A DNA stretch of 64,000 nt from Utricularia gibba. Taxonomy: Eukaryota; Streptophyta; Magnoliopsida; Lamiales; Lentibulariaceae. Under the pieces are notes generated by a model, which ran no database searches, was not told where the DNA came from, and was given only the letters and a program-made list of their open reading frames with translations. A program made the translations under genes and the position numbers. The stretch spans positions 5,580,001 to 5,644,000 of the forward strand of contig CM007990.1 of assembly GCA_002189035.1 (NCBI GenBank), given 5' to 3'. Shown piece by piece: positions 1 through 64,000 of this stretch (its first letter is position 1; the number at the start of each line of letters is the position of its first letter).

Positions 1-2
1 CT

Positions 3-719
3 GATCCGAACATCTGCTTCGAGCCAACACGGGAATGCTGCATTCTGTGTAAAGCCAGCATGCACGGAGCCCACATCGGCGTGCATTCAGCCTACATGCT
101 TCCTTCCTCGAATCCTCCCCCCAGAAGCAAGAACAAGTCTGGGAAGTTAAAAGGGGAGAGCAAGTCGTCTTCAGGGATCTTTCTGCCTGAGCTTGTTGCT
201 GAACCAACTGCGGCGCGTTCAATGTCATTCGTTGGGACACATGAATATTTAGCACCTGAAATCATCAAAGGAGAAGGGCATGGCAGTGCAGTCGACTGGT
301 GGACATTTGGGATCTTCTTGCACGAGTTACTCTACGGCAAAACCCCATTCAAAGGCTCTGGAAATCGAGCAACTCTGTTCAACGTAGTCGGGCAGCAGCT
401 CAAATTCCCGGAGTCTCCAGCTACAAGCTACGCTAGCCGGGACCTCATCCGTGCACTTCTCGTCAAGGAGCCACAAAGCCGGCTTGGAGTGAAGCGTGGT
501 GCAGCTGAGATCAAACAGCATGCCTTCTTTGAAGGTGTTAACTGGGCCCTGATACGATGCAGCACCCCGCCGGAAGTGCCGAGGCCTGTGGATGCCGATC
601 CGCCGATGAAGTTGGGGCCAGTTGACCTCCCTGGAACCGGGAGCACAAGAGCAGCACCCCCAGTTGGAACCCAACCACAGTCAGGAGGGGGTAAGTTCCT
701 GGACTTCGAGTTCTTTTAG
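3..719 (+). CDS. D6PK-like AGC-VIII protein kinase, C-terminal part (5' end outside window)
   Basis: The frame is open from the window edge and runs 239 codons to TAG at 717-719, so the N-lobe and catalytic loop lie upstream. Visible are the end of the kinase insertion, with a Cys/Pro-rich stretch and a Lys/Ser-rich stretch, then the activation-loop exit ([14 protein letters not shown]), subdomain IX ([23 protein letters not shown]), the AGC hinge ([26 protein letters not shown]) and a hydrophobic tail ending [16 protein letters not shown] loop with an FxxF-like tail is typical of plant AGC-VIIIa kinases such as D6PK/PK5/KIPK. These phosphorylate PIN auxin exporters and related plasma-membrane targets. 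The family call is firm, but which paralogue this is cannot be told from the C-terminus alone. Nothing is broken in the visible part. Confidence 0.88.
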
Positions 720-1320
720 AACACGTTATCTAGGTGTGATTCAGGATCAAGGGAAGAGGAGAAGGAGACTCAAGTTCTTTTCAGTCATCCATTCACTTGT
801 ATGCTTTCCCTTCTGTATGTACTACTGACAGATTGGCAGATCACTACAATTTTTTTTTCCAAAGTGCATTCTCATCTGTGCACTTCTTCTCACAACTGTC
901 TTCGAGAAAGACAGAAGAACCAGACAACCGCCCTCATGAACAGAACTCCTAATTCCCATGTAATCTCCAGCATTTCATCTGCTAAAGCAATAGAATCTCT
1001 GGTTCAAGATCCATTTACTGCAGAAGATGGTGTTCCAAAGAATGAACCCACAGATCATCATGCCTGTCTTTGCTGCATTGCAGCAACACAATCATGGCGA
1101 TTGTGTTGGATTCATGGGAACCAACTTTTTTTCCCGTTCGTGCAAAGCAATAGATGAGTGGAGCCATGTGGAGAGAAGAAGGGGTAAGTGATCATTCCTT
1201 TTAAAGGGATAATTATAAGTCCGTACAAATGGTTTTGGCGGGAATGCGCTTCTCGGGTTCGGGTATTAGAGAACAGTAAATCGTCGAAGGCTAGGGCTTT
1301 GGATTCCCCAATTTCGCGCT
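720..1320. other. Intergenic: 3' UTR of the AGC kinase and NSE3 promoter
   Basis: There is no convincing gene. The first part is the likely 3' UTR of the kinase. The short open frame at 801-1157 has no recognisable protein character. The last 100 bases hold an E2F-like element and the NSE3 5' leader. Confidence 0.6.
1233..1244 (+). promoter_or_regulatory. E2F-type binding site upstream of NSE3
   Basis: TTTTGGCGGGAA lies 77 bases before the NSE3 ATG. It fits the E2F/DP consensus TTTSSCGS and the longer plant form TTTTGGCGGGAA. Such sites drive G1/S expression of replication and repair genes, which would suit an SMC5/6 subunit. The match is seen in the sequence; the function is inferred. Confidence 0.6.
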
Positions 1321-2629
1321 ATGGCCTCTAACGCGGAAAGTCTCTCGCAGTTCGACATCTCAGAGCAAGTGAGTTTTCGTATCTTCTGTGTGCAGTGGGT
1401 GCAAGAATCGATTCTCTTTGGTGATTTTCATGAATTCGTTTGCGAATCGGATAGGAGATGGAGAAATTGGTGGGGGAGCTAATTCGCTACATTCTATTCA
1501 AGACTGAGCAGACTTCAGGATGCCCAATTAGAAGGGAAGACTTGACCCAACTGATTTCTGGTAAAGGATATAGGCAGAGAAGTTTGCCGGCATTTGTGAT
1601 CAATGAAGCGAAATCAAAGCTCTCTTCAATTTTTGGGTATGATTTGGTGGAGCTTCAGCGTTCTCGGTCTTCTGCAGCTTCAGGCCGCTCATCACAGTCC
1701 CAGCAGGGTGAGCTTTGTTTCTTTTCACATTTTTGGGAAGTTATGCTCCTCTCGGTAATTAAAAAGAACATCTTTAGCTTCGTATTTCGATAGTCTGCAG
1801 AAAGTAAGATCATTTTTTCCTCTCAGAAGGTAGCTGATTGTATAAAACTTGGAATTGTCCATAGTCAGTGAGAAGCAGGGGTTGAGTGTAACTTCTGTAA
1901 ATGCACCTGAACCGATAGAAAATGTGGTTATTTTGACTGCAGCGGATGCAAAAACCTATGTGATCATGAGCAAGCTACCAGCTGATGTTTTTTCGAAACA
2001 TGTTGAGGACTCGAAGGCATCTCACATGAAAGGAATAACATTTGTTGTTGTTGGCATTGTTCAACTCAGCGGTGGCAAAATTACAGAAGGTATGGTTACC
2101 TCGAAATCACATACTTGAATCGATGGTCATGCGCTGGTTTATGTCTCTGTTTTTTTTTTATCTGATTAATGTCATTCCACTTGTCAATGTGCCCAACTTT
2201 TTCCTGAAGAAAATCTTTGTCATCACCTGAAGCGCTTAGGGGTGAATGAGAATGAAGCAAACCGCCCAGATTCAGTTAACACCAAGCTGGTCTTGGAAAC
2301 GCTTGTCCAACAAAGGTGATTTTTGCGACATGGTTTTAACCCTTTGTCGGCTCTAGTTGTTCCGAGCTTAACCTTCGGCCTCTTCAGATACTTGCAGAAG
2401 GAGAAATCCAATGGCCCTGATGGCAGCATCATCTATTATCAGCTTGCTGAGAGAGCTCTAGAGAAAGGGTTCCATGATCGAATAAAAGAATACGTATCTC
2501 AGGTGGGTCTCCAAGTTTTGTTCATGAGTCACATGCGTTAACTCCCCCCTTGCAATAACAGTAAAATGGATACGGTAATATGCACTGCAGATGATGCAAA
2601 ACGATCAAGTTCCCTTGGGGGATGACTGA
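1321..2629 (+). CDS. NSE3: NSE3, MAGE-domain subunit of the SMC5/6 complex
   Basis: Six exons (1321-1368, 1455-1707, 1865-2089, 2210-2315, 2388-2502, 2591-2629) join in phase to 261 residues. The protein opens MASNAESLSQFDIS and carries a MAGE homology domain over nearly its whole length: a winged-helix part (LVGELIRYILFKTEQTSGCP, LPAFVINEAKSKLSSIFGY) and a second part (DAKTYVIMSKLPADV, FVVVGIVQLSGGKI, HHLKRLGVNENEAN, VLETLVQQRYLQKEK). Plants have one MAGE protein, NSE3. It sits with NSE1 and NSE4 on SMC5/6 and acts in DNA repair, endosperm and meristem genome stability. Exon 2 could begin at 1455 or at its ATG (1458); both are in frame. All introns are under 160 bases. No frame problem was seen. 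Confidence 0.9.
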
Positions 2630-3685
2630 AATGCCCATCCTCTGTAAAAGAAGCTCTGCGTTGCAGCAGTAGAATGTATGTATTCCTATTTAACTGCAGG
2701 ATTTTAGTTTCGAGATCCCAGCTACTGTACTTCTTCCTCTTCACGTGGGCTTCCTGAACTCTACTTCAGTTTGAGCACAGGGTCATGACTGTTTTGTCGG
2801 TGGGTTTGCAGTTGATTTGGTTTTAGTTGGAAAAAAAAACAAGAATTATAATAAATGTATTTTGGTTCTTAAATCAAATTTATTAAAATAAAATAACCAA
2901 ACGGTATGGAGTAGCCTGAGAACAGATCCGACCCGGTCGAAATGTTGTGATATCGCAAAGGTACGGGAGGCGAGGATGTGTACGATTTGCAGAGCTCATC
3001 ATTTGGGTGGCGTTAAACAGCGCTCCGGAACGGTTCAGCGATCGTTTCAGGGGCTTGGAGGCTATAAAGATCGATGCTTTGAGGAAGCATTGTGCTCAGT
3101 ATCGATGTAATTGTTCGTGGAGTATTACTATGGGCTTTGTTGGAGGTTGGAATCTTTGTGGGAATTTGTTAGGGTTTCTGATCTAAGCTTTTTTTTTCTC
3201 TCGTTTTCCCATTGTTTTGTGTTTCTGTGTGTTTCCGGAATGGAATTTATGTCTGCATTTTCGCCTTGTTCCGTTTTATCCCTCAAGTTTTTTTTTTTTC
3301 TTGAAGCGTGTGTTTCCTCGTTTACTTCCTGCTCTTCGAACTGTGATTCGTATGGAAACGGCGGGTACCAAGATTTATTGGAGGGAGTTTAGGGAAGAAG
3401 TCGAAAATTATGTTATTTGGTTTGACTTTTTTTATTAATGGGAGTCTGTTTTGTTGCATTCACGAACATCACTGCGAACGCTTCCACCTTATCGCCTACC
3501 ATGCATTTTATTTTTAATTATTTTTTTTATAATTGCAGTTGTTTTTTTCTTTTTTACCTTGGCGCTGCTTATGGTTTATCCATTCGTGATCGGCAGGTCA
3601 AGTGACTTTTGGTTTGGCGATGCTTTGAGACTTGCTGAATTATTTTTTGGGCCAAAAGAAAGCTACGTTTTGATAAATACACAGA
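2630..3685. other. Intergenic: NSE3 3' region and VRN5 promoter/5' leader
   Basis: The first part is the NSE3 3' UTR. Around 2830-2905 the sequence is A/T-rich. From about 2940 it becomes T-rich with several T runs, like a leader intron. There is no protein-like frame: the open frames at 2947-3714 are low-complexity and end in stops. A TGA-TAA pair lies just upstream and in frame with the VRN5 ATG, which fixes that start. Confidence 0.5.
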
Positions 3686-5849
3686 ATGGCTGGAAAAACT
3701 TCAAGGGCTCTTAAGAGATCTTCCAATATGCATGTGTTTGAGAAATCTTCATCGAGTCCAAAGGATCAGCATGCCCAGCCAAGGAAGCAACTGAGGAAAA
3801 ATGATAACCCTGTTAGGACCCCTCACACAGGAGAACCTTCTGTTGAATGGAAGAGTTACAAATCATGGATTTGTCAAAATTCTGCATGCAGGGCTTATTT
3901 ATTAGCAGACGATATATTTTGCAAGAGGTGCTCTTGCTGTATTTGTCATTTATTTGATGACAACAAGGACCCTAGTCTTTGGTTGGAATGCATGTCAGAA
4001 TCAGGTACGGGTGATTCCTGTGGGTTATCTTGTCACATTGAGTGTGCCCTCCAACGTCGTAAGGTTGGGGTTGTTGATTTGGGACTATTAATGCAGTTGG
4101 ATGGAAGCTATTGTTGTGCTTCTTGTGGAAAAGTAACAGGAGTACTTGAGTAAGCCTTTTCCCGTGACAATAGTTAGTATTGGCTGCATCTTTTTCACAT
4201 TGTTTTCTCATCCAAGTTGCTGATATGTCTGATTTCATTCCAAAGTTTTCCATGCATTTAAGCTGGAATATGATCTGATGATTGGGTACATATGAAATTG
4301 ATTATACTGACATTTTGACCAGTAAGCTAATAAATGACATTAGCTCTTGCTAGCTTAGTATCTCAGGTTTTAACTTCTTTGTTTTTTTCTCTTTGTAACG
4401 CATCAGGTCCTGGAAAAAGCAGTTAGTCATTGCCAGGGATGCTCGCCGAGTTGATATACTCTGCTACAGGCTTTTCTTGAGTTACAGGCTTCTTGATGGG
4501 ACTTCCAAGTTTAATGAGCTCCATGCACATGTTAGTGAGGCGAAAGCGAAGCTGGAGACTGATGTTGGTCCAATTGATGGAGTTTCAGCCAAGATGGCTA
4601 GGGGCATTGTTAGTAGACTCTCCGTGGGAGCGGATGTACAGAGACTCTGCTCTCTTGCAGTAGAAAAAGCTGATGAACTGATGGCCTCAAAGCCTAACAC
4701 GCCAATGCTTCTGAATGGTAAACCATGTTTGCAGCTTCTCTTATTTCCATGATGCGCTTGCTTCTTTGAGTTGACATCAATGTTGAATGTTGGACAGAGG
4801 GCACACTTCCTGCAGCCTGCAGATTTGCTTTTGAGGAGGTTACACCTTCTTCAATTGTCGTGCTATTACTAGAATTGCCAACTTCGCCCCGCCATGATAT
4901 TAAGGGGTACAAAATATGGTATTGTAAGGCCAAGGAAGAGGCATACCCCAGGGAGCCTGCTTCTGTCTTTCCAAGAGATCGTAGGCGAATTTGGTTGTCT
5001 AATCTACAACCTTGCGCAGAATATTCCATCCGCGTTGTCTCTTATACTGAAAATGGCGATTTCGGGCACTCTGAAGTCAAGTGCTTCACGAAGAGTGTAG
5101 AAGTACTGTACAAGAATTTCGATTCTCAGGCAGCAACCCCCGAGGTTGACAATCCATACAGTGGAGAAGCCTCCAGAGCTAAGCAGCTATCCAGGACTTA
5201 CGTTGATATAGAATCTGATTCAGGCTTAAGAGTCCGTGATCTTGGCAGGATCTTAAGTCTTGCTTCATCGCAGTATGGAGGCTGTTTTGAGTCATTTTGC
5301 AGTGCTGCAAACAATAAATGCATCTGCATACCTGACGCCCTGAAGCAAGAAACTCATGAACAAAGGTGGCTTCCAGTTTCACGTCATCTTGACTTGAATG
5401 TAGCTACGGTGCCAGATCTAAATGAAGAGTTTACCCCAACAGCTGAATATGGTACTGGGTGCACTTTTGGAGATGCCGATGAGGATGGTTATTCTCATGA
5501 AGTTCAGAGGGACCAGAAATTGGTTTCTTGTCTGAAGAAGAGATGCTGCAGCAACGGAGAGAAGCAGGATTCCGACAGCACTCTGACTAATGGATCCCCC
5601 CTTGAATCACACCGTGAATCAGGATATCTGGACGAGAATTTCGAGTACTGCATAAAGATTATTCGGTGGATGGAATGCCAAGGCTATATACAGAAGGATT
5701 TTAGAATGAAATTGCTCAAATGGTTCAGCCTTAGATCGACTGTGCAGGAGCGCAGAGTTGTCAACACATTCATTCAAATGTTAATCGGTGATCCAAGTAG
5801 TTTGGCAGGACAGCTAGTAGACGCATTCTCTGATATCATTTCCAGCTAG
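3686..5849 (+). CDS. VRN5: VRN5/VIL1-type VEL protein (PHD-FnIII-VID), PRC2 accessory factor
   Basis: Three exons (3686-4149, 4407-4717, 4798-5849) give 608 residues. After a basic N-terminus comes the atypical PHD superdomain: Cys pairs in WICQNSACRAYL, FCKRCSCCICHLFDDNKDPSLW, CGLSCHIECAL and YCCASCGKV. Next are the helical extension (ARRVDILCYRLFLSYRLLDG), a fibronectin III domain (ACRFAFEEVTPSSIVVLLLE to EYSIRVVSYTENG), a conserved DLN..VPDLNEEFTP motif and the C-terminal VEL-interacting domain (NFEYCIKIIRWMECQGYIQK, SLAGQLVDAFSDII). Family knowledge: VEL proteins polymerise through the VID and help PRC2 nucleate H3K27me3, for example at FLC. The order, length and DLNEEFTP motif fit VRN5/VIL1 better than VIN3 or VIL2. 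The ATG follows in-frame stops, so the N-terminus is complete. Confidence 0.9.
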
Positions 5850-7054
5850 ACGCCACGAAACGGTATCTGTGTTAGCACACATTCTAAAAAAGCACAGCGC
5901 TAGCTGTACTTAGGAAGTATAGCTTATCACATTCCTTTTCTGATCATGGTGTGGATTCTCTGTGCAGGAATCTTCCCCCATGTGTCCACATGCGATTCAT
6001 TTGACAGATAGAAAAGCAGCTAGCAGATCCAGAACCCCCCACCCCCTTGATGGACATAGTTGCTGATTTAACTTATCTCTCATTAGGTCAGCCCCATTGT
6101 TTCGGCTGAGATGTCACACATTGTGAACATCCATTTAAACTACTCTACTTTAACCAATGATCCCCTTTCCATTAGCCCAAATTCTGCAGCTCAATTCGGT
6201 TCTTACATTCCATCTTACTAGTCAGCGCTCTATTGTCTGTCTTTCTACAACTGTCTCTTCTCCTCCACAATCCAAGGTATGCAGAAGACATTACTGTTCT
6301 GTCACAAAAGGGGTGTTTGGATGGAGGCATTTTTTGGCGTAGGAAATGATAGGCTGGCGTAATAAATGAAAGGCAGCTAGAGAGGGCTCTTGGTGTGACT
6401 GAATGCTAGAGATACGAAGATCATTGACTCCTCTGATAAGAAGAAGATGCCTTTTTCACCAATTTTGTGTAACTGGCATTCAAGATTTTTATAATCGATG
6501 GATTGTGTATCAAGAGAGTAGGCCAACTCCCCCTCGCATTAACTGCAATGCAACAGCTACCGCTCTCTGCCTCAGTCTCACCACAGCCATTCACCTGCAA
6601 CACTGCACATGACTCACATGTCCTCCCCACACTCACTACTACGCACCTCTGGCCCGGCCACCCATTCCTGATCCTTCTTGACAGCCGAGTTCAACATCTT
6701 CTGATGCATTCCGAGCTTCAATCTGAAACTGATTCTTCTAAACGTGGCCACCAAAGGTGACCCTTTACGAAACGTGTCTGGTTCACTCATCTTGTTAGGT
6801 TCTGTAAGCGCAAACGTCATGGAAAAGGGTTCACGTGTGTGATAGACAGCAAGGTGAGAATTAGCACAGTAGTGGTATTAGGGGGGCATTCCACATCAAT
6901 TAAGACATGAAAGTGTTTCTCCATTGTGTCCTAAAGAAGCACAACCCAAGACAGATGGATAGATAGTAGATAAGATATTCAAGCAGATTAGAAACCCTAG
7001 TGGCATTGCATTGCAACACAGGAAGGAAGAGCCCCTGGTTCTTTCTGTTCGCTC
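5850..7054. other. Intergenic between two convergent genes (VRN5 3' end, YABBY 3' end)
   Basis: The two gene ends point at each other, so this stretch should hold both 3' UTRs. The open frames at 6157-6820 on both strands overlap each other and show no domain or codon signal. I see no repeat or RNA gene. Confidence 0.5.
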
Positions 7055-8944
7055 TCAGTAGGGCGAAACGCCGACGTTGGGCGGACCCAGAAACCCTTCC
7101 TTCATAAGCGCATCATCTCCTTCCTGCAACAAGATTCAACTCAACGCATATTTAGAAATTAGGGTTTTCGAACATCCATGCACGCACCTGCTGACACACA
7201 TTCGCCTTCTTCACCGGCTGGTCGGGCATGAGACCGAAGTGGATGTGCGGAAAGTGGGCCCACTGGAAAGAAATCAACCAGAACACCAATCGTTAAGAGA
7301 CACATGGCATCTACCGACAGACATGGAACCCTAGTCCACATAAGCATCATTAACATGATGAATCTTTCTTAATTCTCGCAAACCAGAAGAAGAAACTTCA
7401 GTAAGAACCTTTCCGGATTCGAAAGCCTTAGTTTCATTTTCCTAAGAGACAAAGCGGGGATGGGTCGAATCTTACGTTTTTGGCAGCTGCACTGAAGGCC
7501 TCCCTGTGACTGATATCAGGGTTTCCAGCCTTGATGCGTTGGATCTCGTCCCTGCATCGAGTTTAGTAGTATCTGTCATCGATAAGGCCAACCCATTTCG
7601 CAATTCTAAGTCGTGGGTAAGCACTAGGCACTGTTATGGTTTTGTTCCCATTAAACCTCGTGCGCTGTAAAAGAAGCTCGCCTCCATGAATAAAGCTGCA
7701 ACTGCGCAAAACCCGTTGCAGCTTTGGCGAGGGAGCAGTGTAGTGTAGGATAGGGTTGTGTACAGTTTGCATCTATATCGTCGCACAGTATCCAGTTCTA
7801 GATACTGGAATTAAATAATGCTTGTCCTAGAACTTACTTGATGAAGCGGTTGTAAGCAGAGGGAACTCTCTGTCTTTTCTCCGGAGCTGAAGGGAAAGAA
7901 AGAAAGAGAATCAAACATAAGCGACAGTAAGAGGAAGTCAATTCAGTGTCCGTCCAATATCTGTGTCTATTTCTCTCATCACACACCATCATTATGTAAT
8001 GATCATTTTCCTCTGCTCGGATCCCGGGGAACAACAACACAGGATTCTAGTCATTTATTACCGAACCCAGAAAAAAAAAAGTGACCCCAGAGGAGATCAA
8101 GAAGTAGGGCTCTCAAGATTTGATGAATGGGGAAGTTGAGCGATGTCTGGGCAGAAAAGAAGCTTGAAAAACTCAGTAGTGGGATAGCTAACGACTGTGC
8201 AACGAGAATGGATTCAGAAAAGGAAGCCATGGTACTCGATGCTGCACATGGAGGAAAAGCAACCAACATTAAATGGGGTTTGGTGTTGTGGAAGTGGTAG
8301 CTCGAGATCTGGTTTTTGCTAAGGGTGGATTAAAGACCTAATGCAGGATTAAATTCTAAGGGAAACGGATAATCTCACGTCGATTGGCCACCGGTGGCTT
8401 TGGAAGCTCGTCGATGCTACGAACAGGGCTGGGGTTTGGCTGGTTGGCAAACACGTTCGCCGGAGAATTCCTGATATCCTCCTGCATAATGCAACTCCAT
8501 TGAGCATCAACCACTAGAAAGATCCAGATCTTTCTCCGATCAAAGCAAACGCTCAGAGAAGAAAAAGAGGTTTCGCCTATCTGTTTACCAGGAGATTCTG
8601 AGAGGAGAAGAAGGGATGGCCCTGAAGAAGCTGATGGGCGCCAGGGGGTGAAGCGGCGCCCTCATATACACAGAGAGGAGAGTGGTACAGTGACCGCATC
8701 TCACAGTAACAGTCTTGAACAAGCTTGCACAAGGAACGCTCACCTGATCAAACAAAAAGAAAAAAAAACCCTAAAAAACCAACCACAACCACAAAAAAGC
8801 GATATGGGTATCTCTTTGTACCGCGAGGACGGTGTCGCAGACTTGACAATGAACATAGCAGAGCTGCTCGGCGGCCGCGGCGGTATGGTGGTGGTGATGG
8901 CTGTCCTGCGCAGCAAATGTGGAGGAAGAAGAAGAAGAGGACAT
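7055..8944 (-). CDS. FIL: YABBY transcription factor, FILAMENTOUS FLOWER/YAB1-YAB3 type, with a one-base frameshift
   Basis: Seven exons on - (8822-8944, 8589-8743, 8379-8481, 7838-7886, 7476-7551, 7188-7262, 7055-7123). Exon 1 has a Ser/His-rich start and the first zinc-finger half ([16 protein letters not shown]). Exon 2 has the second half ([15 protein letters not shown]). Exons 4-6 encode the HMG-like YABBY domain ([46 protein letters not shown]). The FIL-type tail ends [23 protein letters not shown] and [10 protein letters not shown] mark the FIL/YAB3 clade, which sets abaxial fate and lamina growth. Exon 2 is 155 bases. The zinc-finger frame and the frame of its second half disagree by one base at the CCC of 8659-8661. 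With one more base all exons join to 216 residues. As written, everything after the zinc finger is out of frame. The family is certain; whether the lesion is real is not. Confidence 0.9.
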
Positions 8945-9055
8945 TCCGAAGACGAGGCTGGCTTTATCCAGAAAGAAAGTTTTTGGCTCAATTTTTTCCT
9001 TTTCTTTATAGTTTCTAAGTGATGATTTGATTGATGGATTCGTTATCCAGGTAGG

Positions 9056-9063
9056 TTTATATA
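9056..9063 (-). promoter_or_regulatory. TATA box of the YABBY gene
   Basis: TATATAAA on the minus strand lies about 110 bases upstream of the YABBY ATG. This is a plausible distance for a short 5' leader. There is no other evidence. Confidence 0.4.
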
Positions 9064-9144
9064 CATCTGCGCCCTCCTCCTCCTCCTCCGCGTTCTGCAA
9101 CCGGAGTAGGAGTAGTAGCAGGAGTAGGGGCCGCCCCTCCAATT

Positions 9145-12100
9145 TCTACAATTCCTCCACTTAAAAAAAACACAATTATTTAAATATTCATCGTTTTCCG
9201 TTCAGACACTGAACCACAAAATAATATTTATTTATAATCGGAATTTTCCAAAAAAAAAAACTAAAAATTAGGCCGATTATCAATTCGAACCACCTATATA
9301 ACTTAGGATTATTTAAAAAAATAGTCATTCTGACTTTTTTCTCACACAACAATTTTTTATATGTTACATGATCATTTTTTTCATACAATCATGAAAATGT
9401 GCCTACTTTTCTAATACATCCATATGACACGTCGAATTTCGGATTTTATCCGAAAATTGAAATTTCATTTAAAAAAAAAATCTAAAATCCGAAATTTCGT
9501 AAATTTTAAAACAAATAGACTACATGAATTCAAGACCGTTGCACGGAATGCACGGTTTTATTTTCTTTAAAAAATGGTGCATAAAATTTAAATATGCACA
9601 AAGAAAAAAGACTTAACGTCGGGCCGCTATCCCGTGGTATAGTAAATATTACCGGTTCAGAAAAAAGAGGACAATTTTTTTAAAAAATTATTTTTTAAAA
9701 AGGAAATCGTGTCAGTCAGCGGATAATTTATTCGGAGCATGTGATATCATTAAATTAAATATTTTAAATTCTGTTGGTACCGTGCAAAATGAACGATGCA
9801 CGATGGATAATTAATGATATCTTTTTAAATTAATATATATTTTTTGAAAATTAGTACCTTACCATGTGGTGTCATTAAATTAATTGTTTTTTTATAAAAA
9901 ATGAAATGGGTACAAAAACACGATACGTAATTAATGGGGCTTGAATTAAATAAAATATTATTTCAAGAAAAGGGAAATAAAGTGGAGAAATTAGGGGGTT
10001 GGAGTTAAGTTGGTAATTTGGAGTTGGGGTGAAATTCATTTGTTGCGATATGACGTGTCGGGCGGTGTGCTCTCTCTCCGTGTCACTGTGGAGACAGACA
10101 CGCGCACAGACACAGGGATACGTTGTTGTCACTGAAATTTAGCTAACGAAACGACGCATGTCTTTTTTACCAGTGTACGGCGCCCCATCCATCCCACGCT
10201 CTGCTTCTGCTTCTGCTTCTCCTCCTTTTCTTTTGATTTTGTTAGCTTCTGGGATGCATCCAGAAGGGTTGGTTGTTTTTCATTTGTGGATCTGAAACGA
10301 GACAGAATGGTGGGGAGGCCCCATGTCTGAATGTTTGAACACAGGCACAGCCCACAATGTTTGAAAACGTTTTAGGTGATGGAATTTGGAAGGGGAAGAA
10401 GAAGCGTATGGGGTTTCCATTCCATTCTGCGATGTCTCTGAGTGGGCAGAGAGTGTGTGCTTCGAGAAGATTGTGGTGTGCGGATGAACTTCCCAGGCTT
10501 GTTCGAATCTGGTACAAAACCAAGTTTTGCATCTGCTCCTAGAAGGTTGTCACGTGTTGGGATTCCGGCTCGTGAACACAGACAGATAGACAGACAGAGA
10601 GAGTGTGTGTGTTTTGATCGATTTGTCTGCAAATCTTCATTCTCTGGACACCCGTCGGCAGAAGCATCAATAACTTCCCCAGAAGGTGACAACGTCTCTT
10701 GCCCTTGGTCTCATTCTCTCTCTGTTGCCTGAGTCACAGAACCAACAGATGAAGGAAGAAGCTCCAGCCTCCATGGATCAACACCAATTTCATTCAAAGC
10801 AGAAAGGGATCATCCCAGTGATTCCTTTATTGATAATGCGAATCGTTTAGATTGTAGATTTGGTGACAAACAAGTGCATGGATGTCCGAGTGCTGCGCTG
10901 CAACTACAAGATCGAGGATTGAGATGATGGAAATCACCACACATGGGCAAAAAGGGATGCGGAGACGTTAAAGACACACACATGCGAGCAATAACTACGC
11001 CGTCAGGCGTCACATGGGGTGCGTAATGAGGGACGGACACGAGCCTCCTCGGCCCTCCCTCCTCACAAGACGGAGAAGCACTGCTCCGATGCCCCTTCCC
11101 AGCACCAAGAACCAGAACCAGACCCGGAAGACGAGACCCCTTCTGTCTGGGAAATGGGAACCATCTGTTGGGCTTGTCAAATTCTGCTCCTCGGCCCACC
11201 AAACAAACAAATAAACAACACACATTTTACTTTTAAGAAGTTTTCTCCATAGATCTCGTATATAATTTTGATTACTGTTAGATTACATGTGAAATTTAAA
11301 TAAACATAAAACGTCAGTCACATTAGTAAAGATTATATATAACTCTATTACTATTGATATATAATTTTTTGTATAATTGATTATTTCATTTTTTAAAATT
11401 TTGATTTAGAATTGTTTTTTAATATTTAACTTCAAGTCAAATTGGTTTTTGAAAGTAATACTTTTTTTTTTGTAATTTTAGGTGATTTGATCTTAAGGTT
11501 TATCTAATTTTATAAGTTCAATATATTTAATTACTTTTGTAATTAAAAACTTTAATATCATATTGAAATTAAAAATTTGATAGATTCAACGATCACACAT
11601 GAAACCAAAATATATAAAAAACATCGATCACAAATTTCGATATAAAATTGTTTGTTATAATAGGATTGATAGTGATAATTTCATCGAATTCTCCAAAAAA
11701 GTTACTAAAGATGAGAGATTGGCTAGTTTGAAAGAAGAGGAACACCAAGCTTCGAGAAGAACGCCCGTCATCATCGTCGACAAAGGTTGAAAGTCCGACA
11801 TAAAAACATAAGGTGGAGGATGATGAGTCTCCAAAGGTTTGCCTTTCATCGATAACACACACACGTGTGGATGTGTGTGTGTGTGTGCATGTTCCTTTTT
11901 TTGAAGAGGGAGGGCGTGTGACACTCACTCCTCACTAGTTGACCATCTCTGTATCTATGTCATTAGGGAGGTGCCAACACAAATCTTAGCTTAGCACCTT
12001 CCAAAGTCAAACCCTAACCCTTTGAGGCGATTCGTCCAACAACCAACCAATCAGATGGTCCAGTGCAGGAATCCACCCAAAATCTGGTCAGAATCCATGT

Positions 12101-12539
12101 AACAAAAACCATGTCAAGTTATATTTTTCAGCTCTATTTTGAACCATGGACTTCGGAATCACCTCTCCCAATCACTAGGTTTTTAGATAAAGTGTGAGGT
12201 TACAAATCATATAAATCTTGTACGAAACCCAAACCCCTTTTCTTTTTTGAAAAAGAAAAACTGCACAATTACACATACAGATCGTGACATTAGAATTGAA
12301 TCGAATCTGATTTAACTTCGAATATTTTTTTTTTTTTTTTTGGGGTATGAGGGGAGTGTTTAGTAAGGAACTGGGTATTCTCCTGCAAGTGGAAGTCCAA
12401 GGGAGCGCCATTATTCAATGAAGCGTGTCAAATCTTCCAAAACCGAGTTTATTTAATGGTCAGCATCGCCATGGTCAAACACCTGGTTTCCTATAAGGAG
12501 GACGCACCTCTGTGACTACGCAGTAGAGAGCTCCCCCAA
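9145..12539. other. Intergenic: YABBY promoter and SAUR upstream region
   Basis: 9145-10140 is strongly AT-rich with many A and T runs and no coding signal. 10140-11230 is of more balanced composition, with overlapping open frames on both strands up to 137 codons. They lack domains and shadow each other, so I do not call a gene; a noncoding transcript or a decayed gene is possible. 11230-11600 is AT-rich again. A CA/TG repeat lies at 11855-11887 and a T run of about 17 near 12325-12342. The SAUR promoter occupies the end. Confidence 0.45.
11855..11887. repeat. CA/TG microsatellite, inverted halves
   Basis: (AC)5 at 11855-11864 is followed by GTGTGGA and then (TG)8 at 11872-11887. The two halves are complementary and could pair as a hairpin. 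This is a simple repeat likely to vary in length. Confidence 0.8.
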
Positions 12540-12932
12540 ATGCAAGGCGCAGTGTGCATAGAGAAGACAACAACGCCTAGGTCTGATGCGGTGATCACTC
12601 CAGGCAAGGCTCTTGTAGTGTTATCCATTCTCTGCAGATTGGTGAAGAGGATGCTCAAGGCGCTCCGCAGTTCAGAGTTCAGTGTCCCGAAGGGGAAGGC
12701 CGCCGTGTATGTTGGTCAGAAGGATGGTGAATTCCAGAGGGTCTTGGTTCCTGTAGCCTACTTGAACCATCCCTTGTTCAAGGACTTGTTGAAGGAATCA
12801 GAAAACGAGTACGGGTTCGTTTATTCCGGAGGGGTTGCAATTCCTTGCGGGATCGCCTACTTCGAAGGTGTTCTGTGGCGCATAAAGAAGGGAAGTTCAG
12901 AAGCATGGGGTTACCGGGGCAGGCTCAAGTGA
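12540..12932 (+). CDS. SAUR-like auxin-responsive protein
   Basis: One intronless frame of 130 residues. A leader of about 45 residues is followed by the SAUR core: VPKGKAAVYVG, an EFQRVLVPVAYLNHPLFKDL helix-strand segment, LLKESENEYGF, and the GGVAIPCG motif. SAURs of this type typically restrain PP2C.D phosphatases and so activate plasma-membrane H+-ATPases for cell expansion. Some are senescence-linked. The length and long N-terminal leader suit the SAUR36/SAG201-like group more than the short clustered SAURs, but the group assignment is inference. It lies between the YABBY and the GIL1-type gene, as in Arabidopsis. No frame fault was seen. Confidence 0.85.
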   Translation: MQGAVCIEKTTTPRSDAVITPGKALVVLSILCRLVKRMLKALRSSEFSVPKGKAAVYVGQKDGEFQRVLVPVAYLNHPLFKDLLKESENEYGFVYSGGVAIPCGIAYFEGVLWRIKKGSSEAWGYRGRLK

Positions 12933-13235
12933 CAGAATCAACCAGGAAGGCATCTGCTGTAGTACTGGGACTGTTACCTAAATAAGGATGCTCCCAGCAC
13001 TTATAAATATCAGTTGTAAAAACTTGAGCACTTGATCTTCCTCCAAGTCGCTGAGGAATAGTATATAACAATTTTGCTTCTCCCAAGTTTTGAGTTTTTA
13101 CATTTCAGATTTCTCTCTGCTTTGACTTCAATGGCTCAGTTCTTTGCCTACTCAATAATAGATCGGTTCTGATATGCAATACTTTGGATCCATTGGTAAA
13201 GCATCATATGAAAGGAAGAAAGAGTAGTGAGTTCT

Positions 13236-14515
13236 TCAATCTGTTACATGGACAGGAGTAGGATACACTTTGGATGGAATGACGGTGTCACCAATCCAGA
13301 ACCCAGGCATCACCATCAGGCCTACTTTTGGTTTTGGGTCCTCATCTTTTGTGGTGAAGTTCTTGATGACACTTTGCATATAAACCTCTGAATACTCCGC
13401 ATCTCGTTTTACCTGAAATACCTTCACAGGGGGTCAAAAGAATGTGCCAAGCGATGGAGAAGCCAGATGGATTTGGCTAGTTTCAAATACGCCTGATAAA
13501 ATGTCGTTCTTGGATGCCCACCTCTATTAATGAAGTTCCTGTGGTCCAAATTACCAAAGAATGATCCTTCCATTTTCTCGTGGACTACCAGGATGTACTT
13601 GGCCTGACAGAATTTTCCGAAGGATGAATCTGTGCTTGAGCATACGGCATCCAGAGGGTCAGCATCCCTCAGGGCCAGATACTGCTGAAAGAAGCTTTCT
13701 TTGGTTTCAGGTGGATTCTCCTGCACTAGCGAGAAACTTGCATCTTGGAACCCGATAAACATTTTCTGGCAAATATGTGATTCAAACGCATATTTCTTGT
13801 GAGACCTTTTAGCATAAGTTACACCTGGATCGATGGCATTCGCTGCTCCATCCAGATCCCAATCAGCAGCCTTCATCATGTTTATCAATGGTTTGGAGAA
13901 ATCATGGACCGCCCTAGAAGCATCCTCTAATGCTAACTTAAAAAGATCAAAATTTAACTCCACTGACGGATGTCCTGGTTCATCACCAATTCCTTCGGAG
14001 TCTATTGCTGACAAGCCCCTGAGTTTCAGGTTTTTCTCAAGCTTCAGTTTTTTCTGAGTTGCATCTTGAATTTGCTGCTCCAGCTGAAGAATCTCGGAGT
14101 CTTTATTTTGAATTTCAGATTGAAATTTTTTAACCATCACTTCATACGTCTTCAATAAGCTCTGCTGTTCCTGAATCTCAACTGCTAATCGGGAATCTTG
14201 GGGAGAGATACAAAAAGGCCTGGGGTTATGTTCTCTATAGAAGTGCTTTAGCTCGGATAAATTCTTAAGCTCTGCCACCACAAGCTTATCAGCAGCTTGG
14301 ATCTTTTCAGGATCATAGGGAGTGTGAGCAGCTTGAAGTTGCATGTAAGCAGTTTTCAAGGCCGAGATGTTTGCGAATATCCTTGAGATTAAGGTTTCCA
14401 TAGCTTCAGGATTCTGATACTTTGCGTCTTCCATTGGTTGCGGGTGAACCTTTTGGTTGCTGTTATCACGAAGTTGGTTATCTTTCACTCCACTGTGTTG
14501 CATTTCTACAGTCAT
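13236..14515 (-). CDS. GIL1/DUF641 family protein (gravitropic in the light), with a one-base frameshift near the C-terminus
   Basis: The main frame (14515 down to 13424) gives 363 residues. It starts in a basic, polar leader, then the DUF641 N-terminal region (METLISRIFANISALKTAYM, PYDPEKIQAADKLVVAELKN), a coiled coil of about 60 residues, and a C-terminal domain (FSKPLINMMKAADWDLDGAA, HKKYAFESHICQKMFIGF, LKLAKSIWLLHRLAHSFDP). It then meets a stop, while the expected continuation (VFQVKRDAEYSEVYMQSV, PKVGLMVMPGFWIGDTVIPS) reads on in another frame to 13236. Adding one base in the G5 run at 13429-13433 (C5 on the gene strand) restores a 426-residue protein of normal family length. GIL1-family proteins negatively regulate gravitropism in light; paralogue IRKI interacts with a receptor kinase. 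The coding region looks intronless; the spliced leader lies upstream. Confidence 0.87.
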
Positions 14516-15399
14516 ACAGAAGATTTACCTACAAGAGAAGTGCTGCAAGGAGAAACATTACAAAAATTAAGAATTTACAGAAATACAAGCCAAATCTACG
14601 AATCAGGAGTGAATTCTATAGCCCTATCCACTAAAGGGCGGTAAAAAAAAATCTCAAAGCCTATAATATTCCTTCTCAAGAGGTTGCTGAAACCTATCAA
14701 TTCCCACCCTTCTCACAAGAATACATCTTCAGAGCACATTATTCGCCATTTTCAAGAGCGCAACAGAAGAAAGTGAAACCTTGATGAAGAAATACTACCC
14801 ACATTTTCCCGAATAATTGCTTGTCCTCCAATTCACCCCTCATTCGAACTCACACTATCAAAATATTAAAAAATTTCAACTTTGAAGTTGGGCACAGTCC
14901 CAATCCCATATTATAACTGACCCAGTTGACCCAAAAGTCAAACCAAATGAATTCCCAGAAAACAAAAACCCTAAAAAATCGAAAAAACACCACCACGAAC
15001 AACTCAAAGTCGGAATCCCGAAATGTACCCAGCCAAGAAAGCAAACCTCAGCATTAGGTAGCAGAAGGCAAGGATTGGAGCTGATCCTGATGAAGAAGAC
15101 AAGACATAGCAGTGTTGCTGTGGCTGTTCCCGACGCAGAGCACGCGCTTCCACTTTTACATTTTTTTTTTAAAAAAATCATCTGTAGATTAGTAGGCTTT
15201 CGTGGTGGGCCTGGCCCGCGACTGGTTCCGAACCGAACCGGAACTGCGGTTCCGATTTGAACCGATTTCAACTCTACTCTATGGTGCCACGACAGTTCAT
15301 TTCTCTAGATGGCAGCCATTGATCACAGCCTGTGATCCCTCGTTTTAGACAGACAACAAGAAATGGTTTTCTTGCAATGCACTGATTCATGTCTGTCTT
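14516..15399. other. 5' leader and promoter of the GIL1-type gene; 3' region of the CRR4-like gene
   Basis: Both flanking genes are on -. A 5' leader intron is likely just above 14520, since a T-rich tract ending TTGTAG precedes the start codon on the minus strand. A telo-box (AAACCCTAA) lies near 14964. No coding frame is supported. Confidence 0.45.
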
Positions 15400-17246
15400 C
15401 TACTTACAGTTTTCAAGAGTATAAGCTTCCTGATCACCAAGAAGATCAGACACGCCCCCAGCAAAGAACTCATGCACCGTCCCCTCAAGTTCAATCCAGC
15501 TGCAGCCAGGGATTTTATCCATATCCTGTTGCTTCATCACCTTCCTGAGCTTCCTCACGTAGTCCCAGTAGCCGAATCGAGCGTACATGTTCGACACCAG
15601 TATGCGAGAGCCAGGACTATAAGATGCATCTCCAATCAGATGGTGGGCAAGTTGTTCTCCAGTGTGGAGCTTCCCATGGTTTATGCATCCGCTGAGCAGA
15701 GTTCGCCAAATAACATCGTTTGGTGGAATGGGCATTTCCTGGACAAACTTTGACGCCTCTTCCACGAAGCCTGCTCTGCTAAGAATGTCAACCATGCACC
15801 CATAATGTTGCAACTTGGGCACAATCTTGTGGAATCGCCTCATTAGCTCAAAGCAGATAATGCTTTCCTTCACCATTCCTGAGTGTCCGCAGGCATGCAA
15901 AACTACGATAAATGTGATATCATCGGGTTCAACTGAAAGCCTTTCCATGTTCATAAACAAATCGAAAGCTAGATCACCATAGCCATGAATGGCCAAGCCA
16001 CCGATGATAACATTCCAGTGATCAACACTTTTATCTGGGATGCCTTCAAAAAGGTGCATGGCTTTGTCTATGTCACCACATTTGGCGAACAAGTCAATGA
16101 GCGCAACCCCAAGTTTTCCTCCGACGATGAATCCATGTTCCTCCATAAAACGATGAATTGAAAGGCCAACATCGATGCAACCCAAATGAGCAGCCGCTGA
16201 GAGAGCAGTCAACAAGGTCACATGGTCTGGTGTAAAGTTAGCTGAATTCCCCAGCATGTCATGAAACACTTTGAGCGCCTCCTGATAATATCCGTTATTC
16301 ACATATCCAGAGATCATGGCGTTACAGGAAATGACATCCCTCTTGGGCATTGTATCGAAAATAGCTCTAGCGGCAGTCAAATTTCCTATTCTCGAGAAGC
16401 CATTCACCATGCTGGCCCAACTCACTATATCCTTTTCTGGCATCTTCTCAAATAGGCCCTCGGCCAGATACATTTTCCCGGCCCTTGCACATAAATCAAT
16501 CATAAGATTCCAGGACACCAAATCTCTCTTTGGCATTTTATCGAAAAGATCTTGCGCATCCCCATACCCGTCTTCTAATCTCATGCAGCAAGCTATCATT
16601 GTGTTCCAAGAAACAACGTTCTTCAAATGTTGGGGCATAGTATCAAACAACTCCCTGGCCAAGCTCACCTTTTTACACTTAGCATACCCACCAATCAACA
16701 AATTATACGAAAAAGAATCCTTTTTAGGCATTCTCTCGAAAACTAGTCGCCCGAATTCAATCATCCCACAGTTTATGTACATGAGGATCAAGCAATTTTG
16801 CAAAATCACCCGCGAAAAGAGTTTTAATTTGCAAACCAACCCATGAATCTGCCTTCCTTCATCCATTAGCCCCAGTTTCGAACAAGCCTTCAGCATTAAT
16901 GACACCGTGTATTCATCCACTAAAACCCCCTCACAAGCATTAAAACAAACACCTGCAACGCGCTCCTCAGTTCTCCCCCCTGTAACATAGACCGTATAAT
17001 GGCGTTCCACAAGAATGTATCCCTGAAACCATACTCAAAAAGGAGAAGTCTTGCAAAATCAGAACATGGTTTGTGGGGCGAAAATGCCAAATCAACCAGC
17101 ATCTTCCCGGTCAGCGACTTGTTCTGTATATGCCCAGTGGTGATCAAATTCGCATGCAGCTGATTCACTTCCATCTCTGTTTTGCATTTTGAGGCAAACA
17201 CAGGCAAATAACTCCATTGCTGTACGGGATTCACCATGCAGAGCAT
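15400..17246 (-). CDS. CRR4: CRR4-like pentatricopeptide repeat protein (PLS class, E domain), with a one-base frameshift
   Basis: This is an intronless - strand gene. The first 105 or so codons (17246 to about 16930) read KTEMEVNQLHANLITTGHI and FRDTFLWNAIIRSMLQGGEL. The rest of the repeat array and the E/E+ region (PPNDVIWRTLLSGC, KIPGCSWIELEGTVHEFF) read in another frame to 15400. One extra base in the C5 run at 16926-16930 joins them into 615 residues. Repeats alternate P, L and S types, for example RDLVSWNLMIDLCARAGKM and DSFSYNLLIGGYAKCKKVS. SVDHWNVIIGGLAIHGYGDL, QHYGCMVDILSRAG and the overall length match Arabidopsis CRR4 (613 residues, from memory). CRR4 specifies editing of the plastid ndhD start codon for the NDH complex. 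There is no DYW domain, as expected. The gene name is by recall and needs an alignment. Confidence 0.78.
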
Positions 17247-17917
17247 CGCACCTCAAGGTGAACCCGTTGATAGGCTCCATTCAAAATATCTAGCAGCGTC
17301 TGTGGAAGCCGTTTGCCTTTACACTGGGCCATAATTACCCAGAATTTGGGCCCTTTTCAGACACAATAAACAAACGGGTCAGACCCATTAATAGGCCAAT
17401 AGGGCCTCGCTTTTGGGCCTTCTCTAAATCCGACGATGCACGTGAACATTTGAAAAAAGGGCGCCTCGGAATGCTAAACGAGATTCAAAATATTATATTT
17501 TATACATTTTTTTTTACGAAAATAAAAAACAAAATCGCACGACTTCAAGTCATGTCATATCGTTACCACAGATGGATGCTGCGGAACAGTTCCGATCACG
17601 TGACGGTCGACCGGAAATATGTTCACTTCCAGGCCACCGGCTCAAGGCCAATTTTGAAAACTCGCTACGTAGCAGCACAGTGTATAGTCAAATTTATTTA
17701 CTACTGTAAGGAGAGCGTCACCCATTGCCTGAAATGTTACAGCAGGAGAAGCTGAAGTTTGAAAATTTCTGTGTGGTCCACTACTTGTGGGTATTTCTTT
17801 CTTTTTTCCTTTTCTTCTCTTTTTGAAGAAGATCAAGCACAACCTGCAAAGGTGATAGGTAGCTTTCTTTCAAAAGCCAGCTTGCCCGCCACTGAGTTGA
17901 TCCAGAGCTCGGAAGAA
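17247..17917. promoter_or_regulatory. Shared divergent promoter region with site II elements
   Basis: The CRR4-like gene leaves to the left and the LRR kinase to the right. Three TGGGCC motifs lie at 17325-17330, 17347-17352 and 17414-17419. These are site II/TCP-type elements common in front of genes for organelle proteins, and they sit 80-175 bases from the PPR start. No gene is present in the stretch. Confidence 0.5.
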
Positions 17918-20418
17918 ATGGCTTTGTTCCCTTGTCTTCTTGCTTTCTTCCTCACCTTGCTCCTCTTCCTTCCATTGGCTGAACCATTCCCAGAGGCCAA
18001 CCTGAGTACTCTCTCACGTTTAATGACCATTAAATCTTCATTAGACCCTGGAAACCGCATCCTAACCTCATGGTCACGTAATGCAACTGACCCATGTGAT
18101 GGTTCTTTTGAAGGAGTTTTCTGCAACCAGAATGGCCAAGTTACCAACATCTCTTTGCAGGGGAAAGGGCTTTCTGGGAAAATCCCAGTTGAGATTAGCC
18201 ATCTCAGAAGCTTATCTGGATTGTACTTGCATTTCAATCATCTTCAAGGGTTCGTGCCGAGGGAGCTTGCTAACTTGACTGAGCTCACTGATTTGTACCT
18301 GAATTTCAACAAGCTTACTGGTCATATACCTCCTGAGATTGGCTATATGCCTAATCTTAATGGTCAGTTTCTCTTTTTCTGAAGTTTGCAGAGAGAGTTT
18401 TAATGCTTTGAACCATTCTAATCTCCAGGTTGCTTGTGGCGAAGTGGTCCATAGTTCACTTTTTTCTTAGTTTTCTGCACCAACTTGTTAATGATTCAAT
18501 AGTTACAGCCTTGTTGCATCAGGGAAGCTTCAGAAATAGCAGACCTTAATTTCTGGAGCAAACTTTTCTTCTTGACTGTCGATTCTTTCCCCATGTAGTT
18601 GCTTTGACTTGCTGCAAATGATGCTCACATATGATGGTTTTGTGATCATGCAGTGTTGCAACTTTCTTACAACAGCCTCACTGGAAACATACCCTCACAG
18701 CTTGGACTTTTGAAGAACCTCAGTGTTCTTGCTCTGCAATCAAACCATTTAGTTGGTGCGATTCCGGCGAGTCTTGGTGAGTTACCCTCGCTAACCAGGC
18801 TTGACTTGAGCTTTAATCGGCTCTTTGGTTCGATACCACTGACATTGGCTGGCCTAACAAAACTCCAAGTTTTGGATATCACAAATAACTCTCTTTCAGG
18901 CAATGTTCCACAAGGTACCTTCATGGTTTTCTTTCTTTTTCTCCAATGGAATGAATTGGATCACTTTGAGCAGGTAACCTAATGATCTTTCCAATTTCAC
19001 TGAAGATTTGAAGGAACTGGGAGAAGGGTTTAAGTACTCAAACAACGCTGGTTTGTGTGGGATTGGTTATTCTTCTTTGGTGGCCTGCTCTGCATCAGGC
19101 AAGAACTCCAAGAATGCACAACCATTTGGGACCGATCCTACTCACCCACCATTCAAAGACATTACTGAACCAGCAGACTTCCAGCAAAAAAGACGGAAGG
19201 AGCCTCTGAATTTCCTGCCGTTGCTTCTGATCGGTTTTCTTAGCCTACTTGTTTCTCTTGCAATTGTAGGACTACTTACATTCACCCATTACCGAAGGAT
19301 GACGCGGAGAATTGCAACTGCTCATGCTTCTAGCGTCGGACAGCCAAGTACTGATGAGATCATAGAGGTTTACAGGAGAAATGCATCTCCTCTCATTGGG
19401 AGTGAGCATTCAAATGGATGGTATCCACTGTCCAAGAGACAAGAAGTTGGTATATTCTCCCAGGAATTCCTTGAAGGATATATGTTCAATCTGGAGGAAG
19501 TTGAGTCTGCAACTCAGTACTTCTCTGATGCAAACTTACTTGGTAAGGGTAGCTTTTCATCCACCTACAAGGGGTTACTGCGGGACGGATCAACCGTGGC
19601 AATCAAGTGCATTTCCAAGATTAGTTGCAAGTCTGATGCTGATGAGTTCCTTGATGGTCTAAAGCTTCTCATCTCTTTGAGGCATGAGAATCTTTTGGGA
19701 CTGAGAGGCTTCTGCTGCTCCAAGGATAGAGGAGAATGCTTCCTCATTTACGACTTCGCCACCAATGGCAACTTATCTCAGTATCTTGATGTAAAAGAAG
19801 GTAAGCAAAAGGTTCTCGACTGGAGCACAAGGAAGTCCATCATCAGGGCAATTGCCAAAGGTTAGCTGAATCATTGTCTCCACTTCATCTTGAGGAGGGA
19901 AAATTTTCATAGTTTCCTTGTCGTTCTCTTGAGCAGGGATTGACTACTTGCATGGAAGCTACAATAACAAAGCTAGATTGGTCCACAGAAACATATCAGC
20001 TGAAAAGATCCTGATTGACAAGAACTACAACCCTTTGCTCTCGGATGCCGGCCTTCATGAGCTGTTAGCTGATGATTTAGTATTCACAACACTGAAGTGC
20101 AGTGCTGCATTGGGGTATCTAGCTCCTGAGTATACATCTACTGGGCGCCTCACAGAAAAAAGTGATGTTTATGCCTTTGGGATGATCATATTTCAAATCT
20201 TGTCTGGGAAAAGCAGGATCACTGAGTTGATTTCTCATGGAGCAGTGATAATGAGGTTCGAGGACTTCATCGATGAGAATCTTGCAGGAAACTTCAAGGA
20301 ATCAGAAGCCTCCAGGCTTGGAGAAGTTGCACTTCTTTGCACTCACGAGCTGCCTGATCTCAGGCCCCGGATAGGGGCCCTGATGCAAGAACTTGAAGAC
20401 ATCACTGTCAATTCTTGA
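17918..20418 (+). CDS. LRR receptor-like protein with a degenerate (pseudo)kinase domain
   Basis: Four exons (17918-18362, 18654-18914, 19006-19860, 19937-20418) give 680 residues. The ATG at 17918 is preferred over an in-frame upstream one because it starts a clear signal peptide (MALFPCLLAFFLTLLLFLPL). Next come the LRRNT (SWSRNATDPCDGSFEGVFC), about six LRRs (LSGLYLHFNHLQGFVPREL and similar), a short juxtamembrane region, a transmembrane helix (FLPLLLIGFLSLLVSLAIVG) and a kinase fold. The glycine loop (LGKGSFSSTYKG) and VAIK lysine are present, but the catalytic loop reads LVHRNISAEK (HRD to HRN) and the metal site reads LSDAG instead of DFG. It is thus probably inactive. It resembles Arabidopsis At2g45340/At5g51560 from memory. 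The ligand and partner are unknown. Confidence 0.87.
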
Positions 20419-20737
20419 AACAAGATTTTCAGATGGGAGCAAGTGAATTCTATCTGATAGCTCTAGACGACTCAAGAAGTCGTCACTTTGTCTCATGGAG
20501 CAAGCTTCCCTCATGTGTGCTTACCAAATTCCGTAATTGATGCATCCATAATTTTCAAAATGATGATCATTCGTCATAAACAAACAATTAAAATATAATT
20601 GACTAAAACAGCATTTAAAATGAAAAGGTTGAACATAATAGAAAACAAATAATTTTTAAAAGGAAGACTGCATGTTTCATTACAAACGAGGCTATTCACG
20701 AGCTATGAAAGAAGAAACTAACGCGGGCTGTTTCAAA

Positions 20738-23700
20738 CTAGAAAAGCGGCTTACAATGTGATCTGGACTGGGAAAAAGCAGCTCTTCTTTCCTCGTAAGA
20801 ATACTCAAGCTCCTGAGGACCTTCAACTGGCAACCTCAGCAGTTCAGAATAGAGCCATACCTCTATTACTTTAAAATAGAAAAATTCATTTTATACCATA
20901 CCTGGAGTGAAGGGAGTTGTGGCTGTTCGCATTGCAGCTGATACGGTTGGAGGAGTATCTGACGCTGAAATTGGCAGTTTCTGAGGTGTTGGCTTCTCAT
21001 TGTTGGACATAGTTTTCAGTGGAGTGTTCTGGTTCGGAAAGTTGTAGGAAATGATGTTGGAGGATGAAAAAGGAAGAGGAGAGAGAGCTTTCCTCTGAGG
21101 TAAGATTTCAGAGACAGTTGCATCCTCAAAATCCAGTTTGGCGGATTCACCAGGGGGGTATTTAATGCCTGTTCAACAAGGAAGACAGGATCATCTATCC
21201 GAATATGTAGTCGAACACTAACTGAAAACATGAAATAGTCCAAACAATCAATCTAAAAATAACACAAACGCTTACCAGTAGGACGGGGCATGGAATCGGT
21301 TTCATGAATGCTTTGAGGCATCTGCCTGTTTACGGGCCTGCTCTTTAGAAGGGAATGGGAAGGAACTGATGCTTTATCTGCAAGTTTCTTTTGAAGCGCT
21401 GCACCTCCCACTGAGAGCCTCTTGTCAGTTGTAGCCGTCATTAAAGAAGGCTTGAAATTCTTGGTTGTACTCCTGGTTGGGGTGGGCTTTGCTCCATACA
21501 TAGCTTCTTGCTCCACAATTAACTGTCCCTGGACCTTTTTCTGGTCCTAAGGTCATACAAGAATACAAAAATTGCTCCACGTAAGATTCTAATAGATTCA
21601 CTTCATGCTCGAGAAAATAGCCGGTATACCCTTTGCCGTTGCCGTTCTTGTTCCTTCAGGCGCTTCAGCTCGTTGTACCGGTCAAGCATTGAGGTAAGAC
21701 TATCCTGTATCATGGTAATTGTTAAAGTGAACTCCATATTTAGGGAAGAAATGCGCTTATGACCAACGGCTGCACTCTGTTAAAAGAAACAAAAAGTTCG
21801 TACGTTATCAAATAAGAATTTTTTGTTTCTTTCTTCCTCCCAAGTTTTTGCCTTTGATTTCAGAGCCTCGACCATTCCTGTAGATAAAAATTTTTCACTA
21901 ACATAAACGTTATTATGTAGAAATGCACAAAAAAAATGAAATAGGAAGGAAACAACTAGCTTGCCTGGAATTTTCTTTACAATCACTCGAGCTTTCTCAG
22001 CGCGCTTCAGCACAAGATGTGAACCTCTTCCAGCACAATATCGATTGTCATCCTACATTTGAGTAGCAGTTAAAAGGGGAAGGTATGATGATGAAGAAGA
22101 GGGTGGAGGAAACAATTCCCAGGACTGAAATTGCTTGCCAAGAAAAGTCACACTAACCCTATTGTACTCCTCCAACCAGCATTCTTCTTCACAAGCAGTC
22201 AGCCATTTCTTGACCCTCTCAAGAATTTCTTCTCTGCTGGAAGCCTCTTCTTTGGCGCTTGAAATTGCTAGGTCTAATTTTTCAAGAAGCTCGCTTACAT
22301 CAACAGCACCTTCAATCCAACAAGTTGAAGGTACAAGCTGTAGATTTAGCTCATTGAGAATAAATATTATTTTTTCACACTAGACAGTGATGGTACATGA
22401 TTGCATACTGCCTCTGATTTTTTTTTTTTTTTTTCTAAAGGAAACCACCACAATGCAAAGCATGTTGCACTTATGCTCAGCGCCCAATACAGAAAATCTG
22501 CATACCTGAATCTACAGCCTCCAAGGAAAGTTCAGTAAAGAATACGTCGTCAATAACCATGTGTGCTTCTTGACATACTTGCTCAAGAATCACTCTTTTC
22601 TTCAAAAAGACCTCCCTAATTTTCTTTATTTTCAGTTCTTGAAGCCGCAGAACCTCTATTGCAGCCTGAAGATTTTGCACAATGAGATCATATACTGATT
22701 TTTACAGGAAAATTAGAGACACGGAAGACATACATTGTCTATGAACTCAAGAGATAGACAGTGAGGTTCTGTCACTTCATTCTCTGAAGCAGAAATACTC
22801 AGAGCCACTTTTTGAAAACTTTGCTGCTCCTGGACTGGTGTATCCATCAAATTCCAAAGTTCCACCATGGTAATCGCCAGATCTTGAAGCTGGATATAGT
22901 AAATATGAGACCTACGAACCTGTAATTTATAAAGAACTTGAACTGATGATAAGTCTACCTTTTTAAGTCGCTGTAACTTTACATCCCTAAGCCGGCACAC
23001 GGTATCTGATAAACTTTTTAGCGTCTCCACAGTTATACTTTTGGTACAAGATGTTTCCTCCAAAGATGGATGAATATCACGAATTGTTTCCTTAAAATCC
23101 ATTCCAAGCACTAAGCAAAGAGATTTTACAGCATGAATTTTATCGTTCACTTGTTTCACCCGCTCATCCTGTGCCAAAATACATTGAATCCCATTAGATG
23201 CAGGATCGGTTAAAGGAACTTGAACGCAGAGACTTTCAAGAAAGTATGAAATGTAAACATTTAAAATCTGCACCCAGATCTGTCATAGATCTCAATGTTA
23301 GCAACGTTAGAAAGGAGAGACAACTGCACCTTCTCTTTCTGGAGCAACAGTAACTTATTTTGGAGATCCTCCAGTCTTTTACTTGATAAGTCACTCTCCT
23401 TAAAGATTGTATTAACGTTCATTTCCGTGGATCCAGAGAGCTCCTTGGAAATGCTGCTTATTTGTTTATGAACCTCTAAAAATTGAGTCTTCCTTTCATC
23501 TCTTCTCTGTTTCATAACTTCCAGATGAGGAGTGATTGCCTGAAGTTCTTTTTTCAAGGTCCCAGATATCTGTTCAAGCAGCCATCTTAGCATAAAAAAT
23601 CATTTTTTAAGTTGTCTTTTTATTATCATCGCCATATCTTACCTTTTCCCCATACCCTTGACTATCGCCAAGCGCGGCAGCAATACCTGCTATCTGCGCT

Positions 23701-23971
23701 TCAGCCTCAGCAACCGCTTGCCTCAACTGAGCACGGACGCGTCTCGCCTGATCCACTTTCCTTTTATACGCGCCCAAGCACTCTTGCTCAAGATCATACA
23801 ACAATCTATCCCTTTCAGCGTCGTCCTCCCCAATTTCATCCCATATTTTCTGAAAAATACAGCAATGTTCAAATTAAAAAGAAAAAGATATCCACGAGGT
23901 CAGATTCAGCCCAAAACCCCATTAAAACATACCTGCAACTCCGCTAGAAGAGAACTACAAGTCGTTTCCAT
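20738..23971 (-). CDS. MAP65-3-like microtubule cross-linker (PLEIADE type)
   Basis: Thirteen exons (23933-23971, 23643-23849, 23330-23569, 22959-23168, 22734-22889, 22506-22665, 22158-22309, 21965-22052, 21804-21877, 21630-21704, 21276-21546, 20903-21178, 20738-20826) join in phase to 678 residues. The protein is largely coiled coil, with the conserved MAP65/PRC1/Ase1 microtubule-binding segment: [63 protein letters not shown] Ser/Thr/Pro-rich tail ends in an EYSYEERR box, a motif I recall from MAP65-3. MAP65-3 bundles antiparallel microtubules at the phragmoplast midzone and recruits TRAPPII and MAPK modules in cytokinesis. One intron uses a GC donor (21963-21964). The gap 20419-20737 is the 3' side of both this gene and the LRR kinase. 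Confidence 0.88.
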
Positions 23972-24860
23972 CTGCAAATATTCAACGAAACACAAATTTT
24001 AATATATCTACATCACAAAATGAACACGTATCGTCGCAATTGGCCGGACCGTTCTCATACCGCCTCCCATCGAGGATCAAGAGAATAGAAGAACCAACCT
24101 GAAACTGAATCAGACTGGAGTATTTCAAGAATTTCAGAGAACCAGCACCTCAACGTGTAACGCCCGACGCTAGAGCTGTGGGACTGAACGGAATCAAATC
24201 GAAGCTCACTTGGGAGGGAAGCCAACTTAAAAAAGAACGGTCCCCGTCCCCGAGATTTGAATACTCTTTAATTCCTATTTTTATTTTATAATAAAAAATG
24301 TAACCGTTACGGCTTTTCTTATTGGGCCACGTTTCGATCCACCCGCACAAAGCCCGACAACACCTACTTTCAATATAGTTACGGAATTTAGAAATAAATT
24401 TAAAATATCTTTTTTTTGTTTTTTAGTTATAATCTATTTTTAGCAATTATTATTATAAAACAAAAATACATTAAAAAATAGAATTTCAGTCATTTTCCAG
24501 ACCACGTCTCCATTGGATTGATTTGTCGTCATATCCATGTACGGCAAGTCACAACAGCCAACGCCGGCGAAGTTTCGCTGGATTTCGCTGACGATTGTCT
24601 CATTACTCTATCTAATCCGAAGCAGCCAGGATGCTGGGTTCTCCCGTCTTCGTCACCCCAACTGGGAATCTTTTTTTTTATTTGTGTGACCAACTCCACA
24701 TGGATCTTGGTAATGAATTATTACAATAGGGATAATGTTTCAACCACCCAGTTGCCTTCCGACTAGTCGCGAGCTGCATTTTCCGACTGACTTTCAATGT
24801 ATGAGTCTCTTTTATTGAGCTTAAAATACACCTGAGTTCTTGCTTCTACGTATCCCTATA
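23972..24860. promoter_or_regulatory. Divergent promoter region between MAP65-3-like and MSL genes
   Basis: 5' leaders of both genes lie here. 24360-24500 is AT-rich. The open frame at 24518-24766 is short and lacks protein character; it overlaps the likely MSL leader. Confidence 0.45.
24187..24308 (-). promoter_or_regulatory. Cluster of three AACGG (MSA-core) motifs upstream of MAP65-3
   Basis: AACGG occurs at 24187-24191 and 24236-24240 on + and at 24304-24308 on -. The last lies in GTAACGGTTA, one mismatch from the mitosis-specific activator consensus YCYAACGGYYA. They lie 215-340 bases upstream of the MAP65-3 ATG. MYB3R factors use MSA sites to drive G2/M genes, including cytokinesis genes. 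Orientation is mixed and the core is short, so confidence is limited. Confidence 0.4.
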
Positions 24861-27223
24861 ATGGATACTGGTACTCCGAAGGATGAAGTTGCAGTAGAGA
24901 TTCAGGCTTCCGCAGCGGCCCCTGCGTCGCAAGTCGAGTTGTCTACTGCAACCGGGTTGCGGTATAGAACCGTGTCAAGAACAGCGTCTGGTAAGCCTAA
25001 ATCCAGAGTCTTGGAGCCACGGACGCCTGTTCAGCAGAATAAATCGCCGTCGAATGGAGTTCCTGTGGCTGAGAACACATCCAATACTCCCTTGATGGCG
25101 CCTCCAGGAGGAAGCCCATTTGAAGAAGATGACGACGACGAGGACGATGCTAATGATGACGCGGGTGTGTACAAGGCGCGACCATCCGATTTCCAGAATG
25201 GGAAACGGAGAAAGAAGGTGAAAGTATGGGTTATCATTGAATGGATTGTGTTTGCGCTCTTAGTATCCCTTCTGATATCCAGTCACTTGGTGAATTACTT
25301 ACACAATCTGCGGATTTGGAGCCTAAGCTTATGGAGATGGTGTGTGCTTGCTCTGGTAATCTTTTGTGGCCACATATTTACCGAGTGCTTGATCAGTGTC
25401 GCGGTTATATTGATTGAAAGAGTGTTCCTGCTGAAGAAGAATGTACTGTACTTCTTGTTCGCCATGAAAGATAGCATCCAGGTTGTCTTTTGGTTGGCCT
25501 CGATACTGGTGGCCTGGGGCTGATCATCCAGGGAGGCGTTCGGAGATCCGCTTTATCGTCTCGAATCCTAAACTACATAACGAGAGCCATTGTGTCTACC
25601 CTTGTTGGGTCTGTTATTTGGGCGGTGAAGACGTTTGCAGTGAAGCTGGTGGCCACAAGGTTTCACGTTAGAACTTACTTTGACAGGATTCAAGAATCAG
25701 TCTTTCATCAGTACATTCTGCAGGCGCTGTCAAAGATAGTGAATGAAACCGGGCATATCAGTTTCAGAAGAAGGGGTAAAAGGAGCAAGGAGCAAGTGAT
25801 CAATGTGGATAAACTGTACAGGATGAAGGGAGATCACGTATCTTCTTGGACGATGGGAGGGCTGATTCAACTGATACGGCATTCTGGTTTGCCTTCCCTT
25901 TCTCTGACTGATACTGTCGAAGAAGAAGAAGAGGAGGAAGAAGAAAAGGAGCAGCGAATGAGTAGCACAGCAACAAAAGATATCGAAACTGAGGCCGAGG
26001 CGATAAAGTCTGCCAACAAAATCTTCAAGAAACTAGCCAGGCCTGGAAGCAAGTGAGATGACAACATTCTGATACATGCCTCTTTTCTATCTTTCAAACG
26101 AGTGACTAACAGTATGGTGCAGGCATATTGAAGCAGTTGACTTGTTAGCTTACATGCCGAAAGAGGAAGTTGATGCTGCGATTCCACTATTTGAAGGAGC
26201 AGCAGAAACAGGAAGGATCAAGAAATCATCCTTCAGAAATTTTGTGGTTGGCCAACGATACTCTCCTTTTGTCTTTAATCTTTACTTCTTTTTATGTCAG
26301 AATATGACAGATTTTGGTACATTTTTATAGATAAAGGCTTACAAGGAAAGGAAGTTTCTGGCTTATTCACTCAACGATTCGAAAACGGCAATCGAGGAGC
26401 TGAGCAAGATCGCCTCAGCACTAGTTCTAGTCGTGATAATCATAGTGTGGCTGCTGTTGATGGAAATCACCACCACCAGAGTTCTGATATTCATCCTCAG
26501 TCAGATTCTGCTTGGTACATTCATCTTTGGCAACTCTGCCAAGACACTGTTTGAATCCCTCGTCTTCGTCTTCGTCGTGCATCCATTCGATGTGGGAGAT
26601 CGCTGTGTCATCAATGGAGTGACAGTAAAAAGCTCACCCACAAACCACTGTTCAAGATTCCTTTCCTCTAGTGTTTGATCATTGAAACGTTTCCAATGCA
26701 GATGACCGTGGATGAGATGAACATTATGACAACCATCTTCCTCAAATCAGACAACGAAAAGGTGTACTACCCAAACTCAGAACTTGCAAAGCTGCCGATC
26801 GGCAACTTCAACCGGAGCCCTGAGATGATGGGTGACTCTGTGGAGTTTGCCGTCGACTTTTCTACCCTCTTCCCACCTTAACTGCTCTAAAGGAGCAGAT
26901 CAAACGGTATCCCTCCTTCAGCATCACTATCTGTTTCTAGCAACTCTCTACTGAAAGCTCCACACTTGATCAGGTATATAGAAAGCAAGCCCAAGCACTG
27001 GAGCCCTGGCCACAGCGTTCACATCAATCAAATAGTGGATGTGGACAAGATGGTCTTGGGATTGTACCTGACACACACGATAAACTTCCAGAACTCTGAA
27101 AGGGGGAGCCGGAAATCGGAATTGATACTTGAGCTCAAGAGGATTATGGAGGAACTGGGGATCAAGTACCGTCTTCTTCCACAGGAGGTTCATGTTAAGC
27201 ACCTTGATGCTCAGAGGACTTAG
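24861..27223 (+). CDS. MscS-like mechanosensitive channel (MSL10-type, plasma membrane class), with two one-base frameshifts
   Basis: Five exons (24861-26052, 26123-26246, 26331-26624, 26702-26906, 26974-27223) give 688 residues once two missing bases are allowed for. The N-terminus is long, cytosolic and acidic (runs of Asp/Glu). About six transmembrane helices follow, including VWVIIEWIVFALLVSLLISS and the pore-lining TM6 region (ILSQILLGTFIFGNSAKTLF), then the MscS beta domain (PFDVGDRCVINGV, MNIMTTIFLKSDNEKVYYPN) and a C-terminal domain ending HVKHLDAQRT. A second acidic run (about ten Glu) lies in the long loop. Frame breaks: at the G4 run 25516-25519, where AWG is followed by a stop but LIIQGGVRR continues in the next frame, and within about 26870-26884, after FAVDFST. 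Exon lengths fit splice phases only with one added base in each of these exons. Class II MSLs give stretch-activated anion currents and cell-swelling signalling. Confidence 0.87.
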
Positions 27224-27421
27224 TTCCATCTGAGATGGAGAAATCCAGATTTCAGTTCCCGTTGTTCGTGAACGGAAGTTGATGATGAAGAGAGCTGTTT
27301 TTTTTTTATTATTACTAAATTGGTAAATTGTTTTTAATAAAATGTTCTTTTTTGACTGTACTAGAAATGAACTCTTTCCGATCGATTCTTCTCAATCGGG
27401 CAACTTTTAGGGCTCGGCGAA

Positions 27422-28476
27422 ATGCAATCCTCCGCCTACCAGCGATTGCCGGAAATAGCGGTTTTCGGTCCGCCGACGTTCTTTCGAACCCACGAGAAAG
27501 AGTTCGATTCGAGGTTCCGGATTTTACGGACTTGGAATTCCCCTATACCCCTGACCCAGCTTTTGGCGTCGGAAGCAGGGCAAATCGAGGCGGTCATTGT
27601 TGCAAGTTTTGTCCCCTTTACGGCGGAGGTGATCGCTGCACTGCCCTCGCTGCGCCTGGTTGTAGCTGCAAGCAGAGGACTCGATCGCATCGACCTAACC
27701 GAATGCCGCCGCCGAGGCATCACGGTGACCAACCCCGGCACGATCTTCTCCGATGACGTGGCGGACCTCGCTGTGGGACTCCTCCTCGACGTCTTGCGAA
27801 GAATCACCGCCGGGAACCGCTATGTGCGGAGCGGATTTTGGACCGCAGGTATGGATTGGCCCCTTGGATTCCAGGTACACCCAAACTTGACAACGTAATC
27901 AACCCTTCCGGAACACGATCAAGAACCCATCTTTTGTTTCACTGATCGCAGTTGGCAGGCAAGAAATGTGGGATCGTCGGCCTGGGAAGCATCGGCCTAG
28001 CAGTGGCAAAGAGGCTCCAATCATTTGGATGTGAGATACTATACACTTCCCGGAAGAAGAACCTCTCTGTCCCATACAATTTCTACACCCACACCCAAGA
28101 TCTAGCCTCTGCTTCCGATTGCCTCATCCTCTGCTGCGACCTGAATAATGAAACCTGGCATCTGATCAACCGTGAAACCCTGCTAGCGCTGGGGAAACAA
28201 GGGGTCATTGTGAACATCGCTCGTGGGTCGGTGATCGATGAAAACGCCCTGGTCCAATCCTTGAAGTGCGGGGAAATCGCGGGTGCTGGTTTGGATGTGT
28301 TTGAGACGGAGCCCATGTTCTCAGGTGAGCTCCTTGAAATGGATAACGTGGTACTGACCCCGCACGCCGCCGTGTTCACGGAGGAGAGTTTCAGAGCATT
28401 GTTCGAGCTCACATGCGCCAATTTGGACAACTTCTTTAACAACAAGCCCTTGCGTAACGTTGTTGCTCTTCAGTAG
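27422..28476 (+). CDS. HPR3: Glyoxylate/hydroxypyruvate reductase HPR3-like (D-2-hydroxyacid dehydrogenase)
   Basis: Two exons (27422-27874, 27952-28476) encode 325 residues, the normal length for the family. The N-terminal substrate domain includes PSLRLVVAASRGLDRIDL and the GITVTNPG strand. The NAD(P)-binding domain has the GLGSIG loop (KKCGIVGLGSIGLAVAKRL) followed by YTSRKKN; Ser-Arg after the second strand suggests NADPH preference. The three catalytic residues are visible: Arg in NIARGSVIDE, Glu in GLDVFETEP and His in LTPHAA. Family knowledge: HPR3 is a minor hydroxypyruvate/glyoxylate reductase that backs up peroxisomal HPR1 and cytosolic HPR2 in photorespiration. Related HPPR enzymes reduce hydroxyphenylpyruvate, so the substrate is not settled. 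No clear transit peptide was seen. The spacing from the MSL stop is only about 200 bases. No frame faults. Confidence 0.87.
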
Positions 28477-29055
28477 ACTCCAACATTCACTCATTGCGTG
28501 TACACACGTTTTAATCGAAATTTTCAATTTTTATTTAAAATATTTAAATGTTAACGAATAAATTAAATATTTAAATTCAAACAGATATTTTTTAGATTTT
28601 AAATTTAGTTTAACAGGATATTTTGATAAAAACTATGTAGAAATAATATTTTTATTTTATTTTATTGATACTTACTATCCACTTCACCATTTACAAAATT
28701 GACTATTTTTATTATAAAATTTTAAATGTTAATCACCTAATCTTAAATAGTGTATTGAAATAAAAAACTTTATGTTATAATATATAATATAATTTTTAAA
28801 AAACACAAAATTAAAATATAAAGCCCACCACAAAAGAGCGTCCCTCCAACGTTCAGCTGACTCAGCTCCACATCATTTACGCAAAAGAGGGGATTCTTGT
28901 TCGGTTTTTAGGGTATCATTAGCATTCACATTTTTTAATTTAATATAAATTAATAATTAAAAATGATTATACGACCGACACACACACAAGGAGGGGTTAT
29001 ATCATTCTTGATCAACAGAGCAACTTATCTCGTCTGGCGAAGAAGGATTAGGAAA
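28477..29055. other. Intergenic, AT-rich
   Basis: The 3' UTR of HPR3, then an A/T-rich stretch (about 28510-28830) without coding signal, then the short promoter and leader of the F-box/PP2-A gene. An in-frame upstream extension of that gene from 28963 is possible but lacks family support. Confidence 0.5.
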
Positions 29056-30062
29056 ATGGGTGCTGCAAGCTCGTCTTCTCTGGGTGAGGGGCGGTCGACG
29101 GGGACGCAGCTCGACGATCTGCCGGAATCCTGCGTGGCTCAGGTGCTTTCCCACTTGTCGCCGGTGGAGATCGCCGTGCTTGGGAGAGTTAACTCTCTTT
29201 TCTACTCTGCGTCCTCTGCGGATCTCATCTGGCTTCGCAAGTTACCTTCCAATTTCGTGTACGTGATCTCCAAACTCCCGCACCAGGGAGCTGATGCAAA
29301 GAGCAACCACAAGATGAGCATTTATGCAAGGCTTTGCAGGCCCTGCCCCTTCGACGGCGGCACTAAGGTAAAGAGAAAGGAGGCTGAATTCAGTTCGATG
29401 AGCGTTGGGAGTTCTCATGTCCCTTCTTCTTGGTTGGCAGGCGGTTTGGATTGACAAGAAGACAGGAGGGGTGTGCTTAGCGATTTCTTCTGAAGCTATG
29501 ACGATCACAGGAATTGATGATCGCAGGTACTGGAACCGCATTCCAGCGAATGACACAAGGTGCGTGAATCTAAGCCTCGTCGGGTCAAAAATTCCGATGT
29601 GGGATCGCCGATTCATCTTCCATCGTTCTGCAGGTTCGAGACAGTTGCATACCTGAAGCAGATCTGGTGGGTGGAAGTGTCGGGGACTATGGAGTTCCAG
29701 CTTCCCCCGACACATACAGTCTATATTTCCGACTCCATCTCGGCCGCGCGTGCAGGAGACGCGGTAGTGGGAACTTCGATTCCGACGACATTCACGGCTG
29801 GGATGTAAAACCAGCGAGGTTTGAACTCAGGACCCGCGATGGGCAGGCCAAAATCACACATTCCAAGATCAACAACGTCGGGAAATGGAGTTATTACCAT
29901 GTGGGTGACTTCGTAGTCGCCGCTTCTGATTCGGATTCTGTCACGAGGGTAGATTTCTCTCTGGCGCAAATCGATTGCACGCACATTAAAAGGGGTTTGT
30001 GCGTGGATTGCGTTCTCGTTTGCCCTCGTGGCCTACCACCGGAGGCAACTGCTTCTCCGTAG
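29056..30062 (+). CDS. F-box protein with phloem protein 2 domain (PP2-A12/A13 type), with a one-base frameshift
   Basis: Three exons (29056-29367, 29441-29559, 29634-30062) give 286 residues if one base is added in exon 3. The F-box is LDDLPESCVAQVLSHLSPVE followed by NSLFYSASSADLIWLRKLPS. The PP2 lectin-like domain has WIDKKTGGVCLAISSEAMTI, TGIDDRRYWNRIP, YLKQIWWVEVSGTMEFQLP, then, in the other frame, DTYSLYFRLHLGRA, WDVKPARFELRTRDGQ, SYYHVGDFVV and FSLAQIDCTHIKRGLCVDCV. The switch is at the C5 run 29704-29708, where C6 would keep the frame. The protein is expected to be an SCF substrate adaptor that may bind glycans through its PP2 fold; Arabidopsis relatives are light- or stress-responsive. 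The start is chosen at MGAASS, matching the family's MGA start. The two halves are clear. Confidence 0.88.
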
Positions 30063-33000
30063 ATGCTGAAGCTTGGGAAGGGGACACAGTAAAATCGACG
30101 GCAGGGCACTTACGTCTTTTCATTTATTCTTTCTTTATACAGCACAGACTTGCCTACGTGTACTTTGGATGAGGATAGAAATATTTTTCGTCAGAAAATT
30201 ATTAAATTCAATTTCTCACATTATTTAAAAAACAAATTGCGTCTATATGACGGCATTTTGTAGTTAATCATTATATCTTTTTTCTTATCATTAATGGAAT
30301 ATTGTCACACATTTCAAAGAATTATTATAAAATAATATATAATAATATCAATAATAATGAAATTTAATCCAACAGTCATTTAATTTGATTAATCGTAACG
30401 ATTATTCTGTCATAAAATAAAATGGAATTCTTATTTTAAAATAATCATAAATGATGATATCCAAAATGATGTACTTTGGGTCCCACCGCAATATATAAAG
30501 ATTAAATGGTGACGTACATCTTTGATAGTCACACGTTTTTATCTCTCCAATATCCATTTCATGGATTTTCATGTCTGATTTTAATTAATTATAATTTCTA
30601 ATTAAAAATTAATTGACATATGTATTGGATGAATACGACTATAATTATAAGTTATATAATATTTAATTATAAATTTTAATAACTCCCAAATTAAAACAAA
30701 TTTCATTAATTATATACTTCAATTACTTTTTTTAGGGTATGTTTGATAGTATAATATAGGAAATTTATATTTAAATTTATACATAGTTTGATTAACTAAT
30801 ATATATGTCAAGTTTATATGACTATATCACTTATAAACGCATTTTTTGAACATGTAAATGGTATATATTAATAGAAGAAGAGGTGGTTAATTATATTTAT
30901 ATCATTCAAATATTTAAATTTTTATTTTTGGATATCAAATATTATATATAATTGAACATACATAAAAAATTATATTATTCTTAAATATATTAATGTCAAA
31001 CGATTTATTAATATCATATAAAAAGTTAATATTTATATTCTTTTTTATTTAAATTCAAATTAAATTACATTCATCCATAGAATATTATTGGGCCGAGCCG
31101 TGTCCATTGGGCCATGTATGTATAAATGGACCTGATTGTGTTCCTAGACAGCCCAACTATCTCCACCTCCCCTCTCTTTTCCTTCTAGCAATGGACCATA
31201 TAACATAACCCCATCATTAGCCAACTCGATTGATCATCCCTCTCATACAAATATGGGTCATTTAGAAAAGTGGCTATCCTCACCTTATCTCTCACACCCT
31301 ACGTTCAAATTTTAACACTAAGGATGTCCATTTTTATCACATAGTGAGATGACAGTGACCAGATTTCTAAATCATTCTATAAATACTCTCTAAACGGTGT
31401 CGAAACTCGTTTTTTCAATAGCGTCGAGATGTGCCCGGACTTAGACGAGATGCGATAATTGACGACGAATCGAAGAAAAAATAGATTCTATATAATCTAA
31501 AGTACATTGACCGGAGAAGGTTATGGTAGATAGTTGCTTAGGCAGAGAGGTTTGAATGGAGACTAGCAAAAGCTCCCATTCAATGCCACCCGAATCACAT
31601 CTCCCCGTCTCTCTTATTGCAATGCAATTATTCAATTGACCAAAGGCTACGTAGCACCCGGTCACCACCCCCGCCCCTTTTTTCTTTTCTTTTCCTTTTT
31701 CTTTTAAAAAATAGATATTCGAAAATAAATAAATAAATAAATTAGGAGTAAATACTTGGAATTAAATCATGAAAAAAAGAAAGAAAGCGTTCGGGTTATT
31801 ACAATAAATGGTAATTAAAATATTGGTGTAGGGGGCAGCCCAGCCGCCCATTTACACCTATTTTTGTAAAGTCAATAAGATGAAGCTATGACAGGGTGAA
31901 ATGACTCATAACCCCATCTACTTGTTGTGTGTATTTATTCTTTTACCCTTGTGATTTCTTTTTTTCTAAAAACAAAAAGAAATACACGTCTTGTTGCATT
32001 TAATGCTCGTAATTATGATTCATTTTTGTGTCAATTTCGAAAGGCGTTGGGTTGAATTGGGGACACGTCACCAGGGAGGAAGATTATGCAGCTATTTATC
32101 TTTCGTATTAATATTAATATAGTAATGAAATGCATGGAGGGGGCGGGTTAAAGAGTAAAATAAAGAAGTGGATTTAATTAAATTAAAATAGGCGGCTTAT
32201 GATTGATGGATCAAAAAGGGAAGGGGATCTCTCTTTCCTTAAAACACGTGCGGACAATTACGTAATTAATTAATCGAATAATTAAATCCTTGTGTTAAGT
32301 GAGGCATTTATTAGATTCTGGGTGTTTTATTTACTAATATTAAATCATTCAGGGGGAAACCTAACGACCGCTTAAACACCCCCACCCACGCCTTAATATT
32401 TTTTAAATCATAAGCAGCACCGGAGGTGGTTGGTGATATTTAGAATCACAGTTAAACTCAGACACGTGATAATATTGGGATGAGGGGACACTCAACTATA
32501 ATGTTGAGCATATAAGAGGAGCACAATGTACGGTAATGGCGTATGACGATATTCTACATTGGTTATGAATCAAAAGAATATGTAATTAAATATAATGACA
32601 CTCTTAATCCTACTCGATTACTTTTACCGAAAAGAAGGAACGTAAAATTATAAGAATTTGATAGTTGAATTGAATGATATCGTACAAAAACAATGTGAGT
32701 TGATGATGTGTGGCGGTCATGGGCATCGGTGTGCCATCCGCTGTGATTGATAGAAAAAAATAGATATTTATTTTATCAAATTATGAAACCATCAGAATGA
32801 AATATATCTAATTTTTAAATATTATAAGTCAATTATAATTGATATTAAAACATAGGGATCATAAATAATTGAAGTAAAAAGATTGAAGACTAAATATTTC
32901 AGGACTAATTATATTATATAACATACATAGTTCTCAATACATACAAATTCATAGATATAAACAAGTTTATCAAATAGGGGTTTGGATATTTTAGCTTTTT

Positions 33001-34204
33001 TATTTTTAAAAAAGAATAATAATAATAATAAATAACATTCCAATATTAAACGGAGTTATGAGCCGCATATGTGTAAATTATGGGGTGCATGATGAAAGAT
33101 GGAATTTATTTGTAATTTATGATGTGGGACATTTATTAAAAAAATCGTACCCATTTCAAATTTTAAAAAATTAAAATGCTCCCCGTGGATCTCCACCAAG
33201 TATTTAAAGCTTCTTTTGGGGCGAATAAATAAATATTCGAGAAATCATGGGCTCAAATGTTAAGAGTGAGAAGGATTTTGTTCCATGATTAATTAAATCA
33301 TGATTAGAGGGGTAATTAAATAAATATCCCGGTTCAGTGGGTTGTGGAAGATTGAACCGGTTCAATCTTCTACAGCTCCACAGTAGCAGCAGAAGCAGGG
33401 TAAAAGGGGGGAATCGGGGAAGGAGCGAGAAAGATTTGGAGGGTATCTGGAAAGTCAAGTTACTATTACTGTTACTGCAGTAGTTTTCGGGTTCGGATCT
33501 TTTTAGCTTGTGGGGGAGGAAAAGAGAAAGGAACTTCTCTCCGGAGTGGGGGTTTAAAACAGGGGGTTGTCGTCACACTGGGGCATGATTCAGGAAATCC
33601 GGGAAAAAAAGAACCAGTTGTGTTTTTTTCCGAAGAGTCAACTGAAGCTTTTTCCTTGGTCTCATCCGAGACACCACATCGTATTGCTTCAGTTTAAGCC
33701 AGGCCCTTTACAACTTATCTCCCCCTTCCTTCTTTCTTCAAGATATCACCTTTTCACGGACCCCTCCTGCGGTTTCTTTTGTTCAGACCCTTTTTGCAAG
33801 CCAAAGCATGCAGAGGGAGGTTATGGGGAATGAAAGCTAGGGCTTTGGTCTCTGTGGTTTACGTTGAGGAGGAAAAGTGAGGTTTGGGGAAGTTGGGTTC
33901 TGGGGGGAGAAGAGGGGGGAGGAAGCTGGAGACATTGGGATTTACAGGCCTTGTGTCTCCTTCGACCTCTTCTTGTCTTCGTCTTTTTTTTTTTCTTGCA
34001 TTTATTGTCCCTTGTCCGCTTTTTATCTTGGTTGCAAAATCTTCGCCGTCCGAAATTTATAGCTCGGAATCCAGCCCATGATCCAGTGATTTCCCTTGGT
34101 GGGTTTAAAGCTTTCCTTTTACGAATCTGTACAAGGGGAGCTCTTGGTTGTGGGGGAAGACCCAGAAACAGAAAGGAGGAGAAATTGAAGTTTCCGATTG
34201 TTTG
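30063..34204. other. Largest gene-free stretch: AT-rich spacer plus HD-ZIP IV promoter and long 5' leader
   Basis: 30130-33180 is AT-rich and free of any open frame above 75 codons. I see no terminal repeats or transposon proteins. A TATA-like TATTTAAA lies at 33201-33208. From about 33360 the composition becomes more balanced and T/C-rich, as in a 5' leader of roughly 900 bases. Open frames at 33567-33833 (88 codons), 33864-34205 and others in the leader could act as upstream ORFs. Whether an intron removes them is not clear. Confidence 0.5.
31995..32002 (-). promoter_or_regulatory. L1-box-like motif (TAAATGCA) upstream of the HD-ZIP IV gene
   Basis: TGCATTTA on + is the reverse complement of the L1 box TAAATG(C/T)A, the epidermis element bound by HD-ZIP IV factors. 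It is 2.2 kb before the ANL2-type ATG. A single 8-mer in 4 kb of AT-rich DNA may be chance. Confidence 0.3.
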
Positions 34205-37200
34205 ATGAATTTTGGGGATTTTCTTGATAGTACTGGAGCAATCGCTGCTGATTTACCTTACGCGAACGCAAAGATCGCCATTGCTGCTGCTGCTGCTCCT
34301 CCTCCTCCAAGCGCTAATAATACCAACGCCATGCCCAGTGGCGCAATCGCCCACCCTCAGCTTATTTCTCAGACCCTCCTCCCTAACAAGCCCATCTTCA
34401 ACGGCGGCTCCACTGGCCTCTCTCTCGCTCTGGTACAGTCTTATTTGTCATGGCTCTCTTCTGTGTGGGTTTTCTTGTGTTTTCTTGACGTTGGTGTTTC
34501 CGACAGCAATCTGGTATGGATGGGCAAGGAGAAGTTGCGAGAATTGGAGAAAACTTCGACGGGAGCAATGTCGGCGGGAGGAGGAGCAGGGACGAAGAGC
34601 ATGAGAGCAGATCTCTGAGCGATAATTTTGACGGCGGATCCGGCGATGATCTGGACGGGGCCGACAAGCCTCCGAGGAAGAAGAGATACCACCGACACAC
34701 CCCGCAGCAAATTCAAGAACTTGAAGCGTATGATATGATTTCATTATTGTTCATCTTTTTCAAACGGCCTGAATCCATTGTGGTTTCTTGTGTTTTGTCT
34801 TCTTCTCAGTCTGTTCAAAGAGTGTCCTCATCCTGATGAGAAGCAAAGACTCGAGCTCAGTAAACGCCTCTCTCTGGAAACCAGACAAGTCAAGTTTTGG
34901 TTCCAGAACAGAAGGACTCAGATGAAGGTACTCCTCCACTCCGATCGTTTCTTGGGCTGGTCCTTTTGTTTTCATTTCTTACTCTTGTTGTTTCTGATCC
35001 AGACACAACTCGAGCGCCACGAGAATTCCCTTCTGAGGCAAGAGAACGACAAGCTCCGAGCTGAAAACATGTCCATGAGAGAAGCAATGAGAAATCCAAT
35101 GTGCACAAACTGCGGTGGACCAGCCATAATGGGCGAGATATCTCTTGAAGAGCAGCATCTCAGAGTTGAAAACGCCCGCCTGAAGGATGAACTCGACCGT
35201 GTCTGTGTTCTCGCCGGAAAGTTTCTGGGCCGACCCGTGTCTTCCTTCACAAACTCCATTGCTCCTCCATATCCTAACTCAAGCTTGGAGCTTGGAGTTG
35301 GAGCCAATGGCTATGGTGCCTTCAATACTTCTATGCTCCCTCTTGATCTCCCAGATTTTGTTGCTCCTTTGCCGATGTCCACAAATAAACCCACTATGAA
35401 TACATCAGCCCCTGTTGACCGATCCTTGGAGAGATCAATGTATTTGGAGCTTGCTTTGGCTGCCACAGATGAGTTGGTGAAGATGGCGCAACTTGAAGAT
35501 CCCCTTTGGATCAGAAGCTTGGAGACAGGGACTGAGATTCTGAATGAAGATGAGTACGTGAGAAATTTCAGTTCTTGCATTGGGCTCAAGCCAAATGGAT
35601 TCACCACAGAGGCGTCCAAAGAGAGTGGCTTGGTCATCATCAACAGTTTGGCTCTTGTGGAGACCTTGATGGATTCGGTGAGTATGATGTTGATTCAAGA
35701 CCGTTGATCTGCTATGTGTCCGAATGCTAACACATCTTAGTGTCTGTTAGAACAAATGGGCAGAGATGTTCCCTTGCATTGTTGCTAGAACCACAACCAC
35801 GGATGTGATCTCCAATGGCATGGCTGGAACCAGGAGCGGCTCCCTTCAGCTAGTAAGTAATTCATCTCTTTACTCAATGATCTTTGCATTAATCAAACAC
35901 CTTGTCGGCTTAGCTGTGTTTTTGATTCCATAGATGCAGGCTGAGCTTCAAGTTCTTTCCCCACTGGTGCCTGTCAGAGACCTACACTTCCTCCGATTCT
36001 GCAAGCAGCTCGCCGACGGCGTCTGGTGGTTGTCGACGTCTCCGTGGATGCCGTTCGTGAGACTCCCGGCTGCCCGCCGGCGTATCCAACTTGCCGGCGG
36101 TTGCCATCCGGCTGCCTGGTGCAAGATATGCCAAACGGGTATTCCAAGGTAAACATCTTTTTCACTCCCCCATCATCAATTCACGTAGTATACAGACAAA
36201 CAGAGGCAGCCAGCGGAGGCTCTTTTGTTGGGTTGCGACTAAATGCCGCTGCGAGTTAAATGCGTCTGTTGAAGCTAACTGCACACTTAGTTGGGAACAT
36301 TCAATTCTGAACTTCCAAGTCAACAGATGAACAGTGTGCGCTGGAAACGATAGTGTGATATTCCTTCCAGATGCTCTTGTTCAGGCTTTTCACCATCACG
36401 TGACAAACGGGAATCTTTCAAGACTGCCTTTTGCATAAGAAAACAAGGAGCAGGAATAAGAAGTTTCCTTGATGTTAACAGGTTACCTGGGTGGAGCATA
36501 GCGAGTACGATGCGAGCGAAGTCCACCAGCTCTACCGGCCGTTGATAAATTCCGGCTTCGGCTTCGGCGGGCCGAGATGGATCGCCACTCTCCAACGACA
36601 ATGCGAGTGTCTGGCGATTCTCATGTCATCATCTGCACCGCCCAAGGATCATCATACAGGTAAATTGCATTGCATGCTGCATTCTTCGGAGTCGATGCAG
36701 ATATACCATAATCGGTTGTTACGGGTGTAGCAATTAGCGCCGGAGGCCGGAGGAGTATGCTGAAGCTAGCGCAGCGGATGAAGAACAACTTCTGCGCAGG
36801 AGTCTGCGCCTCGTCGGTGCATAAATGGAACAAGATACAGACCGAGAACGTCGACGACGATGTGCGGGTGATGACGAGGAAGAGCGTGGATGACCCCGGG
36901 GAGCCACAGGGAATTGTGTTGAGTGCAGCTACCTCGGTGTGGCTTCCAATGCCGCCCCAGCGGCTCTTCGATTTCCTCCGCAACGAGCATCTGAGAAGTG
37001 AGTGGGACATTTTGTCGAACGGCGGGCCGATGCAAGAGATGGCGCATATCGCTAAAGGCCAGGATCAGGGCAACTGCGTCTCTCTCCTCCGAGCAAGCGT
37101 AAGTAACACGAACCATTTCATGATCAATTCGCATCGTCGCCTTATGACTGTTCTGTTCACCCAGGCCATGAGTGCGAACCAAAGCAACATGCTGATCCTC

Positions 37201-37506
37201 CAAGAGACGTGCATAGACGCCGCAGGGTCGCTTGTGGTGTACGCGCCGGTGGACATTCCGGCAATGCACGTCGTGATGAACGGCGGGGACTCGTCGTACG
37301 TCGCCCTTCTCCCGTCCGGATTCGCGATCGTGCCGGACGGTCGGGGTGACGCCGCGACGAAGGGGTCACTATTAACCGTGGCGTTTCAGATATTGGTCAA
37401 CAGTCTTCCCACAGCGAAGCTGACCGTGGAGTCCGTTGAGACAGTGAACAATCTCATCTCCTGCACCGTCCAGAAGATCAAAGCAGCTCTGAGGTGTGAT
37501 AGCTGA
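34205..37506 (+). CDS. ANL2: HD-ZIP IV transcription factor, ANL2/HDG1 type, with a one-base frameshift
   Basis: Nine exons (34205-34432, 34507-34727, 34810-34927, 35003-35677, 35751-35852, 35934-36148, 36482-36659, 36731-37098, 37165-37506) give 815 residues. The protein opens [10 protein letters not shown], as in ANL2. An acidic stretch precedes the homeodomain ([50 protein letters not shown]), then the loop-containing zipper ([11 protein letters not shown]) and the START domain ([48 protein letters not shown]). The HD-SAD region and C-terminus follow ([52 protein letters not shown]). In exon 6 the frame changes after [10 protein letters not shown], at GG 36025-36026, where GGG is expected. 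Exon 6 is then 216 bases and fits its phase. ANL2-type factors act in epidermal layers on anthocyanin, cuticle and root patterning. Introns 3 and 8 are 3n long and stop-free. Confidence 0.9.
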
Positions 37507-38495
37507 TCCTCCGGCTCCGCCGTATCGATTAGTTGTGTGCTTGTGTTGGTGTTTAGCTCTCCTAATCCTCGTTCTAATTTGGGGATTAGGAGAGTCGAAT
37601 AAGAAGAATGAATGGGGTTAGGGTTTGCGAAACGGCTGCCGATTCGAGGGGGTATGGTGAAGTCAAGAACGAACCTCTCAGCTCCGGCTAAAGAACCCTT
37701 GTTCGGGCCGTCGTGGTTCGGGCATTGACTCACACGTCCCCTCGCCGGAGCGATGTAATCCGTTTTTATTCCGACGGACTAGTGGTGATGTTCTCATTCT
37801 TTTGCGGTGAAATCCTCGATCCCCGCATGTGTTCGACGAAATGCCCAAGAGGAGCTTCACTGAGTGTGCCTAGGATGGGCACGGCATTATTATTGCAAAT
37901 ACGTATTAAAAACAAGTAGTTCCACCTTCATTTTCCAAGAAAACGACCAGGCACTGGAACCGGGGCCTGGAGGAGAACATGATCGATCCTTTTGCTGAGG
38001 TGAGGTCTTTGTAGGGCATATCTGGGAGTGGGGGTGTGAATGGTTGAATTCTGGAGGGAGATGAGATCGGGTGGCCCAAGTGGTCACCCACATGCACGTT
38101 TCAGGAATTGGTTGGTGCTTCTGTCTGGACACACACAGTTCTAGGCATTATAAAAAAGGTCAAAATGGACCCGTTCTGCCAGACAGCTCCAAGACTTTTC
38201 TGTCTCTTTTCAAACAGTTGAAAAACTACACCCTACGCCTGCCAGGTGAACGTAGCCCCCACCCCCACCTCCAGCTCCTGGTATACGACTCTCAAGGAAA
38301 GAGAAAAAAGGAGACCAAGTTGGTTTTTTTATTGTCCATATGATCAAAATTCTAAACTCTGAATCCCGGACTTCATCCATGGATCTTATAAAAAAAGAGT
38401 ATCTGCCATCCTCCTCATAGTGGAGTCAAGTTGGTGTACTTTAGGATTGCATGTATGTATGTGTGTAGCTAGTCCAAGGCAAGCCATTACTCCGT
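37507..38495. other. Intergenic between two convergent genes
   Basis: Holds the 3' UTR of the HD-ZIP IV gene and that of the thioesterase gene, whose transcripts converge. No supported gene. Confidence 0.5.
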
Positions 38496-41400
38496 TCAGA
38501 GCTTTGACTGGGGAGCTGAAACTGCTTCCCTGGCCTTGCGCAATAGCCCCTCTTGAGTCAAGGAAACAAGAAGCTGAGAAAAGCAAGGAGTTGCGGTGAA
38601 TGTATATGCATATCTTCTTTGTATGCAAGGAATAGTGGATGATGCAGTGATTGAGTTACCTCTCCTTGCCTGTTGAACATCTGTCCACAAACCAATCCAC
38701 GCCCACCGTGGGCACTGGGGCTCTCGATCTGCAACCCCAAAACAATCATTTATAGTGGTAACTTTTGAGGTGCCTGGCCAGTGGAAGAAGTGAACTCAGC
38801 ACTCACCACAAACAGAATCCAGTCATCAGCCCTGAGTGATCTGTGAAACCACATCCTTCAAGATGGAAAAGAAAGAGGAGAAGGATCAATCATATGATCA
38901 ACAAGCCCCTGTTGAACTCATGCAGATGCCTGATGTTGGGAATGTAGAGAATTTTCTCTGATGCTATGCTAGATACATTTTAAAACATGTACAAAGCGGC
39001 TGGCACTCACGTGTGATCGAGGCTAACAGCAGATACTCTGATGTTCCTATTACGATGAGGATTCACGCTAACTTGCAAGAAGAGCAGATCAGACGCATAT
39101 GCCACAACACATCTGCAGGAAAAATGGGTTGGTAGCTTTAAGGAGAATCAGATCAAATACATGTTTCAATGCATGAACCAACTGTGAACGTGTATTAGAT
39201 AATCAAATAAGTTGACGTAAGAAAATATTGGCATGAAACTCCCATACCTGTGCAATGCTTGTTCTTCAGAGAGTGCACCTTTTGCTCTAAACCAGTACTT
39301 TAAACTGCAGCACAATTTAATGCACATTGAGATGAGAAATTGTGCTCTCTGTTCTAATCCTACAACTCCGGAAGTAATAGGAACATGAACAAATTGGGAA
39401 ACCTTGGAGGGGATTTTGTTTGATTTGTAGATGTATTCGGCTCACAGAACCTAATCTCAATAGGCCATGGAATAAATTCAGCACTAGTGGCAGCCACCTT
39501 GTTACGGTATGTCCTGGTAAGTGAGCAACAATCAACAGAGAAAATCATGGAAAAAAGTATTAACAAGATGTGCCAGCAGCTATGAAGTTAACCTGGGAAG
39601 GCGTGGGTCCATAAGACGTCTTTCTCGAAGATCGTCCATTGAAAGGAGCTGATGTTGAAGACCATTATTTAAAGAGGAACAGAAATTCATGCATCGAACA
39701 CCACAAAATTATATTTCAGAAACCTCGTTTGGATCAGGCACTGGAGGCATTGTGGGCACCTGGTGATTCCATCTATCTTCATCTTTCTATAGTTTTGTTG
39801 ACATGAATATCAGATTACAACTTTGTCAGTCAATTATATAGCACATCAAATATCATACATGAACCATAAAAAAATCATGCAAATGGTTGTTTTATTCATA
39901 TGGATCCGGATATAGATTCACTTCATCTAACAAATTTACTTGAAAGGAAGCCATCAGTGTGAACACGATATTCCCTTTCTGTAGAGCATCAACCCTCCTC
40001 GTTGCAAAGCTTTTGCCATCACGTGCACGGTGAACTTGATATATTATTGGGACTGAGACCACCACAATTGAATAACTGAATCTTATACGCCAATTTAAAA
40101 AATTTCGAAAAATTCTATAGAAAAAAAAAGACAGGAACAATCTTTTCCTCTAAGATTCCAAGACAATAACTAGTCGCTTATCACTGCCTGCATACTCTGG
40201 ACATAAGGAAGTAAAGAAAAGATGCTACATTAGGGAAAGAGGTTTTTGTATGAACGTACTGTCAACATCACCCGCAAGAAGAAAATAAGTATGCAAACTG
40301 TGAACGAACTTGAGACAATCAACGGTTTTAGAAGCTGCAGCCAGAGCCTGCAGAATACACCATAGGATAGAAGCAATGAGGAACTTGTAAAACATCATTT
40401 TCTTGTCCCCTTAAGTACAGATTTTAATGCTCATGTCTTATGCCTAAATCTTAACAAAGGATACCATGCCATCTGATCCCGAAAAGCATCAAAGCGGCAT
40501 GATCTACAAAGGCCCAAATACCTGCCCAACAAACTGACCCCGAACACCTTTCCAAATCTTGGCGCATTTGGCAATGTAATGCCTTTGAAAATATCAACCT
40601 ACAATGGGTGCACAAAAAAGAAGGATTCTTTTTTTAAAGAATAAAACAGTAAGAATGTCACCAAGTGAATGAAGCTTTTTGGCCATGTAAAATAAATGAC
40701 ATTGCATGATCCAGAAACTAATGAACACAATCAGATAGCAAAAACTAGATATTCAAATAATGGTACATGCCTCTATAGGATCAAGGTGTAGAATTTGCTC
40801 AACAAGTGGACATCTCTCCTCTAACTTGTCAGCGTTCCAAATAGAACCGGGCTTTAAGAGATTCGCATACTTATTTGGAAGAAATAGGCAAGTAAGCTGA
40901 AAGGCAGGAAACACGTGTTAACAGCCTCTTAAACAAAATGGGACAGGGAGCCGAAGTATACGTAGGAAACAACCTTGGAAAGTGCTATTATATCTGCTGA
41001 CTGATTAGATGCAAGACCTGCAACAAAACGCGTCCTTGTAACACATTTCATAAATGTCCTAAAGGGAAGACACAAAAAGAAATTCAGAAACTGGTTCAGA
41101 AATTGAGAGAGGGGAGGTTTGATTATAGGCATCTAACCATGACCAAAATAATCATATTGCTTTAAAATAAATTCGGAACTATCTTCCCGATCAGCATGAA
41201 ATGGCCCACTGACTTCAGCCTACACAGCCAAAATAAGTAATGAGAAGAGAAAAAAAAATATAAAACGATGGCTTCATGTTTGAAATGTAAATCGAACTTA
41301 CCTCTCCCTCCCATATAAAATAAATACCATCAATCACTTCACCCTCACGAAGCACAGAAGCACCTTCATCTGACCATCAGTTGCAACATAACACAATGAA

Positions 41401-41613
41401 ATGGTGGAAGCACAAACTAATCAGTATCTCAATAGATTACTCGGATCAGACAACATAAGCTGTGATCATAAAAAAATCAACTGGGATTCTGCCCTGTACA
41501 CAAAACCGAAACGAGTGCATACCATAATGTCTAACAGAGACAAGCCCAGCAATTTTCATGAGAGAAGAAGCGGGAAGCCTCTGGAGCAATGGAACACACC
41601 CCAGAAACTCCAT
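38496..41613 (-). CDS. Acyl-CoA thioesterase with cyclic nucleotide-binding domain (ACOT8/TesB type), with a one-base frameshift
   Basis: Sixteen short exons on - (41523-41613, 41302-41369, 41138-41219, 40974-41017, 40771-40896, 40522-40598, 40260-40347, 39940-40052, 39724-39786, 39593-39648, 39403-39513, 39248-39304, 39011-39112, 38807-38855, 38660-38728, 38496-38573) give 424 residues if one base is added. The N-terminus is a CNMP-binding fold ([33 protein letters not shown]). Then come two TesB hot-dog domains: [80 protein letters not shown]. The protein ends PQSKL; SKL is a canonical PTS1, so it is peroxisomal. It would hydrolyse acyl-CoAs alongside beta-oxidation. Exon 6 (77 bases) needs a fifth C in the run 40538-40541 to read VFGGQFVGQ. 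The intron after exon 5 appears to use a GC donor. Confidence 0.88.
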
Positions 41614-42365
41614 CACTGCCGATGCCAATAAGCCCTACCAAATTAAAAGGAGCAAAAACCCAAGGCACGAAAAAAGTTGACCACAAATACTGAACTAACC
41701 AAACTCGGAACGCAAATCCATTAAATCAAGCGATCAAAATCTTCTCGATCGTCGTGGAGCATAAGAAATGTTTATCTACGCCTCTGCCCATTCCCGGAGA
41801 AAGTTCTCCCCGCAATTAAATTACCCAGTTCTTCGGCGGTTGTGGCCGTTAGTCATTTTCAGCGTCGCTTATAGGTCAGGTGGGCCCGGCCGGCGCTCGC
41901 TCTCAACGTACAATACTTTTTCCTTTTAAATAATTTAGAAATAAAACAATTTGTTAGCAAATGAATTATTCAGACCAAAGTGTCTGAACAAACCGAATGA
42001 CGAACTAGTCCTCAATCAAAGCATGTACAATTGAACAGCCAGAGCTAACTGCTACAAAGCAAATACAATCGTGTGATAAGGGCAAAAACGTCTTTCTACA
42101 ACACTTCACCACCATGAATCATCATCAACATACAGAAAGCTGCACAGAAACAAAAAAGGAGTTCCTTTGCCTATACCAAATTATCATCACCAACAGGGCT
42201 GATGCTTCATATACATTGATGGTACAGTCACAGAGATCACCTGAACCACACTGGCTTCCTCCACTTTCACGTATTTTGGTTAAGGTAAACAGCATTCCTG
42301 ATCGAAACTCATACTACGTTTCGATATTGCGAACCGGGATCTCCTGGAAATGGGATGAGGAAAAA
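41614..42365. other. Promoter of the thioesterase gene and 3' region of the beta-amylase gene
   Basis: The leader of the thioesterase ends near 41850. The remainder is the 3' side of the amylase gene. No supported gene. Confidence 0.45.
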
Positions 42366-45300
42366 CTATAGGTAGACTTGTTCTCTTGTAGATTGCACCA
42401 AATGCAGTAGAACCTTACCGTGCATTTTCTTGATAAACGATTCGAGTTCATCGAGGGTGTGCCTTTCCATGAGAAGTGGATTGAGCCTGAGAAATGTGAA
42501 AGATAGGAAGTGCTTCCCATCAGGATGGCCCAGGGGCTTTGCCTTCTCGAGCAAATGTGCATATTCATCTTCTCCATTATATGGGAAAGAAGATTGACTA
42601 GAGATTGGTATGCCGGCATCCCAAGCGGAGTTTAAAACCTGAGTTCAGAGCACTCATCAGAAAAAGGAAGAGGAAGACATGAAAGGTATCACATGGACTG
42701 GTGCATACTTGCCAAGCTAGGCCTGTGGGATCAGCCATGGATTCTGAGTAGTCCGTAGGATGATCAATTGCGGTCATAATTTCAGAATTTACGAAGAACA
42801 GACCAGCTCCATGGCTTCCCAGCATTTTCATGATTGCAGCATACCCATCACGATGAGAGGAGTTGTAATACCCGGCAGTTAATTCAGCAGCATGACTGAC
42901 TGTTTTGTACCACCACTGAATGCTTGATATCTGCCAAACCAGACAGGAAATATGAAAATTCGCAGAGAATCAAATTTCCTTATAGATCAAACATTTTGGC
43001 ATTCACCTTTGCAGCAATGCAAGTTTCTTCAAAAACTAACTTAGCCAATGAAAGGATTCGATCACCATGATCAACAAGAAGTTGGGAGTACCAAGTAAGG
43101 AAAAATCTGCCATAATAGCCATCATAATCCCCCCATCGCAAAAAAATCCCGTCTCATGGGGACTCGAATTGTAAGCACCAGAATTTTCTGGCCCTCTTGC
43201 CCAACAGGGTTGCCCCCTTATTTCAGTGGCCTTCCGTAAGCTTTTCAACATATATTGGTCATAGCACTGCACAGTAAAAACATAGGCACATTTCACGCCA
43301 ACCAAATATATTGATGAAAGCACGGGGGAGTCACAAGAATCATTTTATTGACCATTTCTTATTCAATGTCTCAACAACTCTAAGAAAAAAAAAATCCCAC
43401 TCAAGAAACATGATCTTTTACTGGAAAGTAACGAGTCGATTGCTAGAAATGGATATAGCATGATAAAAAAGATGCAGTAATTACCTGGAATTCACCAATA
43501 CCAGGGTATTGCCAGCCATGCTTAACTGGAGTACTGGGGTATCTCAACTCTCCACAAGGACCAAGCCCAATTACAATCAATGATATAGTTGCATCCTCAA
43601 AATAGCCATCAAACTCAACGCGGAAGCTTCTCATATAGTCAAAGTAAACCTACAACAGTATCCTCAAATTAAAGATGAAACAAGTAGATTAGTGGCTTCG
43701 CCAATTTGGTTGGGGTGGGAGGAACAGTAGGAGAAAGCTAAGTACCTCAACAGGAGTTCGGCCCCCAAGAACTCTTTCTTTATCAACTCCCCAAGAAAGG
43801 CATTCTGGGTTCCTTCTTCCAGCCCTATCAGTGAAGTATATGTCTGGATTGCTTTGACCGATGTTAGTCACCCAGTTAGGCAATGGGATACAAACATCAT
43901 CCCCCACGTTGCTTCCACACTCATGAAATGATAATAAAACCTGTTTACAACAAAAATCTTCCCACACATCAATAACTATCAGTTTGCATCTATTCAGAAA
44001 GATTCTCTCATGTGTTTTTCCAAAACAAATTCTTCATATAGATAAAGGAATAACCTAGAATAAGCGCAGGTACTAGTGCGAAGAGCAAAATCTTACTTGA
44101 ATCTTCATTTTCATCTCCCTTACGATTTGAAATAGCATCTGGTAGCCATTCCAATTATACACTTGAGGACAATGTGCTTCAACTATACCCCACCAACAAT
44201 GAACCATAACACCATCAACATTCACTGCTCTCAAGATTTCCAAACTTCTTACCAGTCCATCAGGATCAACAAGCTCGCACTTTGCATTGACAATACCCGA
44301 CTGGTTCAAAATATTCAGTAGTTAAAGGCACATCACTATATATAGAGAATTATCGTCAGATATTACAGCAAAGTAGTTTGAAACAACTAACTCACTGGTA
44401 GCTTAACAAAAACAGGAACAAAAGGCGTGCCAGAAAAATCTCTCCCTTGCAACTTTATCGGCACGTCCACAACCTACAAAACAGAATTATTGTGAGTGGC
44501 GCAGCATCAGTGTACCAAACGAGTTGTGAAGAATTTCACTTAAGCAGCGAGTTAAGATTCAAATAAAACAAAATCAACTGAAAGGAGAGAAACATCTCAC
44601 CTGCCTATCATCACCCGAGTCAACAGACACACCAAGAAGAGCATCATTTAACAGCTCCCCACCGTCCCCCATCATAGCAGATGTATGGGACCTTCCACTT
44701 GAGGAAGCATCATATGGGGAAGAAGTTGGCACAAAAGCAGTTTTTACCTGTGAGAAGCTGTAATCAGCTGTGCTCTTATAGCCAGGAGAAATACATCCCA
44801 GAGAAGGAGATGACACATTTTCTGCTGGAATTTGGGACACTGATGCTGCTAAAGCCGTATTTGTGGCACCACCAGCAGGCCTTACCCCCTACAGATTGTG
44901 AATTTTACTCTCAAATGAGGTGCAATCTTTTCATCTATGGTTCTCTATTTTATCAACTAAAGCAAGAGCTGTGATACCTGTGATCTACACGGAAATGTGG
45001 TTCCATCGGGAAGAACAACCCAACCTGCTTCCCTTGCCAATGCAGCAATAACATCATTAATATCAGCTCTAACCCTAAGATTATAGTTACCATGCCTTCT
45101 AAGCCCTGCTAAAATCTTTGCAGTGATTGCTCTACGTTGTCGCTCTCGCAGCTTTGTTCTTTCTTTTTCTTCTTGAGGTCGACATCTTCTAACCCCACTT
45201 ACTTGTGTAACCGGCTGATCTTGATAATGTTGTTGATTCACATAAAGACTACTAGTGGACAGAACACCCACATGCATGTCAACAACACTAGGGGTTTCCA

Positions 45301-45412
45301 TGTTCTTCTCCTCATCTTCATCATCATCATCGTCTTCTGCCTTTACATCCATTCCCATATCCCCATCATCTTCATCACTGATGCCAAACCTCTGCATCTG
45401 TGCAGGCATCAT
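42366..45412 (-). CDS. BAM7: Beta-amylase with N-terminal BZR1-type DNA-binding domain (BAM2/BAM7 type), with a one-base frameshift
   Basis: Nine exons (44978-45412, 44601-44888, 44396-44473, 44097-44300, 43746-43940, 43485-43649, 43007-43266, 42709-42930, 42366-42638) give 706 residues with one base added. The acidic start is followed by the BZR1 domain ([49 protein letters not shown]), a Ser-rich linker and a GH14 barrel: [82 protein letters not shown]. The acid Glu (GELRYPS) and the position of the base Glu (NSEIM) remain, but the conserved substrate Asp in VDCWWG is His (VHCWWG). In exon 7 the C6 run 43129-43134 needs one more base to read [17 protein letters not shown]7 binds DNA at brassinosteroid-type elements. 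The start could lie further upstream if a leader exon is coding. Confidence 0.85.
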
Positions 45413-47405
45413 ATTATCCAGCTTTTTCCTGAAACTTGTTTATAATCTCCTCCGGAAGCATAGGCTAGATAACAGATGAACCTTCTTGCACTGCAGTAAA
45501 TATCATCGGTGGTGTATAATAGCTTAAACTGACGAGTTGAACAATGCAATCATCCTTCCTAAAAGCTTTCCGGAAGAGACCGCGAAACCTGGGATAAATG
45601 AAAATGAGATGGAAGTAAGAGTAAACCAACACACAAGCACCGCGCCCCATACAACAAGTCATTCACCTAAAGATAGGACATTTAAGAAGCAAGATCCCAT
45701 TTTTACCACGCCCCGAGGAGAATTGCCCAATCAACGACGTACTGAGCAGCACCAGAGCTTTACTATTACCCAGTTCGCCGTTCAAAAAGAGCAGGAAACT
45801 GAACCATCACATACGAACAAGCACGGATTCCCAGCCGGACCACGGCGCGTAAAGAACTGCAATTGAAAAGAGGCGACTGAAAATGCATCCCCAGTAGAGC
45901 AAGTCAGTATTCGTCATCAAGCACGCAAATGCCAATCCTCCAAGCGTGAGATTCCGTAGATAGCCTCACCATCTCCACTCCACCTTTCCCCTGATGCCAC
46001 AAATTCGTCGAACGCTGCTTGCTAACCCCAATATGAAGACTTTTACGTTCAAGGATTGAACTAGCTGAACCCTACAAGAAAAAAACAATCCCAACACCTT
46101 ACCGCATTAAATAAGAGGCCGTACCGGAAATCGAAGCCGCGCGCGGCGGAAGCTCGGATCCACGAGTCCTAAATCGGCAACACCAGACCTGAAGGCCCAA
46201 AGTAGATATCTCTCTCTCAGCAATGCGGTATCAACAATTTCCGATGAATTCAATGTTCACGTAAGAAAAGAAAACCGAAATAATGGTAAAATATTATTTT
46301 TCTATTTTAGTAAAAATTTCATCACCCGTTGACTTATCACAAGTCAAACTCCCAAATGATGTCAAGTTAACCTAATACTTTAGGTAGTTTAAAATCACTT
46401 AATTGGTCGAAATTAATCTTTATCTTATATTAATTCATGTTTTATATTCTAAAATCAAGGACTCGTTTGATAAGATGTGAAAAATTACTTTATATTAAAA
46501 TAATATACGTCAATTCTTGATTTTGTGAGTTAATTATCAAGATAATTCACGTATTACTCATTGATTTATGATGAAGTATAAATTCATAAAAAAACGATAT
46601 TATTAGGTATAATAATAAATTATATTCAAAAATTTGATAATATTATATATTTTTAATTGTTTTAAAAATTACGTAAATATAACTTATATAAATATAAGTA
46701 TATGAAAATATCTAATAATAAGTAATATTTCTTTTTATAAAATAAATATAGTCTCACATAAATGAAATAAATTAAAATATTTTATGAAATTAATAAATGA
46801 AATGTTTGTGGTGAAATTAATTCGAGATTTTAATAATTATTGTAAAATGATTTTAAAGAAATGTGTAATTATTGTGATAGGTTTTGATATTGAGGTTTCT
46901 GTAGCATTTTGTAGGAAGGGAGGAGGTTGTAATAGTCATCGACGTACGGACGCGAGCTGCGGGAACAAGTAGATGCGGCTCACGCGCTTTTTTGTGTAAT
47001 CAGGACAACAAGTAGCATATTTATATTAATTATACGTTGTACCTGCAATTACCGCAATTCCAGTTTCTTAGAGGTAGCTGATCCAAGCATCGGGATCGAA
47101 CAAACCTTCTCCTGGCTTTGTACTCATGGCCAAGTTGCCGTACGTGGGAGTTTTACTTGGTGCGTTGTACTTGATCGTTTTCTTTTTTCTGCAACAGGGG
47201 TGTGTGCAACTTTCGCACGTTTTGTTTTTGCTTTGGGTTGGGTAGGTGGTTTGATGGGATTTGATTTATGGGGTTGTACTTGGGTTTTCTGGTCTGTATT
47301 CAGCTGCTCGGTTGTGGTTTTGTGGTGTTGTTAGAGGGGTTTGAGGTAGGGTTATGTGGGTGTGCTGAAATCTGTGTTGATTCGTCCCGGCGATGTGCGT
47401 GTTTC
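45413..47405. promoter_or_regulatory. Divergent intergenic region between beta-amylase and SPP-like genes
   Basis: 45413-46200 holds the amylase leader, with probable leader introns and a small open frame on - (45465-45662). 46290-46850 is AT-rich spacer. 47000-47405 is the SPP-like promoter and leader. No gene with domain support. Confidence 0.5.
47126..47245 (+). other. Possible upstream ORF (39 codons) in the SPP-like leader
   Basis: An ATG-to-TAG frame encodes a hydrophobic peptide (MAKLPYVGVLLGALYLIVFF and onward). It lies 160 bases before the main start. It resembles a signal peptide, so it could also be an alternative first exon spliced into the gene; a GGTGCG donor-like site occurs within it. 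Not decidable here. Confidence 0.3.
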
Positions 47406-50400
47406 ATGTATCCTGCCTTGCCCTTTTTGAGTTGGATCAATTACTTCGTAGGGTGTATTGGGATTCTGATACTGCAAAGCGGTGTGGTGTTCGCTGGCGA
47501 CATAGTTCACCAAGATGAAAATGGCCCGAGGAGGCCTGGATGTGATAACAATTTTGTGCTGGTAAGTGAAGTTATGAGATTGATAAGGCATTCTCTCTAG
47601 TGATTTCTTTGACAAGAAAAGCAAATTCACAAACTATGGTGCCACTAATTTCGCTGTCTCATTGTTCTGCTATGTAGTTGTATGAACTCACCTGGTGATT
47701 GGAAATGATTGCTGTTTGATAGGTAAAAGTGCCAATCTGGATCGATGGCAAAGAGGTAATGGAATTTGTTGGAGTTGGAGCTAGATTTGGACCGACTTTG
47801 GAATCCAAGGAAAAGCGAGCGAACCGAACAACGGTTGCTTTTGCTGAGCCACTCGATTGCTGCAGTAAGCCAAGGAATAAGGTTTGCGGTCTACACATTT
47901 TTTAGAAGGCCATAGCTTTTTTTTTTTGTGTCAAGGAAAAGACACTTTAGTTCTCACTGTGAAGTTTTGTTTTCTACCTCAGTTGACTGGTGAAGCTATT
48001 TTGGTGTACCGAGGAAATTGCAGTTTTGTTACAAAAGCAAATGTCGCAGAAGATGCTGGTGCTTCGGCTTTAATCATTATAAACAATCAGACAGGTTTCT
48101 TTTCCACTGCTAGCGTCACTAAGAAAAATGTTCTTTCACAAACCAAACTTCACCAAGCTTACTGGATACTGCATACTGTTTTTTAACTTTATTTTGATGA
48201 TTGGAAGAAATATTTTGGCATGATGAAGTTTTTCATATGACATTTATTCTGTGTTAAGTATGAGCTTAGTTTTAGACTGCAGTTATTATGCAACATAACA
48301 AAGTTTAGTATGGTAATTTCTTTTCTGATTTTGTATTATCCTTTTGTTGGGAGAACCCATTCAGAACTCCTGAAGATGGTTTGTGATGAAAATGAGACTG
48401 ACTTAACGATTGGTATACCTGTTGTCATGCTTCCACAAGATGCTGGTCAGAGCTTGTATCAGAGCATGTCTGCAGACTCACATGGTAAGTTGTCTGTTAT
48501 ATGCCAAACAATGTTGCTTATATGCTGAGTTTATATGGTTCTCTCCAGTGCAGATTTACATGACTCATATGCCAAATAATCTTGCTTGCTTTCTCAGTAT
48601 CCATTCAAATTTACTCTCCGAAGCGCCCATTGGTTGATGTTGCCGAAGTTTTTCTTTGGCTAATGGCTGTTTGTACCATCTTATGCGCTTCTTATTGGTC
48701 AGCATGGAGTGCCAGAGAAGCAGCCACTGAGCTGGAGAGGCTCCTAAAGGTATCACAATGCCACTGTCTAACAATTGGCTTCTCTATAAAAACTGCAGCT
48801 GTAATGTGATTTTCAATCCATTTAAACTCATAGGATGACTCCGATAGATACTTTACGAAAGAGGAGCGCTATTCAAATGCTGTTGTAGACATCAGTACAG
48901 CCTCCACACTTGCTTTTGTGGTGATTGCATCTTGTTTCTTGGTCATGCTATACAAGCTGATGTCTCATGTTTTCATGGAGATCCTTGTGATTGTATTCTG
49001 CCTGGGAGGCTTTGAGGTACACAACCATTTTTTTGGATTCCAAGTGACGCAATTTCGTAGTGAATTTTATGATGCTATTGCAGACTGATTCTCCTAATCT
49101 TCATCTTACTCCCTGCTTTTAGAAACTTATGATTCGTATGTGTACCTTGAACTGCAGGGCTTGCTCACTTGTCTAGTAGCTTTACTGTCACGGTACGTGA
49201 CTTGTGTTCCAAACTGTTTTCTATATTCTGATAGCTTCTTTCCCACATTCTAATATCAGTTAGTTGGGAGAAACGTTGCTTTAAATTTTTCATAGGATGA
49301 GTTCAATGAAAAACAGAGCTTACTTGTGGTGCTTCTGCAAATCCTTAGATTTCAGCTTTTGATACAGTTTCCGATGGTTCGAATCTGCTGCCGAATCATA
49401 TGTTGAAGCACCTTTTCTTGGTCCGGTATCACATCTTTCATTAGCCATTGCTCCATTTTGTGCCGCTGCAGCAGTTCTATGGGCAGTGTTCCGTACGTCT
49501 CCTTTGGCATGGATCGGTCAGGACATACTTGTAAGAATGAACTCTCAAATGTCAAATACTAACTTGCCTGAGAGTAGTTGTTGCTGATCTCTGTATGTGT
49601 CTCTTGGAACCAGGGGATTGCACTGATAACCACCGTCCTCCAGATTGTACGAGTCCCGAACCTCAAGGTTGTTTCCTTTGCGAAAAAATCGGTATCTTGA
49701 AAGTCCTTTAGATTCTGGTTTCAAGTTCCCCATGGGTGCCCAGGTGGGAACACTCCTGCTCTCCTGTGCATTGCTGTATGACATATTCTGGGTGTTCGTG
49801 ACGAAGTGGTGGTTCCATAAGAGTGTGATGATAGTGGTAAGCATCCATTCCCACAGCTTCTGGTTTCATGATCCGTCAATCCATGTTTTGACGCCTCGCC
49901 GCATCCCGCAGGTTGCTCGCGGCGACGGAAGTGGGGAAGATGGCATTCCGATGCTCCTCAAGATCCCCCGTTTGTTCGACCCTTGGGGCGGATACAGCAT
50001 AATTGGATTTGGAGACATCATCTTGCCTGGATTAGTAGTTGCATTCTCCCTCCGGTATCACCTTTGTCTATCCATCTTTCTCAGATGTCATCTCACACGC
50101 AGGGATGATTTCCTGTTCTCAGTGTGATGAACTGATGCTTGTGTTCACTTCAGGCATGATTTCCTGTCTCGTAAAGGGTTGAAGGCCGGGTATTTCCTTT
50201 GGGCGATGCTCGCTTACGGCTTCGGTAGGATTTTTATCCCTCCGCCGCCCCATACGCTGTGTTGTTACTGAACAACTGATATACATCGCCGGTGGTTCTC
50301 GGCGCAGGTCTGCTAGTTACGTATGTGGCTCTGAATCTGATGGATGGCCACGGCCAGCCGGCGTTGCTGTACATCGTTCCGTTCACTCTAGGTATGCCGT

Positions 50401-50588
50401 GAAGCCAGATCTCATCTGTTTGATGGTCGTTCCCTGATGACGTCCTCTGTGTAGGCACGCTGATCACGTTGGCGAACAAGAGAGGCGAGCTGAATCATCT
50501 ATGGAACATGCGAGGATGCGGCGGTGTCGTCGCCGGCGGTCCTTGCCCACACGTCCGGCTTGAGCAGGAGGAAGCAAGAAAGACGTAG
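47406..50588 (+). CDS. Signal peptide peptidase-like intramembrane aspartyl protease with PA domain (SPPL2-5 group)
   Basis: Fourteen exons (47406-47561, 47723-47881, 47983-48094, 48365-48484, 48598-48749, 48834-49016, 49158-49192, 49368-49530, 49614-49667, 49744-49836, 49912-50054, 50154-50224, 50308-50391, 50455-50588) give 552 residues with consistent phases. A signal peptide precedes [20 protein letters not shown]. The lumenal PA domain follows ([42 protein letters not shown]), then about nine membrane helices. Both catalytic Asp motifs are present: YDIFW (about residue 391) and GFGD (about residue 444), plus the QPALLY (PAL) motif near 498. It should cleave type II membrane segments in Golgi or endosomal membranes. 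Plant substrates are unknown. Arabidopsis SPPL4 (At1g01650) is a likely relative, from memory. The start is set at ATG 47406 for its signal peptide. Confidence 0.88.
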
Positions 50589-50928
50589 ATAGATTCAGGC
50601 AGACTAACTGTACTTGGAAGTTGGAATGTAGAAGCTATTTCCACTTTTGCCCCTTGGTTCATCAACCCCAATTTCACGCATTAATTAAAAATTTTCCATT
50701 TGGGAGTTTAAATGTAGATGCTTGAAAAAATAATATGCATATTACAAATTAAATATGAAAAAAATTTAAAAATCACCAACGTATTTCTTGACAAGGGGAT
50801 TTCTCATGAAAAATTAGGGTTTTCCCGGATAGGGATAAACGACAAAAATTGAAAAGAGGATCAACAGTCGTAAGACCATTTGGAAATTTCGTCGTCGGAT
50901 AACGGAACCCAGTTCTTGCTTCTCAATT
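50589..50928. other. Intergenic, short, AT-rich
   Basis: SPP-like 3' UTR followed by the STE24 promoter and leader. No other feature was seen. Confidence 0.5.
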
Positions 50929-53900
50929 ATGGCGTTCCCTTACATGGAAGCTGTTGTTGGTGCGACTGTTGTTTTTTGTTTTCTTAGTGTTTCCTTCTTA
51001 GAAGAATGAGAATGAGGTGTTGCATATGAAGATTAGGGTTTTTGAAGTGTAATTATTGCCCTAGATGAGCGTAAATAGCATCGGCAGACTTAATGATGCC
51101 CGGGCTTGATTTTCAGGATTTATGGTGATGGTTTATATTTTCGAGACGTATCTTGATGTGCGACAGCATGCTGCCCTTAAGTTGCCGAGTCTTCCAAAGC
51201 CTCTGGTTGGAGTAATTAGTCAAGAAAAGTTTGAAAAGGCCCGTGCTTATAGTCTTGACAAAAGGTTGCAATCTTTTTATATTTCTGTAGCAATGCAAAG
51301 TCTGATGAAAGCATTTATGTAACACTGCGTAACTTCGTTGAGAATTCAGTTTATTGGTGGTTATTGATCCCTTTTTTTTGTTAGCTACTTTCATTTTGTT
51401 CATGAACTTGTGACAATTATAATGGACTCCGCCATTTTGTACTTCGGAGTGTTGCCCTGGTTTTGGAAGGTGAGACTTGCTTGAAGAATATCCGCGTTTT
51501 TAAAACACTGTGCTGTTGACTTATCTTTGTGTGTTAATTTTACTTGTTATTTGTGTAAATACAGAAGTCAGAAGAGTTTCTGGTGTATGTTGGCCTTGAT
51601 GCAGAAAATGAGATCTCACATACACTTGCATTTTTAGCTGGTGTTATGTTGTGGTCACAGGTGAATGTGTTAGCTTATCAGTTGTTTATGTTTCTCTTAT
51701 TAATGATTTTGCTTCACGGGAGGTTTTTGAATCCTGATACAGATAACTGATTTGCCATTTTCATTGTATTCAACCTTTGTAATTGAGGCTCGACATGGCT
51801 TCAACAAGGTTCTTATGTCTACCCTGACGATTTTGCAATGATTTTTCTACCCCATGGTGTATTCTTTTTACAAATTTTAACCGGTCTTCAAATTTAGCAA
51901 AATGTAATTTTTTTTCTTTTCAGCAAACCATCTGGCTATTCATAAAGGATATGATCAAGGGGTCTTATTATCCATAGTAATCGGTCCACCTATTGTGGCT
52001 GCTATTATCATTATAGTTCAGGTAATCCTTTTGTGTTTTTCATAGGTCGGTGTGCACTTATATGCCGAATACTGCAAACAGTCATTTATGTAAATCTTCT
52101 GGTTTGTGCAGAAGGGAGGTCCTTACTTGGCTATATATCTTTGGGCATTTATGCTGGTTGTTTCACTTGTTATGATGACTCTCTATCCAGTTCTTATTGC
52201 GTCTCTTTTTAATAAGTTCACTCCTGTAAGTGTCACACTGTTGCATTTCCTTCATCCTGTAATATTCACCAGCGTGAAAACATCCGTATTTAATTATATT
52301 TACAAACATACAGCTTCCAGAAGGAGAACTCAGGACCGAAATCGAAAAACTTGCTTCATCTCTTAAATTTCCTTTGAAGAAATTGTTCGTCATTGATGGA
52401 TCGACGAGGTCAAGCCACAGTAATGTGAGCATCTTTTTGGTTTTCTTTATTTGGTGTTTTGTAATGCACAGAAATTATACAGATGGACATATGGACTTTT
52501 GGTTCTTGTTTCTCCAACTTGAAGTATCACCAAAAATATTGCATGTCAATTCCTCAGACATTTAGTTGCGTTTTAACAATAAACACTGACTCTTGTTTTT
52601 TGAAATTGTGTTATTTAGTCATGTTTCACTGGAAACTAGACTTCTTGTTCTGTGTGATTGGTACTCAAAACTGCATATCATGCCAATTCAGAAGAATATA
52701 AAAGATTACTGTGGTGATGCGTATTATACATTAATCGCTTCCATCAGCCATGAATACTCTTCGTTGACGCCTTGGCGTTGATCATTTTCATTACGTCTAC
52801 ATAGTTAATGCCCCCATTCTCTTCACTTCTTTGTTGCAGCGTCGTTAATTCTATGCAAATGTTTCTGCAGGCCTACATGTATGGGTTTTTTAAAAACAAG
52901 AGAATTGTTCTTTATGACACATTAATACAACAGGTATGCACACATACCTGTGCGCAGGCTTTTTGTTTCTTATCAACACACATAATTCCGAATCTGGAAA
53001 ACTATTGTTCATATTTTGTAATGAATCTTTCTTTGAAATGTGTTCAGTGCAAAGAGGATGAAGTTGTGGCCGTTATAGCCCATGAACTTGGTCATTGGAA
53101 ACTTAATCATACTATGTACTCTTTCATTGCTGTGCAGGTATCTTACCTTCGTTAATTTTGTAGTTGATGGTATTCTGGAGCTTCTTGTTAATTTATTCAA
53201 CGTGAAACACGTTCATATGTTCATAAAATCCATAAACTTTACCCAAGAAAATGTTGTGAACCTTACATTTTTGGGATTGCCGTTGCAGATCCTTTCCTTG
53301 TTGCAGTTTGGAGGTTTCACTCTCGTTAGGAACTCCAAGGACTTGTTCCAGAGTTTTGGGTTTGATACCCAGCCAGTCCTTATTGGACTCATCATCTTTC
53401 AGGTGTTAGCATTATAACCATCATATCCGTACGCGCTTTGTCAAGACATAATCTGAATCTCAGTTATGCATGATTGTCATCGCTGCAGCACACAGTGATT
53501 CCTCTCCAGCACATTGTGAGCTTTTTGCTTAATCTTGTGAGTCGGGCCTTTGAGTTCCAGGTAAATAAGTGCATCAACTTTTCCTTAGAATCCGATTTTT
53601 GGAATGCATTTTTTCCCTAAATGAAATATGTCCGTCTTGAAGGCTGATGGTTTTGCCAAGGGGCTTGGTTATGCTGTACCTCTTAGGGGTGGTCTTGTCA
53701 AGTTACAGGTGATTTGCTCTTTTTCTTTCTCTTATATCAGCTTTTGAGGTCACTGACGTAGACATTCAGTGAATGTTCTTAGCTTGGCTAGCACCATGTT
53801 CTGATTCACTTATATTACGTGCAATGATTGAACAGGAGGAGAACCTCTCAGCCATGAACACAGACCCTTGGTATTCTGCCTACCACTACTCACATCCTCC

Positions 53901-53952
53901 CCTGGTTGAAAGACTAGCCGCAATCGACGAGCCCGACAAGAAAACCAACTAA
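50929..53952 (+). CDS. STE24: CAAX prenyl protease 1 (STE24/FACE1 metallopeptidase), with a one-base frameshift
   Basis: Fourteen exons (50929-50959, 51117-51264, 51385-51469, 51565-51660, 51743-51808, 51924-52021, 52112-52225, 52314-52424, 52871-52933, 53048-53137, 53289-53402, 53489-53560, 53643-53708, 53836-53952) give 423 residues if one base is added, the length of known plant STE24. Motifs: [64 protein letters not shown], the zinc site HELGH (about residues 283-287) and the third ligand region SRAFEFQADGFA. The tail ends [18 protein letters not shown]. It is an ER multipass protease that removes the AAX tripeptide from prenylated proteins. In exon 6 the run G4 at 51959-51962 must be G5 to pass from DMIKG to [11 protein letters not shown]; as written a stop follows at once. 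The C-terminus resembles the Arabidopsis protein closely (recalled). Confidence 0.9.
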
Positions 53953-55365
53953 CCGTTCCTTCATCAAACCAGACACATGGTGCATGATGTCGACAAGCTT
54001 CTTTTCCTTCATGTACCAGGTTCTTCGAGCAGTTTCCCCGAGTTCCTTGTCCATTTTTGAACTCCGCATGAATCACTGCTCCTAGTTTAGCTTCATGTTC
54101 TTCTCCCTTTGAATCATGAACCCTGTGGCTGGCTATTCTTGAGCAGTTTACTGTTTGAACTCACTCCTTGCCGGAGTGTTGATGACATGATGTGGTGGTG
54201 GTCCATTCCCATGTCAAGTTGATGGATGGATTACCTCATAAACATCAGGATTGCCGGAGAGTGACCTCCGGCTCCCATTTGTACTGAGTGCATGATCAGA
54301 AAGGGAACCATGTCCCCCAAAAGCAAAACAGCGCGCGCACCTCATGTGAAGTCTCATTTGGATTCAATCCCGTAGGTTTTGTTTTCTCTCACATATTAAA
54401 TTAAAAAATGAATTAATATTGAAGTTGATCATTTTTTTGGGTGATTATGTTATTTTTAAATCATTTGAGTTTTTATAACATTTGGTAGGAGTGTTAGTTG
54501 TGGTTTTGATGAGTATTTTATTTTCGTTTTATTTTTAACCATGTAATAAATTGGAAACAAGTTATATCTATTTTATATTTTTATTATTTCAAACGTTCCA
54601 AATAATAAAATAAGATTATTTATTACATGTACCAAAAGTGATCATCTTGTACACATGGGACTAATAATATGAGTATTTAAATATTCAGAAAAAAATAAAT
54701 GATTATATTGTACGTCACGCGCTTGCGGCTGACTGCTATTTTAAAAAAACAATTAACTCGTTTTATTGAGTTTAAATGCCGCTTCAATTATTTGATATCC
54801 ACTAAATTCTGATTGGGTCGACGAAATGGAATATTAAAATGCACGCAAGCTGCATTATTGTGCCAGCTAACGACGTCGTTAAGTCCGCAGGTGGGGTCCG
54901 CAACATTAACCAAAGTGGAGTTTGAAAAACACCCATAGTGGATTATAAAAAGGAAACAGCTATTTCCTGGCAGTAAATTGTGTCTGGTTTGATTTTCCTT
55001 TTTTTTTTTCTTTTTAAAGAGAAAAATTAAATAAAGGGGCGAAAAACATAAACGCGAGCGGTGGGAGGGAGAGGTTGAATTTACTCTCCAGCTTTCATGT
55101 GCAGTTAACTGACTCGCCGGAGCAGCGGTCGTTCGGCGGCTTGTGAGTTTACCTTGCGCTGAGATCTGTTAGCTGAGCCTCGATAGGATTTTTTTTATGT
55201 CGGTAGTGTTATGTTCGTCTGTGATGTGTGACCAGTTGGGTTGAACTCGGCCGCGGTGGTGTTTTGGAGATTTTAATTTGTTTGATTTTCATTGGCATGG
55301 CGGTTTTTGGCTTTCCGAGACGGAGGAGCTGTTGAGTGTTCGGGTGTGGGGGGTTCTGGTTTGCG
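53953..55365. other. Intergenic: STE24 3' region and kinase promoter/leader
   Basis: 54360-54850 is AT-rich spacer. A T/C-rich leader runs from about 55000 to the kinase ATG. No supported gene; frames on - at 55209-55656 are shadows of the kinase exon. Confidence 0.5.
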
Positions 55366-57682
55366 ATGTCGGTTTTTGATACATTTTTGGCTGATACTCG
55401 GCTGTCAAAGAAGACCCCTATCTTCGGCCTTCGATTATGGATGGTGATCGGAATAGTCATTGGAGTTGTTATTGTGCTGATGCTTTTCCTCATCTCTCTT
55501 TGTATCACCGCCACGCGCTTCCGTAGACGTAGCAAGCGTGAGCTTCGTCGGCCGGTGAAGTTTCCTGCATCCAGCGATGTCACTCCCGTTGTCTCTAAGG
55601 AAATCCAGGAAATTGGATACGATGCCACCGCTTCCGATCAACGTCCGATGGTGCACCTGGTAAACAACCGCTGTCTTTGTTTTGAAATTTCAGTTTGGAT
55701 TCTCCTCATTTCTGCCAGAATTTATTGTAGTTCTATACTAGGATTCTTGATATTTATTTTATTCGTACAACATTATAGACTCGAATCCAGAAATTTTTTT
55801 ATGTACTAGAACCAAGCCTCTTAAATAATCCATGACAATTGTCTCTCTCCTTCTGATATCAGGTTTGGTATTTCGTTTGATGGCCTCAACTTTTTTGAGG
55901 TTACCCTTTTTTGGTGGATCTTCTGCATTTTTTTCTCCACTTTTTCTAAGAATGGATTTCATTGATGATTGTCCAGCATTCAGTTCCATTCGTTTCTTTT
56001 GTTTAACATTTTCAGGCAACTGTTCCCGAAGTTCAGATAGATGTGGGTAAGGTGGGGCACAGAGTGGAATCTTCCCACAGGGGAGCTTCCAGTGGTGAGA
56101 GTAGAGCTACCAGTGGAACTGATAATGCATCGTGTGGAGGTAATGGATCGTTGCCTGAGGTATCCCATTTGGGATGGGGAAGGTGGTATACGCTGAGAGA
56201 GCTGGAAGCAGCTTCTAATGGATTCACTGATGAGAATGTGATCGGTGAAGGTGGATATGGCATTGTATATTACGGTGTATTGGCTGACAACACACGAGTT
56301 GCTATAAAAAATTTGCTGAATAACAGGTATATGAGATGCCTTTGATTATGTTGGCTCGGAGTGGAATTTCATATTCTTAGTGCAAAGCCTTCTATTGTTG
56401 TTAAGTTTTAAAGAGATTGTGACCTTTTCTTGAATGAGTAACTTGAACATAAGTTTCTGATGATTTTAAGGGGTCAAGCAGAGAAGGAGTTTAAGGTTGA
56501 GGTGGAAGCAATTGGACGAGTTCGGCATAAGAACCTTGTCAGGCTCTTCGGCTACTGCATGGAAGGAGCTCACAGGTAGGTGCCATGACTGCTTGCCTCA
56601 ACACATTGTTGTTCTAATTTTGTTGTTGCACTTTCCACAGAATGCTTGTCTATGATTACGTCGACAATGGAAACCTGGATCAGTGGCTTCATGGAGATGT
56701 AGGAGAAGTTAGCCCTTTGACATGGGAGATACGTATGAATATAATCACTGGAACTGCCAAGGGGTATGCTGAACAAAGTTGATGTTGAATATACAGCAAA
56801 AATCTTCTTTTTTTGGTTACAATTTGCATTGCGAGCTTCCTCAGGCTTGCATACCTGCACGAGGGTCTCGAGCCAAAGGTTGTTCACCGTGACATCAAAT
56901 CTAGCAACATACTTCTTGATCGTCAATGGCATCCCAAATTGTCTGACTTCGGCCTGGCTAAACTCCTCAACTCAGACAACTCCCATGTGACTACAAGAGT
57001 GATGGGGACATTCGGGTTGGTTGTCTTCACTACGGTCTAATGTCATTTGTGCAGCAACCTTCAATACCCTTTCATCTTCTCTTTAGGTACGTTGCTCCAG
57101 AATATGCATTGACGGGTTTGCTCACCGAGAAGAGTGACATTTACAGCTTCGGAATACTCATCATGGAGATCATTACAGGAAGATCTTCAGTTGATTACAG
57201 TCGCCGCAAGGGAGAGGTCAGCAATGCTCGCTCCTCTTACATGAAAAGAGCCGTTTTTGATGGCCATATTACATTGGAGTGATCAATCAGGAAGTGATTG
57301 CAGGTTAACTTGATTGACTGGCTGAAGACAATGGTTGGCAACAGGAAATCCGAGCAAGTATTGGATCCAAAAATACACAAACCGCCAACATCAAAAGCCC
57401 TGAAACGCGTTATCTTGATAGCTCTCAAATGTGTCGATCCCGATGCTCATAAAAGGCCAAAGATGAGCCATGTAACACACATGCTGGAGAGTGAAGACCT
57501 GCTATGGCGCGACGTGGGCATAAACTTGTTGCTGCTTTTATCCCTCTTTCTGTGCTTCCCTTACCCTCTGTTGAACTTGACTTGTGCAGGAGCGCCGGAT
57601 CGTTCGGGAGGCCGCCGGAAGCTCCTTCGGAGAAGAAACGACGATCAGTGAAGCTGCGTCTGAGGACAGCAGATGGAGGTAG
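55366..57682 (+). CDS. Membrane-anchored receptor-like Ser/Thr kinase (At1g01540/At4g01330 type)
   Basis: Eight exons (55366-55659, 56016-56326, 56471-56575, 56641-56763, 56845-57015, 57087-57216, 57304-57513, 57590-57682) give 478 residues. A short extracellular start ([20 protein letters not shown]) leads into one membrane helix ([20 protein letters not shown]), a juxtamembrane region with VSKEIQEI, and an active-looking kinase. The domain shows the glycine loop ([12 protein letters not shown]), [38 protein letters not shown] and [17 protein letters not shown]. The ectodomain is too short for ligand binding; members of this group work as co-receptors or cytoplasmic signalling partners, but their roles are little known. 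No frame fault. The last exon is poorly conserved and ends SEDSRWR. The intron between exons 6 and 7 splices out a short stretch that in Arabidopsis may be partly retained. Confidence 0.9.
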
Positions 57683-58375
57683 CATAACGTTTATCACTCG
57701 TGTATGAGCATGACGATTCTTCATAGACCGTTCCCATTGGTTTGGTTATTTCTCTTTGTCCGAATTCGAAAGTTCTGTGCATAGTGTAAAATACGGAAAG
57801 ATGAGGGACCTAATGTGAAATTAAAATTTTCCACGTGCGGTATCTGGAATCCCTTAGTTTCGATTTCCTAAGCGCGCTGCCATTGTAACTTACGTGTACT
57901 TTCACCACGATCCTGACACGTGTCATTTCATCGCTCCACTTCTATAATTCCAGTTGAGCGCCGGCCCTGCCTTGGTGTTGAGAATGTTGCAGGGCCAAAT
58001 CAATTCCTCTCCCCTCTTGCTGAATTCCGAAGCATTCTTACCTGAGTGCTGGTCTGTCCCTGCGGTCAGGTCAAATTCTAGTTTTTACCGTTCTTTTCTC
58101 CGGTGCCGATGTCAATCGGCGGTCGTAATTTTCACGATCGGCGTAGAATGAGGCAGATTTGAACTGTTCAACGATCGATGTGGATTGTCTCTTGACCGAT
58201 CGGTCTTCCGGGATCCGTTGAGTTGGTTTTTTTTTCTGTATGATTTGATGTGTTCACCAAAGAGATGATCTCGTTGGATGTCTCCAACAAATCTGATGTT
58301 TTCTGCTTCCTAAGATAACAGATTATTATACTGAAGGAAGTGTTTTGATCCGTGATTCTGTGTTCATTTGCTATA
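57683..58375. other. Intergenic: kinase 3' region and NINJA promoter/leader
   Basis: No coding signal. 58030-58375 looks like a transcribed 5' leader rich in T/C, probably with an intron. Confidence 0.45.
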
Positions 58376-59867
58376 ATGGAAAATGAAAAGGGTCTCGATC
58401 TGAGCCTCGGACTGCCGTGTGGATCGAATACCTCATCGCATAAGGGTGAAGCTAGCGTTGCTGGGGTAGGACCAAATGAAGATGACAGAGATAGAAAAAT
58501 GATCAATGAGTTCAAAGCGTTTTTGGAGGGGGGAAACCAGCATTCCTTGAAATTTGGTGAAAGTTATTGCGGCCAGTATGCGGCCAAAGCTTCTGTTGAC
58601 ATGGAAACTTCCAAGAGCTTGAACACCGAAGGGGGTAACTGGGGGTCTGCTGATTTTGAGGATGAAGGGAGGTCAGCTGTTTGTGAGAAGCGCAAGAGCA
58701 TGTTTACCAAGGTAGACCCGAAAAAGAAGCACGCAGCAGGAGCAGCTATTCATGGTGATTTTCCCAGGGCATCGCATGCATCCGGAGGAGACGAAGGATC
58801 GACTGGGGAAAATGAGGATGTGGCTGATTCTGAGACAGATGGTTCGTCTTCTAAACATGTGCTGTCCAATGATGATGCCTCCGAGCCATTTTCCCCAAGT
58901 AGTAGCCTACACTTGGGTCAAAGGGATGGATTTGGTGACTCTGAAAGCAGAGAAATTATGGGACAGAAGAAGAATCCAGTTTCATCCGAGAAGGAACTTA
59001 AAATAGCGTATGATGTTTCATTCCCTGCTCAGCCGCCGGCAGCCATGAGTGCACCTTTCCCGCAAGGTGCCATTGATTTTAGGGCTTCTGGGACTCTGTG
59101 TTTTCCTAATTACCCATTTCCAGGCAGAGTGCATGCTGAGAGACCGAGTATGCAGCCTGTCCCTCAAACTAGCTTTCCCTTGACATTTGGATACTCTTCT
59201 GCGCAGCTTCCAACTCTATACCGGGACAATTCTAAAGGAAGTGTTTCTGATATACAACAGATTCGCCCTGATTTTACTAGGAATCAAGGTTTGTCATTTG
59301 TTTCTACTTTACCATTTTCAGGAAGGCTCCTTCATTTTTCTAGAAAGTAGTCATTCCAATGTCGAGCTGAATCCATTTGCTAAGTGTGAATAGCCCCGTG
59401 ATTCGCTCTCTGCTTATTGTTTCCATGTTGATGCAGCTAATGTCCCGGTTGGTTCAAGTAAATTCCCAGGCGAGGGTAAGATTTTAGAACATGGGAGGCA
59501 GCAAATTGAAGACCCATCTTCACACATGAAAAACGATTCAAAAGATCGGCCTGGTCCCCATCAAGAGGCAATACCTTCTGATTTTCAGGCTATACGACCT
59601 GGTATGGCAGCAGAAATCAAGTTTGGAGGTTCTGGTTCATACCCAAATCTTCCATGGGTTTCAACCAGCAGCCCGAATCCAAATGGCAGGACAATATCTG
59701 GCGTGACATACAGGTTCAGTGCCACACAAATAAAGATTGTATGCGCCTGCCATGGATCTCACATGTCTCCCGAAGAATTCGTTCGCCATGCTTCAGAAGA
59801 TGCCACTGCCCCTCCAAATTCTGCTTCGTTACTTAGCAGCAATCCTGCAGCCTCTGCTAGTAGCTGA
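58376..59867 (+). CDS. NINJA: NINJA, adaptor between JAZ repressors and TOPLESS
   Basis: Two exons (58376-59288, 59437-59867) give 447 residues. Three conserved blocks are visible: block A with the EAR motif (GLDLSLGLPCG, LxLxL) at residues 6-14 that recruits TOPLESS co-repressors; block B, a Lys/Arg-rich stretch (EKRKSMFTKVDPKKKH) followed by DEGSTGENEDVADSE; and block C (IRPGMAAEIKFGGSGSYPNL, GRTISGVTYRF, IKIVCACHGSHMSPEEFVRH), which binds the TIFY motif of JAZ proteins. NINJA thus silences jasmonate-responsive MYC targets until JAZ is degraded. Full-length block C and this block order separate NINJA from the shorter ABI five-binding proteins. It is tail-to-tail with the next gene, about 215 bases apart. 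No frame faults. Confidence 0.9.
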
Positions 59868-60083
59868 TTAACATTTCATATGTTCGTGGCTTCTCTAAGT
59901 GATATATCTATCATCCAGGCTAGTGTCTCATTTCATTTCCACTGATGTGATCCTGCAAACTATATCTTGCAAATTCTTCTAGTTCTGTAATGTATCTGTC
60001 TTCCGAATATACTCTACTTCCACTGCTGTGATCCTGAATGTATACATTTATCCACATATACAATTCTTTCATGAACAATCTCT

Positions 60084-61088
60084 TCATGTACCTCTACTGG
60101 GTCGTAAAAGCTGCTTGAAAAGTGCTGTCTTGGGGACATTCCAATGCTCTACATGCCTAAAAAGGAACATATCATCTCATCAAGCAACTAGAGCTCTACA
60201 GAATTAAAACATGAAAATGAATACAGAAACTACAAACCTGCAAACCTTTCCTGAGTTCTCATCGAAGTAGTATTCTGTATACCCAGTTGCTGCAATTCAA
60301 GTCACCAAAGCAACAAATTTGAGATTTCTTGGCTTTCCTCTCTAGATCTTGCATGTGTCATGGACAGTGAATCTGTCTATGTACCTGATAGAATAGGCTT
60401 CCATGGAAATGACATGACGCAGCTGAATCTCCAATGCCCGATTCCTTTTTCCTGTGAAGCATTCATCATGTAAGGGATCGAAATCTTTGCCTATTCATGT
60501 TAAAGGATCAAACTCCACCTCAAAATCCTCCCATTTCATCAGCTTCATATTTGATCGGCTTAGTAGATATCCAAAATTTGTGCAGTTCCTTTTGAATCGA
60601 CTCAGCCCTCTGAAGGAACCGGCCGGATCAGCAAATTCACACTCCTCTTCGTAAGCATCGAGGCACAAATCCCCTATTTCGATATTCGGAAGCTTATTAT
60701 AGACTGTGCATTCATTGAAATTGTGAAATTTTGGATTCCAATCAAGCATACCCGTGACAAAATACGATCTATTGAAATCCTCCTTGATGCTTTCCACCAC
60801 TGCAGCTCGTAGTATTTTTCCGGAATCATCAACTGGAAGCTTACCGGAAGTGTCGGTTTCCGGTTTCTTAGTCGGAGAACGGAGTAAAGAAGCGCCCAAT
60901 CCGAGGATCTCGGAGCCGTACCAGGCGATTCGGATCAACGCGTTTTCAGGTTCACCGGTTGAATTCTTCGCCAAGCACCTCAAATTCCGAGCTTCGTGTT
61001 GATGAATGGAACCGCCAATTCCCCGCCGGCGGGCAGAACAATTGGCGGGAATGGAAGGTCCGGACGTGAAGCAGAGCAAAGCCGCCAT
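60084..61088 (-). CDS. DUF2358 family protein, probably plastid-targeted
   Basis: Four exons on - (60519-61088, 60385-60451, 60238-60289, 60084-60156) give 253 residues. The ATG at 61088 begins a Ser/Ala/Arg-rich, acid-poor stretch (MAALLCFTSGPSIPANCSAR) that looks like a transit peptide. The body has IRIAWYGSEILGLGASLLRS, AAVVESIKEDFNRSYFVTG, a core with EEECEFADPAGSFRGL and FKRNCTNFGYLL, then KGIGHWRFSCVMSFPWKPIL, ATGYTEYYFDENSG and a conserved end HVEHWNVPKTALFKQLLRPS. These match the DUF2358 (SnoaL-like, NTF2-fold) pattern, with Arabidopsis At2g46220 as a remembered relative. The function is unknown. It is divergent from the next gene with under 900 bases between starts. Exon phases are all consistent. 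Confidence 0.82.
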
Positions 61089-61943
61089 CAACGCTAAACG
61101 GCGTCGTGTAAGAAGATAGTGGTGATAATTCAAACCCCTACGGTGACCATGCAAAATAAATATTGTTTTTTTCTTTTATTTTTTTTATTGTTTTAAAAAC
61201 TAAACATTTCTAAAAATATCATCGTAAGTGCATGGGAATGCAAGTTCGAGCGTGAGCGCACTCGCGGGTGCTGCGGTTGAAATATTAGTTTTGGAGCTTC
61301 GATAATGTCGTCGGGGCTCCGCATTTCTCCGTCATGGTGTTACAGGTTTTGTTCTCGCTTCCTCAACCTTCGAGTCTTCTTCATGATTCGGTATCTGTGT
61401 AGATGACGGTTCCGTATGCTTCATCTCAGCCATTTCTGAGCCTTTTTGAACGCCGGTCTGTGGACCGTTTTACCGCTCCTCTGATGAGGCTCACTTGTGT
61501 ATTAGAGACGAATATGTTTGCGGGATTTGAATTGAAACCCTAATTGTTTGTCCATATGCTAGTACTTTTCTGATTTCAAATTCCGGAGGGATAGATCGAT
61601 TGTGGGTTGGTTTCTGCGAATTAGGGCTCTTGATGGTTATTTCGATTTTGTTTTTCATGAGTTTCTGTAGGGGTCCTCGGGTTATTAGGTTTTGTGTTTG
61701 ATTGACTACTGGAATTCTTATCTGCGCTACTTCCGAAGAGCAAATTTGGGCAGTTGGTGCTTATCCAGCTCAATTCAAGTTGTGATGGTACCGAACTTGG
61801 TGGGGGAGGATCGGTTTCGATGAGATCTGTCACTTGGTTACGCCGCTTTAATGTTCACTTGGGTTGACTTCTAAGACGTTACAGAGAAAAGCGAGTTTGA
61901 CGTTTCGTTTGTTAGCTGATTTGATTATGTTATTTGCGGCAGT
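61089..61943. promoter_or_regulatory. Divergent promoter region between DUF2358 and CBE1-like genes
   Basis: The likely minus-strand leader ends near 61150. The likely plus-strand transcript begins near 61270-61330 and includes a T-rich leader, probably with an intron before 61944. The core promoter may thus be only 100-200 bases and bidirectional. No other gene. Confidence 0.45.
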
Positions 61944-63923
61944 ATGAGTTTGGAAAGTGAAACATTGAGGCCTCCTGGGATTGGTTCTGAGAAGCTAGAT
62001 GAAGCTTTAAAGTAATTAACTCGTTCAATAAACTATGTACTTTTTGCAATTTTTCACAACCTTTCCTACGAGTTTCAGGCTAATTGACTTCTTTGATGAC
62101 CTAGGAAGCCACGAAGATCGTTTACTCGGGAATTCCTCTTATCACTGAGTCATTTAGACGTGTGCAAGAAGTTGCCCAGTGATTTTGATGAATCACTTCT
62201 CTGGTAATGTTGGATTTAATTTCTTTGCTTATTTAAAGCTAGCTTCATGCGGTAGGTTATCTGTTGCAGCGAACTAGGGGAAGGTGTGCAAAGTTTGCAA
62301 GATCGACCAAGAGTTTCTGGAAGCCACCATTTTCAAGGCTTCAGAAGAAATGATCATGGATCATCACCACCTAATCGGTGGGATTCTGCTAAGTTCACTG
62401 CAGGAAGCTATGGGAAAACTGGGAGTCATTCTTCCGTTCAGAGTGATCGAGATAGTGACTCTCAGTCTGACCGTGATTCAGGTTGTTTGAGATTCACAAC
62501 TCTGTACTTTGTTGATCAAAGTGGTGTTCCTGAACTCATTTTTTATTAGCCTCCTCCTGTTAACCGTCTGTCTGATATTAAACGGTATATTACTCTGTTC
62601 CTGTGTAGAATCTGGAGGGCAAAGATGGCAATCTCGGCGATCCTGGCATGCCACTGAGCATGATGGCCTTCTAGGCAGTGGCACTTCTTCAAGACTTACT
62701 GGATATGTACCTGGGATGTCCGCTCCAAAAGGCAAAACAAATGACACCTATCTACTTAAGAAAAGCAATGAGCCTTATCAGCCTCCAAGGCCATACAAGG
62801 TTGCATAACCCCTCCAAGTATCCAAAACGTTGTTGGACTTAAATGTGCTTTTATCATGAAATGATGATGTTTATGACATTCATGCTTGCACATTTCTTCG
62901 TTCAGGCAGTACCCTATTCAAAAAAAGAAACAAATTGTAATGATGAAACTTTTGGTTCATCTGACTGCATTAGCGAGGATAGGGCAGAAGAGGAGAGGAT
63001 GAGACGAGGTATTGTTTGCATTATCATGAAATGTTTCTTCCCACAAACTATCTCATTAACTTAATACATCAAGCGATTCCTGTTTCAATGGCAGCCTCTT
63101 TCGAGCAAATGAGAAAGGAGCAGCAAAAGGCTCTTCAAGAGAAGCAAATGCCAACAGTTGACCATATTTTTGATGATGCTTCTGACATTTTTGTACATCA
63201 TGATAATAAAAAGCGGGATATAGACTCTTCCGCTTATAAAGATCAGTTTGCAGCGATGGGCGATCTATGGAATAATCCATCAGGAAAATTTCCTGATGTC
63301 GTATCCTCTCCGGTATACAGACCACGTGTTCCACCTGGTTTTAAGAACAGTATTACGGGGAGGACTCCTGAATCAAAATCCAACTCAATTCATGCTTTGT
63401 TTGAGGTATACTCCAATTTTCTTGCAATACCTTCTAGCACCAATATTTTTCCTAGGCCAAAATTTTTCTATTTCATTAGTTTATTTTTCTGTACTTTGCT
63501 TTTGCCTTCTATTGTTGTTACATTCGTGTTATGCTCATCCTTTGGTGAGCAAAGAACGAAGACCTTTATATTTGTTGATGATGTCATTAAATTTTCCAAT
63601 ATTTAATATTCACTCCTTAGACCTTATCATCTTTTAAGGAGGGAATTTCAACGGAAGAAGACACTCTGGAAAGTGATACCAGTTTTCTTTATAGTAACCC
63701 TGGTCTGGAACGTTCAACAGATCAAAAGTCAGAGGCAGGGAGTCAGTTGCCTCATGCTTCCAGTAGATCCTTAGGGGATCCTGGAATCCTTAAACTTAGT
63801 CCTCATGTATTGAATGAAAAATTAGTTGTCGACAGCTATAGTGGGGCTTCAAGTTTACATTTAGGCACTATGTTATGGGGCCCTGTCTCCACCGATAGGC
63901 ACGGTATTCCTAGGAGATCTGAG
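61944..63923 (+). CDS. CBE1-like eIF4E-binding protein, N-terminal part (continues beyond the window)
   Basis: Seven exons are visible (61944-62011, 62105-62203, 62270-62481, 62609-62799, 62906-63008, 63095-63405, 63621-63923), all in phase, ending at a GTAGTT donor. The protein begins MSLESETLRPPGIGSEKLDE. Next comes RSFTREFLLSLSHLDVCKKL, which has the spacing of the eIF4E-binding motif YxxxxL-hydrophobic but with Phe for Tyr. Then follow a Ser/Asp/Arg-rich region (DRDSDSQSDRDS), SRRSWHATEHDGLLGSG, EPYQPPRPYKAVPYS, and an acidic/basic helix (EDRAEEERMRRASFEQMRKE). I recall this block order from Arabidopsis CBE1/RIMB3 (At4g01290), which sits in the eIF4E cap-binding complex. The neighbourhood with STE24 supports that. 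The name is by memory. Most of the protein is disordered, and the remaining 77 bases are intron. Confidence 0.65.
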
Positions 63924-64000
63924 GTAGTTAAATTCTTTGGTCCTCTCCTCATGTTTGCTGTTTTGATCTGAAGATTGTCAGCAGTGATAAGGCTTTTGTT

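Follow-up and report, generated by a model that had tools for sequence, protein, structure and literature searches.

One-base losses in the genes of a plant assembly: almost certainly an artefact of G/C homopolymer under-calling

The one-base losses that interrupt genes in the stretch of DNA analysed here (the window; 64,000 nucleotides, C2:5580001-5644000, from a plant assembly of which the analysis covered 100 Mb in 516 contigs) are almost certainly an artefact of a known kind, G/C homopolymer under-calling in a poorly polished long-read consensus, and no real biological feature. Eleven losses and no gain were found, in keeping with the preliminary description, which had listed ten and had held all of them to be losses. 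The losses are biased toward G/C, depend on run length, recur across the assembly and distinguish overlapping contigs of the same locus. Judged from the sequence, the eleven are almost certainly consensus errors, introduced by a poorly corrected long-read consensus that shortens G/C runs. Such a consensus would read G/C runs one base short, and more often so in longer runs; with too few accurate reads used for correction, the shortened runs would remain in the assembly, the genes themselves being whole in the plant.

At each site, the stop-to-stop frames on both sides were compared with Pfam and with solved structures. The sites are as follows, C451 being the contig that carries a homoeologous segment:

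117..122, + strand: AGC-type protein kinase; C run, one base short; the homoeolog on C451 is one base longer and reads in a single frame
8644..8648, - strand: YABBY exon 2; C run (coding strand), one base short; the homoeolog on C451 is one base longer and its frame is open
13429..13433, - strand: GIL1-like; C run (coding strand), one base short; the DUF641 match and that to GIL1_IRKI_C lie in successive frames
16926..16930, - strand: CRR4-like PPR protein; G run (coding strand), one base short; PPR matches in both flanking frames
25516..25519, + strand: MSL channel, break 1; G run, one base short; matches MSL10 chain 70-263 and, one frame on, 266-445
26872..26874, + strand: MSL channel, break 2; C run, one base short; a match to MSL10 chain 587-641 extends as far as the site
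29704..29708, + strand: PP2-A; C run, one base short; matches PP2 profile 30-61 and, one frame on, 57-148
36025..36029, + strand: ANL2-type HD-ZIP IV, START domain; TGGTGG, one G short; matches START profile 95-126 and, one frame on, 120-166
40538..40541, - strand: acyl-CoA thioesterase; G run (coding strand), one base short; the joined frames match 4HBT_3 and TesB across the site
43129..43134, - strand: beta-amylase; G run (coding strand), one base short; 7upv chain residues 198-259, then 248-296 in the next frame
51959..51962, + strand: STE24 CAAX protease; G run, one base short; the joined frames match Peptidase_M48_N and human ZMPSTE24 across the site

At all ten points noted before, the conserved protein leaves one frame and continues in the next, with a single base lost; the ten losses are confirmed by Pfam and structure-chain matches and, for YABBY, by the homoeolog. 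At the second MSL break, the downstream frame has just 34 residues and no Pfam match of its own, and its conserved continuation was judged by eye. The 45-residue frame of STE24, searched by itself against the PDB, gave chance matches only. Nine of the ten positions given previously stand, but the YABBY loss lies in the run at 8644-8648, up to which the YABBY_N profile match extends and where the homoeolog has its additional base, and not at 8659. Eleven further genes had been regarded as faultless; this is wrong in at least one case, that of the AGC-type kinase. Eight of the ten losses had been placed in G/C runs; ten of the eleven sites, the kinase included, are G/C runs that now read three to six bases, the exception being that of ANL2.

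A 15.1-kb coding sample of the window has 289 G/C runs of at least three bases and 479 A/T runs; all seven losses are in the former and none is in the latter (p ~0.001), no A/T run of the sample being shortened. The shortened share of the G/C runs, by present length, is 1/213 for runs of three, 1/59 for runs of four, 4/13 for runs of five and 1/4 for runs of six. Nuclear sequence (204 kb) contains 637, 129, 37 and 3 G/C runs of 4, 5, 6 and at least 7 bases, respectively, and its A/T runs fall off smoothly, out to 19 bases; for the plastid contig (C516), of which 57.5 kb was counted, the corresponding G/C figures are 128, 42, 10 and 4. Runs of at least seven therefore stand to runs of four to six as 4 to 180 in the plastid and as 3 to 803 in the nuclear sequence (Fisher p = 0.025). 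One-base length errors at homopolymers, mostly losses, at a rate that goes up with length and is worse for G/C than for A/T, are what long-read homopolymer error would produce, and all of these are seen here; a nanopore-like platform appears to be the best fit.

Where the assembly holds a second consensus of the same locus, the two disagree at runs. Contig C422 overlaps the end of C414, and in the 16.3 kb away from the contig end only five differences separate them: four one-base indels in G/C runs of 3-5, and a single substitution. Over the final 3.7 kb of C414, it is this contig that is the shorter at about 19 of 21 indel places, and one GRAS gene in this part, intact on C422, is interrupted on C414. 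Another pair of redundant contigs, C316 with C412, shows substitutions and A/T indels as well, the small contig being short at all four G/C differences; some contig pairs hold true allelic differences, which counts against consensus error as the explanation of every difference. The small redundant contigs C422 and C316 duplicate parts of C414 and C412; purging of overlaps or haplotigs from this assembly is incomplete. No second contig was found over the MSL-PP2 stretch (window 24001-32000), which is matched only by the homoeologous region and by a dispersed repeat; the repeat, of about 250 bases at window 30740-30994, has at least 38 copies across the assembly at 71-77% identity.

The same artefact could have another cause: not run length and low depth, but cytosine methylation that confuses the base caller. 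The plastid contig, whose DNA would be expected to lack methylation, is nearly clean: rpoC2, rbcL, atpA, atpB and psbB are single open frames. However, plastid DNA is also expected at much higher depth, and its contig may have been put together apart from the nuclear ones. Moreover, an edge CpG is absent from most of the eleven runs, and the increase of losses at a contig end fits depth. Methylation is thus an unlikely cause, though the least unlikely of the alternatives; the excess of losses at the contig end, together with the clean plastid contig, suggests that depth, not base modification, makes the difference. The sole shift that we saw among the plastid genes is in accD (C516:71296-72788), which consists of two overlapping frames and is apparently one base short near 71889-71931, near an A run and with no long G/C run. 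Decayed rbcL fragments also occur beyond the plastid contig (C2:3012594-3013507 and C515:58344-58736) and are likely plastid DNA transfers.

The losses are not peculiar to the window. Genes of the GRAS, KCS and BAHD families were found by profile search, and breaks were counted where a single gene yields two matches with no intron between them. Of these breaks, 13 lack exactly one base, three lack two, and none has one or two in excess; those offsets that real length variation blurs are also, for the most part, in the frame of a loss. Most of the GRAS breaks, read in their sequence context, lie at G/C runs, and about 40 GRAS genes give near one loss per 3 kb, similar to the window. In one GRAS and two BAHD genes, weak members of their families, a few breaks have an offset that would fit either a gain or two losses, and these ambiguous cases also weigh against consensus error. 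Breaks near profile position 135-140 in six GRAS genes were considered as a possible common real feature, which we rejected: they comprise one intron, four separate C-run losses and, in one gene, two losses in G. Likewise, the apparent gains among GRAS genes proved to be two losses or introns, save for one ambiguous, possibly decayed gene. The GRAS gene at C244:2105300-2106300, with a stop and several frame changes, may be truly decayed.

That the affected genes are real pseudogenes or true frameshift alleles is very improbable. The frameshifts are present in the assembled sequence, and contig pairs with true allelic differences occur in this assembly. Against this, there are eleven losses and no gain, in genes whose conserved domains flank the sites on both sides; the losses are confined to G/C and dependent on length, three other families share the pattern, and overlapping contigs differ nearly only in G/C runs. 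Mixed indels, stops and decayed motifs, the marks by which the preliminary description had set pseudogenes apart, are absent from the sites examined, where only single losses and no other damage were seen. Its preference for consensus under-calling over pseudogenes is borne out, in that the overlapping contigs, the three gene families, the homoeolog and the depletion of long runs all agree.

The homoeologous segment (C451, about 1.2005-1.230 Mb), in which gene order is kept in part, likely represents the remains of a genome duplication. C451:1200001-1230000 copies much of the window, with a coding identity of about 75-90% and with some genes missing, and for the ten sites noted before just YABBY and GIL1 are retained there for comparison. 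The homoeolog has C-run losses of its own, opposite window positions 49965 and 62372. In both homoeologs, though these are diverged elsewhere, GIL1 has an identical break at an identical five-base run, and consensus error then needs the same error twice, a point against it. The simplest view is that a true run of six was under-called in both copies; in the coding sample of the window, 4 of the 13 G/C runs that now read five bases are shortened sixes. Most other members of the GIL1 family pass this place in one frame, so that the shift is not a habit of the family. A real minus-one frameshift at the C run of the GIL1 pair, with the other ten sites still being errors, is hardly to be credited. 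Even less credible is programmed ribosomal frameshifting at G/C runs in general: every shift is of one sense and at a run, and the GIL1 run is conserved in both homoeologs, but the sites are unlike in sequence and position, one gene is both whole and broken in overlapping contigs, and most other members of the GIL1 family, the one family looked at in this respect, need no shift and so call for no slippery site.

With consensus error as the cause, a density of roughly one loss in every two to three kilobases of coding DNA means that a large part of the long genes would be split, truncated or called pseudogenes; the split or truncated models foreseen in the preliminary description for an annotation unaware of the errors follow from the under-calling. 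Gene losses between the homoeologs would likewise be overcounted. We regard this as a warning on one assembly and not as a discovery.

In nanopore reads, C and G homopolymers are read worse than those of A and T, and their lengths are underestimated (Delahaye and Nicolas, 2021; PMC8486125). The pattern described here is the same in that deletions dominate, lengths are underestimated, C/G is worse than A/T and the error worsens with length; it differs in that the paper compares reads with references, whereas here only a consensus is at hand, in which present runs down to 2-4 bases are affected. In a nanopore assembly of Hibiscus syriacus, homopolymer errors in genic regions are described as a cause of frameshift errors in the annotation, and were reportedly corrected by polishing, with a check by Sanger sequencing (PMC10584963). 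Both are plant assemblies with homopolymer errors in coding sequence; in the present assembly, in contrast to that of H. syriacus, the errors remain.
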